Part shown: positions 1 to 64,000 of the stretch, one piece after another
Numbering within the stretch: the first letter of the stretch is position 1
Layout: the number at the start of each line of letters is the position of its first letter
Source: Heliocidaris erythrogramma
Taxonomy: Eukaryota; Echinodermata; Echinoidea; Camarodonta; Echinometridae
Assembly (NCBI GenBank): GCA_025617745.1
Contig: CM046857.1
Span: 22,349,081 to 22,413,080, forward strand
Direction of reading: 5' to 3'
Length of the DNA: 64,000 bases
Made by a program: the position numbers and the translations under genes
Notes under the pieces: generated by a model
The model's input: only the letters and a program-made list of their open reading frames with translations
Database searches by the model: none
Told to the model about the DNA's origin: nothing

Positions 1-714
1 ATTAATGAGGCTATATTTGAAAGTCGCAATCCTCTCGATGTAATATATGTGTTGATATAGTTATGGTAACTGTAATTGTTAGAAGTAACAAAGAACAACG
101 CCGTTTAATTTACGCATGTCTGCGTGGAACTGGGACTTCGAAAAACATATTCCAGTTTCTGGTTCGTTATTTTTTTTCCAACATTGAAATGCTGGATTTA
201 ACATTGTTGGTGTGTGACCTCGAAATATGTAAGGTTCAATCAATTGATATTTCTAAAAAAAAAGAGAGTGTATATCGAATCAGTATATGGTACTTGCAGT
301 ACAGACCTCCTAATAATGATGTAGGCCTATGCTCGAGATTGTAGACACAAACCTATCGTCAAATCTGATGGGGAAATATGGCGCTCTCATCAAAGATCGA
401 CGAGAAGAGATCACCAATGACCGTCCATCTGACGCTATGGAAAACTAACGAAAAAAAGAAGAAACCTCAATGATAATTACGTGCTGTTTTGTCCGAAGCC
501 ATATACGTCACTATGATAATGAGTTGAGAGCATGCAAGGCGAAACCATAAACTATACTTCGATATTATGGATCCATGTCTGTTTTATCTATAACCAGCGG
601 CATGTACCATGACACTATTTTGATACATGGATGAACATATTTAGCATTTATGAACAAGAGGGCCATAGGTGATACAACACATGCCACCGGTGTCCGGTGA
701 CAAATCCTCCACGG
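1..714. other. Unassigned AT-rich sequence
   Basis: No gene, RNA or repeat recognised. The 93-codon open frame at 63-344 has no known motif and no splice context. Confidence 0.5.
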
Positions 715-718
715 TTAA

Positions 719-890
719 AGGACTGGTCACATTTGTCCGATCAGGTTAACAACAACGAGATTTTTCATTAAAGGCCCACCTGCACCCGTCCTAATATGAA
801 CATACACGAGCATATACACATACCTGTAGGTGTACTTTTAATTGAAAATCTCATTATCGTTATCGTTATCGGACAAATGTGACCAGCCCT
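719..890. mobile_element. TTAA-flanked MITE
   Basis: AGGACTGGTCACATTTGTCC at the left pairs with GGACAAATGTGACCAGCCCT at the right (one mismatch in 20). Inner arms GAGATTTTTCATTAAA and TTTAATTGAAAATCTC also pair. TTAA on both sides (715-718, 891-894). Confidence 0.75.
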
Positions 891-1588
891 TTAACTTCCA
901 ACACTATCGAATTCAACACTAGTATACCAAAGGGGCGTTTTCTTAAATCAATGGATTTCGAAGTTCTGGTCGTATTATGATTTATGAAGCTGTACTGTCG
1001 TACATGAAGTTCACGTCACGTGACAACGCTTCCTCACTTAAAATGCGGTATTTCCGTTGGACCGCACATTCTCTCAGAACGGCAGTAGCAGAAAGCCGCG
1101 AGGGAGCTGATCATGAGCTAGCTACCATATTCTGTAAACCGAGCGAGGAAATATGTAATATCCATTTACTGCCAAGTTGTGTTATCTGTATATTGATGCA
1201 TCTTTTTTTGACATGTGCATGAGGTACACAAGAAGACATTGACTGAGGCAACAGTTTGTTTACGATCCAGCAATATATCAGTAAGTAATTCAAAGCAATT
1301 TTTCAAAAAATGTACTTAATATTGAAGCTAATCAAATACTGAAAACTTAGTGATTTGTCTGAGTGCCCTAGCTCGTGAAATAACAATCTCTTGATGTAAA
1401 TGTTCCCAACATTTTCACAAAATTGCGTTCTTCTTATGGTGACTTGCATGAGGACACTATATGTTTTTATTGGGAACGGTTTTGCGTGTATTTTAAGTCC
1501 ATTGCTTTAATACAAAAATATGACAAATTTTGCGATAATTGGACAGGTTTCACAGGTTCACAGTTTATACCCCATTTAACAAACATGA

Positions 1589-1800
1589 GAGAGAGAGAGA
1601 GAGAGAGAGAAGGGGGGGGGGTTAGAGCAAGAAAGGCAAAAATATATTGGAAAAGATTAAACTTGAAAAGTTTAAGGGAGGGAGAGCACTATAGGTATAT
1701 ATATATATATACAGCGTGAATGAAAGGGAGAGAGAGATATGGGAGGGGGTGGAGGAGAGAGAGAGAGAGAGAGAAAGAAAGAAAGAAAGGGGGGGGGGGG
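1589..1800 (+). repeat. (GA)n, (TA)n and (GAAA)n simple repeats
   Basis: (GA)n at 1589-1610, (TA)n at 1694-1711, (GA)n then (GAAA)n at 1754-1789, then a G-run. Open frames across them are artefacts. Confidence 0.9.
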
Positions 1801-3000
1801 TAGAGCAACAGCGAAAATGAAGCGAACTTCAAAAACACGTCGGTCTACGAGTACATCTGTACATATACCCGTAATGTAGGAAACATGGTAACTCGATCGC
1901 GTTTGCAGTAAATTATGCATCTCAACGCGCTTTAAGTGGCTGGCTCATCATGGAACGGGAATAGATGACAGTCATTGAGGTGACAGTGACAAATTATGAT
2001 ATCATATAGAGGTGATCTGACACACAATAAGCCTATAACATTAACCTTCGTGGCATATCAGCCGTACATATTGTTCCTACAAATCAAACCAAATAATAAA
2101 TCCAGATGAAAAAAATAATCCGCGGTTTTGAACCATGATCGATCAGTCAGTCCGGACCACCTCCCCAAAAGAGGATAAAAAAATAAAAAAATAATGATAC
2201 TGCAGAGATAATCAAAATTTTGCATAGACTGTACATTGTTGCTACCTAACATATCAAATCGAATAAAATTGTCAAAATAAAAAAATATTGTAGAACATCA
2301 TCAATTATTCATGAAAGATTAGAAAATATTAAAATAAATTGTGCGTAAAGGCACTATCAGAACAGAACGAGAAAGCAAGGGTTATATGAGATCATTGTTC
2401 AAAAGTTTAAACGTTTATGTATTTTCCATTAGGGCGTATATGAGTCTTCTGCATCTTTTTAACAGCACATCTCAAAATTAAGAGCAAGAACATAATAATT
2501 ATATACATAGACAAGTCATGTAGATATAACAGAATATCATTCAAAGGCTTGGTATATGATTTATATTGATAAATCAATTCTGATGTAAACATTGTAAAGG
2601 AAAACATGAGCGCAGGGGTCTATTAAGAAAGCATGGCTTGTATATTTCACAGACCCCTGTCTGAAAGATAGAAAATAGTTACAGTCCATACATGAATCAA
2701 AAGAAACATGCTAACTCCAGCACTATTAACAAAGGAAACAAAACAACTATAGGCCTACAGACCTGCAAAACTCTTCCTATGTCAGTTTACATGCCATCGG
2801 TTGATCCAGTGGGGCACTTTATTTTTATATCTAACCTAATTTTTTTTAGAATTCAACATCTATTTTTTGTAATAATTATAGCTACATGAATAGTCGAAGA
2901 TTGTGATACCTAATTAAAGCTCTGAAAATGTAATAACAAGTACAAATAAATCACCTTTTCTATTGCATTGAGGAAGCACAGCATTTCCAAGGGAAGTAAT

Positions 3001-3100
3001 TCCCCCCCCCCCCCAAAAAAAAAAAAAACCAAAAAACAAAACAAAACAAAACAAAAAAACAAAAAACAAAACAAACAAAAAACAACAACAAACAAAAAAA
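3001..3100 (+). repeat. C-run followed by A-rich (CAAAA)n
   Basis: Fourteen C at 3002-3015 then A-rich sequence with scattered C. Confidence 0.85.
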
Positions 3101-3603
3101 TGTCATATAATCATAATTGGAGAGCTAAGGACAAGAAAACGTGACAGGATATATTGAAACAACACAAAAGAGCCATTTTGTAAATCACAATCCGTTTCAT
3201 ACAGCGGTTGCAGGGCACAACAGTCTATTTTATATTGTGTATAAATGTGTAGTAGAACCGAATGCAAAAACGCGCCACGAAATATTGTTTGTTGAAGAAA
3301 AAATATTGTCACAAATTTAGGAACTCTGTCGATATCTCCATTTCCTCATGAATTTGCTATTCATGACAGCACAAGGGGAAGTATTTTATCCGTATATTGG
3401 ATACCTTAGAAAAATATCATCACTATAGTGATTATAATGACGTCTTTATTGTCTTGTTTCAGTTTCTTGCTCATTTATACCCCCTATTATGGATGTCATC
3501 AGTATTAATGGTTGTATTGTAATGCACAGTTGGGTATTATTATATAGAAATTTCCCAATATAAATTCACAGTTATTATTACTATTGTGATTTTTAATCAT
3601 ATT

Positions 3604-3605
3604 AA

Positions 3606-3664
<59 letters not shown>
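3604..3664 (+). repeat. (ATT)n microsatellite
   Basis: About 20 uninterrupted ATT units. Confidence 0.95.
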
Positions 3665-5767
3665 TTCATTATCCTCATAAATATTACAATTTTTATCATA
3701 GTTGCTATCATTATCCTATATAGTGGGGCTCATATTATGATATGCAAGAACATAAGACAGAGGATAGCTAAATGAAAAAAATAAAAACAAAAGCAAAACA
3801 CAAATACAACTATCAAACAAAACCAAATAACTCATCGAATTTTGTCAAGATTAAATGCGCTTGGTTTCAATGACCATACTAAGCTTAAAAAAAACCCCAC
3901 CTCATTCCTTGAGAGAAAAAGAAATAAAATATCGATGCTCTACTTTTACACCATTTTCAAATTTTTGAGTTTTTCAAAGTTGAGTCCTGGGAAAGGTCGC
4001 ACTTTTATTTGTATGCTTGGTTTTTACGGCTTTCAACGAGTACTTTATCACTTTTTGAATCTCGGCATGACTTTTTATGTTTGTACGTGGCATTTATAAA
4101 CAACGAAGCTTACCTTCTTGTAAGAAATTGCATCCCCTCTGCTATTTGCCCAAAAAGTTTAGCAGACTGTCTTTGCTTTTGAGGTGGCTGTACGTACGGT
4201 GACATTATTGTACTCCTCGCCAACAAAGGAGACACTTCATTCACAATGGTTACTGAAGTTACCTAACTTTATTAAGTGAAATACTCCATTTTATTGACGA
4301 AGTGTCGGGTCAAGCTAGACGTGAGTATTCGTAGATTTCCAATACTTTTTTTATAAAGTGTCTGGTAAACTGGACCCGACACTAATTCGCCAAAAAAGAG
4401 ACGGTATTTCACAAATGTTACACCCTACCCTTGCTGAATTTAGGACTTAGTATTCACGAAATAAAGAGTAGTATGCTTTTAAATGATACCTTGATGACTT
4501 CCATCCGTACATGCTTTACCGAGCAGCAGCATTATAAAAATGACATGTAAAAACTCAATTGTGCCGGATTTGGGTAAAACCATGAAAACATTAGGATCAC
4601 ATGCCACCATGACCCAAATGCAACATGACTTTAAATCCCTATGAACTGTTTTCATCTGTTTCTTCAATAATGAGGGTAAGGGTAATGCCCTCATCATAAA
4701 TTAAAGGATCGTCAGTGTTGGGGTAAATAAAGGCCATGTTTTGCATTGAAATAATACCTGTAATCGAAATGTATCGAAAAGTATTTTTTTTCATTTTTCA
4801 TGTACATGTATTCACTGGACGTGGACCGAAACACACTGACTGAAGGCCGAGCGTGTAGATCTACACGCACTGCGACGGTTCATTCCTCAGCATAATAGCG
4901 TTACGTGCATTAGGCAGCTTCAAATAGACGTGCACGGTCCAAGCGTACCGTATGTGAGGATTACACCTATGTAATTTCGCTGACCCGAAAAAGGGTCGAA
5001 AGGACGGGGAACTTCGAAGCTTTACTCGGGGCCTGCCAAAGAAAGTTACGAATTGTAAAAAAACCTTTAAATAATAGGACCAAAATACCACAAACAACCC
5101 CCTCATGACAATCTAGGAACAATTTAACCATAAACCCAAGCTCGATTGAGTGGAAAATCACGGAGAAGAGCGCTTTCAAACAAACGGGCGGACAGACAGA
5201 CAGACACACATTAGCCAAATTATAGTAAGGAACAAACGGACGGACAGACACACAGACACATATTAGCCAAATTATAGTAAGGATACACACTGTACGTGTT
5301 CTGGCACTCGTACTCTTTTACTGGTTAATAAAATTGTGTACCAAAGTAGAATCTTAATAAATTGTTAGATTTTAAAATTGTCCTTGAAAGACTGTTTGTG
5401 TTATTACCTTGCTTTACGCTTGCTTTCCTCATGATAACAAATACATGTATGTACATGACTGTACTTTATACTTCATTTCGACGATTCGTATTTGCTTGTC
5501 TTCATTATTATTTATGGAATTGAACAAAGTCTGTCGTAAACTTTTAAGGAATATGAACGCTGCGTAATTGTTATTTCTAAACTTGCTGATGACAATATCC
5601 CAGGGCACCTGACAAAATTTGATTGATCCGATGGCTCATAATGTACCTTGACACCTTGAAGCAGGTTGCCTGATCTGGTCACTTGATCTGTAATACGACA
5701 TAACCTTATTATAAATGTTTTTTCATTTCATTTTGAACAGAGAGGTGTAGGAAAAGGGTATGTGGTA

Positions 5768-6000
5768 ATAGACCTGTTTACTAAGTGATTCAAATCTATG
5801 GAAGTTTCTTTCCTGGGGACCTAGTAACGAGGTATTCCATTAACCTGTTATTAATGAATGAACTACAATACTTGGAATCCAGTTTGCATACATTACTTGA
5901 TGCTATGTCTGACAAGCCTCTGACAAGCTTTCAGGTTGTCAAGAACAACCTTTGTTTCAAAAGTATGCATAAAATTTGAACACTTAGTAAACAGGTCTAT
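5768..6000. mobile_element. TA-flanked MITE, copy 1
   Basis: A perfect 20-bp inverted repeat, ATAGACCTGTTTACTAAGTG and its complement, with TA on both sides (5766-5767 and 6001-6002). 233 bp. An open frame of 64 codons inside resembles one in the copy at 54790-55027, but this follows from nucleotide homology. Confidence 0.8.
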
Positions 6001-6175
6001 TAAGTAGACCGGAAGCGTTTGCAGAAAATGAAGTGGTGAAATGTTGATTCAAGTTCGAGTGTTTTGGGTTTCCGATGGGGGCGAGGTCTACTCTTTACTA
6101 GATGACCAATATGGTGTTTTAATGCTTAACCTGGAATATCTAACACTAATGGGGGAAATACTTTTCTGTGATATG

Positions 6176-6525
6176 AAATGCACATCATAATGGTTATAAA
6201 GAATAGAAAAAGGGCATCTCACACTATGAACACGATGTCAAAGAAAGCAGACAAAATATACAGCTCCTCATTGTACCCACAATTGTTCTGGTATACAAAA
6301 GAACATCCCTTTCAGTGCTATTATGTAAAATAAGTAGAACATGTGAATATGCATGTGACACCTGTTCTACATATTTTTTACATAATAGCAATGAAGGAAT
6401 GTTCTATTGTCTACCAGAGCAAGTGTGGAAGGTACAATAAGGAGCTGTATATTTTGTCCGCTTCTTTGTTCGCCATGTTCATAGTGTCAACCATGATATT
6501 TTTTACAGTGATACTTGATTATATT
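6176..6525. repeat. Long imperfect palindrome (foldback), arms about 165 bp
   Basis: AGCAGACAAAATATACAGCT at 6246-6265 pairs with AGCTGTATATTTTGTCCGCT at 6442-6461. Pairing continues along both arms to a short centre near 6340-6350. A transcript would form a long hairpin. Confidence 0.75.
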
Positions 6526-6529
6526 CAAT

Positions 6530-7611
6530 GACATGAATTTTTTATCTAAACCTCACTTGGAATTTGTCTGATAGGAACGTCCACTTGACCTTGATTTGAG
6601 AGGAGTTTTACCTTCCGATGGAACCTAGTCTGGTGAAACATTTTCAGGAGGAATGATGTGAGAGAGAGTTGTCCCTGATGGAAAAATTTTGAGAGCTGTG
6701 TATGCTACCAAAATGAAAGCAAAATATCTCCACAAAGTTATTGATACTTGAAAGCTCAGAATCAAAAGGTGGTTAACGCTACATTTCATTCTAGATTACC
6801 TTAGAAAGCAAGTAACTGTTCGTGAAGGAGTTAGACTTGTTGATAGTCATCATATCAAAGCTGACATCATAACCGGAAATCATAAGTTAGAGTTGGTCTG
6901 TAGCGGTAATGTCCGCAGTCAGTTCGCTGTCTTCGTCTACCTACCAACTCTGATCGGACCCATGTTCGAAACTGAGCCCTGTCTTTCGGATGGTCCCAGA
7001 CGTAAAATATATCTGATTGATACAATTCAAAATATGTAAAATCCCAATTACAAACACATACACATTGTAGGGGAGGATATCTGTACCCCCCCTAAAAAAA
7101 CACCAAAACATCAAAAAACAAAAACAAAACAAAACAAAAAACTGTTGTTAGACGTATGAGCTAAATATTGATTCCTGGCAGTAAGAATATATTTCTAAAA
7201 GTATTTCAGCTTTTAAAGATATTTTATCTAAGGAGAATACTACGTTGATTAATAAGGGAACTGTAACTCTTAAAATTCCATGATGTACAGATGTATATGT
7301 CTCACAACATTTGACAATATGCTATTGAAATTGGAAGCAAAATTATCGTTTTGTGTGTGGGTGTGTGTGTTCTGATGATGGCGTTTACTCCGTCATGCTT
7401 GTGGGGTACAAATTACAATAGGAGAAAACAATACAATTCCCCACAAATCAATATGTGTTGAGATGTGTGGGTGTGTGTTGTGTGAGGGTGCATGTTTTAA
7501 GAAATATAAACCGCTGTGTGTATTAGATTTGTTGGCTACGTCCATTTGTACAACGTACGTATGCAAAATTGGACCATTGTCAGATGTGGCCTCCTCTTTT
7601 CCTTTCACAAC
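6530..7611. other. Unassigned sequence
   Basis: No gene recognised. AGAGTTGGT and ACCAACTCT (6890-6950) form a small hairpin. GT-rich tracts lie at 7353-7500. Confidence 0.45.
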
Positions 7612-7619
7612 CACACATT

Positions 7620-10600
7620 CACTGGCGTAGACAGGGGGCACCGGGGGCCATGCCCTCCCCCCCCCCCTATTCAGCCACTAAAAAAAATTTAAAAAAAACC
7701 GAGAGCGAAAAAGCGGGGGAAGTGAGAGAAAAAGGCCTAAAAAGGCGCCACAAGCCGTTATCCGACTCTCCAAAATTTGCTGAAACGTCAACGGAAATAA
7801 CTCTCCTCTCCCTGCACCCACCCCTATTACCATGGGTGTCGATAAGAAATGAATTATGATACATTAACTTAAAACTAATAATTATTCAAACTCATAATGT
7901 TTGATCTTGAAATACCATCACATTCTTTAATGATTAGAAGTAAGGAAATAAGAAATGACATTATTTCAATGCAAAAATATCGAAGAAAATTCGTTCGCTC
8001 GTATTGTTAAGGGGCTCCGTCCATTAGCGTTGATCCGTGCATTCCTTCTTTTCATTAAAAAACACTTTGGGATGCTCTAAAATGCAAGTTTTATAGACAG
8101 ATTTGTGGAAAATTCCATGATGTAGGTTGGGGATACCCCTCCCGCCCCCGCTCGGTCTCTAGGTATCTAGGGGGCAGAGGGGCACGTGCCACGGGCAGCA
8201 CTTGCAGGGGCGCAAGAAACGCAAAGGAGAGAAAGAAAAATAGGGGGGAAATGAATTTATGCTCCCTCGCATAATTATTTTCTTTCAGGATCTCGTAATT
8301 TCGCTCCCCCAATATATAGTTCTTAAATAGCTTAAAGGGTTCAACAAGTTTTAAAAAAAAAATAAAGATGTAATTGCTTTGCTCGCTATATCATGTAAGT
8401 TCCATATGACTCCTGCTAAATATTGCGCTCCCAATATAGGATAAAGTGTATAAAACAGCATTTGCAAAAGTTCAACTTTTGAAAGAAATCTCAACTTCAG
8501 GTCGCCTTGCTGAATTTCTCGATCTTTCTCAAGCGTATAGGGTTTTCGTTCTGCTCCCGATTGTAGAAGTGAGTGAATTTTTAGGGTTAAACATTGAAAA
8601 ATTTGCCACTTGGTCGCTTTGCTCCCTCACTTCTACAATAACGTAGATAAGTTTGGGGACTTGGGGGGGGGGGGGGGGGCCTAACTTCATTGTTTGCCCC
8701 GGGCGCCATAATCCCTAGATACGCCACTAGCTTCGCTCCCTCGCATGTGTAATGTTGCGTCTAAATAATTGAAAAGCAGTCCTGGCGTCGAACTATAACT
8801 TTCCGCCTTAAAAAATTGTTAGCTACGTCAGAGCTTTTGCGCTTCGACTGGGAAGGGGGAAACTCCCCCTCCCTGCACCTACCCCTGTTACATACAATGC
8901 AGTATTGCGTCCAAAATAACTGATATGCAGCCAGGGCGTCGAACTAACATTCCGCCTAAAAAAGGATGCTAAAACGTCCAAGATTTCGCTTCGCGCGGGA
9001 AGGGGGAACCTCCCCTCCCCTGCACCAACCCCTGTTACATATACACTGTAGTATTACGTCAAAATAACTCAAAGGCAGTCAGGGCGTCGAACTATAACTT
9101 TCCGCCTAAAAAATTGTTTGCTACGAGCCGTTTATCTTTCTCCCAAATTTGCTTACACGTCAGAGCTTTCGCACTTCGCGCGGGAAGGGGGAAACTCCCC
9201 CCCCCCTCCCTCCCTGCACCAACCCCTGTCAAATACAGTGCAGTATTGAGTCCAAATAACTGAAAAGCAGTCAGAGCGTCGAACTGTAACTTTCCGCCTC
9301 AAAAAATGTTTGCTACGAGCCGTTTATCTTTCTCTTAAATTTCCTAAAACGTCAGAGCTTTCGTGCTTTGCGCTGGAAGGGGAAACTCCCCCTCCCTGCA
9401 TCCACCCCTGTTACATACAGTGCAGTATTGTATCCAAAATTACTGAAAAGCAGCCAGGGTGGTGAACTAACATTCCGCCTTAGAATAAAGAAACTTCAGA
9501 GCTTTCGCGCTTCGCGCGGGAAGGGCTAAATCCTCCCTCCCTGCACCCACCCCTGTTACATACAGTGCAGTATTGCGTCCAAAATAACTGCAAAGCAGCC
9601 AGGGCGGTGAACTAACATTCCGCCTTAAAATAAAGGTGCTAAAACTTCAGAGCTTTCGCGCTTTGCGCGGGAAGGGGGAACTCCCCCCCCCCCTCCCTGC
9701 ACCTACCCCTGTTACATACAATGCAGTATTGCGTCCAAAATAACTGATATGCAGCCAGGGCGTCGAACTAACTTTCCGCCTAAAAAATTGTTTGCTACGA
9801 GCCGTTTATCTTTCTCCCAAATTTGCTTACACGTCAGAGCTTTCGCACTTCGCGCGGGAAGGGGGAAACTCCCCCCCTCCCTCCCTGCACCAACCCCTGT
9901 CAAATACAGTTCAGTATTGAGTCCAAATAACTGAAAAGCAGTCAGAGCGTCGAACTGTAACTTTCCGCCTAAAAAAATGTTTGCTACGAGCCGTTTATCT
10001 TTCTCTTAAATTTCCTAAAACGTCAGAGCTTTCGTGCTTTGCGCTGGAAGGGGAAACACCCCCTCCCTGCACCCACCCCTGTTACATACAGTGCAGTATT
10101 GTATCCAAAATTACTGAAAAGCAGCCAGGGTGGTGAACTAACATTCCGCCTTAGAATAAAGAAACTTCAGAGCTTTCGCGCTTCGCGCGGGAAGGGCTAA
10201 ATCCTCCCTCCCTGCACCCACCCCTGTTACATACAGTGCAGTATTGCGTCCAAAATAACTGCAAAGCAGCCAGGGCGGTGAACTAACATTCCGCCTTAAA
10301 ATAAAGGTGCTAAAACTTCAGAGCTTTCGCGCTTTGCGCGGGAAGGGGGAACTCCCCCCCCCCCCTCCCTGCACCAACCCCTGTCAAATACAGTGCAGTA
10401 TTGCGTCCAAATAACTGAAAAACAGTCAGGGCGTCGAACTATAACTTTCCGCCTCAAAAAATTGTTTGCTACGAGCAGTTTAGGGCCTATCTTTCTCTTT
10501 TTTTACGAATTTGCTAAAACGTCAGGGCTTTCGCGCTTTGCGCTTGGAGGAGAGGGTGCACCCACCCCGGTTACATACAGTGCAGTATTGCGTCCAAAAT

Positions 10601-13600
10601 AACTGAAAATTAGCCAGGGCGGTGAACTAACATTCCGCCAAAAAAAAAAAAAAAATGCTAAAACGTCAGAGCTTTCGTGCTTTGCGCTGGAAGGGGGAAA
10701 CTCCCCCTCCCTGCACCCACCCCTGTTACATACAGTGCAGTATTGTATCCAAAATTACTGAAAAGCAGCCAGGGTGGTGAACTAACATTCCGCCTTAGAA
10801 TAAAGAAACTTCAGAGCTTTCGCGCTTCGCGCGGGAAGGGCTAAATCCTCCCTCCCTGCACCCACCCCTGTTACATACAGTGCAGTATTGCGTCCAAAAT
10901 AACTGCAAAGCAGCCAGGGCGGTGAACTAACATTCCGCCTTAAAATAAAGGTGCTAAAACTTCAGAGCTTTCGCGCTTTGCGCGGGAAGGGGGAACTCCC
11001 CCCCCCCCCTCCCTGCACCTACCCCTGTTACATACAATGCAGTATTGCGTCCAAAATAACTGATATGCAGCCAGGGCGTCGAACTAACATTCCGCCTAAA
11101 AAAGGGTGCTAAAACGTCCGAGATTTCGCTTCGCGCGGGAAGGGGGAACCTCCCCTCCCCTGCACCAACCCCTGTTACATATACACTGTAGTATTACGTC
11201 AAAATAACTCAAAGGCAGTCAGGGCGTCGAACTATAACTTTCCGCCTAAAAAATTGTTTGCTACGAGCCGTTTATCTTTCTCCCAAATTTGCTTACACGT
11301 CAGAGCTTTCGCACTTCGCGCGGGAAGGGGGAAACTCCCCCCCCCCCCCCCCCCCCCCCCTGCACCAACCCCTGTCAAATACAGTTCAGTATTGAGTCCA
11401 AATAACTGAAAAGCAGTCAGAGCGTCGAACTGTAACTTTCCGCCTCAAAAAATGTTTGCTACGAGCCGTTTATCTTTCTCTTAAATTTCCTAAAACGTCA
11501 GAGCTTTCGCGCTTTGTGCTGGAAGGGGGAAACTCCCCCTCCCTGCACCCACCCCTGTTACATACAGTGCAGTATTGTATCCAAAATTACTGAAAAGCAG
11601 CCAGGGTGGTGAACTAACATTCCGCCTTAGAATAAAGAAACTTCAGAGCTTTCGCGCTTCGCGCGGGAAGGGCTAAATCCTCCCTCCCTGCACCCACCCC
11701 TGTTACATACAGTACAGTATTGCGTCCAAAATAACTGCAAAGCAGCCAGGGCGGTGAACTAACATTCCGCCTTAAAATAAAGGTGCTAAAACTTCAGAGC
11801 TTTCGCGCTTTGCGCGGGAAGGGGGAACTCCCCCCCCCCCCCCTCCCTGCACCAACCCCTGTCAAATACAGTGCAGTATTGCGTCCAAATAACTGAAAAA
11901 CAGTCAGGGCGTCGAACTATAACTTTCCGCCTCAAAAAATTGTTTGCTACGAGCAGTTTAGGGCCTATCTTTCTCTTTTTTACGAATTTGCTAAAACGTC
12001 AGGGCTTTCGCGCTTTGCGCTTGGAGGAGAGGGTGCACCCACCCCGGTTACATACAGTGCAGTATTGCGTCCAAAATAACTGAAAATTAGCCAGGGCGGT
12101 GAACTAACATTCCGCCAAAAAAAAAAAAAAAAATGCTAAAACGTCAGAGCTTTCGTGCTTTGCGCTGGAAGGGGGAAACTCCCCCTCCCTGCACCCACCC
12201 CTGTTACATACAGTGCAGTATTGTATCCAAAATTACTGAAAAGCAGCCAGGGTGGTGAACTAACATTCCGCCTTAGAATAAAGAAACTTCAGAGCTTTCG
12301 CGCTTCGCGCGGGAAGGGCTAAATCCTCCCTCCCTGCACCCACCCCTGTTACATACAGTGCAGTATTGCGTCCAAAATAACTGCAAAGCAGCCAGGGCGG
12401 TGAACTAACATTCCGCCTTAAAATAAAGGTGCTAAAACTTCAGAGCTTTCGCGCTTTGCGCGGGAAGGGGGAACTCCCCCCCCCCCCCCCCCCTCCCTGC
12501 ACCAACCCCTGTCAAATACAGTGCAGTATTGCGTCCAAATAACTGAAAAACAGTCAGGGCGTCGAACTGTAACTTTCCGCCTCAAAAATTGTTTGCTACG
12601 AGCAGTTTAGGGCCTATCTTTCTCTTTTTTTACGAATTTGCTAAAACGTCAGGGCTTTCGCGCTTTGCGCTTGGAGGAGAGGGTGCACCCACCCCGGTTA
12701 CATACAGTGCAGTATTGCGTCCAAAATAACTGAAAATTAGCCAGGGCGGTGAACTAACATTCCGCCAAAAAAAAAAAAAAAAAATGCTAAAACGTCAGAG
12801 CTTTCGTGCTTTGCGCTGGAAGGGGGAAACTCCCCCTCCCTGCACCCACCCCTGTTACATACAGTGCAGTATTGTATCCAAAATTACTGAAAAGCAGCCA
12901 GGGTGGTGAACTAACATTCCGCCTTAGAATAAAGAAACTTCAGAGCTTTCGCGCTTCGCGCGGGAAGGGCTAAATCCTCCCTCCCTGCACCCACCCCTGT
13001 TACATACAGTGCAGTATTGCGTCCAAAATAACTGCAAAGCAGCCAGGGCGGTGAACTAACATTCCGCCTTAAAATAAAGGTGCTAAAACTTCAGAGCTTT
13101 CGCGCTTTGCGCGGGAAGGGGGAACTCCCCCCCCCCCCCCCCCCCTCCCTGCACCAACCCCTGTCAAATACAGTGCAGTATTGCGTCCAAATAACTGAAA
13201 AACAGTCAGGGCGTCGAACTATAACTTTCCGCCTCAAAAAATTGTTTGCTACGAGCAGTTTAGGGCCTATCTTTCTCTTTTTTTACGAATTTGCTAAAAC
13301 GTCAGGGCTTTCGCGCTTTGCGCTTGGAGGAGAGGGTGCACCCACCCCGGTTACATACAGTGCAGTATTGCGTCCAAAATAACTGAAAATTAGCCAGGGC
13401 GGTGAACTAACATTCCGCCAAAAAAAAAAAAAAAAATGCTAAAACGTCAGAGCTTTCGCGCTTCGGGCGGGAAGGGGGAAACTCCCCTTCACTGCACCCA
13501 CCCCTGTTACATACAGTGCAGTATTGCGTCAAAATAAATGAAAAGCATCCAGGGCGTCAGACTAACTTTCCGCCTTAAAAAAAAGTATTACGAGCCGCTA

Positions 13601-13791
13601 TCTTTCTCTCAAATTTGCTGTAAAACATAAGAGCTTTCGCGCTTCGCGCGGAAGGGGGGATCTCCCCCTCCCGGCACGGTTTGCGTGCCCCACAACCGCC
13701 CCCCTAAAATGAAATCCTGGCTATGCGGTTGGATCCTTCACGTCTGCCCCCCCCCCCCCCCCGCTATTGAAAAATCCTGGCTACGCCTGTG
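7620..13791. mobile_element. 6.2-kb TIR element (hAT-like) with internally expanded satellite
   Basis: The left end is CACTGGCGTAGACAGG and the right end, read inward on the other strand, is CACAGGCGTAGCCAGG. The element is flanked by a perfect 8-bp direct repeat CACACATT (7612-7619 and 13792-13799). An 8-bp duplication with CAG/CAC-type ends fits the hAT superfamily. No transposase frame is present. The interior is two unique end segments around the tandem array described separately. A short inverted relative at 27440-28044 has the same ends but only about two array units. Confidence 0.75.
8740..13680 (+). repeat. Satellite array, about 29 monomers of 140-190 bp with a ~650-bp higher-order period
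   Basis: The anchor CTGTTACATACAGTGCAGT, or a close variant, recurs about every 141 to 190 bases from about 8885 to 13507. Each monomer also has a GAGCTTTCGCGCTT block, a C-rich tract of varying length and ATTCCGCC followed by an A-run. Monomers differ by type. One marked by GTATTGTATCCAAAATTACT recurs at about 9425, 10096, 10740, 11572, 12218 and 12869, spacings of about 645-670 except one of 832. The last three blocks, from about 11570, are nearly identical, as expected from recent unequal exchange or amplification. Confidence 0.9.
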
Positions 13792-14650
13792 CACACATTT
13801 CATTCTTTTTATTGAAGTTCAATCTAATATTTCATTCTTTTTATTCCGGTTCAATCTAAAGAGGAACTGCAGTTGATTTGAAATTTAATGGTTGATTGAG
13901 CATGAATGACTTTTCTAGACTAGTGCAAGGGAGGTATGTGGTGTGACTGGTTGGAATGAAAGAAAGTGTAGGAAGGGTAGTAAGAGCACAAGAGTAAGGG
14001 ATTTCTTGCATTAGGCTGTTTTCTGATTTCACAGGGTGACGCTTTGAGATTTGAGTTCCCAGAAAGAGAGAGGACCAAATTTAAGTGATGTTCAGCACTT
14101 TTGTTGGCACTCAACATTCAAGTCAATTTGTAAGTGTATCTTGTATTTAACCCATTTATTACTCTTGATAGCATTAACAGTGATAAAATGATACCTATTT
14201 AATGGGAGCCTTTATTTGTAGTTGGGTTACCTAATATTAAATTGTCTGTTGCATTATGTCTGCATATTATGAATTCTTGAATTGAAAAGATTTTTATTAA
14301 TATTGCACTTCGCAGCCAAAAGGTAGAATTATGTACAATTCACAAGTTTTGCAATATGACATGGTGTAAAACTGCTTAAAAACAACAAATACGGTAAAAT
14401 ACTGTTTACATAACGTCTAGTATATAACAACAACTCAAGGTTTATGTGTGTAGATCATAGGTAAAGGAGATCAAATTATATACCAGTGTATGTTTACAAA
14501 ATGATAATAAAACTAAATGAAACATGAGTGAGTCCAAGGATGAGCAAGCAATCCCATGATTACTCACACAAACTCTCTTACACTCAGTCTCCAACCTCGT
14601 TCGCACACGCCCTTACAACTTGCACATAAACCTTCAACAATACACTATAA

Positions 14651-14714
14651 ACAGATCTAGAGGCGTCGATTCGCTAGAAATAGACAATGCTCTAGCCACA
14701 CCGGACGAATCGAC
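14651..14714. repeat. Short TIR hairpin
   Basis: GGCGTCGATTCG pairs with CGAATCGACGCC, with CTAGA and TCTAG nested inside. Confidence 0.55.
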
Positions 14715-15200
14715 GCCCCTGGCCTGGTATTACTCCCTTCCTGTGCGCAAACCACTGATCCTACTCATATGACACTTAAAAGAAGAAGAATAAAAAAAAG
14801 GTTGAATGCCCGCCCATCACTGGACTCACCTTACATCATTATGTTAAAAAAAAGAAGAAAAAAAAGAAAGAAGTGAAACAAACTAAAACCAAAGATCTCC
14901 TACTGAATCTTCACACAAGAGCTTAAGAATACATCAATTAAAACCGAAAACACCTTCTGAGTTGTTGTTAGACAGATATGTCATGAAACACCCGAAAACC
15001 TTATTCAATATAAACATTTAAAAGAGACATTACAAGTGACAAAATTATAATAATTAATAAATGACGAAAATATTTGAAATTTCTGACTATTGAACGCTGA
15101 TCAAATAGTATTTAACAGATCAATTAAATATGGCATTGAGCTGTTTTTATAACGTTTGGTTTTACAATGAAACTGGCGATACTTTGTTCTTCGCAATGAA

Positions 15201-15203
15201 TAT

Positions 15204-15242
<39 letters not shown>

Positions 15243-15243
15243 G
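15201..15243 (+). repeat. (TTTA)n microsatellite
   Basis: About ten TTTA units. Confidence 0.95.
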
Positions 15244-15452
15244 TATTGTTTACCCAGGGTAACCACATCAGTGAGTAACACACTGTTATAGTTGCAGGCC
15301 CTGCATAACACAAAAATGAAACACATAAAACAAAATGATATACACATATAATCATGGGCGAAAATTCAATTAATATTGTTTCTAAGTAGTCTCCAGTACA
15401 AAATAACAAAAGATTTTTTCGAAGTAGCACAACGATATTACATCAGTGTTAA

Positions 15453-16290
15453 AAATCACATTGCAAGAAAATCACAAATATGGCAATTAATGTATCACTA
15501 GAAACTGGGAAGCTTACAGATGGCAATCGTATAAGTTTTATGTCAACTGCGTATCTGATGATTATAAAAACAACATAAATAAAAGCTCTTCTAAGCATCT
15601 GGAATATCCGAGGATTCGCCAGAAATATAGCGATGTTTTGATGTCGTCACACTAGGGATCGATCCTTAAGCAGACGTATAACTAAATTCTTATAACTAAA
15701 ACCGTTTGATTGTAAATACACAGGAGAAGGGTCAATGATCAATGAAATAAACCCCATTTTCAAATTGAAAAGCCCTCCGAATAATATCACAGATTGTATT
15801 CGTTCCCTCTTGAAACGCCGAACATGCCCCGGTGCAAGCAGCTGAAAATACAATGGCGTCTTATTTTGTTTACAAGTGACTGATTCCTTTATTTTTTTAA
15901 CGCTGCATTTTTCATCAAAATAATACCATACGCGAAGTTAAGAGTGAGGCAACAGACTAACATTAAGACTGACGCTAGTCAAGTAAGAGAAATAAGTGAA
16001 GAGGAGATGACAAAACAGGCACTGAAAAATGTGTAAGATGTTATGGGACATCGTCTGCTTAGACAGGACTGGTCCTTCGTGTGTCGTCACACATCTCAGC
16101 AGCGTTCAAGGAGCTCTTCAGCTGCTATATCGGGGGGGGGGGTGTATTTTACCGTTTTATAATTGATAATCATTAATTCAAATGTTTCCAAGCGTTGAAT
16201 TTGGATAACCTTGTATAATTTATGCCATCTATGCAATAATAAGTATTAAGCCAATATTTATTTTGATGGAATTTTCTTGCAATGTGATCT
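15453..16290. mobile_element. TTAA-flanked element, copy 1 of 3
   Basis: Inverted ends ATCACATTGCAAGAAAAT (from 15455) and ATTTTCTTGCAATGTGAT (to 16288), with TTAA at 15449-15452 and 16291-16294. The true left edge may lie nearer 15422, where AAGTAG occurs. It lacks about 110 internal bases present in the other two copies. Confidence 0.7.
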
Positions 16291-16379
16291 TTAAGAGGTA
16301 ACCAGTGATTACAAATTGGGCTATTGGCAAGAGACAAGGCAAAACTAGTACACAATTGTTTACGTCTTTCTGATAATAA

Positions 16380-16490
16380 TGATCATAATATTCCGTTTTT
16401 ATACAGCGCCTAATACATTGGTGATGTCTGTAAGCGCTTTACAGATATATTATACCCCGGTCATCGGATTCTGGCATGTCCGCACACAAT
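16380..16490 (-). repeat. Possible SINE-type 3' tail
   Basis: ATAATAATGATCATAAT followed by TACAGCGCCTAATACATT and TAAGCGCTTTACAG resembles the GCGC-plus-(ATT)n tails of dispersed marine invertebrate SINEs. No tRNA-like head was found. Confidence 0.4.
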
Positions 16491-16497
16491 GTATGCA

Positions 16498-16527
16498 CAT
16501 TCTCCGCTCCCTGGGGAGCGGAGAATG
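16498..16527. repeat. Perfect 14-bp-arm palindrome
   Basis: CATTCTCCGCTCCC, two bases, then its exact complement. GC-rich in an AT-rich setting. It lies at the end of a SINE-tail-like segment (16380-16490). Confidence 0.8.
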
Positions 16528-16552
16528 GGCAATACAGTGACGCTCTCATTGC

Positions 16553-17312
16553 TAAGCAAACGATAATCATGTGGAAAATTGTCAGCCTGTTCAAAATATC
16601 CTGAAAATACTCTGATTTGATTACTCAGTAAGGAGAACAACAGTCTCTCTAAAGTTTGCAGATTTCTTGCTAGATATTATCCCATGGGGGCTGCCATTTT
16701 GAAAAAAAACTGTGATGTCATTGCGCTACATGTCCATTTACATGTACACAATGGATAAGATGTTGCATAATGAATAGCTACTGTACAACTAAAGCCACCC
16801 ATGCGAAATGGCAGCCATCTTGGTACCCCCATTGTCTCGCACAGGTGATATCTAAGAGCAGTTGTAGGTCTTTGATACTTCTTTGAAGAATTGACAAACC
16901 TTTGTCAGACCAAGCAACTTACAAGTGCATGCCAAATCCTGCTTAACAAAAGAAACAGCTGAACCAAATATCTTGACACAAATAGGTTATATGACAGGAT
17001 AAAAGTATCTTCATTTGAATGTTCATGACTACAAAAATGGTTTATTATGAGAAAATACAGTGTCATGCATTCCACAGCTGATCATGAGTGTCATGGTAGC
17101 TAGTGTATAGGTCAGTGGGTATCTCACAAATAGAACTGCTCTGACATTACTTTGTAAAGAAAATGGCAGCCCCCATGGGATAATGTCAAGCAAGGAAACT
17201 GCAACTTTTGGAGACACTGTTCTCCTTCTTAAATAATCAAATAGGAGTAATTTCAAGATATGTGTAATAGGCTGACAATTATCTACATGATTATAGGCTA
17301 ATGTTTGTTGCC
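16553..17312. repeat. Foldback element with ~150-bp diverged inverted arms
   Basis: 16553-16702 (TTATCCCATGGGGGCTGCCA near its inner end) pairs with 17160-17312 (TGGCAGCCCCCATGGGATAA). The ~450-bp centre is unique. Its right edge abuts the LINE remnant. Confidence 0.7.
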
Positions 17313-17318
17313 TTTTAT

Positions 17319-17580
17319 TCCCCTTAATGTATTGATCACCTAATATGATTCTGCATGTTCTTTTCTGAATGTGTTCTAAACATATAATTTGGTTTTGAGT
17401 CGGGTTTCCATTAAAGATAGGTACACCATAATCCAATATTGGGCGAATGTGTCCCTTGTAGACCATTATTAAATCACAAAGTCGTAATCTGTATGTTTTA
17501 AGGCAACGAAGCATATAAAGTTTTCTGTTGCTACGACATATGAGGCCTGATATATGACTGTCCCATTTCAAACTAGAAAT
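17319..17580 (-). pseudogene. LINE reverse transcriptase C-terminal remnant
   Basis: The minus-strand frame reads SLKWDSHISGLICRSNRKLY, then LRCLKTYRLRLCDLIMVYKG, HIRPILDYG and ICLEHIQKRTCRIILG. This order (LKWDxHI, A/SNRKLYxLRxLK, YxxxIRPxLxYG, LExxQKRxxRII) is typical of the region after the catalytic palm of CR1/L2-like non-LTR retrotransposons. The catalytic YADD box is absent. It is bounded by the foldback on one side and a family B element on the other. The frame beyond these limits is not RT. Confidence 0.75.
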
Positions 17581-18345
17581 GTCCATTGCCGCGCAATGCG
17601 AAATGTATCCCCCGGTACTGTCAGCGATTCGAAGGAGGGACAAAGAACCTCCCCTAATCTACACTGTGTGTAGATTAGAGTATAATGCATCTGTATAGAA
17701 AATTCGAAAGAAATCTGTCAAGAAATGTGACCTCAGAGCGCACACAAGATATCCACTAAGATATGACCTATGACCCTACGAAAGACGGAACACTGGAGGC
17801 AGCATCACCAAAAACTGTAGAGGTCTAGAGTAATCTATGATGGACCTCCATATACAACTCTGAAAGAAATCAGTCAACAAATGTGTCCTCCAGAAGGCAT
17901 GCAACCATAATATGACATTTGACCCTATAAAAAGTGAACACTGGTGGCAGCATCAGCAAACACTAAAGATGTGTAGATTTCACTAAGACACACCTCCATA
18001 TAAAATTTCAAAGAAATCCGTCCAGAAATGTGGAAGTTAGAGCGCACAAAAGACATATGACCTTTGACCCTATAAAGGACGAAACAATGAGGGCAGCATC
18101 ACCAAAAAGTAAAGATGTGTAGATTATACCAAGATACATCTCCATACAAAATTTGAAAGAAATCCATCAAGAAATGTGGCCTGCAGAGTGCACTCACGCC
18201 ATCCCCTGAAGTATGACCTTTGACCCTATAAAAGACGGGACACTGGTGGCAGCATCACCAAAAACTATAGGTTTTTAGATTACACCAAGAGACACCTTCA
18301 TTCAAACTTTGAACGAAATCCGTTGAGGATTGTGACCGCCAGAGC
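17571..18345 (+). mobile_element. Tandem-repeat element, family B, 3'-truncated
   Basis: The same start (ACTAGAAATGTCCATTGCCG) and about four units as in the copy at 38254. It breaks off near TGACCGCCAGAGC. It interrupts a LINE reverse-transcriptase remnant whose minus-strand frame runs up to the junction, so it came in after the LINE. Confidence 0.75.
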
Positions 18346-18471
18346 TGTGTGAACCACTCGCGGCAACTAAGTGACCCCGGAACTAACTGTGTGACCCGGA
18401 GGCGCGTTTACGTTTTACAACCTTGCCTAGGCATATTTCTCAAAAATTGCAACGAAACGGCTCGAGCTCAC

Positions 18472-18676
18472 CAGGGGCGTATCCAGGATTTCCCAACAGG
18501 GCATTGGCATTATTGATCGCCGTCCTGGGGGAGGGCTCTAAGGGGAGGGGGTGCCCCCTCCCCTCTCGAAATTTTTTGCTTCTGAAGAAGGGCTGAGATG
18601 CAATTTTTTTTTTTTACGACGGCCAATAGGGGGGGGGGGCACACACCTGTTGCGCCACCCCCTGGATACGCCACTG
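18472..18676. mobile_element. CAGGGGCGTATCCAGG MITE
   Basis: CAGGGGCGTATCCAGG at the left, CAGTGGCGTATCCAGG inward from the right. CTCAC flanks both sides (18467-18471 and 18677-18681). 205 bp. Ends are close to those of the 7620-13791 family, but the duplication is 5 bp rather than 8. Confidence 0.7.
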
Positions 18677-19550
18677 CTCACTCGCAGCATTGACTGAACT
18701 TGCATACTAGCTGCACCGCCATGGTCCGAGGCATACGACATCTTGGGTGATCATTTTTTTATTTTTCATTATAGAAGCCCCTGCTGCAATATATCGCTGA
18801 TTAGGTTTTCATACCCGGTTCACCTCTTCTAAGATATTTAGCAGCACAAGACGGATCTACGTACTAAGTGCATATAATTATAATGCACGCTGATACCAAA
18901 CGCTAACAGTGTTGTTCATCTTGTGTAATGATCACTGGCGTAAATCCGGGGGGGGGGGGGGGGGGTATATACACCCCTCACACACACACACACACACGCA
19001 CACACACACATTTTTCGGGGAGGGGGATGACCTGTACATATACCCACCCACCCCCCCCCCCATTTTGCAAGGAATAAATAATTTCTATGTCAATCAGTTA
19101 TTGATAACATTGAAAATATCAATATAAAGACTGTTATAGTAGTGAGAATTCCTCCTTAATATGCATTTAAAAGATATGATTTGAATGTCTCGATATTTCC
19201 TACTTTAAATATCAAAATCTGTCATCCATGTCCATTACTCACAGTTTTTTCCCATTGGTACAAATGGGCATTACATCCCCGCCTCTTTAACGCACAGTTT
19301 AATGCAAAATGTACGTAGGCGTACAAGCAAGAAAACAAGCTCAGGTATGTTCACGAGGCTGTACACAGCATTATCTGAAATGACTGTCTATCTACATCTT
19401 CTACAAGTTCATGAGTCCTATTTCAGAATTCAGAATGACAAATCAACTCTTTAGAGAAATTTTAGGATTATTTAAAATCAGCCGCCGTGGGGGTGGGGTG
19501 GGGGTACAGTGTGCGCCGTATTTCAGGAATTTGGGGAAAGTTTTCCCTTT
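18677..19550. other. Unassigned sequence with G-, CA- and C-runs
   Basis: CACTGGCGTAAATCC then a G-run at 18932-18965 resembles one end of the CAGTGGCG MITE class. (CA)n at 18979-19010. No gene. Confidence 0.45.
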
Positions 19551-20335
19551 ACTTCAGATAAGTGCCCGCTTTCCTTTATATTCCTGCTCGTTCCACATTC
19601 GTACATTTTTATTTTATTACCACTGATAATTGCCAGGGGCCTATTAAAATCTGAGAGGTGCCCCTTCTTCGTTTAAAACAGTCTCTTATTATAACTATTA
19701 TTATTATTATATTATAACACGTGCCCCCTTTCCAATCTTATAATTGCCCCTATTCTGCCTGATAAGTGCTCGCTTTATTTTATTTCTAAAAACGAGCCAC
19801 TTCACTTTTCACCTATCAAAACCCCTATAAGATCTTTCCTTCGACAATTCCATTTCAAATAATTTGCATAAAGTGTATCTATTAATCCCTTTCAATAAGT
19901 GTAATTTTTCCATTCTCACTTTTTAGATACAAGAATTACCCCCTTTCTATCTCATAAGTGCATCTTGATCTGTGGCAATGGCCTCTATTCAAGTTTCAGA
20001 GGTGCCCGTTCTAATTTGACTAGCATGACTAGTGTCCCTTCCGCCTTCTGCTAAATGACACTTGCTATCTCTGATGAGTGCCCCTTTACACCTCTGATAA
20101 GTTCCCCTTAATTCATTTTGACAGGTGCTCCTTTTCTTTCTAAGAACTATACACTTATTCCTTCTGATAAGAACCCCTCTTCCTTAATAAAGCAAAGCCC
20201 CCTTTTCCATTCACCTCTGGTATTCATGTTTCATCGTCTGATGATTGCTATATTTATGACACATTCCTGCTCATTTTCTTTTCTAATAAGTGCTATTTTC
20301 GTTCGTGATAAGTGCCCCTTCTTTCTTCCTTCATA
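19550..20335 (+). repeat. Degenerate minisatellite of TCTGATAAGTGCCCC units
   Basis: AAGTGCCC, GATAAGTGCTCGC, TGATGAGTGCCCC, CTGATAAGTTCCCC, CTGATAAGAACCCC and GTGATAAGTGCCCC recur at about 30-60 base spacing. Strongly diverged, no frame kept. Confidence 0.55.
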
Positions 20336-20431
20336 ATTTATAGCGATTTAGAGCAACTTTACTTTAATTTCTTGAAGGCTCGCTCGATACGATCGCTCAC
20401 ATTTATATTTCATATAGTTGTGTAAACCTTT

Positions 20432-20581
20432 CAGGGCCCTCTCGCATAAAAAGTTGCGTTTAATCGCAACTCAAAAATTAAACCCAACTTGATTTTCAAC
20501 CAATCAGGATCGCGTATTTGGGACTTTCGTTTAATTTTTAGAGTTGCGATTAAACGCACCTTTATATTCAAGAGGGCCCTG
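20432..20581. mobile_element. CAGGGCCC-type MITE upstream of the glycosyltransferase
   Basis: CAGGGCCCTCTCGCAT at the left, and CAGGGCCCTCTTGAAT inward from the right. Inner arms GCGTTTAATCGCAACTC and GAGTTGCGATTAAACGC pair exactly. 150 bp. Confidence 0.75.
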
Positions 20582-20649
20582 AACTGGGTTTTCCTAATAA
20601 TAAGATAATAATAATAATAATAATAATAATAATATGTTATTGATCACCA

Positions 20650-20765
20650 TGCAGCCTCACAGATCTTAAAAAGAGTTCATTGACGATAACAATATATTGA
20701 AATCCAGTCAGTCTGGGTTTCGAGGAAAGCATTCTACTTCAACAGCACTCACGAAATTTGTCATG
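20650..20765 (+). pseudogene. LINE reverse transcriptase finger-region remnant
   Basis: In one frame 20691-20765 reads NILKSSQSGFRGKHSTSTAL then TKFV, the QSGFRxxHST motif at the start of the RT domain in non-LTR retrotransposons. A stop follows within about five codons, and the flanking frame is shifted. A decayed fragment just upstream of the glycosyltransferase. Confidence 0.6.
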
Positions 20766-20995
20766 GAACATTGAAAACATAATTATCTCTGGGCTTTTAT
20801 ACGATCAGTCGCACGTCAGGAAAGTGACGCCTTCTGTAATGGTAATTAAGGCAATAGCATTTGTTTTTTTAATTAAATTTCTTCTCATTCTTTTGCCTTG
20901 CCTTACTTACATCATCTATCAAATCCAGAGAGCAACCTGCTGAATTATAGTACTTCCTGGCGGCAGTGCAGATCTATACCCTTGGTAATTTGACC

Positions 20996-21209
20996 ATGGC
21001 AGCAGGACATGAACTACCGTGTACAGCCGGAGCTTCCCGTAATCTTTCTACGGCCAAAGAACTATCAACTTCGTCGTTGTCCTCTCCCTCAGCGAAGAAT
21101 TCGGGAAAATGTCCGCAAACTCATTTCTTGCTATGTGCACTCACTGTAACCCAAGTCGGACTGCTGTCGTTGTTTCTCTTATGGACTATCAAAACATGTT
21201 TTACTCGAT
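20996..21209 (+). CDS. Glycosyltransferase exon 1: cytosolic tail and signal anchor (residues 1-71)
   Basis: It reads MAAGHELPCTAGASRN and on to FLLWTIKTCFTR, ending after one base of codon 72, with the donor GTAAGT at 21210-21215. Reading through the donor adds only about ten residues before a stop, which supports splicing here. The 5' UTR start is unknown. A GTG-initiated extension upstream in the same frame exists but is unlikely in an animal gene. Confidence 0.75.
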
Positions 21210-22685
21210 GTAAGTGGAAGTCTTTTTTTTTTAAATTATGATATATGAAATATTTTTCGACACAGATGTAAATTTGAAGAGAAAAATATGCAAAAGAAAT
21301 AAAAAATGAAAAGAACCAGTAAACACGCTAGTCTGAAAATAAAGATGCGTCGAATTTCCTACGCTTAAGGTTAGAGCCTGATCGGTTAAGTTTAGGCATT
21401 ATGTCCGTCCGTGACATTGAATATTTTGTGGATTATAGGTTTTTTAAGCGACCATGGCAACCAAATGTTATCAAATTTCACCTTTTTCAGTCATGTCCTT
21501 CACAATGAAACATAAAATAGGTTGCTTCAACTAAATATTTGTTTTCTACAGGCCTTCAAACTTTCAAAATAATTCTGTCAAAATTAATGTCCGTCTGTGG
21601 CCGATCAGGCTCTTTGTAGTCTGTAGGGGAAGTTGCGTAGCCCTTTGTGTTTCATAAAATATGTTCGTCAATTATTATAATTAAGAAAAAGAAGAAGAAG
21701 AAAAAGATCGTGATCATGATCATAATTATGATGTAAGGGTATGGATTATATTTTACAAATACTGAATCAATAAATCTTTAGAATCATTATCCGTATCATC
21801 ACCAGTTCATATCATCATGATCATGATCATGATCATCACCATCACCATCATCAGTGACCATAACATTCATTATCTCCATGATCATCTTCATCATCATCAA
21901 CATCATCATTTTCATTATCATTATCATAGTCATGCCCGTCATAAAACTCATCAAAAAAAAATACTCGTAATCATCATCATCATTATTAACATCATTTCTT
22001 TTTGTAATTCTTTTCAAGAAACAATTATTCATTTATTTTAGGAATGTACAAGAGTGAAAACTGTTAGGAATTTTGTAAAGGCCAAAATATGAAAGAAGCA
22101 TTAAGTTGGCTATTGACTTCGCAAAAGATACGATGTTGTTTAGGACTTGCAAATAAGTTTCCCATTTTTAGTTTGTTTGTAAAATTTTATATTTATAGAA
22201 AAAAAATGTTTATCAGTTATTCCACCTGCAAAAGGATTAACATCCTTCATGCTTGATTGTTATAAAACCAATAGATATATACAGCCCTGGAAAAAAATTA
22301 TTAGACCAAGCTTCTGTAATAAAGGTACCATAATATGCATTGAAACTAATGAAAATAATTTGTCTTTGTATTTCATTGAATGAATAACAAATTCCAGCAG
22401 TTGTACCTTGCTTTTATGATATTTTATTTCCTTCTTACCACAAATATAACACTTTCAGTAACCATTCTTGGGCTAATAATTTTTTTCCATGGCTGTATGT
22501 ATTGCCGCTGAAGAAAAAAAATTGGTTGATTTTGAATGTGATTGGAAACCTGTCTATTGCTTATGGTACATGTATTTTGTCTTTGATATTCCATGTAATC
22601 TCTACTTTGAGACTGACTGTATGATTTTTTTTATGTATTCATTTTTATGTAAACTAGAAATTATGTCAATAAAAGATTTGAATTT

Positions 22686-22722
<37 letters not shown>

Positions 22723-23767
22723 TATTAACATGATCATCATCAACAAAATCAATAAAATACTCATTTTTAGTCATCATCATCATCTGTACTAAGTTAATCT
22801 GATATCTTGTATATACTTACCTTACATTTTAGATCAGCGCGTCTTCATCGTCTATCCTATCGATTCTCGCTACCAATCAGGAAATGCTTCTAAACAACAC
22901 GACATCACTCATCATCATCATAATCTCCATGGCAACCAAAGCAACATTATGGCTCATCTTCTCCAAAACTTGCCCCTTGATAGTAAATTTATTTTGAACA
23001 ACGAAAGTGAACAGATTTCTTACTTTCCAAACTCTAACCGTAATTTTAGTATTGTCGGGATTACGAGGTCTGAAGTACTACCCTTCACATTGAACTGGTT
23101 AGAGAGTTTGAAGAGATTGAAGCTAGATTATGAGGTCACATTAATCGTAGAAGACCAACCTGCCTTTGAAATGCTGTCGAGAAGGAAGAATAATTCGAGA
23201 AAATTCGACAAGATGCGGTTAAAAGCTAGCCGCTGGCAAAACGGGACGGGTTTGTCACTATCTGATTGTTACGTCATATTAGACATTCTCGGTTCTGGCA
23301 GAGACGTGCTGCTTACTGCAACCGATTCGGTTTGGCTACAAGATGCCATGCCTCAAATATGGCAGAAATATAACCAGTGTGATCTATGGATTCGAAGTGG
23401 GGAGAATGAAACTCAGGGTTTCATGTTTTTGAAATCGTCAACAAAGATGGTCTCCTTCTTGAAAGCTGTGGAAAAGAAAATAACAAGAAAGTCCAAAACG
23501 CCTCCATTATCATCATCATATGGCAATGACGCCCTAACATGGGCCCTGAGGACTGGGCTGCCCCACTTCTCACGTACGTTCGATATACATCTCTGCAACT
23601 TGGGAGAAACTCAGTTCCCCTCAGAAAGGCGTGTATTTGAGGAGGAGGGGTGGTACGCAGTTCACAGGGGGGAAATCTTCGTGGTGCAAACAGGAGCAAT
23701 AGAAGATTTGGGACGAAAGCGAGATGTGTTATTCAAAAAACATATGTGGTACTTGCGAAGAAACTGA
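20996..23767 (+). CDS. Type II membrane glycosyltransferase, nucleotide-diphospho-sugar transferase-like, 2 exons
   Basis: Seen: exons 20996-21209 and 22833-23767 join in phase 1 (GTAAGT donor, TTACATTTTAG acceptor) to give 382 codons. The ATG has a strong context (GACCATGG). Residues 1-42 are Ser/Thr-rich and would be cytosolic; residues 43-64 are one hydrophobic segment (HFLLCALTVTQVGLLSLFLL) followed by basic residues, the usual layout of a Golgi signal anchor. The luminal part has VLLTATDSVWLQDAMP (about 231-246), then an NETQGFMFLKSS block (263-274), GNDALTWAL, and a late HRGE and LGRKRDVLFKKHMWYL. That order fits PF03407-like transferases, whose DxDxxW motif binds metal and nucleotide sugar. 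Here the motif is TATDSVW, so only the second acidic position is kept. A His-rich stretch follows the stem. Donor sugar and acceptor cannot be told. The 1.6-kb intron holds a TA-flanked MITE and AT repeats. A transposon lies 17 bases past the stop. Confidence 0.78.
21790..22000 (+). repeat. (ATC)/(ATG)-rich tract, glycosyltransferase intron
   Basis: ATCATGATCATGATC and CATCATCAT-type units. Both strands stay open here only because of the triplet repeat, giving His- or Asp/Met-rich frames. Confidence 0.85.
22282..22495. mobile_element. TA-flanked mariner-like MITE in the glycosyltransferase intron
   Basis: CAGCCCTGGAAAAAAATTAT at the left and CAGCCATGGAAAAAAATTAT inward from the right, with TA at 22280-22281 and 22496-22497. 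214 bp, AT-rich, no transposase. These ends resemble Tc1/mariner families widespread in animals. Confidence 0.8.
22686..22725 (+). repeat. (TA)n microsatellite, glycosyltransferase intron
   Basis: TATATATAAATATATATATA and on, about 20 units with one interruption. Confidence 0.9.
22833..23767 (+). CDS. Glycosyltransferase exon 2: stem and catalytic domain (residues 72-382)
   Basis: It begins after ACATTTTAG at 22832. The first codon (TAT) is completed across the junction, and 38 in-frame residues precede the first internal Met. These include the His-rich HDITHHHHNLHG. The open frame then runs 272 codons to TGA at 23765-23767, the longest intact frame in the window. Its codon use is mixed and unlike the low-complexity surroundings. 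Confidence 0.8.
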
Positions 23768-23841
23768 AAAGCAAATCTAGCCCTAGCCTCTTGTCGAGGC
23801 CCTGGCGCTCATTTGAAATCCTTGGCGATATGGAGGCAAAA

Positions 23842-23870
23842 TTTCTGGCTCGCTTCGCTCGCCAGAAAAA
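23842..23870. repeat. Hairpin insert in the left TIR of the Mutator-like element
   Basis: TTTCTGGC and GCCAGAAA flank a CG-rich loop. The right TIR lacks this block, so it is a later insertion or a deletion on the right. Confidence 0.6.
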
Positions 23871-24211
23871 CCGAGGCGCTTGCCCCGAGGGCCTCTTGAC
23901 ACCCGACCTGAATTATATTTCACGAGGCACGATTTCCTACTGAATTATGCATGAAACGTGAATAGTTAGATAACCGCGGCGATCGCCCAGCAAATTGGCC
24001 AATGAAATCTCAAGGATTTCTTACTTCAGTTCTGGACTAGTCTATTATTTTATGGGGGGATTACGTAAATCTCTTGCTCAAAATACATTCACAGACAAGC
24101 ACATTATGAAGAATTCGATCTCTAGCTTACAAACCATGGTAATTTGAAATAAGACAAATGTACATATTTCTCAAGAGATCATCATATATTTACAAATAAT
24201 GAAGAATGGGC

Positions 24212-24217
24212 AATAAA
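24212..24217 (+). promoter_or_regulatory. First canonical poly(A) signal downstream of the glycosyltransferase, inside the transposon
   Basis: AATAAA on the plus strand. None was found between the stop codon (23767) and here, nor in the roughly 700 bases after the element. If the transcript uses a canonical signal, this transposon supplies it. Variant signals were not excluded. Confidence 0.35.
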
Positions 24218-24333
24218 AGTCACCGTTCAACAATAGATGCATCTCCATCAATTCTGATATAACCAAGGAGTTACCAGCAACTTCACTGCCCGGCAAGGCC
24301 CCGGGGGATCCACCTGGCCTAGGCCCTCGCGAA

Positions 24334-24582
24334 TTAAGCAGCAGTCTCACTCTCCATCCCTGGCCCACGGAGGTAATCAGCACAGAGCGGTAGCGCGTGA
24401 AAAATAACACTTTTTCCATAGCCAGTAGGCAGATTCACAAAAACATCTTGTCCTTTAAGTGCAGATTTGATTGCATCAACTTGCAAATCTTTGAATCTGT
24501 CAATCTTCAACATTCTAGCGGCATATTCTAAGCTCTTACAAATATCGTCATCACTCGTCGTGGAAGAAACGTTGAACGCCAT
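24334..24582 (-). pseudogene. RecQ-like helicase N-terminal fragment captured inside the TIR element
   Basis: 82 codons from an ATG. Residues 14-70 read like the start of a RecQ helicase core: a Q-motif-like FKDLQVDAIKSALKGQDVFV, then Walker A PTGYGKS, then HALPLCADYL. After about residue 71 the similarity ends and a short tail runs to TAA, so motifs Ia to VI are absent and no helicase activity is possible. Upstream of the ATG, still inside the element, is a non-repetitive stretch that may be the captured promoter. It is either a promoter-plus-first-exon capture or a truncated ancestral gene. Confidence 0.7.
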
Positions 24583-24854
24583 TTTGGGCTGCGATGTAAG
24601 AAATAGCGTGCAGTCGAGTCATGAATATTTAACATTATGTCATGGTAGCTCGCGCTTATTGGATGATTTTCACCGACCAAAATTTGGTCGGAATATTCGT
24701 CAAAACAATGAAATACAAAAGAAATTCAGATCGGGTGTCAAGAGGCCCTCGGCGCAAGCGCCTCGGTCTTTTTGCCTCCATATCGCCAAGGATTTCAACA
24801 GCGCCAGGGCCTCGACAAGAGGCTAATCTAGCCCCAGAAATTTATAGCACTGTG

Positions 24855-25056
24855 CAGGGGCCTGGGAACGATTTTGTTACTGGGGGTGCTGTGAGCAAAA
24901 AAAAAAAGGTCCTCAGCATTTTAGTGTCTCTTTTTAAGTCCAAAAATCTCTGACAAGCCAAAAAAAAAAACGTCCTCAGCGTTTTGGGGTCTCTTTTTAA
25001 CTACTTTTTAGCTACAGCACCCCAGCATCCTCAGCCCTCTAGGGCCCCTGGCACTG
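24855..25056. mobile_element. MITE with CAGGGGCC ends
   Basis: CAGGGGCCTGGGAACG at the left and, inward from the right, CAGTGCCAGGGGCCC. The interior has two copies of GTCCTCAGCATTTT-type units with TCCAAAAATCTCTGACAAGC. The inverted relative is at 25550-25710. Confidence 0.5.
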
Positions 25057-25549
25057 TGATTGTGCCATACCGCGCTTACATAACGGAGGGTTCTGAGAAC
25101 TTTCCATTCTCGAAAGATATTTCATAGATTTTATTTCATTTCATTTTCATTTTTTGAAGTAACGATCGTACAATTAACAATTCAAATCTAATTTGAAATT
25201 GCGATAAGATTATCTGACTGTCATATAATTACATTGCAGACTGTTTTCATTCTTAAGGGAATCTACCAGTCATCATGGTCATGCCAGGAGAAGCCCATAA
25301 TAGATGTGGTCATATTTCAATCTAAGTTTGTCTTGATAATGTAAACTTTCAAAAAGGAAAAAAAAAAAATGTTCTCTGCTTGTAATTCTTTTGCCCTCTT
25401 TTTAGAAACTCACTTTGACTTCAACGTGGACGTTAAATATATTGAATATGTTTCGTACACCATTCAAAAAAATTACTTAAAGAACGTATTTGTCATTGTT
25501 TAATCATCACTTGTCAATCTTCATTCATCACTTTCATTCTATGCTTGAA

Positions 25550-25710
25550 CGCAGTGGCCGATCCGGGGGGGGGGGGGCTCCCCTGGGACCAAAAAGGGGC
25601 CCCAAAATGCTGAAGACCTTTTCTTTTTTTTTTTTTTTGCTTGTCAGAGATTTTTGGAGTTAAAAAGGGGCCCCCAAAATGCTAAGGACCTTTTTCTTTT
25701 TAAGTATTGG
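25550..25710. repeat. Inverted relative of 24855-25056
   Basis: It starts GCAGTGGCCGATCC, then a G-run. GCTTGTCAGAGATTTTTGGA and two CCAAAATGCT(G/A)A units are the complement of the other copy. Its far end was not located. Confidence 0.5.
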
Positions 25711-26069
25711 TGCTTTTTATTTCATATGGATATAAAGTGTGCATAATTCAACTTGAAAAATGTTGCAACGCATGATTGTTTTGACAAAACATTTTGAATT
25801 GAGTTGAATTCAATTGATTATGTGGTGTGAAATATAAAGTAAAGTAAACTGAAACTGGTACAAATTCATATTATGAAAGCATTTGATACAAATGATCCTA
25901 ACATTGGCATAGTCTGGCACCCTTTCACCTCGGGTAATAATCACGACATATTACATGTAAGCCTAAATGCTTTATATTTAATAAGAACAAGGAATTAATG
26001 TATAGTAAATATAGTATGATACAGAAGTGTGTGGGTGTGGGTATATGTGTGCGTGTGGGTGTGTGGGTT
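25711..26069. other. Unassigned AT-rich sequence
   Basis: Nothing recognised except GT-rich sequence at 26028-26069 leading into the large inverted repeat. Confidence 0.4.
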
Positions 26070-26360
26070 GGTCTGTTTAGCAGTATGTCCGAGGACATTT
26101 TCGGACAGAGAACAAAAAAAAAATCATGACAACAATGGTCCTCGGAAGCCGGACAATAGTCCTCGAACGTCGAACAATGAATTTGTGCTTTATTCCGCCG
26201 ACTGTCCGAGGACGAGGAACAATAGAGGAACAATACTTGTCCTCGGAAGTAAAGCCATGTAAACGTGTGTGTGTGTGTGTGTGTGGATGTGTGTGTGTAT
26301 CAGTGTGTGAAAGAGAGAGAAAGAGAGAGGGCGATCGAGAGAACTTGAGAGAATACTGAT

Positions 26361-26397
<37 letters not shown>

Positions 26398-26564
26398 TGT
26401 AAATATATATATTTGACTAACGGGTACATTAGGTCGACAGTTGACAATACAGTTTATTTCGTCATAATAGAGACCCCTACATTAGGTCGACAGTTGGTAC
26501 ATTAAGTCGACAGTTGGACAAAGAAAAAGAACAAAAACTGTCCTCCTAATGTACCCGATAGGTG

Positions 26565-26625
<61 letters not shown>

Positions 26626-26821
26626 GCTCTACATGGCTTTACTTCCGAGGACAGGTATTGTTCCTCTATTGTTCCTCGTCCTCGGACAGTCGGCGGAATA
26701 AAGCACAAATTCATTGTTCGACGTTCGAGGACTATTGTCCGGCTTCCGAGGACCATTGTTGTCATGATTTTTTTTTTGTTCTCTGTCCGAAAATGTCCTC
26801 GGACATACTGCTAAACAGACC
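26070..26821. mobile_element. Near-identical 192-bp inverted repeat with microsatellite-filled centre
   Basis: 26070-26261 and 26630-26821 are reverse complements with one mismatch in 192 by eye. The arms repeat the motif GTCCTCGGA / TCCGAGGAC several times. The centre has (GT)n, a GA-rich tract, two (TA)n tracts and a smaller inverted pair, GGGTACATTAGG (26421-26432) and CCTAATGTACCC (26546-26557). Confidence 0.85.
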
Positions 26822-26830
26822 CACCCACAC

Positions 26831-26946
26831 AGGTATACTTGTGTGTCTTTCCCTTTGTTCTCTCTATTGTTCAAATAGCCACACAAGCCTGACGGAATAA
26901 AGGCATCTATGTGTTTGACTGTCCAATTAGTCACACAAGTATACCT
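26831..26946. mobile_element. Short TIR MITE beside the inverted repeat
   Basis: AGGTATACTTGTGTG pairs with CACACAAGTATACCT. 116 bp. It directly adjoins the right arm of the 26070-26821 structure. Confidence 0.65.
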
Positions 26947-26958
26947 CTGTTGGTACAC

Positions 26959-26962
<4 letters not shown>

Positions 26963-26996
<34 letters not shown>

Positions 26997-27011
26997 GCCC
27001 ACGTGCGCGCA

Positions 27012-27043
<32 letters not shown>
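26963..27043 (+). repeat. (CA)n and C-run
   Basis: (CA)n at about 26963-26992, then CGCCC, then about 23 C at 27012-27033 followed by A. Confidence 0.9.
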
Positions 27044-27439
27044 GCAAAAACAAAAAAACAACAGCACACGCACTCAATGAACAGAAAGCCGATCGAAAAA
27101 CATAACCGGAAACTACAGGTACAAAGTGCGCGAAATATAACGGGTTTTGATTGGCTGCCTGAAAAAAACGGGAAATTAGGCTTTATATTGTCAGTGTGTT
27201 TTGTAATAAGGCATATCCATTACCCACCCCCCGCCAATTATCAAAGAGCCAGAGTAACAGCAAAACATGTACAGATGGTGATAATGAAATGGTTTTACAA
27301 TTTGTATATTACTTTTTCTCTCTATGTGCTGAAATACGAGAACGGTTATCTTTTTGTGATAGTAAAGCATCGCCCCCTTTTTTTGCGAAGTGTATTATAA
27401 AATTTGAGAAAGTTAGTATTCGGACAAAAGACGTGTCGG

Positions 27440-28044
27440 CAGTGGCGTAGCCAGGATTTGTCAATAGGGGGGGGGGGGGGGGGGTGTTTCCCCCTTCCCG
27501 CGTAAAGCGCGAAAGCTCTGACGGTTTATCGCAAATTTGAAAGATAACGGCTCGTAGCACCTTATTTCCCCCTTCCCGTGCGAAGCGCAAATATTTGAAT
27601 TTTTAGCAAATTTTGAAAGATAATAATAATAATACCACTGTTCTTGTATAGCGCATATCACATTATAATATAACGTCCCTATGCGCTTCCAAAGGGTTTT
27701 GGATATTATTACCCTGGAGTTAGCTCCGGCAGCCGTAATCAGCGCACAGTGCATTTCAAGGAATAAATCCTGCCAGGTACCCACTTACTACACCTGGGTG
27801 GAGAGTGGCAAATGTGGATTAATGTCTTGCCAAAAGACGCTAGTGCCGGGCTGAGATTCGAACCATCAACCCTTGGATTGAGAGTCAAGTGAATGAACCA
27901 CTATACCACGACACCTCCAGATAGTGGTTCGTAGCGCTTTTTTAGGCTTTTTTTCTCTCACTTTCCCCGCTTTATCGCTCTCGCTTTTTTTAGGGGCTGA
28001 ATAGGGGACCATGGCCCTTCTTTGCCCCCCTGTCTATGCCAGTT
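27440..28044 (-). mobile_element. Short inverted relative of the 7620-13791 element
   Basis: CAGTGGCGTAGCCAGGATTT at the left matches the right end of the long element. The right end, CCTGTCTATGCCAGTT, matches its left end. It holds one or two array-type units (27490-27615) and is interrupted by a tRNA-derived SINE. Flanks CGTGTCGG and GGCGTCAG could be a decayed 8-bp duplication (5 of 8 match). Confidence 0.7.
27617..27915 (-). mobile_element. tRNA-derived SINE
   Basis: Read on the minus strand, the head (from 27915) starts GGTGTCGTGGTATAGTGG, containing an A-box-like stretch. A B box GGTTCGAATCTC follows at 27864-27853, both spaced as in a pol III tRNA promoter. The body contains the motif TTTGCCACTCTCCACCCAGG seen again at 46536-46560, and the element ends in an ATT-rich tail. 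It sits inside the short TIR element at 27440-28044, so it inserted later. Confidence 0.75.
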
Positions 28045-28924
28045 GGCGTCAGCCCCCCTCGCAACAATGTGCCAGTATGCCTGGGTTTTTTTTGACAATT
28101 TTTCCCCAGAATTTCAAAAAATTTCCTTTCCTGCAATAAAAAATGCCCCTTTCAAGGGTAAAAAAGTCCACTATTTCTGTGGAACCAGCCCCCTTCCTAA
28201 GGTAACATGTTCCTTTTTAAATCTCATATCATGCTATTTGCACCCCATTCAAGAACCAAAAACAAGTGCTCTTTCTTTAATACTTAGGTTGACCCTTATT
28301 TCTTTTACGTGTGTTTTGTTTCATCATGTCATTCCCAACAGAAATTCCACTAAGTAACCAAACCAGAATAGAGCTGTTACAGACGATGCCAAATGGCCTT
28401 CCTATCTAGTCCATCGTCAAAATTTACCTAATGGGGCAGAACCATTTCTTTCAAAGTGCCCCTACAACTATTACCCATCGGGGTCATAAAGGGGGGGGGG
28501 GGGGAATGGTATACACCGGGTAGAAGAATGGGCACTTGAATACCTTAGGTGGGGCATTTCCCATTGCGGGTGGAGGCCAATAACCAGCAGATCGTGCTAT
28601 GAAATTGGCCAAATATGGTTAATTTTGTTTACAGTTAGCAATAGGCCTAGAAGGAAATTCAAATAAAAAATGGGGCTATTGGGACTGTGTAACTCCTAGT
28701 GAATGGCATCCTATAACATTGCACCATTAAATACATGTAGAGTGAAAACCTAAGTTAGGGGCCTGTCATACTCAAGAACCCAATATTTTAAAGTAGATTC
28801 CACCCAATGATTGCATGATGCACCAGCGGCTGTAATCCGAAAAGTTCTTCTCTCTTTCTCGCTTGCCAATGTAATATTCAAGAATACTCTGAAAGTGTCA
28901 GTTAATAACAATGTGAAATAGGGT

Positions 28925-29072
28925 TAACTTTGCATAAGTCAAATCTATTGGGACCACAAAAAGTAGTCGACTTATACAAAATTCGCCTTTAGGAAATGTA
29001 AATAACACATATTTTGAATAGTTTGGTCAAAAAACTGATTCGACTTAGGAATAGTTTGACTTATGCGACTTA
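28925..29072. repeat. Degenerate GACTTA-motif repeat (pogo/Tigger-like style)
   Basis: TAAGTC, GTCGACTTATAC, ATTCGACTTAGG and GTTTGACTTATGCGACTTA recur with TATTGGGACCAC, a pattern common in decayed pogo-type ends. Only a fragment. Confidence 0.35.
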
Positions 29073-29073
29073 T

Positions 29074-29249
29074 GGGGTGTCGCAAGAAAGTTGCAATCAA
29101 TTGCAAATTGTAAAGCAAATTAGAACAACCATTCTGAATGGTTCAGGGTCTGCCCATTCATGAAGATGCGCTTGCAACAATGATTTTGATTGGTCAGTAC
29201 CGATCAGTTGCAACTTGCAATCAATCGAAACTTTCTTGCAACACCCCAT
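29074..29249. mobile_element. TTA-flanked MITE (PIF/Harbinger-like), nested in an older repeat
   Basis: TGGGGTGTCGCAAGAAAGTT and, inward from the right, TGGGGTGTTGCAAGAAAGTT. TTA on both sides, a 3-bp duplication typical of PIF/Harbinger. It interrupts a degenerate repeat of GACTTA-type motifs (28925-29072). Confidence 0.65.
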
Positions 29250-30849
29250 TAGAAGTATGCAAGATTAACTGTAAATTATTTGTCAATCATCGATTGAACA
29301 CATGCTGACAATATCAAACACATCACTGTTGTTTTCCATATTGGTTGCTCTTTACAGCAAATTTATTACAAAAACCAAAAAATATCACAAATCCACAGAC
29401 AAAAAAAAAACCCCAATTGATTTCATCAAACATGTTGTAATGACATAAACCGATATCACTGATTGTAGATCTGTGCGAAATAAGAAAGGGACAGTCTGAA
29501 TGCAAGTCCGAGGTGCTCCAAACACTTAAACATACCACAAAGAAATTCACAAAACATTAATGTGGAGTAAAAGTGTGATCTATCTTTCGAGTATTCATAC
29601 ATACATACTAGAAAATACATGAAAAATGTCTTCATTCATGAAATCCCTCTAGTTACCACAACACAAAATGCCAGTATTCATTTTTTTTTTAAATTCTAAA
29701 GATGGTACTTAAATTTCCGTCTGTATCTGCCGAGTTCAAATAAACTAATATATTGGTCATAATTTTAGTTACATTTCCGTTAGAAGTTGCCTAACAAAGA
29801 AAATCGAGCACTATAGCATACATGGGTCTCATCTATAGATTGCTTAAAGAGATTCAATAAATTATCTTAATTCTTTGTTACATAGTTTATGGAATATCGC
29901 CTCTTGGCATTCCATAAACCAATTTATTCCTTTGTAGGTATTGCTAGTATCCTGATCATCCTTACAAAATGCAGTAAAGCATATCCATTTTATTAAGCGT
30001 TATGTACGCATGCTCAATGCAAATGTGACTGGACAGAACCAAAATTCCCCATAATCTAACATTTTAGAAATCCTTGTCAGGTGAGCAAAATTAATTTTCC
30101 TAAAACAGACTGAATTGTGACAACTGATTTCACTACTGCACATAAACTTGATATTCAGGTAACCCCTTTGGGAAAATGGGAGTAGAGGTTAATTATGTTT
30201 TCTGCAAAAGATCGATTTGTAACAAGTTACTTGATAAACACATAATCATATCAATTCTACCCGTTATAGAGCCTACAACTATGAACATTTTCCTAATGCT
30301 AAAGTTTTCTAGTATGTCTAGGATATTTACATTCATGTAAAATAGCTCAAAGCAACTGAAAATGAATGGTATTTACATCGAATTTCCCCTTCAGTTGCTC
30401 TGTAATGAAGATAATTTAATCATCTCCAACCCAGCTGTACATTTATGATCATTAAAAAAAAGAAAAAAAGATATGAGTGCATTTACCGGGTGCTAAATAC
30501 TGTCGACAACTTTAGAGAATTACACAAACACATACATCTCAATTGAGTGACAAAAACAAAAATTAAGTGACAAAAACAAAAATGAAGCTAGTTTTCAAGT
30601 AGTATTCTGGCCCTGCTTAGAAAAGAGACTATGTAAAACCAGAAACTTTGGCAAATTGTTAAAGACAGCCAATTTTGTAGCAAGAAATTTTCGCGAATTA
30701 CAATCATTTTCTGTTGTTTTGATTATAATTTAACTATTTCGCGGCATGAAATTTTCGCGAATCGTGACCACTCGTGAAAGTTTCATGAATGCCAAAATTT
30801 CTGGTTTTACAATATACCACATAAAACAGAATGTTAAATACCGTATGGG

Positions 30850-31315
30850 AGAAAAGAGACACTATACCTTATATGAGAGGACGAAAACCAACACTTAATA
30901 TGGATTTGAGAGAAAGAGAGAGATGGGGGGGATTACATTTCATAATAGAGAAAGAGACATATGAGACAAAAAACAAACAAACAATACTTCATGTAAGTGA
31001 GAGAGACAATACATCTCTTGTAAATATACATCTTGTGATAGAATGGCACAAGTACAACTGATGACAAAATTCACCTTAGAGAGAGAGAGGAAGAGATTGA
31101 TCATGTGAGATAAAGAGACATTTTGGAGAGAGACAGCAATATTGATACACCCTCTTGTAATAAAATACATGAAGATAACCTAAGAGATAAGACAATAGTG
31201 TATACCTCCTGTGTGAGAGAGACAATAACCTGATGTGAGAGACAATCCCTTGTTGAGAAAATGAGAGGATGTATATCATATGAGAGAAGAGACCATATAC
31301 CTTGTGTAAAAAAGC
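30850..31315 (+). repeat. Degenerate minisatellite of GTGAGAGAGACAATA units
   Basis: GTGAGAGAGACAATACATCT, GTGAGAGAGACAATAACC, TGTGAGAGACAATCCC and ATGAGAGAAGAGACC recur at about 25-40 base spacing, with CTTGT or CCTTG between. Confidence 0.55.
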
Positions 31316-31469
31316 CAGGACACATCCATCTTGAGTTTATGCTTACAAAATATATTTAACAAGGAAAACTTTGAGCGACAGCTACAGTGCAAACATGTAC
31401 CATCTAACTTAAACTGGGAGGCATGTGTGAACTTAAATCATGGTGTTTCTTTGACTTATTGTGACTAAA

Positions 31470-31730
31470 GAGAAGACTGAATTATGGTAAAGGTAAAAAA
31501 CCATTTGTGAACTTTCTCAGTCTTTTTATGTTGGTTTTGAACTAAAACATATTAGTGATATCCCCCGGAAAAGATTGCTCTTCAAATGCCTTCATAATCA
31601 AAGTATAACAATGAGCTGAAGTGTTTGGACTTAACATTTATGCAACGTGAATGTGTAGTCCCATATACGCATTTCTGTGTGCAGTGCATACACGCTTTTC
31701 AGCTAGACAGAGTCAGTTTCTTATAATTTT
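31470..31730. repeat. Dispersed repeat, uninterrupted copy
   Basis: GGAAAAGATTGCTCTTCAAA, TTTGTGAACTTTCTC and CATTTCTGTGTGCAGTG recur in the same order at 44365-45870, where family A elements separate them. Confidence 0.55.
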
Positions 31731-31899
31731 GACAAATCTCAAACCTCACAGTAAACACTGATGTACTACATAATCAACCTTTCCCCCAACTGCTTCTAGA
31801 CAGTTTCTTTCAAAATGTAATTGCATGACCAGAACTCTTAAAATCCTTTCAATGCGCCCATTACATATCATTAAGTGGTCAAGTTGGACTGTGCACACC

Positions 31900-32049
31900 T
31901 GGGCCCCGTTTCAAAGAACTCGTTACCAATAACAAGTTACAACAATTGTTATAAGCTACAGAAATCCTTGAATCTGATTGGCTGAGAGCACAGCTGCCAT
32001 AGAAATGGGGCAGTTGTTATTGATATCAAACTTGATGAAACAGGGCCCT
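31900..32049. mobile_element. CAGGGCCC-type MITE
   Basis: TGGGCCCCGTTTCA at the left and TGAAACAGGGCCC at the right. It contains GTTATAAGCTACAGAAATCC and GATTGGCTG, shared with the copy at 49376-49523. Confidence 0.65.
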
Positions 32050-32177
32050 GGCGTCAATATCACCGATTCTAGTTAGGAAAAACAAAAACAAAAATCTGGC
32101 ATAATTCAAGAAATATACAGCTCTCCTGTGTACAAAAGCTGCATCATAAATATTTCTGTGTATCACTGCATACATCG

Positions 32178-32242
32178 TGTGCTGAGCGCCAGAAGGGGGT
32201 TAACTTTGAAAAATAAGAGTCACATCCTTCTGGCTCTCAGCA
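32178..32242. repeat. Hairpin related to 34464-34530
   Basis: GCTGAGCGCCAGAAGG pairs with CCTTCTGGCTCTCAGC around a loop of about 30 bases that contains GTTAAC. Confidence 0.65.
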
Positions 32243-32999
32243 GGTGCCATACATAAAATTCTAAATTTACACGTTAACGTTATACTATCTCACATGCCAT
32301 GATCATCATTTCCCCATACAGACAGTCACAAATCCCACACTGTAGAAGAATATATCTGATATAGAAGTCTTGCTATACCTTAGAGAAATATTACATTGAC
32401 TTTAGGGCGAAGTGCTTTGTAGCTGCGCACATAGAGGTAATAGCTTTCCAGACAAAAAGAATGCCTTTCTTTCAACATATATGTACATCTGGCATGGCAC
32501 ACGTAATACATTCTTCAAATAGCTGTCCTCTGAAATATAGATTTCAACAGCCAAATCAAAGCACTGTCATTCTGTGAAATGTTATGCGGCTGAAATCTTA
32601 TCAATTATTGGTTAGTGTACAAAAGCTGCAGCACATGTACCATTCATGTAAACATCACTGCAGGTAAATGAACACGACGAGCATACTATCAACTAACGGA
32701 CAAACATACACTTGTGGTATAAAACAGCTTGGCAGCTCCATAGTCGCACAAAAATAAGGATCTCTACAAAGGCGAGTATATTAATCAACAGCTCAAATTG
32801 GCAACGTTTCAGAATTTTGCAATGTACACTTAAAAGTTAAATACCTGCATGGGCAAATTGATTTACAATACAAGTTAAATGAAAATGAAACAGTTTCTTT
32901 TTAATAGCGAAAACGATAAAAATGGAGAGATATTCACTGTTCAGATATTGCAGCTATCAAGGTTTTCTTTGCGTTACTACAGATATGCAAAGCATTGAG

Positions 33000-33194
33000 T
33001 TGTGTATCATTATTGATGCCTTCTACATTAAAGTTTGAAGTTCATACTTCACATGGTTCTTGAGATATCGTGTTAACAAGGCTAACACCTGCAATTTCAG
33101 AAATTGACCTGTCACCTTTGAGAAAGCGGGACGGACGGACAGCCCGAAAACATAATGCCTCCGGCACCACCTTCGGTGGGCGGAGGCATACAAA
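33000..33194 (+). mobile_element. 3' end of a family A element
   Basis: TTCTTGAGATATCG, a short (GGAC)n, CCCGAAAACATAATGCCTCC, the hairpin and GGCGGAGGCATACAAA^T. No 5' end was found, so this copy is 5'-truncated. It lies just beyond the proposed UBC9 3' end. Confidence 0.65.
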
Positions 33195-33963
33195 TTCAAT
33201 TCAATTCAAGTCAATGTGTAGATTCTCTCAACAGGGGTACCGGCAAGGGTAATAAATCAGTCCATGCCTACTTTCAATCTCCAAAGTTGTTTCAATCCTC
33301 CCAAACCACCTCCCTAGGATGTCATAAGGACATACTTCACTCAGTATGGACCAATAAATGCATCAGCCCATACTTCCAACCAGCAAATATAGCTTTGGTC
33401 CTCTCAGATCACCCCCCATGGGATTCAGTAAAGCCATATCACTGTCAATTTGAACCATGCGTAAACTTTTTTTCTGCCGAGAAGCCTGGTGATGGTACAT
33501 TTGTGAACCTTTCATGTCATATGAACATTTTGAGCATATTTTGTGAACTATACACATACTTTCAAATGGCTCTCTCTCAAACCCTAACAAGCTGAACCAT
33601 TCTTTAAAGACCTGTACTCATTTGAAAGCTACCTTAAATCCAAGGGCACCTGACACTTGCACATTTCCAGGAAATAAGGAAACTGTATTTTGGACCATAA
33701 CATCCGTGATGATGCATGGAGTAGGAAGATGGCTACTCAGTGGTATCCAGACCGTGGATCACTGCACTATCCATCATTCTTCATAGGCATACAATATATC
33801 TTATAAAGTGATGTAATGCTACTTATTTTTAATGAAAATTTTATTGGCTATTAACCCATAGCAGAACAGCATCTCCTTTTAGTGGCACTTTTCAAGTATC
33901 TTTTGATCCAAAAGGCTAGGAATCATCATACATGAGCAGAAAGCGCAAAAATCACTGAGAATT
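33195..33963. other. Unassigned, with a weak dispersed repeat
   Basis: GGGTACCGGCAAGGGTAATA and CCTACTTTCAATCTCC (33234-33285) resemble 57077-57135. No exon recognised. Confidence 0.35.
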
Positions 33964-34463
33964 TTTATTCTATTTCTAATACAGTACATTGTACTTTTTA
34001 TAAGAGCAATTTAATTGCAACTAATCATTAAACTCTCTAAATTGGCAACACAGTGTAAAATATATAATCACTATTTGTGTGCAAATTGACAACTTTTTGT
34101 TTAATATTTTTCGATTTCCATTCACACTGGTTCATGTATTAAATACATGTATACATTTTTATATTTTTTAAACCTTTTTTGTAGGAGTGGAAAATAATAA
34201 TTGTTGCTAATTTGAGGAGGAAAAGATTAGTCATTTAGACCATTAGAAAACTTTGAACTGTTAATGAGGGTTAAAGAGCAAGAAGGGTATATCTTGTGCA
34301 TTATCAGATTTTAACGCCCTACACACACGCTGACCCTTATCCCTTTCTTATAAATACCCACTCTGCAGTTGGAATTTATGAAGTGAGCAATTGGTATATC
34401 CTCTTTATATACAAAGAAGACTAACTTGTAAGGAATGCAAACTCTGTCAATTACATTTATGTC

Positions 34464-34530
34464 TCTGTTGAGAGCCAGAAGGGCGTTAACTCTGTGTATA
34501 GGAGTTAACGCCCTTCTGGCTTTCAACAGA
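34464..34530. repeat. Compact hairpin, 29-nt arms with one mismatch
   Basis: TCTGTTGAGAGCCAGAAGGG then CGTTAACTC pairs with its complement at 34502-34530 across a 9-base loop. It lies in the probable UBC9 3' UTR. Fold length is close to that of a miRNA precursor, but perfect pairing and related copies nearby suggest a tiny MITE. Confidence 0.75.
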
Positions 34531-34852
34531 CGACACGTAGGCAGACTTTCTCAGCAAATGGTCAAATATTCGTCTCCCGATATTCCATTCCTGCCCACCT
34601 GCCAACCTTCCACAGGAAAATAACAGGATTATCTTTAGGAATACGGTGTATTTTGTATGCCTTTTAAACAGTGGTTTCCAGAAAACAAGAGGAATCTGGG
34701 GTTGATAACACTAGTGTGAAGGTAAAAAAAAAATAGGAATCATTCATCGAAAATAGGGATGGTTGGCAGCTATGATATTCTAGCAGATCTTGTTCATAAA
34801 TTTCCATCCAAATACTTTGGTATTCACTCCACTGACTTTTGACAATGGAAGG

Positions 34853-34936
34853 GTGGAGGAAGGGGAGGAAGGGGAGGGTGGGGGAGGAAGGGTGGGGGAG
34901 GAAGGGTGGGGGTGGGGGTGGGGGTGGGGGTGGGGA
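34853..34936 (+). repeat. G-rich tract with G-quadruplex potential
   Basis: GGAGG, AAGGGTGGGGGAGG and then (GGGGGT)n give many closely spaced runs of four to five G. On the minus-strand UBC9 transcript it would be C-rich. Confidence 0.8.
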
Positions 34937-35201
34937 GAGTTACAAGTTACTCGCTTCATAAAGCATATTTGTTAAATTTATCTGGTCCAAGGAGGGCTAA
35001 TCAGTATTTTTTTCTTTGGCAATGCAAGAATTGGTCTATTTCTAAACAAAGAGCCTCTTAGTCCTCCCAATAAGAACAGTGACATAAATGCATCTGACAG
35101 CATCAGATCCAGATTATAAATACAAAAACATATTCCCAAGACCATCATTTCTCGCCAGTCTCATTACATTTCTATTTCTTCTCTTCACAAATTTGTAGAT
35201 C

Positions 35202-35363
35202 TGGACCCCGTCTTATAAAGAGTTGCAATTGACTGCAAATAATTTGCAATCGATATCAACCGCAACTCTGTACTTAAGAGATAGGAGACTGGAAATTTGC
35301 GATTGATTGGAGGACTTGCGATCCATTCAAATCAATTGCAACTCTTTACAAGACGGGGCCCTG
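35202..35363. mobile_element. CAGGGCCC-type MITE in the probable UBC9 3' UTR
   Basis: GGACCCCGTCTTATAAAGAG and, inward from the right, CAGGGCCCCGTCTTGTAAAG, both followed by AGTTGCAATTGA. About 160 bp. Confidence 0.7.
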
Positions 35364-35776
35364 ATGCGAATGACCCAGGTACCTACTGACAACTTTGAGG
35401 GCGACACTAGCATAATCAAATACAACAGGCATGGCACTTTACACTGCAGCAACAATGGGCATGATCCCGAATGGTTTCTTGCTTTCATACACTACACTCA
35501 ACGAATTAAACTATTACAGGGCTGAAAACAGAAGAAAACATTTGGGTATCACTTTCACACTGCAGCCGGATTCTTGGATATAAGACTCTCTCTCTCTTGG
35601 CTCCCTTTGATAGTTCATTCACAAAATGCTCAAATGAGCTCAATTTGCAGCTGCCATCCTCCAAATTGTAATAAAAAGTCCATATACTCCTGATTTGGCT
35701 TTCAACTCCATGACAGAAGGGATAGTTCATCTAGCGTTTGGCTCATCGATCCCCAAGGATGGAGGGCGGGGGGAGC

Positions 35777-35870
35777 CTATGCCTTGCTGTTCGACTGGTT
35801 GGCCTCCCTCACTGGGGCAAACCTCCTGGCCTGCTCCTTCACTTTCTTCTCATATTGCATCCGGTTTTGT
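35777..35870 (-). CDS. ube2i: UBC9 last coding exon 7 (residues 138-168, stop)
   Basis: The acceptor is ACTCTCCAG. It encodes the C-terminal helix [19 protein letters not shown], which aligns without gaps to residues 139-157 of the family. It then continues [11 protein letters not shown] to TAG (35779-35777). Vertebrate UBC9 ends one residue after FAP, so ten polar residues are extra. An alternative last exon with a shorter end was not seen. Confidence 0.93.
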
Positions 35871-38800
35871 CTGGAGAGTAAGTAAAGATGAAGATAAGTC
35901 ACAATATAGCTCAGAGGTCAAAATTGGGGTCACAACAGAAACTTGTTTCAATGATTGTTTAGATTTGTAATGAAAATGATATAGAATATTGAGAAATTAT
36001 AACATACCAAGTGCTGCAATGATTAAGACCATGTATGGATTGAAGTGTGTTTAAAAGATATCGTCAATAAAATTTAAAACTCTTATGTACAAAAATACTT
36101 GAAGTAGGCAAATGCACGGTAATTTGTGACCCGACGCCTCAAAACCTACAATAAGTCGCCAAAATTATTTTTTTTGTTTTATACATTTTCTGAAAATAGA
36201 GATTCTCAGCTTGCCAGTGGTATATCTTTTGCCTAGTTACTCAATGATACCACCTTTAAATATCACATTTAGAATCAGTATGTAACCAGCAATCAATAAC
36301 TCCTATTCAGAGAAAATGGCCATTTAAGTTCGGAACAAAAAGAGTGCTAAACCTTCGCTCTCCGTGTGCCCCCAAGTAAAACTGGGTATTCAAATGGCCA
36401 TAGCAACCGGTATGAATGGATTATCAGATTAGGTTGAATTTTGACACACTGCTCCAGGAGGACCTATTCATTACTCACTCCAAAAATCAATTTAATACCT
36501 TTGGAGGTAAAGTAGTAATTTGGCAATGAATGAAAGTATTACAAAAGCTCTCCAAACATTCATTAGCTCGACAGGTGAAAAAAAAAGAAGAGTCATTTTA
36601 AAGTAGATATTCAAAGAAAATCACAAATATGGCAATTAATGTATCACTAGAAACTGGGAAGCTTACAGATGGCAATCGTATAAGTTTTATGTCAACTGCG
36701 TATCTGGTGATTATAAAAACAACACAAATAAAAGCTCTTCTCAGCATCTGGAATATCCGAGGATTCGCCAGAAATATAGCGATGTTTTGATGTCGTCACA
36801 CTCGGGATCGATCCTGCTTAAGCAGACGACGTCCTATAATGAATGAACGTAATTGCAATGCAATTATTTATCAAATTATAAAGAGTTTGGTGTATTTAAA
36901 CATGACCTTATTTCACACCATTATAAAGGGAAAGTGAAACTGATTCTGATAGCTAAAACCGTTTGATTGTAAATACATAGGAGAAGCGTCAATGATCAAT
37001 GAAATAAACCCCACTTTCAAATTGAAAAGCCCTCCGAATAATAGCAGGATGGTATTCGTTCCCTCTTGAAACGCCGAACATGGCCCGGTGCAAGCAGCTG
37101 AAAATACAATGGCGTCTTATTTTGTTTACAAGTGACTGATTCCTTTATTTTTTTAACGCTGCATTTTTAATCAAAATAATACCATACACGAAGTTAAGAG
37201 TGAGGCAACAGACTAACATTAAGACTGACGCTAGTGAAGGAAGAGAAATAAGTGAAGAGGAGATGACAAAATAGGCTCTGAAAAATGTGTAAGATGTTAT
37301 GGGACATCGTCTGCTTAGACAGGACTGGTCCAGGGTGTGTCGTCACATATCTCAGCAGCGTTCGAGGAGCTCTTCAGCTGCTATATCGGGGGCTGTATTT
37401 TACCGTTTTATAATTGATAATAATCATTACTTCAAATGTTTCCAAGCGTTGAATTTGGATAACCTTGTTTAATTTATGCCATCTATGCAATAATAAGTAT
37501 TAAGCCAATATTTAAAATCATTAACGTTCTACTTTAAAATGCCCCCAAAACTTGAATTACGACTCACAAACTTCAGACATGATAGAATGATAATGAAACT
37601 ACCCATTTCTATCAAAAACAGAAAATCGACTGATCCAAGCAAATTTACTATTTTGGCCTGTTTGCTACGTTGTGGTCCGTGCAACTTATTGTAGGTTTTG
37701 AGGCGGCGGGTCACATTTGTCCTGTGCATTACTGACATCAGACTTTTTAGTATACTCCATGATTCTATCAAGGTCACAGCCCTACTTGACGTGGATAAGA
37801 CCACATAACGATGAAAAGGACACTTGTGGTGTTCACTTTTGTTTTATGTTTCTTTTTTTCCTGGTACTTAGTCTTAGTACTGATAGGACAGTTTAAAAGA
37901 CCAAATTCCTTGGACTTGCCCAAAATATCATGTGACTGTTCCTTTCATTTCACTCCCTTCTGCTGGGCAGATGAGGATATACAGAAGAAAAAGATGGAAA
38001 ACAATTGTCGGTAAGCATAATAAAATAACACTACTTACGAGTATATTGTGTAGGCTTCTGCCTGGGCTGGGTCATTGATGTTAGGATCATTTAGTAAGTC
38101 CTGGATGCCAAGCAAAATCTGAAGAAATGGACAGAAAAGATACATAATAACAATGGCAAGAGAATACATATTAATCAAGGTAGAATCATCCATGATCCTC
38201 AAACTAAATAAATATACATGACTGTACGACAGTTGTCTATAAATTTATATTCAACTAGAAATGTTCATTGCCGCGCAATGCGAATGTATCCCCCGGCAGC
38301 GATTCGAAGGAGGGACAAAGAACCTCCCCCCTCCCCTCATTCAAACAAAAGAATGGAGTAGAGATTGCCGCCAGTGGCCTGGACTATTGTCAATATTTGG
38401 AGCAGCATCACCAAAACAATGTGTGTAGATTAGAGTATAATGCATCTCTATAGAAAATTCGAAAGAAATCTGTCAAGAAATGTGACCTCAGAGCGCACGC
38501 AAGATATCCACTAAAATATGACCTTTGACCCTATGAAAAAAGGAACACTGGGGACAGCACCACCAAAACCTGTACAGGTCTAGAGTAATCTATGATGGAC
38601 CTCCATACAAAATCTGAAAGAAATCAGTCAACAAATGTGTCCTCCAGAATGCATGCAACCAAAATATGACATTTGACCCTATAACAAGCGGAGCACTGTG
38701 GGCAGCATCAGCAAACACTAAAGATGTGTAGATTTCACTAAGACACACCTCCATATAAAATTTGAAAGAAATCCGTCAAGAAAGGTGGAAGTTAGAGCGC

Positions 38801-41800
38801 ACAAAAGAGATATGACCTTTGACCCTATAAAGGACGGAACAATGAGGGCAGCATCACCAAAAAGTAAAGATGTGTAGATTATACCAAGTTACATCTCCAT
38901 ACAAAATTTGAAAGAAATCCATCACGAAATGTGGCCTGCAGAGTGCACTCATGCCATCCTCCAAAGTATGACCTTTGACCCTATAAAAGACGGGACACTG
39001 GTGGCAGCATCACCAAAAACTATAGGTTTTTAGATTACACCAAGAGACACCTTCATGCAAAATTTGAACGAAATCTGTCAAATGCAGAAGTAAAAATGCA
39101 AGAAATGGAGAAATGACCTTTGACCCTATAAAGGCCGGAACAATGAGGGCAGCATCACCAAAAAGTAAAGATGTGTAGATTATACCAAGTTACATCTCCA
39201 TGGAAAATTTGAAAGAATCCATTAAGAAATGTGGCCTACAGAGTGCACTCACACCATTCTCCAAAGTATGGCCTTTGACCCTATAAAAGATGGGACACTG
39301 GTGGCAGCATCACCAAAAACTAGAAGTTTTTAGATTACACCAAGAGACACCTTCATGCAAAATTTGAATGAAATCCGTTGAGAAATGTGACCGAGAAATG
39401 TGACCGCCAGAGCACACACAAGAGTGCACACTAAGCCTGAGTCATATTGAATATTTCATAATCCGGGATTCGACGGCTTTGATTCGATCGAATACCGGTG
39501 CATCGATTAATGATGGGCGGTGAAAACAGAGTTGCACACAGTTGCACGCAGTGCATGCACCATGCACCGGTGACCGGTCCGCTGGCATATGTATGGGCTC
39601 TCGCTGCTCGACATTAACGATAGCCCGCTAGTCAATGGCTAGTAAAAATCACAGCGGACGAGCCAAAATCTTAAGTTTCTATTCCGTATGGCTAGCCAAA
39701 ATATCACTCTAGTGTCGCACGAAGCGATGCTCGTTGTCGACACACCCGACAATGATTCAAATTCAAAGAATTAATAATCTTCCTTTTTCTTTGGAGAGCT
39801 GAATGGAACACGTTTGTTCGATGCAAAAAAAAAAAACAATACGAAATAAACTTTTCGTCGCTCATGACTCGTCCTTCGCGAGCGAATTAGCCAAAGTTAG
39901 CCAACAGTTTGAACTTTGAAGTCGCCTTCACGTTCTCTGCTAGTATATATGCTGTACGTTACGGAGTTTCTTTTTTTATTTGCTTTTTTCATGGTGGCTA
40001 CGGTAGTCAAAAATCTGGCGGACTACAAATCGATGCACCGGATTTGCCAAAACAAATTCGGGATTCGATGTCTTCGATCGAACACCGGCTAACCATTTGA
40101 TTCGACTCAGGCTTAGTACACACAAGACATTTATTAAAATATGACCTTTGACCCTATAAAAGACGGAACACTGGAGGCAGCATCACCAAAATCTATAGGT
40201 TTCTAGATTATACCAAGAGACACCTTCATGCAAAATTGAACAAAATCCGTTGAGAAATGTGAACGCTAGAGTGCACACAAACTATCCCCAAAAATATGGC
40301 CTTTTACCCTATAAAAGACGGCACACTGAGAGCAGCATCACCAGAAATTATAGGTGTCTACATTTTACCAAGATACACCTCCATACAAAGTTTGAAAGAA
40401 ATCCATCGAGAATGTGACCACTAGAGGCTCTAGCGCACACAAGAATGTGAAGCGGCTGAACGCTGCTGAATCCAAAGTATCCTGCGGGGGATACAATTAG
40501 CAATAATCTGTAATACCCCTTCAGGTATGATATTATGGGCTTCTTTGAGATACACTACCCAACCTTTTAGCAAAATTTCATATTTTTCATCATGCTACAG
40601 CCAAGTTTGGGGGTGGGGTGTTGGGGGGGGGGGTTGTCTGTAGTCAGTATACTATATATGAAACATGAACTTCAAATTTTGATGCTATAAAGAGATATCG
40701 CAAGTTGAAATACACTCCCAGTAAACAAAGTGACCTGTGGGAGACCAGTCAAAGCACCCGAATGAGCAAGCATAGAATAAGGGGCCGCATGGAACCGAAC
40801 ACGGTGTTGAGTTCTGCGTGAGAAGGTTCTATGCTTTCCTTCATTTTCTTCATAATCACAGAAGAATGCATGATTTGAATAAAATTGTGTACAGCTCCTT
40901 TTGAGATCTTATACAAGTTATAAAGAATATATAATATATTATATATATAATATATAATATATCACATTGAAATCAATTTCAGATTTAGATAAATGTCACA
41001 ATTTTGTATGGCCATCATGGTTTCTATAAAGCATTATATCAATTGTAATCAGACTTATCAGAGTAGAGTTTACCAATATTACTCGTTTTGTAGGCTTGTG
41101 CTTTTAGTACATTTTTGTAAGAAGTTTAACTGGAATTTTTCACAGTTCTTAAAGGGAGCGACAAGTCGCAATCTATGGGCGCTTTTACAGTTGGCTGCTC
41201 CTTTCTCTGGATCAAAGTTCAAAGCAACTTCAATTTATCGTGCGCAGCTAATAAAAGTTCGCACATTGACCCAAATTTGAGTAAACTAGATCGCGCGTTC
41301 TTTATTCCAGTATTTGAATCTCATTGGTCGGTTGCGTATGGAGGGATTCGAGTTAACGATCGCGCGAGGAATCCGGCAATAACATTCCTTCGGTAGCGCA
41401 CGATTGGACCTGATTGTATCCAAATTTCCCGGAGTCGGGCCAACTGGTCAGGCCCATGGATTAAGACTTGCCACTCCCTTTAAAGGGTTTACTCACTTTC
41501 ATTGGATACTGTATATGACACGGTAAAACTACAGCATTTTTTTTCTTCTCATGTGCATAGCAAGCGGCATGACGAGAAAATTAAACTATCTGCGCGTAAC
41601 AAAGACCCCTAAACATACTCGCTTATACCCCAGCCACACCAACAAGACCGTCAAGTACACCAGACTGACAACAGACTGAACAAAAAATTACATTATCCCC
41701 CAATGGCCCAAAATCAATCAGTTTAGAGACGATTTGGAGTTGGTCTGGCAGTGTAACCGAGGTACAGGTATAATCTGTGTGTTATAAGATACAACTAGAA

Positions 41801-44800
41801 ATAACACTGAAGATGATGATTAATACCCCCGCCCCGTGACAACAGCCTTTCTTGACTTTTGGTCGAAAACTGAGGAAGTAGTTCGATCCGCAAGATTTTT
41901 CCCTGATTTACTGCCATAGATATGCTGTTTCCATGGCAACGCAGCTTCCGACACATCAAAAAAATATGTTGTACACATCTTCCCAGTAAGACCAATGTGT
42001 GTACCAAATTTCATGACTTTCGGTCAAAAACAGAGGAAGTAGTTCGATCCGCAAGGTGTTTCCTTGATTTTCTGCCATAAATATGCCGTTACCATGGCAA
42101 CGCAGATTCCGACTCATCCGAAAAATATGTCTTGCACATCTTCCCACCAAGACCAATGTGTGTACCAGATTTCATGACTTTCGGTCAAAAACTGAGGAAG
42201 TAGTTCGATCCGCAAGGTGTTTCCTTGATTTTCTGCCATAAATATGCCGTTACCATGGCAACGCAGATTCCGACTCATCCGAAAAATATGTCTTGCACAT
42301 CTTCCCACCAAGACCAATGTGTGTACCAAATTTCATGACTTTCGGTCAAAAACTGAGGAAGTAGTTCGATCCGCAAGATTTGCAACGGACCGACCGACCG
42401 ACCGACCGACCGCCCAACCATCGACTGATTCCTATATACCCCCTTCAAGCTTCGTTTGGCGGGGGTATAAAATGTGAGGTGCACTGTGCACCACCCTTGT
42501 GTAATTTTATTTTGTCACTGCATTCTTTTTTGAGGCGGTGTATCTCATCACATGGTGCCAGTGCTTTATGGAGAATGCCTCCGGGAAACCATAAATAATC
42601 TAAAACCTAACACTTTACACAGTAGGCACAATGGGCCATGCACTTCTCTGCATCTAGTCTACATGCTACATACGTTTTTGCCATGCCCGCAGGAGTTATT
42701 GGACATGTCCAAGAGAAGTAGCGTGTGGCCACGATTTTTTGATGAACGCAGGTGACATGCCCAGTTGTTGTACTCCTTGCACAGATCGCAATGGCTTCTT
42801 GTGAACATCACACAAGCTGCAGAGCTCTCACAGAGGCATGTGGTGCCATACACAGTTGTACAGAGCAGAACCACAACGCAGGACAGTTGCATAACACCTG
42901 AAAAGGGCTTGTACATGTATGTTCACCTCCTGGGTCCTTGCCGGTAGGAGGGAGGCATGTTTGAGAGGAAGGAGTAAAGACAACCAAAAGGGACCGCAAG
43001 AAGGACATATGAATCACAGGAATAAGCCAGTTCGGGGTTAGCGCATGGTACAAATGACCCCAAATATCCACAGATATTTTAGACATGTAGGGTCCCTTTA
43101 TGTGCACTCCAGAAAAATAACTCTGGGAGTGATAGAGGTGCCTCATGAATAGCTTTTGTTTCCCCCTTTAAAAAGAATACTTCCACCTGGATATCATGGA
43201 ATGCACCATTAGTGCATGATTGTATAACGATTACATGACATTCATGAGCACATATCGAATATTAGTGTCAGTGGGTTTTAGAATTTGGTACAGATGACCT
43301 TTATCTGCTCATGCTCAGATTGCATCTCCGAAGTGGCTTATTGGCCTACAACCCGACCACAGCTGCAGACACGCATGTGTAAAAGAGACGCAGGGTGAGT
43401 TGTGACCATAGCATTACCTGTTTAATTGTAACAGCAGGTCTCCAGTCTTTATCCTCATCCAGCAGAGAGAGACACACCGTGCCTGACGGGTATACATTCG
43501 GATGGAACAAAGGGGGGTCAAATTTACCTGCAAGTGGATTAAAAAAAACATAATAGATTTCTTCAGCATCAAGTTAAGTTCAAGATATGTATGCATAAAA
43601 ACTGACTTAACCCTAATAGAGCCGGGTTATTTAGACCCATCTCACAGCAGGGGGGGGGGGGCTGATTCCGCCCCCCCCTAAGATCTCGGCCGTCCACCGC
43701 GCATTCGCAACGAAAATCGGCACACACGTCACCGACCACGTAATCTACAAAACTGTATAGTCAATTTCTCCGAAAAATGTCACAACTAATTAATTATGCT
43801 AATTTATGCATAAAATTAATGGTTTGCTCTAATTAATTAAATAAAGCCCCAAAACTTTTTTGTATACAGACTCTTTGTCAGATTCTGATCAAATAAACCA
43901 AAAAAAAATTCGGTAAAATCCTTTTTTTCTTATGTATTTTATTGTTTTTTTAATTTCTTATTTCTTTGTTTTTCGACTTTTTGTTTTTTATTGTTTTTTC
44001 GATGGAATTCGTCGGCGACACTATTTTAATCATAAACAACATAAAATTAATTGTTTTTAAATAGTAAAAGTAAAAATAATGAAACATTCATGAATTTTAG
44101 CTGGAAACACAATTTGCATTGGATTTGTACACGAAATCACGTTTTTGAGCAATTTTGGGTCTGACATGCACTTACGAAATGTTGCGTAACTCTGGAACCA
44201 CACGCGCGGACATCACAAATTTGGTCTCAAAAGTTGCGCAAGACTTGAAAGAAAAAAGTAGTGAAGCGGCGTGGTGACTGCTTTTCGCGACGCGAACATA
44301 TTACGCGAAACGTCGAGGGGGGGGGGGCGGAATCCGCCCCCCCCCCGGTCCTATTAGGGTTAAAGGAGAAGGTTGAGTTAAGGTAAAGATAAACCCAATT
44401 TGTGACCTTTCTCTTTCTTTTTATCATAATTAATTTGGAGGAAATTTATTGTAGAAATGTCCCCTGAAAAGGATTGCTCCTCAAATGCCCTCATATTCGA
44501 AATATACAAAAAAACTAGATGAATGGAATTTATGCCTCCGCCATCACCAGATTGGAAATGTATGGCATACATGTACACTCTAAAAAGGATTGGTCCAACA
44601 AAATTACAAATCTTTTCACTTAAAAAGCACAGGAGACAGAAAATTTATTTCATTTCATTTTCATCCCGTACAAATAAAAAACTTACCATTGATAACTTAC
44701 AATCATCAAATACACCAAGGAAATAGATATTTTATAGCAAATAGATATTTTATAGCAAATAGATCGCTGTCCCCTTGAAATTTCTAAAATAGGTAGGCCT

Positions 44801-47800
44801 AGACTCCATACATCACGAATCATTTTTATGTATATAATGACCTCTATGACCTTTGAACTTTGACCTTGAGACACTAAAATCTAATCAGTTCATTGTCCCT
44901 CACATATGCATACATGGGCCAAGTTAGAGGTTGATCCGTCAAATAGTCTGAAGTTATTGCGAGAACGAACCATTTTTATGTACATTACGATTTACGACGC
45001 CTCTGACCTTTGACCTTTGACCTTGAGACCCTAAAATCTAATCAGTTCATCATCCCTCCCATATGCAAACATGGGCCAGGTTAGAAGCTGATCTGTCAGT
45101 TCTTCATTTATCGTGAGAACTAACCATTTTATGTATATAATTACCTCTGTGACCTGTGACCTTTGACCTTTGACCTTGAGACCCCAAAATCTAATCAGTT
45201 CATCGTCCCTCCCATATGAATACGGCCAAGTTAGAAGCTGATCCGTCAAACAGTTCTGAAGTTATTGCGAGAACGAACCATTTTTATGTACATAATTACC
45301 GCTGTGACCTTTGAACTTTGACCTTGAGACCCCAAAATCTAATCAGTTCATCGTCCCTCCCATATGCATACATGGGCCAAGTTACAACTGATCCAAAAAG
45401 CAGTTTTGAAGTTATCGCGAAAACGAAAAGGGGATGGACGGACGGACGACCCGAAAACATAATGCCTCCTGCTACCACCTACGGTGGGCGGAGGCATAAA
45501 AATAGCGAAGTGTTTTGGACGAAGCATTCATGCCCCACTTTGACCTTGAACTTTGACCTTGAGACACTAAAATCTAATCAGTTCATTGTCCCTCACATAT
45601 GCATACATGGGCCAAGTTAGAGGTTGATCCGTCAAATAGTCTGAAGTTACATAATTACCGCTGTGACCTTCGAACTTTGACCTTGAGACCCCAAAATCTA
45701 ATCAGTTCATCGTCCCTCCCATATGCATACATGGGCCAAGTTACAAACTGATCCAAAAAGCAGTTTTGAAGTTATCGCGAAAACGAAAAGGGGACGGACG
45801 GACGGACGACCCGAAAAGCATTCATGCACCACTTTTGTGTAGTCTCATATACACATTTTTGTGTGCAGTGTATGTGACTTGCAGCAATATTGAGTCAACT
45901 GTTTATCATTCTAAAAATAATGTTATCTCCTGACCATAACTCTTTACAGTCAAGATATACAAATTGACTTATTTCACAAGTTTCAATTACGTAAGATGAC
46001 AAACTTGAATTGCCTCGAGGCCAACCAAATGTGCAACCTCCTTCAAATGGGGCGTTCTTCAAATCTTTCATATGAAACCAAAATGAGAAATTATGTCCAT
46101 CACTAATGTTTTTCCATTACAAGTACTCAACATTCTCTATAGAAACAATGTGACATGGTTTTGCAAATTTGCTTTTTATTGTAGTAAGCCACGTGCACAT
46201 AGATATAATTTAAAAAGGACTTTAATTAATTGATCACAGGTAACATATAGTATACAGACTTTCACTAAGAGAACTTGTTACAAACTTTGAACAAAGTTTG
46301 CAATATCCACGATAGCATAGAAGAACCAAATGGTTTGTATAGGCCTACATGTACAAGTAATCTGTCAGAGCATGTGTTTGCTGCCTGTAATACATGTAAG
46401 GCCGTTGTTGCCAGTGATAATATATGGCTGCGATGGACATATTTAACAGGCAGTTGCCTTGAGCTGACTAGAAGTGGTGTCGTGGTCCTATACGTCACCG
46501 TACTGTGGATCATACACTTTGGCAAGACATTAATCTACATTTGCCACTCTCCACCCAGGTGTAGTAAATGTAGGAACTTGTGCCTTGAATGCGTTCAGCA
46601 CCTTAGGGCAGCTGGGCTAAACCCAGAGTAACAAGATGAATGCGACTGTGTCTCCTATATGCCTCCGCCTAAATTCAGTTGATGGCTCAAACTCTTCTAG
46701 AAATATTTGATAACGAGGCTAAAAACCAGTAATTTCATGTAATTTTATGTAAATTGACCTCTGTGACCTCTGACCTTTGACCTACTTACCCCAAAATCTA
46801 ATCAGTTCATCTTTCTATGGGTATGCATACTGGTACCAAGTTTGAAGTTCTCACATCAGATAGTTCTTGAGATATCGCGGTAACGGTGCTAAAAACCAGT
46901 AATTCCATGTAATTTCATGTAAATTGACCTCTGTGACCTCTGACCTTTGACCTACTTACCCCAAAATCTAATCAGTTCATCTTTCTATGGGGATACATAC
47001 TGGTACCAAGTTTGAAGTTCTCACCTCAGATAGTTCGAGATACCGCGGTAACGGTGCTAAAAACCAGTAATTCCATGTAATTTCATGTAAATTGACCTCT
47101 GTGACCTCTGAACTTTGACCTACCTACCCCAAAATCTAATCAGTTCATCTTTCTATGGGGATACATACTGGTACCAAGTTTGAAGTTCTCACCTCAAACA
47201 GTTCTTGAGATATCGCGGTAACGGTGCTAAAAACCAAGAATTTCATGTAATTTCATGTAAATTGACCTCTGACCTTTGACCTCCTTACCCCAAAATCTAA
47301 TCAGTTCATTTTTCTATGGGGATACATACTGGTACCAAGTTTGAAGTTCTCACCTCAGATAGTTCTTGAGATATCGTGGTAACGGTGCTAAAAACCAAGA
47401 ATTTTTATGTAATTTCATGTAAATTGACCTCTGTGACCTCTGACCTTTGACCTACTTACCCCAAAATCTAATCAGTTCATCTTCGTATAGGGAAACATAC
47501 TAGTACCAAGTTTGAAGTTCTTACCTCAAATGATTCTTCAGATATCGTGGTAACGGTGCTAAAAACCAAGAATTTTTATGTAATTTCATGTAAATTGACC
47601 TCTGTGACCTCTGACCTTTGACCTACTTACCCCAAAATCTAATCAGTTCATCTTCGTACGGGGATACATACTAGTACCAAGTTTGAGGTTCCTACCTCAA
47701 ATGATTCTTCAGATATCGCGGTAACGAGAAGTGGGACGGACGGACGGACGGACAACCCGAAAACATAATGCCTCCGGCACCCACCTTCGGTGGGCGGAGG

Positions 47801-50800
47801 CATAAAAATACTCCTTTGTAGGCACTTTGAGCATCCCCTGGGATGGATATGTGCGCAATATAAATGTAGCTATTATCATTATCATTATCATTATCATAAC
47901 AAATGTAGATGCTTTAGCTCATAATAAAATGGCGCAGTGTGCTTACTGAGTCTCTAATTTGTTCCAGCAACTGCAAAATATCAGGAATTATCAATACCAC
48001 TTTATAAATAAAAACTAAAATTCATGTTTGAGGGCTAAATTGGACTTGTCTCATTTTACGCATTGTACAAACCTTATGTTTTGCTGTTGGTTGTTGTTAT
48101 GGGAGTTTTTGCACTGGGCTCTATTCAAAGTTTTGGGGTTAAATATTTCCAGCCCAATCTTTTTTAGTCTTCAAAAGTGTATGAGCTATATAGAAAGGGT
48201 TAACATTTGCTTTTATAAAATATGATCTTCATTAACAGAAAACAGAATCCAGCCCCTTTTCGTGTGGTAAGTATCTTCACCTACATGTACTTACAAACAA
48301 ATGGCATGATAAACAATAATGCCAAGGGTTTAACCACATTGACATGTTACATAAATGAACAGCCCTTCACAATTTTAGTACCGTAATCTAAGTGCACGCG
48401 CATTTTTGTGGTGGACGTGCTACTTGCTCAACATGTGAAATCACACTGGAGTGCGCATCATGGTGCGTACACAGTGACCAGTGACACAAGGCCATTTGTA
48501 CTTGGTACATACATGTATGAACTTTATCTGCACCTGTGAAAATTGTAATGGTACGAACTTGCTTGTTCCATTCAGCTTTATCAAATATACCCGTTCAATG
48601 ATCAATTTCACCTTGAAGAACAGCATGAACGGTGATGACTCTTTGAACTAACCCAAGACATCCATACATCACTTTGTAATTGATCTTTCCTTAATGAATG
48701 TCTGCGTACATTACCACATACTAGTATACAGACAGGATGTGAGACTTCTAAATGTATCAATGGGTAGTACATGGCACAGAGCCAAGCACTAGAAATAGTC
48801 AATGTCATTCTTACTTCACTGGGTAATTATTAGAAACTATATTAGGTCTATTTAATGTGAGCATGAGAATCCTTTAATGGGTTACGTGGGGATTTTGGAA
48901 AATATATCTTGACATACCAATTAGTAGTAAAACAAGATAAGTAGCGAAGGAAATTTCTTTTTCTTAATTAAGATTTCAGGAATCCCAACCTTCTATGGAA
49001 TTTTTAAAATAGCTTTTAAGAAATTACCAAGATATTTTGAGAATTCCACTTCCAGACTGGATATGTGAAAGTTGGATAAAGTTAATTATAGTATCTCCAT
49101 CTTAATCTTATGGAATAGCATTGTCATCATCCATTCAGATGAACAAGAGTATGCAATCATGGAGTTGATTTTAACCGATATGCCATCTTTCAAGCGACAG
49201 TGGCCTGCTCCAAAAACAGATGAAAAGATTTTCCGCTAGTCCTACTAGAACAAGCATATAATTATATCGTTCAGCTAATATTCAGATCCTCAGACAAAGA
49301 CTTTCTGTGGCCTTTGCCAGCTTGTATCCCAACCCGTAAGTTCGAGCCCATCTCTGCTGTGGAACTAACTTCAACTGGGCCCCGTTTCATAAAACTTATC
49401 GATAAAAAGTTACGATAATTGTTATAAGCTACTGCAATCATTGCATTTGATTGGCTGTGAGCAATTTTGTTATAGAAGTGTAGCAGTTGTCATTGACAAC
49501 CAGGTAAAATGAAACAGGACCCATTCAAGCAGACAAGAGATTCTGGGCTCATGCTGATGTACTTTCATCCTTTCCTTACGTCCCTGCTGGATGTTTCCCA
49601 TCTCCGTTGCATCACTACAACCCTATTTTCCTTTACCTACATGCACACATATCTATTACTCAATTCCTTTTCTTCCCCAATTCCTTTTCTTCCCTCCCTC
49701 TCTCTTCTCTATTAACCTGTATTATTAACCCTATCAGACATCTGAGCAGGGCAATTTTAACTCTTTCTCGCCCAATTTTGACCGGTCAATTTTTTTCCTG
49801 TATTGCCCGCTCAGAAAAGTCAATGGCAAAATGCGTGTTAAACTAGCGGGCAATAACGTACAGCCAACATCCGAGTATTTGTTATTTTCATCAACATTTT
49901 TGATACGCCAAATTCCCGCGGAGCTCGCTCGCTGCATTACCGGTACTACATTGGTTTGTACGTAGAACTAGCAAACGATCGTGGGCGTACTCATGATTCA
50001 GCAAATAATGCCACGACGAAGATATAAATAGAACCATTAATCAAATTGAATTACCATACCCATTGTCCTTACATAATGCAGTATCCTGAAAGTTGGCATG
50101 CGCCAATAGAACAGTAGAACACACGCACCAGCCACAATTGCTTTATGGTCAATTTTTTGATGCAAAACAAGTTCTTGACTTCAGCCCTGGACCAAACACC
50201 ACACCTAACCCTGAACTTTATCTACAACCTAATCCAGGCATGATAGTGGCATACCAAAAAAAAATCTACGTTTCCGGGGTCCAGGGGCGGAGCCCCTGGT
50301 GGGGGTCAGGGGGCAAAGCCCCTTGGAGCCCCTGCACTTTTGCTCTTTCATGAGCACATTTAAAGGTGTCTAGAAGGCCTTTTTGGAAATTTTTATATAA
50401 CTGTAAAGGAAAATCACTGGGTAGTTTCCAACTTACATTAGGTTGGATGGACCGATGTACGTACATGTACGATGTAAATCCACATGATGATAGAGCAAGT
50501 ACAAAACAGCTGAGCCGCGTGCCTGGGCAGGCGGCAGCCGCTGACCTGGGCTGAATATATAGCGTCGCGAGTAAACAAACGCATGCTGTTCCGTTTATGT
50601 TACGTTGCTATCGATAAAATTCGGCCAAAATAAAATCTACCCCAGTCACTACCTTGCTTCACGTACACGTGTGCACCACACGTATGCAATGCTACACAAA
50701 ACGAATCACTTGCAGGCGAGCCAGCACAAAAAAACAACGCTTACATACAGGTACAACCGACATACGAATCGCCCCAAATCTCATATCAACCACAAATTAT

Positions 50801-53800
50801 TCGACCACAACAAAATCTTTTTTTTTAAACAGGATCGTTTATTACAATCGGGGAAAAATGCCCAAAAATCGAGATCATTGTCAGGAAAAGAAAAAAAATC
50901 GGAATTCCGATCTAAATCGGAAGAATATCATGCCTGAACCTAATCGCAATGCAAGGCCTAGCTCTCGATACCTTCAGACGAAATCAAGCCTGAAACCAAA
51001 GTTGGAACACAGCCAAAAAACCTCCCAAGTCACAGATTTAATCCAAACAAAGGGTTTACAATTACGCTAGAGCGGCGTTATAATTTGGTCCCGTCTGAAC
51101 CTAGCACCTTATTTTAGGAGAATAAATGCCTTGTAACAGTAGAGGATCAGAGTGCTACCCTTTCCCTTCTGCACACAGAAATGACTCATATTTCTCAGAA
51201 TTTTTGCGTGTTAATGACAGTTCAAAGACAAACAGTGGGGCACTGCAGACTGCTGGGTAGAATTTATTCTACTTCAGAAGAACGACCTTCTTTGTGACCT
51301 TCCAACATTAATCATAGCTGCGGGGAGCTATACAGCTCGTTCACACTGTAGGGTTTGTCCCCAGTTCCAATGTGCTAGCGTAAACTGCTGGACTTATATC
51401 TTTCCAGTATTACATGACATGCAGAGTGCATATAGCACTTATATTCATCTCTAATTTCATGCATATTGACACTCTTATGTCCTTTGACCTTTGACCTCCT
51501 AAACCCAAACTCCAAGCACTTTGTCTCACTATTCATAACTTTCATATTCCTTGTCCGATCTCCTTCTCTGACCTTTCTGCTTCCTTTCAGAGCAACTTGC
51601 GATTACTGTTGGATTTCCGTTTAATCATACTCACATTTGGGAGGCGATGTTGGGTAATCGTCCTTGAAAATCATTCTCAGCTTATACAGGCCGTCTTCCC
51701 AAGGAGTCTGTGGTGCAACAAATAGAAAATCATTTGAGGTATTTAGAGCACATGATGCATTAGCCTGTTTTAGTTCAGTTCACACTTGATAAAATATCTT
51801 GAAATTGAACCTCTACTCTCAAAATTTGACGATAGAACATGCATTAGAATGATTTGAACAGAACCGCATACAAATTGCTGTGAATCATCATCACTTAATC
51901 TCATTCATCTTTTTACATTTCTTCTTTAGAAATGCACATTTTGTAGCTTGTGCATCAAATAAATTTTCATGTACTTCTTCAGCCTCAATGTTTATGAAAT
52001 TAAAACAATTCATCAGTTGGCAAACATGAAGAAGTTATAATGCACAACAGAACTAGGCCCTCTTGCATCTAGACCTGCATTTAAATGCAAGAGGCCCCTA
52101 GTCTATCAAACATTGTTCCATATAGGAGGACACCAGTATCCTAAGCTTGTAATGAACCCATGCCATAAGAAGTCTTGTGTGAAGCCATGGATTACAGTTA
52201 TTTCCTTTCTCATGCTCTTTCACACCAGCTACAAAATATCCTTGTGTGGCTGGCAGAAGCGCGTTAACACACACACATGCCATAAAGCAAATTTCTGGTA
52301 ACCTGTTTCTAAGGTTTTGATTGCTCTATGCATGCCCCACCATTTTTTAATCATGACAGGGATTTCTCCCTTTATCGACTGATAAAAAAGTGAAAATGGA
52401 TGGTAATTACCTAATTTTAGTAGTTTCGGATCAAATAAAGCACACATTGTTTTAATGTTACGGTTATTTTAGTGCTAATGACCTTCTGCCAGCCACTATA
52501 CAATGTACAGTCTTTAAAATTTCAAATACTGTGGGAATATCAAAGAATTACATTACAAAAATATATTTGAGGTGATCACCTCTTGGTATCATTTTCTTTG
52601 GAAGTAGCAACTCCATGTATCCTTAACTTCACCACACTAAAAGCCACATCTTTCTAGCTATTTATGTATGGAAGTAGAATGTTCATCTTGAAAGTCGTTA
52701 TCTGCATGAGACATCCTGTTACACTGCATTCCCATTTAGCACCAACATCCTTCTTCTTCAAAATGAAGCTACATATATAGAAAACCTATAATACTGAAAG
52801 TGATATACTTACACTGTTCTTTCCTGGAATTGCTGTTGGTTGAAGGATGCATGCATGCATGCATGCATGTGTGTGCGGGGGGCAGGAGAAGAACACAAAA
52901 AAAAGAAGATTAATCATTGGTGAATGGTGCATAAATATCAAATATCAAATAAAATTATACTCATTTTTCCAACATTTGTCTTCACATCTCATTAAGAAAG
53001 GCCTGTCTTTTTTTCTGTGTTTCTGGAAATGATTGTTTTGTTGTTTTCTGTTTTTGTTCGTTGTTGTTCTTTTGTATAGAAAGAACTTAGAAAAAAGTCA
53101 ATCCTGAGGCCAAAAGTTTGATTTCTTAACACAACATGATATCCTTTTCTAACCCATTTGTGATATCACATTATTTCATCTAACATGCTGTCTAAAAAGA
53201 GGTATACCTGATAGATTACCATAAAGCATGGTCAGACCTGAGCTCTGCCATAGTTTCAGACCACAAGTCATGTGACTCACTTACAATTGTTCTAACCCAG
53301 TAGTTCTTAATCGGGGGTTCATGGCTCCCAAGCTGGTCATTTTGGGTCTCCTTTCAGGATAACAACTGTCTTTTTCAGATTCATTTCACTGTATTGACTG
53401 TGTATTGGCAGACATTTTTTTCAATTAAAGCCATTACGTATTTCAGTTTGGGTGCTCAGATTAAAGTAGTTATCCAAAGAAAATCACAAATATGGCAATT
53501 AATGTATCACTAGAAACTGGGAAGCTTACAGATGGCAATCGTATAAGTTTTATGTCAACTGTGTATCTGATGATTATAAAAACAACATAAATAAAAGCTC
53601 TTCTCAGCATCTGGAATATCCGAGGAATCGCCAGAAATATAGCGATGTTTTGATGTCGTCACACTAGGGACCAATCCTGCTTAAGCAGACGACGTCCTAT
53701 AATGAATGAACGTAATTGCAATGCAATTATTTATCAAATTATAAAGAGTTTGGTATATTTAAACATGATCTTATTTCACACCATTCTAAAAGGGAAAGTG

Positions 53801-56800
53801 AAACTGATTCTGATAACTAAAACCGTTTGATTGTAAATACACAGGAGAAGGGTCAATGATCAATGAAATAAACCCCACTTTCAAATTGAAAAGCCCTCCG
53901 AATAATAGCACGGATGGTATTCGTTCCCTCTTGAAACGCCGAACATGCCCCGGTGCAAGCAGCTGAAAATACAATGGCGTCTTATTTTGTTTATAAGTGA
54001 CCGATTCCTTTATTTTTTTAACGCTGCATTTTTCATCAAAATAATACCATACACGAAGTTAAGAGTGAGGCAACAGACTAACATTAAGACTGACGCTAGT
54101 CAAGTAAGAGAAATACATGTAAGTGAAGAGGAAATGACAAAACAGGCACTGAAAAATGTGTAAGATGGTATGGGACATCGTCTGCTTAGACAGGACTGGT
54201 CCCTGGTGTGTCGTCACACATCTCAGCAGCGTTCGAGGAGCTCTTCAGCTGCTATATCGGGGGCTGTATTTTACTGTTTTATAATTGATAATAATCATTA
54301 CTTCAAATGTTTCCAAGCGTTGAATTGGATAACCTTGTTTAATATATGCCATCTATGCAATAATAAGTATTAAGCCAATATTTATTTTGATGGAATTTTC
54401 TTGTAATGTGATCTTTAATGACCAAGAGCACTGACAGGGTCATGGGACCATAAATGGTAAGAACCACTGCTTATTCATTGAGGTTTAATTTAACCTCAAA
54501 TGCTGAATTCTGTGGCCCATATCCTGAACTCCGGTTTAACTTAAACTCCAGTCTAAGTTAAACCAGAGTTTAATTAAAACTGAATTAAGCTGCAAGTCCA
54601 GTCTAAATTTCTGTACAAAGTTAAACCACACTAGACCGGAGTTTAAGTTAAACCAGAGTTCAGCATGTGATTTTCTAAAACTCTGGTTTAAAGGGCAGGT
54701 TTAGATTGGGTTGTAACCACATTTATACCATGGTTTAAGCTACATGTAAACCGGAGTTCAGAATACGGGCCTGTGATTTTTGAGCTTTGCAATAGACCGC
54801 TTCGGTAATGTATGCAAATTTTATACACACCTTTCAAAAAAAAGGTTGTTTTTGACAACCTGAAAGCTTGTTGGAGGCTTTCCAGACATAGCAACAAATA
54901 ATGTATGCAAACTGGATTCCAAGCATTGAGGCTCATTTATAAAAAGCAGGTTAATGGAATAGCTCATCACTAGGTGCTCAGCGAATATATGTGCATAAAT
55001 ACATACATTACAGAAGCGGTCTATTGGAGGCATTTATCAACAAATAAATGTACCTCAAGGGTACACATTTAATTTTAACCATTAACAGAAATGATCACAA
55101 GTGAAAAGAGCTGTTACTTACCACACTCCCAGTTCATGAGATTTAATGTACCATCAGCATTCTTGGTTGGCTTTGCTACGAACCCCTGTAGGTATAAACA
55201 AAGAAAAGTAGAAAACACACAATATGATCATTATCCCATCCATGTTATCATTACATATCATCTGGGCAATTTCAGAAGGTTCAAGAAACAAGAGCCCCAG
55301 GGGCACGGCGCTCACCTGAGGTGGATCAATTCACATCTGGTGCATGTTATCTCTTGCACATGAACAACTTTCATTCTTCATCTATAGAGGTATCTCTATA
55401 CACAATACCAAGTCTGAGCTTCCTACCAAGTTCGGTTAAATTCCAATCATGGGTTTTGGAGAAGAAGCTGAAAATGTAAAAAGTTTATGGATGGCGGACA
55501 ACTTGCCCCACACCCCCCCCCCCCCCCCCCTCCAGTATGTTACCCCCACAGACCCCCTATAGGGCCACCCAGAAAAAATTCATGAACATTTTTCGTCTAT
55601 AGAGGTATCTCCATACACAATACCAAGTCTGAGCTATTCCTGGTTCTGGAGAAGATGTTTGAAATTTACACAGCTTTTACAATTGGGGGCCCTCCCCCTG
55701 GGCCCCCTGGGGGCCACATGTACCATTTTAGCAACTTTGGATCCCCTACCCCTAAGGATGATTCCTACCAAGTTTGGTTGAATTCCGATCATGTGTTTTG
55801 GAGAAGAAGATCAGAATGTACATTTTGCCTGGCAGCGCCCCCCCCCCCTCCAGTATGTTACCCCAAAAGGCCCCTATAGGGCACTCAGAGAAATTTCATG
55901 AACAACATTCATTCTTCATCTATAGAGGCATCTCCATACACAATACCAAGTCTTAGCTATGCCTGGTTCTGGAGAAGAAGATGTTTGAAATTTACATAGC
56001 TTCTACAATTGGGGGCCTTCCCCCTGGCCCCCCCCCCCGGGGCCACAGGTACCATTTTAGCAACTTTGGGTCCCCTACCCTAAGGATGATTCCTACCAAG
56101 TTTGGTCGAATTCCGATCATGTGTTTTGGAGAAGAAGATCAGAATGTACATTTTGCCTGGCAGCGCCCCCCCCCCCCCCCCTCCAGTATGTTACCCCCAC
56201 AGGGCCCCTATAGGGCCACTCAGAGAAATTTCATGAACAACATTCATTCTTCATCTATAGAGGTATCTCCATACACAATACCAAGTCTGAGCTATGCCTG
56301 GTTCTGGAGAAGAAGATGTTTGAAATTTACATAGCTTTTACAATTGGGGGCCCTCCCCCTGGGCCCCCCTGGGGGCCACATGTACCATTTTAGCAACATT
56401 GGGTCCCCTACCCCTAAGGATGATTCCTACCAAGTTTGGTTGAATTCCGATCATGGGTTTTGGAGAAGAAGATGAAAATGTAAAAAGTTAACGGACGACG
56501 CACGACGCACGACGCACGTCTGACGACGGACGACGGACGACGGACAAATTTCCATCGCAATAGCTCACTCGAGCCTTAGGCTCAGGTGAGCTAAAAACTT
56601 AAATAGCTCTCTGGCTCCATTTCAAAGAATAAGAATGTTCTGAATTCTTTAAGGTCAAGATCATGAATGTACGATGTGGTAGGTACATCTTCTATAAACA
56701 ATGCATTCACAAATGTTTCGCAACATTAAAAAAATAATCTCAAAACTTTCTTTTTCCTTCACTATTAACATTTTCTAAAACTTTTACTTCTTTCTTTCAA

Positions 56801-57408
56801 ATATTTTTCTCTGTTTCTACTCATGCCAGCATTCTATTTATTCCTCTTGGAGAAACTTTATCCTGAAGATTTGTTACGTCAAAACAAAACTGACATGTAT
56901 TTTTGGCATATTGGAGCTTCAGATATAATAAACTTTTGGAAACAAATAACGAGAAGTGCCATCTGCAATGACCATACACCCATGGTTCTCGGCATTGCAA
57001 TATCAACCTTTCTGCTAATACTAATAGCAAGGGTGGGAGACTTCAGACAAAAATGTCAAGGGCAAATTCACCCCTAACAAGGGTACCGACAACTTAGGAT
57101 AATAAATATTTCAATGCCCACTTTCTTCCTCCCACCCCCACCTCTCTTGGAAATCATATTTACTCAATTTGGACCCCTAACTCTGTCAATGCATACTGGT
57201 ACTTTCAATTTACCAAACTGTGTTAGTCCTCTCAAATCACTCCTTTGGATGCTGCAAGCCATATTTTTCTCAATTTGGAATACATTTCCTGAAAGAAGCC
57301 TGCATACATGTACATTGACTTCAGTCTTCTCCCCATACTTACGAAAGGATGGTCTTTTCTCCAAGCTTTCCGCTCCTCAGACAGTCTTGTAATAGCGATA
57401 CCCGACAT
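35777..57408 (-). CDS. ube2i: SUMO-conjugating enzyme UBC9 (UBE2I), complete, 7 coding exons
   Basis: Seen: joining 57408-57343, 55185-55122, 52832-52813, 51707-51635, 43527-43418, 38118-38039 and 35870-35777 on the minus strand gives 507 nt, which is 168 codons plus TAG. All introns are GT-AG and all phases agree. The protein starts [17 protein letters not shown], has the E2 HPN motif at 83-85, the active-site Cys at 93 within GTVCLS, and Asp127 within DPAQAEAYT, numbered as in vertebrate UBC9. Known: UBC9 is the single E2 that takes SUMO from the SAE1/SAE2 E1 as a thioester and passes it to lysines, often in psiKxE sites, mainly in the nucleus. Odd: residue 138 is Ser where vertebrates have Cys, and ten residues follow the usual end. 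Nothing suggests a pseudogene: no stops, good splice sites, and substitutions that are mostly conservative. Introns of 1.1 to 8.1 kb hold most of the mobile elements listed here. Confidence 0.96.
36125..37715. mobile_element. Large TIR element with nested TTAA element, UBC9 intron 6
   Basis: TGTGACCCGACGCCTCAAAA at the left is mirrored by TTTTGAGGCGGCGGGTCACA at the right, with CCTACAATAAG continuing inside. The outer GTGCATT also pairs. The interior is mostly non-coding and is interrupted by the TTAA element at 36602-37533. The target duplication is not clear. Confidence 0.6.
36602..37533. mobile_element. TTAA-flanked element, copy 2 of 3
   Basis: About 930 bp flanked by TTAA (36598-36601 and 37534-37537), with ends AGTAGA and TCTACT. 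Its interior matches 15445-16290 and 53490-54410. It contains GTCGTCACAC, GCTTAAGCAGACGACGTCC and CATCGTCTGCTTAGACAGG, which pair as internal inverted repeats. Confidence 0.75.
38039..38118 (-). CDS. ube2i: UBC9 coding exon 6 (residues 112-137 plus two bases)
   Basis: The acceptor is TTCTTCAG and the donor GTAAGTAG. It encodes [20 protein letters not shown] then EAYTIY. Asp127, which helps activate the incoming lysine in characterised UBC9 proteins, is present. It ends in phase 2, and the split codon becomes Ser138. Confidence 0.95.
38254..40497 (+). mobile_element. Tandem-repeat element, family B, full length, with nested TA-flanked element
   Basis: It starts ACTAGAAATGTTCATTGCCG, has an early palindrome CATTGCCGCGCAATG and the motif TGTATCCCCCG. 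About eight units of roughly 180-190 bp follow, with ATGACCTTTGACCCTATAAA and CAGCATCACCAAAA in each. The end is CGGGGGATACAA^T. A 680-bp element interrupts it at 39434-40113. It lies in UBC9 intron 5. There is no GGAC run, unlike families A and C. Confidence 0.8.
39434..40113. mobile_element. TA-flanked TIR element nested in family B
   Basis: The ends are AGCCTGAGTC and GACTCAGGCT, with TA on both sides (39432-39433 and 40114-40115). The next ~50 bases inside each end are also inverted but diverged (ATTCGATCGAA-type motifs). A TA duplication fits Tc1/mariner-like elements. No transposase is seen. Confidence 0.7.
41153..41479. mobile_element. TTAA-flanked MITE, UBC9 intron 5
   Basis: The ends AGGGAGCGACAAGTC and, inward from the right, AGGGAGTGGCAAGTC continue for about 30 bp as imperfect inverted repeats. 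TTAA lies at 41149-41152 and 41480-41483. 327 bp. Confidence 0.7.
41794..42472 (+). mobile_element. Tandem-repeat element, family C
   Basis: It starts ACTAGAAATAACACTG, then AATACCCCCGCC. About 3.5 units of ~161 bp follow, each with GAGGAAGTAGTTCGATCCGC and TACCATGGCAACGCAG. Then (GACC)n and the end GGCGGGGGTATAAAA^T. It lies in UBC9 intron 5. Confidence 0.75.
43418..43527 (-). CDS. ube2i: UBC9 coding exon 5 with catalytic Cys93 (residues 75-111)
   Basis: The acceptor is CTTGCAG and the donor GTAATGC. It carries [14 protein letters not shown], which holds the HPN motif (83-85) and the thioester-forming Cys93, followed by [14 protein letters not shown]. It is the longest coding exon and ends in phase 0. 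Confidence 0.96.
43611..44359. mobile_element. piggyBac-like MITE, UBC9 intron 4
   Basis: A TTAA duplication (43607-43610 and 44360-44363), with ends CCCTAATAG and CTATTAGGG leading into G- and C-rich hairpins (GGCTGATTCCGCCCCCCC at the left, GGGCGGAATCCGCCCCCC at the right). TTAA followed by CCC is the piggyBac signature. The interior is AT-rich with no transposase. Confidence 0.75.
44514..45502 (+). mobile_element. Tandem-repeat element, family A, full length
   Basis: It begins ACTAGATGAATGGAATTTAT then GCCTCCGCC. It holds about four units with TGACCTTTGACCTTGAGACC and CATATGCATACATGGGCC, then (GGAC)n and GGCGGAGGCATAAAAA. It splits a dispersed repeat whose other copy (31470-31730) shows the empty-site order, again with insertion at A^T. 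Confidence 0.8.
45535..45816 (+). mobile_element. Partial copy of family A tandem-repeat element
   Basis: One and a half units plus (GGAC)n ending at GACCCGAAAA. It lacks the 5' end and the terminal hairpin. The host motif GCATTCATGC occurs on both sides (about 45525 and 45818), which suggests a local duplication or a short-homology deletion. Confidence 0.6.
46460..47900 (+). mobile_element. SINE of the same type, split by a tandem-repeat element
   Basis: The 5' part (46460-46631) has a degenerate tRNA-like head (GGTGTCGTGG), then the shared body motif ATTTGCCACTCTCCACCCAG. The 3' part resumes at 47809 and ends in an (ATTATC)n tail at about 47873-47898. The 1177 bases between are one whole tandem-repeat element, so the SINE is older. 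It lies in UBC9 intron 4. Confidence 0.65.
46632..47808 (+). mobile_element. Tandem-repeat element, family A, full length, inside a SINE
   Basis: The 5' end CAAGATGAATG leads to the sub-terminal motif TATGCCTCCGCC. Six tandem units of about 165-175 bp follow, with GTGACCTCTGACCTTTGACC and TACTGGTACCAAGTTTGAAG in most units. Then come (GGAC)n, a hairpin around CCTTCGGTGGGCGGAGG, and the end GGCATAAAAA. No target duplication is visible. The host reads GAGTAA^TACTCC across the insertion. No open frame is present. Confidence 0.8.
47901..51634. other. UBC9 intron 4, unique part
   Basis: Mostly unassigned. A GC-rich palindromic cluster lies at 50276-50332 (CAGGGGCGGAGCCCCTG, then GGGGGCAAAGCCCC). 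A CAGGGCCC MITE lies at 49376-49523. No nested gene recognised. Confidence 0.45.
49376..49523. mobile_element. CAGGGCCC-type MITE, UBC9 intron 4
   Basis: TGGGCCCCGTTTCATAAA at the left and TGAAACAGGACCCA at the right. The interior is like that at 31900-32049. Confidence 0.65.
51635..51707 (-). CDS. ube2i: UBC9 coding exon 4 (residues 51-74 plus one base)
   Basis: The acceptor is CACCACAG and the donor GTGAGTAT. It encodes [20 protein letters not shown] then SPPK, the central beta-meander of the E2 fold. It ends with T, the first base of the Cys75 codon completed by the next exon. Confidence 0.95.
52050..52102. repeat. Short palindrome, UBC9 intron 3
   Basis: ACTAGGCCCTCTTGCAT pairs with ATGCAAGAGGCCCCTAGT around a short centre. 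Confidence 0.6.
52241..52497. mobile_element. TIR element with GGCTGGCAGAAG ends, UBC9 intron 3
   Basis: GTGGCTGGCAGAAGCGCGTT at the left pairs with AATGACCTTCTGCCAGCCAC at the right. 257 bp. The ends resemble the short hairpins at 32178-32242 and 34464-34530. Confidence 0.6.
52813..52832 (-). CDS. ube2i: UBC9 micro-exon 3, 20 nt (residues 44-50)
   Basis: Twenty bases between a CCAACAG acceptor and a GTAAGTAT donor. With the preceding G they read A-I-P-G-K-N-S, exactly the loop expected between NWEC and TPWE in UBC9. Skipping it would delete 20 nt and shift the frame, so it must be included for a working enzyme. It is too short for ORF-based prediction and was found from the missing AIPGK motif. 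Confidence 0.92.
52848..52876 (+). repeat. (GCAT)n beside UBC9 micro-exon 3
   Basis: GCATGCATGCATGCATGCAT then TGTGTGCGGGG, starting 16 bases from the micro-exon 3' acceptor, that is, within the intron just upstream of the 20-nt exon on the minus strand. Confidence 0.85.
53465..54414. mobile_element. TTAA-flanked element, copy 3 of 3, UBC9 intron 2
   Basis: 950 bp with TTAA at 53461-53464 and 54415-54418. The right end reads AGATCACATTACAAGAAAAT inward, resembling the left end AGTAGTTATCCAAAGAAAAT. It is about 95 percent like copy 2 by eye. No coding frame. Confidence 0.75.
54512..54771. mobile_element. TIR MITE rich in AACTCCGGTTTAA motifs, UBC9 intron 2
   Basis: GGCCCATATCCTGAACTCCG and, inward from the right, GGCCCGTATTCTGAACTCCG. 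CTGTG flanks both sides if the outer G belongs to the target. The motif AGTTTAAGTTAAACCAGAGTT and its complement recur internally. Confidence 0.7.
54790..55027. mobile_element. TA-type MITE, inverted copy 2, UBC9 intron 2
   Basis: The ends CAATAGACCGCTTCGGTAAT and, inward from the right, CAATAGACCGCTTCTGTAAT. The interior is the reverse complement of 5768-6000 with diverged ends. The target duplication is not clear. Confidence 0.7.
55122..55185 (-). CDS. ube2i: UBC9 coding exon 2 (residues 23-43 plus one base)
   Basis: Preceded by a CTACAG acceptor and followed by GTAAGTAAC. It encodes [20 protein letters not shown] then Cys, matching the first beta strands of the E2 fold. It ends with one base of the next codon (phase 1). 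Confidence 0.95.
55287..56597 (+). mobile_element. Tandem-repeat element, family D
   Basis: It starts AACAAGAGCCCCAGGGGC, which includes a 10-bp palindrome, then GCTCACCTGAG (55310-55320). About 3.5 long units follow, with CATACACAATACCAAGTCTG and CTACCAAGTTTGGT in each. A (GACGAC)-rich tract follows, and the end is CTCAGGTGAGCTAAAAA (56581-56597). It lies in UBC9 intron 1. Poly-C runs differ in length between units. Confidence 0.75.
57343..57408 (-). CDS. ube2i: UBC9 coding exon 1 (residues 1-22)
   Basis: ATG at 57408-57406, context CAAAATGTC. It encodes the N-terminal helix ending [10 protein letters not shown], with the conserved basic patch including Arg13 and Lys14 that contacts SUMO and E1. 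The donor is GTAAGT (57342-57337), phase 0. A CAG lies four bases before the ATG, so the exon could begin there after an untranslated first exon. No pyrimidine tract precedes it, so a contiguous 5' UTR is equally possible. Confidence 0.95.
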
Positions 57409-58334
57409 TTTGCTGATTTATCTATGTATATTTCTAAATCTCCCTCTCTCTGAATCCGATATATCTGATGAAGGAAACACATGAATATTTAGCGTTATAA
57501 ACTGAGTTATTAGTTATACAATCCATCATTTACTAGAAGCTAGATCTGTGCGTAGCGTAAGAGCTGTTAACTGGTTGAACAAAATTTTATATGGGCACCA
57601 ATAACAACTTGAGAATACATGTATTTCCCCCCCCCCCCCCCCCCCCCCCCCCCTCTGACCCATTCCTACGCAGCATGTGGGGTTGTGCCAATTTTGGTGG
57701 CGGTAGACCTGTAAGGTTGAAGAGGAAAGAACACCAAAATAATTTGCAAAATTCTGAGAAAATATTTCCTTTTACATTTTTTAAGATGAGAAAATGTCCG
57801 ATTTCCAGACAATTCCTTCAATGGGAATTTAGTGAAATTTTTGGGTTGTTTTTGGCTGGCGATCCTTTGAAGGCTTTCACACGAGCTTGATAATGCATTT
57901 GACTTGAAATTGAACAAGAATTTCTTTAACATTCCTCAAATGCCTAAACTTATATTATTCCTGATATTCTAAATAGTAAGTGTGCAAAAGATCGCATCAA
58001 AATTAGAGCAAGAACAATGATATTTTCACAAAAAAAAGTGGCCGTGTCATTTTGACATTAAACTTATGATGGTGCTGATGTCTGCGAACTCGATCATTTT
58101 ACATGCAATTCTGGATTTCTGACATGAAAGACAACATTTCGAGGCTTGTGTCTTTGTGAATAATTTACTGAAATAAGACCTTTTTTCAATATTTTGACTT
58201 GACATTCGGCATGAATATCTTTCAATATAAAATTATAATGAAGACGTAAAGTTTGTGCTCATTGCGTCTTTTGAATCGCACATTTACACGTGTGCGGAGA
58301 CTTGGGCACTCCAGTCTAGCCATATTAATTAATA

Positions 58335-58500
58335 CAGTGGAAACGCACTATAACGAGGACCTTGGGACCATGAAAATTATCTTGTTATATTCAAGAATCT
58401 TTTTAGAGTCTATATATCATAGGGGTTAAAAAAAAAAGAAAATAAGGACCTAGCTGGCACCAGCAAAATTACCTTGTTATAACTTAAGTTATATCAGGAA
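58335..58500. repeat. Pogo/Tigger-like end fragment
   Basis: ACAGTGGAAACGCACTATAA, then CGAGGACCTTGGGACC, then a TTATCTTGTTATA motif repeated as TTACCTTGTTATAAC. The second terminal repeat was not found. Confidence 0.4.
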
Positions 58501-59141
58501 TCTATGAAAACAAACGTAGACAGTGAATTTTTAAAGTAGACGGTCAAAAGGAGTAATTTTTTAATGACGTACATGTATCTGCTTAAATATCAGGTTTTCA
58601 TTTCGCACCGAGGCCAGGTAATCCCTTTGCAGCAAACGTAAACAAAGAAAATTGGCCTCCTAAATGGGAGACTGTCTCCTAAATTATAGGCTATCTAAGT
58701 ATCTTTGTAGGCTACATAAAAAAATGTTGACAAAAGTCTCTGACATTGTGACAATGGAGACAGTATCCCAAAGAAAAAGGATACCGTCTCCAATACGGCC
58801 GTGCGCCTCTACAGACTGTGCGGAGTGAACGTGAAGTTGAACCAACCAGTACTGGTAGATCTACACGATGCCAAATCTTTTTTTCCCCTTTTCCACGATC
58901 TGAAAATGAAATTCTATGATGGCGAAGCCTCTTTCAGTTATTGAGTTAAAACAAAATCATAAAAAAACTTCCTTTGGCTTGCCTAGGCCTAGGCCTATAT
59001 AAAAAAAAAAAAAAAAAGATCTTAGACTTAAGTTAAGTATTAAATATAATAGGCCCTAAAGCTTAACATTTTAAGTTACATTTTCATCGTCAGTTCGTCA
59101 CCAACACTTACCTTAAAACAAGTTACACTTACCGTACACTA

Positions 59142-59300
59142 GTCTCCAGTGATCTGAACAGAAAAAAAAAAAAATAATAATAAAACCAACTTTACCACCA
59201 AGACAAGTCCAAGAAAAATATGAAATTTGAAAAATCAAAAATACTCACCACAAAATACAAGGCTAAATGCCCGAAATAGAGCTAGGACTCTTGTCTCGGT
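59142..59300 (-). other. Possible untranslated first exon of UBC9
   Basis: A donor-like GGTAAGTGTAA stands on the minus strand at about 59141-59131, and a second GGTAAGTGT about 30 bases further on. UBC9 genes in other animals often begin with a non-coding exon. Position and strand fit, but no TATA box, initiator or CpG-rich promoter was recognised, so this is only a candidate. Confidence 0.2.
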
Positions 59301-59749
59301 GAATGGAATTTGTCAAATCAACCACATACATCAACTAGAAACTTCACTGTCTTCAGTCATCTACTTCATTGACAACAGATCACGACCAAAATGCTGTGAA
59401 GTAAGTGCGTGTGTGTACTTTTCATTCAACGAGGATCTTCGAATCATGTGTATTGTATATTGCGCCTCATTCATAACGTACGTAAATTCACGTTGATAAT
59501 CGCGATTACCGAGCTGGATGCATGGGCAATTTCGTGTACAAAAAATGAACGTGAAATCAGCAAAGGTCACGTGATATGAATGAACCGTGCCACGGATGAC
59601 TGAGAGAGGGCGCAAATAAATTGAGTTTGTTTTTAGTTTGAGCAAGGAGGTACATGTATAGCTAGCATCCCCAAGTACCTCCTCCTTGGTTTGAGAATTA
59701 TTTTACTATAAGCAATGATGTAGTTTTAAAAATCAGTTAGACAAGCTGC

Positions 59750-59780
<31 letters not shown>

Positions 59781-60062
59781 TCATCCATTGCCCATATTAT
59801 ATTCTCTTCATTCAGTTTCCACCATCGTTAAACTGCAGTAATTCTACCTCCTCTATAGATATTCAGAAAACCGCGTACAAATAATAGTATAATGTCGCAA
59901 AAGCAAAGTTAAGAAAATGTTCATGTTAATACAAGGGAGGCAAATATTTTGAAACTAAACAATTTCTAAGTGCCTGAAAATATCAAGTGTTTATACAAAT
60001 CAAATGCAACTTCTACCCCCCCCCCCCTACAGTGCCTCAGTTTATATGACCGTTTATATCAG

Positions 60063-60190
60063 GAGCGGATCCAGGATTTTGCAAAACGGGGGGGGGGGGG
60101 GGGGGACCCCACACAAATACAGGGCTGTTAACTTTGGGAAACTGCTTGTATTTTTGTCTTCTCGCCAGCCCTCCAAAAGTCGCTCAGTTG

Positions 60191-60227
<37 letters not shown>

Positions 60228-60390
60228 TGGGGTCCAGTCACCCTCCATAATTCTCTGACAAGCAACACCCCCCCCAAAAAAAAAAATGGTAAAGGGGGGG
60301 GGGGCACAATGTATAGGCTCCTTTTCTTTTAAAAGGGGGGGGGGGGGGGGGGGCACAGGCCGGGATCCCTCCCTAAATCTGCCACTAGTT
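60063..60390. repeat. MITE-like block with G-runs
   Basis: AGGAGCGGATCCAGGATTT at the left and, inward from the right, ACTAGTGGCAGATTTAGG. Between them are G-runs of 10-40 bases, one of the longest at 60192-60224. The open frames across it encode only poly-Gly. Confidence 0.5.
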
Positions 60391-61293
60391 TATATCACCT
60401 GTATCATATATGTCCGTCATAATCAAAAAATTATATATTCTATCTGTGTTAAAGGGGACCATTCACCAAAAAGTTTGCCCCGCGGTATAATTATTTCCAT
60501 TTTTTTTAAATAACCAAATTTTAAAAATCTTCTGAATAAGTTACATGTAGGATATACTCGGCAGTCCATCATATCATTTTCATTCACATTCAAGTTATCT
60601 GAAAGGAAAAACAAGTTTTCACTGGGTCTAAATTAGCTAGCCCGGGGCACTTAAAAAAAAAAAAATGCTTGGTGTATTTGAGATAATTCACGTTAAATTG
60701 GGTTTTGCAGGGGTACGTCCCCCCCCCCCCCCCCCCCCTTGGATCCGCGACTGATCTTGAAAGTACAGGTCGCAGTTATAGTTGTGAATCAAAATTTTCT
60801 CCCCCTCTCTGCGCATCTCTGAAAATAATTTACCAAGCCACCCAAGAAAGGCTATATAATTATACAGACCACCCTTTCATTTTATCACGTTAAAGTAATA
60901 ACAACAAACACACTTTCATTATTTTTAAAAATTCATTTTCTATTTATATTTCATCAACAGTTGCTGAATAAATGACACAAATTTGATAATAATATACTGC
61001 ATGTGTAAATCCAAAACATAAAGGATTGGTAGTCTTCAAGATTTCAACCCAAAGCTGGATTTAAGCTAGGTTGAGTTAAATAAAAAATTACACCAAGTTT
61101 CAGCTTGCCTTACAGCTTAAACATGAAGCTACTCTGTTTTACATAGTGAGCTTCCTGAACAGAACTAATAGAATACAGGCCAATGGGTTGAGACATGAAT
61201 TTCTATTTGTAAATTAAGAAAGGATTTCAAAACATAACGAAAATCAAATGTGACACTATAATAGCCATACAATGACCCCACATCATAATACTA

Positions 61294-62080
61294 ACTAGAT
61301 GAATCTCCGACCACGCGCGGTCGGAATTTATGCCTCCGCCATCACTAGATTGGCAATGTATGGCATACATGTACACTTTAAAAAGGATTGGTCCATCAAA
61401 ATTACAAATCTTTTCACTTCAAAAGCACAGGAGACAGAAAATTTATTTCATTTTATTTTCAAATAAAAAACTTAATTACCATTGATGACTTACAATCATC
61501 AAATACACCAAGGAAATAGATATTTTATAGCAAATAGACCACTGTCCCCTTGAAATTTCTAAAATAGGTAGGCCTGGACTCCATACATCACGAACCATTT
61601 TTATGTATATAATGACCTCTATGACCTTTGACCTTGAGATCCCCTAAAATCTAATCAGTTCATCGTCCCTCACATATATATGCATACGTGGGCCGAGTTA
61701 GAGGTTGATCTGTCAAACAACTGAAGTTATTGCAAGAACGAACCATTTTTATGTACATAATTACCTCTGTGACCTTTGACCTTTGACCTTGAGACCCAAA
61801 AATCTAATCAGTTCATCGTCCCTCCCATATGCATACATGGGCCAAGTTACAAACTGATCCGCCAAACGGTTTTGAAGTTATCGCGAGAACGAACCATTTT
61901 TATGTATATAATGACCTCTATGACCTTTGACCTTTGACCTTGAGACCCCAAAATCTAATCAGTTCATCGTCCCTCCCATATATGCATACATGGGCCAAGT
62001 TACAAACTGATCCGCCAAACGGTTTTGAAGTTATCGCGAGAACGAAAAGGGGACGGACGGACGGACGGACGACCCGAAAA
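61294..62080 (+). mobile_element. Tandem-repeat element, family A, 3'-truncated, with the fullest 5' end
   Basis: It starts ACTAGATGAATC, then a 20-bp palindrome TCCGACCACGCGCGGTCGGA (61306-61325), then TTTATGCCTCCGCC. Three units follow, then (GGAC)n and GACCCGAAAAC. The terminal hairpin and GGCGGAGGCATA are missing. The palindrome is deleted in the copy at 44514, where the flanks of the palindrome join directly. Confidence 0.75.
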
Positions 62081-64000
62081 CAATAAAAACAAATATACAC
62101 AAACCTGTATTTACCCATCAAAACTCAAATGGGGTCACACAACAGAAATGATTTTGCTAGTATATCTGGGACTACATTGTACACTATACATTCAAAGTAT
62201 CAGCTTCAAATATCACTTCTACAAAACATATATTGTAGGCTTTGATATTCATTTCCCCATGATACTATTTAATCCTCAACCATTTGAATGTCCAATTTAA
62301 CTACTTCGGACGATTTATAAAGGATTATATGTTTATTTTGGTGCCTAACCTCCTTCAACGTTACGACATACTTAAAACTTAGGGTTCATATATTGGTAAA
62401 GCAAAATAATTCTGAAATACATGAGAATTATTTGCATTGCTCAATAATAGTGACTTTCACAACTGCGGTGGGATTAACACAGGTATCATTCCTCTTTCCA
62501 AAAGTGAGAAAGACTGCATGATTATCTAAATACGCTATCAACTTGAAGCACAGCACACTTAGAAAAGAAAAAGTATCGTGGAAAAAACTTCATCAAATTT
62601 TACATTTATGTCCTCAGTCAGGGCAAGAAACTAGTAGCAATCAAGGGCTCTTCAATAAAGTATATAATGTCAATAGGGCAATGAAACCTCGTAACTTATA
62701 GATGTTAGATTTTCAGGACAGCAAGAAAACTTTCACAATGACGACCTTCCTTTTACTGATCGCTTGTGGCATTATTTATTCCGATACGCACTACATGTAT
62801 CACATACATACTCTGTAATCTGTCTTCGGCAGTCTTTACAAAAGTAAAGTCATGTGAATATCTAAATAATCACAAATCAAATATGTAAACCTAGTATATA
62901 TACATCTGTCCAAACTTGTATTGTATTTTACAATACAAAAATCCAATAATAGTTGTGTAGCAACAGGAGGTTCTTCATATTTTCAAATCATTAACAAAAG
63001 ATAATTGATAACCACTTTCAATGCCATACAGTGGCTCCAATGGCTACAAAACTGACAAGGGACCAGCCCTGGCCTGCTTCTCATCTTTACTCCTGCTAAG
63101 AAAGGTTGTACAACATATGCTCCAGCAACAATCGCTCTGTGGTCATTTCGTACACTGACCAAATCCTTAACCCTTTCAAGACAATAAACTGACCACAATT
63201 TGAGGTTTGGTTCAATAACTTTCTACTCAAAGCTCTACAAAATATACCAGATGCACGAGTAGAAAGAGCAAAAATATCTGCACACACTATGTCCATTTTT
63301 ACTGCATGACCATTATTGCGTTTGATGCCAGGAATTTTAAAAACAAGAATAAGCTTTGAAATCCTTAAATTGGCAGCACATTGAGAGGTTTTTCATCAAA
63401 ATTGGCAGTTTTTTCAACTCTTCAACAAAATCCGTAACCATTTAGATTGTTCTCAAAGACATTACGCCTTATTAGAACCATGTACCACTAAAAGAAACAA
63501 TATCATTGATGCCAATTTGAAGAAGGAAATGTGATAAATTTAGCCCTTAGATAATTCGTGTCGTGAAAGGGTTCAACCCAAGACCAAACACTATCCCATT
63601 TTTACATATATAAGCTTATCTAGATAAGCTTGCACTCCAACATATAGCTTTTACTACTCAATAGGATATCTGTGTATCGATCAGCGTGTGTTTGTCCAGT
63701 CTAGATCATTCATACACGAGCGAGGAAAATAACCATTTAAAATTTCACTTTCAACTCTGAAACTCCAAATTTGTAGCACAGCAAGGATTGACGAGTCCCT
63801 GAATGGGGTAATCTAGCAAATCTATGTAAATTAAATCTTGCTTAGAGCGATTTTGGTGTCTGTTTTACACAAATGAACAGTGCATTTGCAACACAGTCCC
63901 ACATAGGCTTGGTCCCATTACTCACCTAACCCTAATCTTTACCCTAAGCTTTACACCTCAAACCAATTGCAACCCCAACCTTAACCCCATGTCTTTGACG
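62081..64000. other. Unassigned AT-rich sequence
   Basis: No gene recognised. 63920-63990 has degenerate CCTAACCCTAAT-like phrases, too irregular to be telomeric. Confidence 0.45.

Follow-up and report, generated by a model that had tools for sequence, protein, structure and literature searches.

Four tandem-repeat element families of Heliocidaris erythrogramma are very probably non-autonomous Helentrons (HINEs)

Families A–D, four families of tandem-repeat elements in a 64,000-nt stretch of the Heliocidaris erythrogramma genome (C5:22349081-22413080; hereafter, the window), are very probably HINEs, i.e. non-autonomous Helentrons of the Helitron2 type, with the minus strand of the window as their sense strand. 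The 61294-type A, B and D elements fit the HINE plan. Elements of 46632-type A belong with family A through their subterminal inverted repeat (subTIR) and tandem units and lack the 3′ palindrome, while family C, also without a 3′ palindrome, is placed among the HINEs provisionally. The case for this assignment rests on the whole architecture together with the copy number in the 1.06 Gb assembly searched (26 contigs), and not on the start motif alone.

The original prediction for this DNA had proposed non-autonomous Helitron relatives forming one mechanistic class, and both proposals fit the evidence. It had also suspected a poorly described terminal code; most of that code, however, has already been published as DINE-1/HINE/Cg_HINE anatomy, as the accessible parts of the literature attest. 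The families are new representatives of the described HINE class, with sequences that differ from those of known HINEs, and a known transposon class accounts for the striking repeat pattern once the strand reading is corrected. Only modest details may be new, namely the T5...CTWGT termini, the A bias and the hairpin loop. In the accessible text of the open-licence literature we found no statement of such a code, and we claim no priority for it. If the refined termini hold, the end signature becomes usable for searching and the target choice of Helentrons versus canonical Helitrons becomes testable.

Organization of the elements in the window

The following copies and related sequences were delimited:

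44514..45502, minus strand: family A, 44514-type; 3′ subTIR 44530-44542, tandem units, GTCC tract, 5′ subTIR/hairpin 45487-45499 and T5 at the 5′ end; 3′ palindrome missing
45535..45817, minus strand: further truncated family A piece adjoining the 44514 copy (BLAST)
46631..47808, minus strand: family A, 46632-type; 3′ end CTTGT, 3′ subTIR 46658-46669, six tandem units, GTCC tract, 5′ subTIR 47793-47804; palindrome absent
61294..62089, minus strand: family A, 44514-type; 3′ palindrome 61306-61325, 3′ subTIR 61328-61340; 5′ subTIR/hairpin lost
33031..33194, minus strand: family A, truncated copy (33000); 5′ hairpin with subTIR 33179-33190, short internal remnant; 3′ end absent
38254..40498 (5′ limit approximate), minus strand: family B; 3′ palindrome 38266-38280, 3′ subTIR 38285-38295, tandem units, 5′ subTIR 40485-40495; interrupted by another repeat at ~39434-40115
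17572..18344, minus strand: family B; 3′ palindrome 17584-17598, 3′ subTIR 17604-17614; 5′ module missing
41794..42472, minus strand: family C; 3′ subTIR 41823-41833, 161 bp units, GGTC tract 42387-42410, 5′ subTIR 42458-42468; clear 3′ palindrome absent
55288..56597, minus strand: family D; 3′ palindrome 55294-55304 (by eye), 3′ subTIR 55310-55320, 335 bp units, GTC-rich tract, 5′ subTIR/hairpin 56581-56591, T5
31467..31643, minus strand: paralogous empty site of the 44514 insertion, ~73 % identical

Tandem-unit elements beginning with ACTAGA or AACAAGA on the plus strand had been proposed at eight positions. We confirmed those at 44514, 46631 and 61294 (A), 38254 and 17572 (B), 41794 (C) and 55288 (D); the copy at 33000, which had been listed under A, is truncated and has neither of these ends. 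The shared plan is real, but it is not present in every copy, as B 17571 lacks the opposite end and A 61294 lacks the subTIR/hairpin on the (A)n side. All eight copies (window 17571-61294) lie on the minus strand, whereas family A ends are balanced genome-wide (1,671 + 1,543).

Some other repeats and genes in the window were also recorded. The segment interrupting the B copy (39434-40115) is MITE-like, with ~12 bp terminal inverted repeats (TAAGCCTGAGTC...GACTCAGGCTTA), and at 8969-13135 tandem repeats of 145-198 bp, built around a hairpin-like CGCGCTTTGCGCG core, form a long array that apparently falls outside families A–D. Single-frame genes with a Nucleotid_trans (PF03407) match lie at window 22949-23764 and at L010:6237-7103; the two may be local paralogs.

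Shared anatomy and termini

Read on the minus strand, the elements follow one order. A T-run is followed by an 11-13 bp subTIR, a complementary fold-back stretch and, in A, C and D, a microsatellite. The tandem units come next, then the 3′ subTIR and the 3′ end, with a palindrome between these two in 61294-type A, B and D. The original prediction had taken the opposite strand as sense, so that the 5′ T-run appeared there as a 3′ (A)n and the 3′ CTAGT as a 5′ ACTAGA. The run comprises five T in A and D and four in C; none is clear in B, for which the predicted (A)n did not stand, and neither an (A)n nor a GGAC/GTC-type microsatellite was found in that family. The sub-terminal motif and its complement were borne out as perfect inverted repeats of 12-13 bp in A and 11 bp in each of B, C and D, with no mismatch in the copies tested (44514, 46632, 38254, 41794 and 55287); the pairs are subterminal and asymmetric. 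The GGAC/GACC/GACGAC tract described for A, C and D is likewise present; it lies in the 5′ module and is of the GTCC, GTCG or GTC type on the minus strand. Central tandem repeats occur in all four families.

The 3′ ends read ATTCATCTAGT, ATTCATCTTGT, TTTCTAGT or CTCTTGT, and family A comprises two subfamilies that have one subTIR in common and differ in their 3′ ends. These ends had been described as lacking both the 5′ TC and the 3′ CTRR of canonical Helitrons. The first part holds: no 5′ TC of Helitron1 is present, and the A copies fetched start TTTTTATGCC (the search itself required five T). The second holds for some of the groups only: 44514-type A, B and C end in CTAG on the minus strand, which matches CTRR, and the CTTG of 46632-type A and D does not. 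A palindrome predicted for A, B and D was seen at the 3′ end of 61294-type A, B and D, but it is missing in the 44514 copy and in 46632-type A, nor was it found in C. A hairpin at the 10-12 nt upstream of the 3′ end that is expected of Helitron1 was seen in 61294-type A (~11-12 nt).

We compared folding energies with those of dinucleotide shuffles (200 per end). The 5′ hairpin formed by the subTIR and its inverted copy lay far below the shuffles in 44514 (z -6.1), 46632 (z -5.9) and D (z -5.3; 0/200 each), while those of B and C were weaker and not better than shuffles (44/200 and 25/200 as good). At the opposite terminus, 61294 folded better than its shuffles (3/200 as good) and 46632, B, C and D did not (121, 79, 186 and 99 of 200 as good, respectively); B and D carry short perfect 3′ palindromes although their folding energy is unremarkable. 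The 3′ palindrome of 44514-type A showed weak covariation, with two pairs changed on both sides among nine sequences (30/500 shuffles as high). The loop of the 5′ hairpin in 30 fetched A copies was GAA in 20 and GTA in seven, the search pattern having fixed G as the first loop base so that only the A in third place is free evidence; the three altered hairpins still start CACCGAAG. Mini-hairpins with a C(GNA)G triloop are very stable in DNA.

Copy number and terminal statistics

The family A end (21 bases including five A on the plus strand) occurs 3,214 times genome-wide (1,671 + 1,543), and the reversed control pattern 0 times; the architecture is therefore not a product of chance. A pattern in which 12 free bases and then a non-A come after the 16-base A end returned 2,449 matches (control 0), and the same device applied to the family D end returned 1,535 (control 1). 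One of the five matches printed for the 16-base A end is without a run of five. A DNA search for copy number with a 91-base end, a method that passes over very common words, gave no match. The start motif combined with any inverted partner of at least 10 bp was rejected as a criterion because it is too weak: it was found at 9/47 and 5/26 ACWAGA sites against 171/1,410 and 97/780 random starts (together, 14/73 against 268/2,190).

Loci L021-L050, the first 30 A ends listed, were fetched, and a 3′ end was recognized in 23 of them; L032, L034, L039, L045, L046, L047 and L049, with no recognized 3′ end, were dropped before the flanks were counted. Adding the 44514, 46632 and L017 copies and removing two duplicates (L028 and L029) gave 24 distinct complete A copies, a set that leaves out window copies 61294, C and D and that B and the truncated 33000 never entered. 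The G of CTWG was present in 24/24, the next T in 22/24 and the following T in 24/24. The base before the T-run was A in 14, T in four, G in three and C in three. Genome-wide, A precedes the run in 1,616/3,214 A ends compared with 31 % A in nearby DNA, a bias whose significance is only indicative as the copies are not independent. The run is exactly five T in 24 of the 30 fetched copies and is preceded by a further T in six, which suggests that A elements carry a fixed T-run, at least five T having been required by the search. Insertion at TT, a usual but not defining HINE feature, was not the rule among these A copies, an outcome that hinges on the assignment of the Ts to the element or to the host.

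Empty sites

Two copies of family A had been said to have empty sites at A^T, and this was upheld for one of them. The joined flanks of 44514 match L001:50-190 (76 %), window 31467-31643 (73 %) and L011:9466-9620 (74 % identity), where the paralogous empty sites read GCTA^TTTC, GCTCA^TTG and GCTA^TTCC, respectively. All three place the insertion at A^T with no target duplication. To the right of the insertion, the filled site is richer in T than the paralogs. For 46632, a strict empty-site pattern gave 0 matches, and the sole spanning paralog (L037) reads CTACAAAG^TACC against CTACAAAGGAGTA|TACT at the filled site, a difference of five extra bases. This is not a clean A^T case, and a TA may stand on both sides of the insertion. 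At L040, an A element lies nested within a tandem unit of B. The filled site there reads CCTATA|TTGG, where most of the B units compared have CCTATAGTTTTTGG or a close variant, so that about four bases differ.

Insertion at A^T without duplication is accordingly firm at 44514 and otherwise, given the A bias above, a tendency and not the rule that had been proposed. Target duplications had been named as an observation that could refute the proposal; none is present at 44514 by any of the three paralogs, and 46632 and L040 are ambiguous.

Relatedness of the tandem units

The families had been called unrelated in sequence, which is correct for the C and D units by the shuffle test used. The units of 44514-type A and B, however, scored above 200/200 shuffles when compared, as did those of the two A types above every shuffle. 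Between 46632-type A and B, 83/200 shuffles were as high, and B versus D was marginal (5/200 as high). A common origin for all tandem units was considered and rejected, as only the 44514-type A/B pair and the two A types beat every shuffle.

The motif TGACCTNTGACCY occurs 29 times in the window (0.01 expected by shuffles), at 17764-18226, 38519-40154, 45004-47624, 51485-51497 and 61622-61940; 28 of these occurrences fall inside A and B tandem units. It resembles the DR1 site of nuclear receptors, and the families may spread receptor-binding motifs.

Helitron Rep genes in the genome

An autonomous partner had been suggested as a target for searching, and candidates are plentiful: Helitron_like_N (PF14214) has at least 103 genomic matches, of which 94 are uninterrupted by a stop. 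The open frames span 100 to 4,199 aa, and 0/14 control genomes have a match. Upstream of the Rep match at C9:10877592, a frame (L051, C9:10872592-10877591) contains two Herpes_teg_N stretches, an OTU domain and DUF6570, to our knowledge an unusual domain set to accompany a Helitron Rep. The frame end IDHVYIRG...TYYSYHECIKILI may correspond to the end of an endonuclease. Helentrons with an endonuclease often also carry an OTU domain, according to the accessible parts of the literature.

These Rep genes are putative autonomous partners of families A–D; no autonomous element bearing the A–D ends turned up in the DNA read around them. A linkage through ends at L052 and L053 was tried and rejected. 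The first 1809-1818 bases of L053 recur at five other places, after which another repeat begins (~base 1813), and three others match L052 over its whole length, up to the first base.

The repeat that L053 enters from 1813 starts (C)TTAAA followed by AAGAAAATCACAAATATGGCAATTAATGTATCACTAGAAACTGG and recurs at window 15449, 36598 and 53477, near L011 7850 and in L034; with a common 5′ start and differing flanks, it is probably the 5′ end of a non-LTR retrotransposon. Many Rep matches lie within ~400 kb of contig starts (e.g. C2, C13 and C14) and some are evenly spaced (C4:56.40-56.42 Mb, C2:215-237 kb), so subtelomeric or tandem clustering is possible.

Proposed mechanism and alternative explanations

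By analogy with the class, a Rep/helicase supplied by an autonomous Helentron would recognize the terminal hairpins and subTIRs and nick the CTWG-T end, one strand would be copied by rolling-circle replication, and the copied strand would be joined ahead of a host T, which would leave no target duplication. The tandem units would be passengers, expanding or shrinking within the element. We tentatively put forward, as a proposal that is rather less likely than its negation, that the Helentrons of this lineage share a fixed terminal code, 5′-T(4-5) plus C(GNA)G-triloop hairpin ... CTWGT-3′, with insertion ahead of a host T, preferably at A^T. Were this true, Helentrons would retain the A^T chemistry of canonical Helitrons and an end resembling their CTRR, the TT target given in published work would be a matter of assigning the element's own Ts, and Rep would recognize the hairpin loop, which is GAA in Fusarium Helitron2 as well, as a conserved element.

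Several features are reminiscent of canonical Helitron1, and derivatives of it that acquired inverted repeats would explain the CTAG end and the hairpin ~11-12 nt before the 3′ end of 61294-type A, A^T at 44514 and the A before the element in 1,616/3,214 ends. Such an origin is nevertheless very improbable: the 5′ end is a T-run and not TC, 46632-type A and D end in CTTG, and HINE traits are seen in the subTIRs, the 5′ hairpin, the GTCC tract and the central repeats. The same traits bear on a mobile class that uses another enzyme and became HINE-like through convergence of the ends of several families. The autonomous partner is not linked to A–D, and the A bias and T-run depart in detail from HINE reports as far as these are accessible, but most of the anatomy matches HINEs and the genome is rich in Helitron Rep genes, which leaves this explanation very unlikely.

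Two further readings can be given hardly any weight. Short inverted repeats and the want of coding capacity would suit MITEs of a cut-and-paste DNA transposon, a label that DINE-1 formerly bore in the accessible literature; however, the repeats here are subterminal and asymmetric, and 44514 inserted without a target duplication. The latter also speaks against retroposons with a poly(A) tail, to which the A-run at one end of the plus-strand reading would point, as do the inverted repeats at both ends and the constancy of the run (exactly five in 24/30 fetched copies, with at least five required by the search).

Comparison with known systems

Known systems are compared here as described in the accessible parts of the papers cited. 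Canonical Helitron1 resembles the present elements in A^T (44514), the CTAG 3′ end (three groups) and the near-3′ hairpin (61294-type A), but has a 5′ TC, absent here, whereas subTIRs and a 5′ hairpin are present here. FoHeli, the non-canonical Helitrons of Fusarium oxysporum (PMC5148889), share with the present elements asymmetric inverted repeats and a 5′ hairpin; in the FoHeli1/2 hairpins, as in those of family A, C and G enclose a GAA loop, and one FoHeli group ends CTCCTGT, near CTWGT. FoHeli1/2, however, end ATTTT and insert after TNAT, and central tandem arrays go unmentioned in the accessible parts of that paper.

The HINE plan itself comprises a 5′ subTIR, its inverted copy, a GTCY microsatellite, central repeats and a 3′ subTIR with a stem-loop, without target duplication (PMC7492417, PMC4067079, PMC2374699). 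DINE-1/HINE-Mo (PMC4067079, PMC2374699) share with A–D subTIRs of 13 bp or 12-15 bp, a fold-back repeat, a GTCY microsatellite, central repeats, a 3′ stem-loop and an unmodified target. They differ in their TT preference and variable T number, and their autonomous partners have been identified, while that of A–D is inferred. Cg_HINE of Crassostrea gigas (PMC7492417) prefers TT in T-rich DNA, whereas here T precedes the T-run in 4/24 copies and A in 14/24; two groups here are without a 3′ palindrome, and the sequences differ. Like A–D, Cg_HINE (PMC7492417) has an 11-12 bp subTIR, an inverted copy by the 5′ subTIR, a GTCC/GTCY microsatellite, a satellite-like array, a 3′ subTIR, a 3′ palindrome and no target duplication, and several unrelated repeat arrays occur within one genome.
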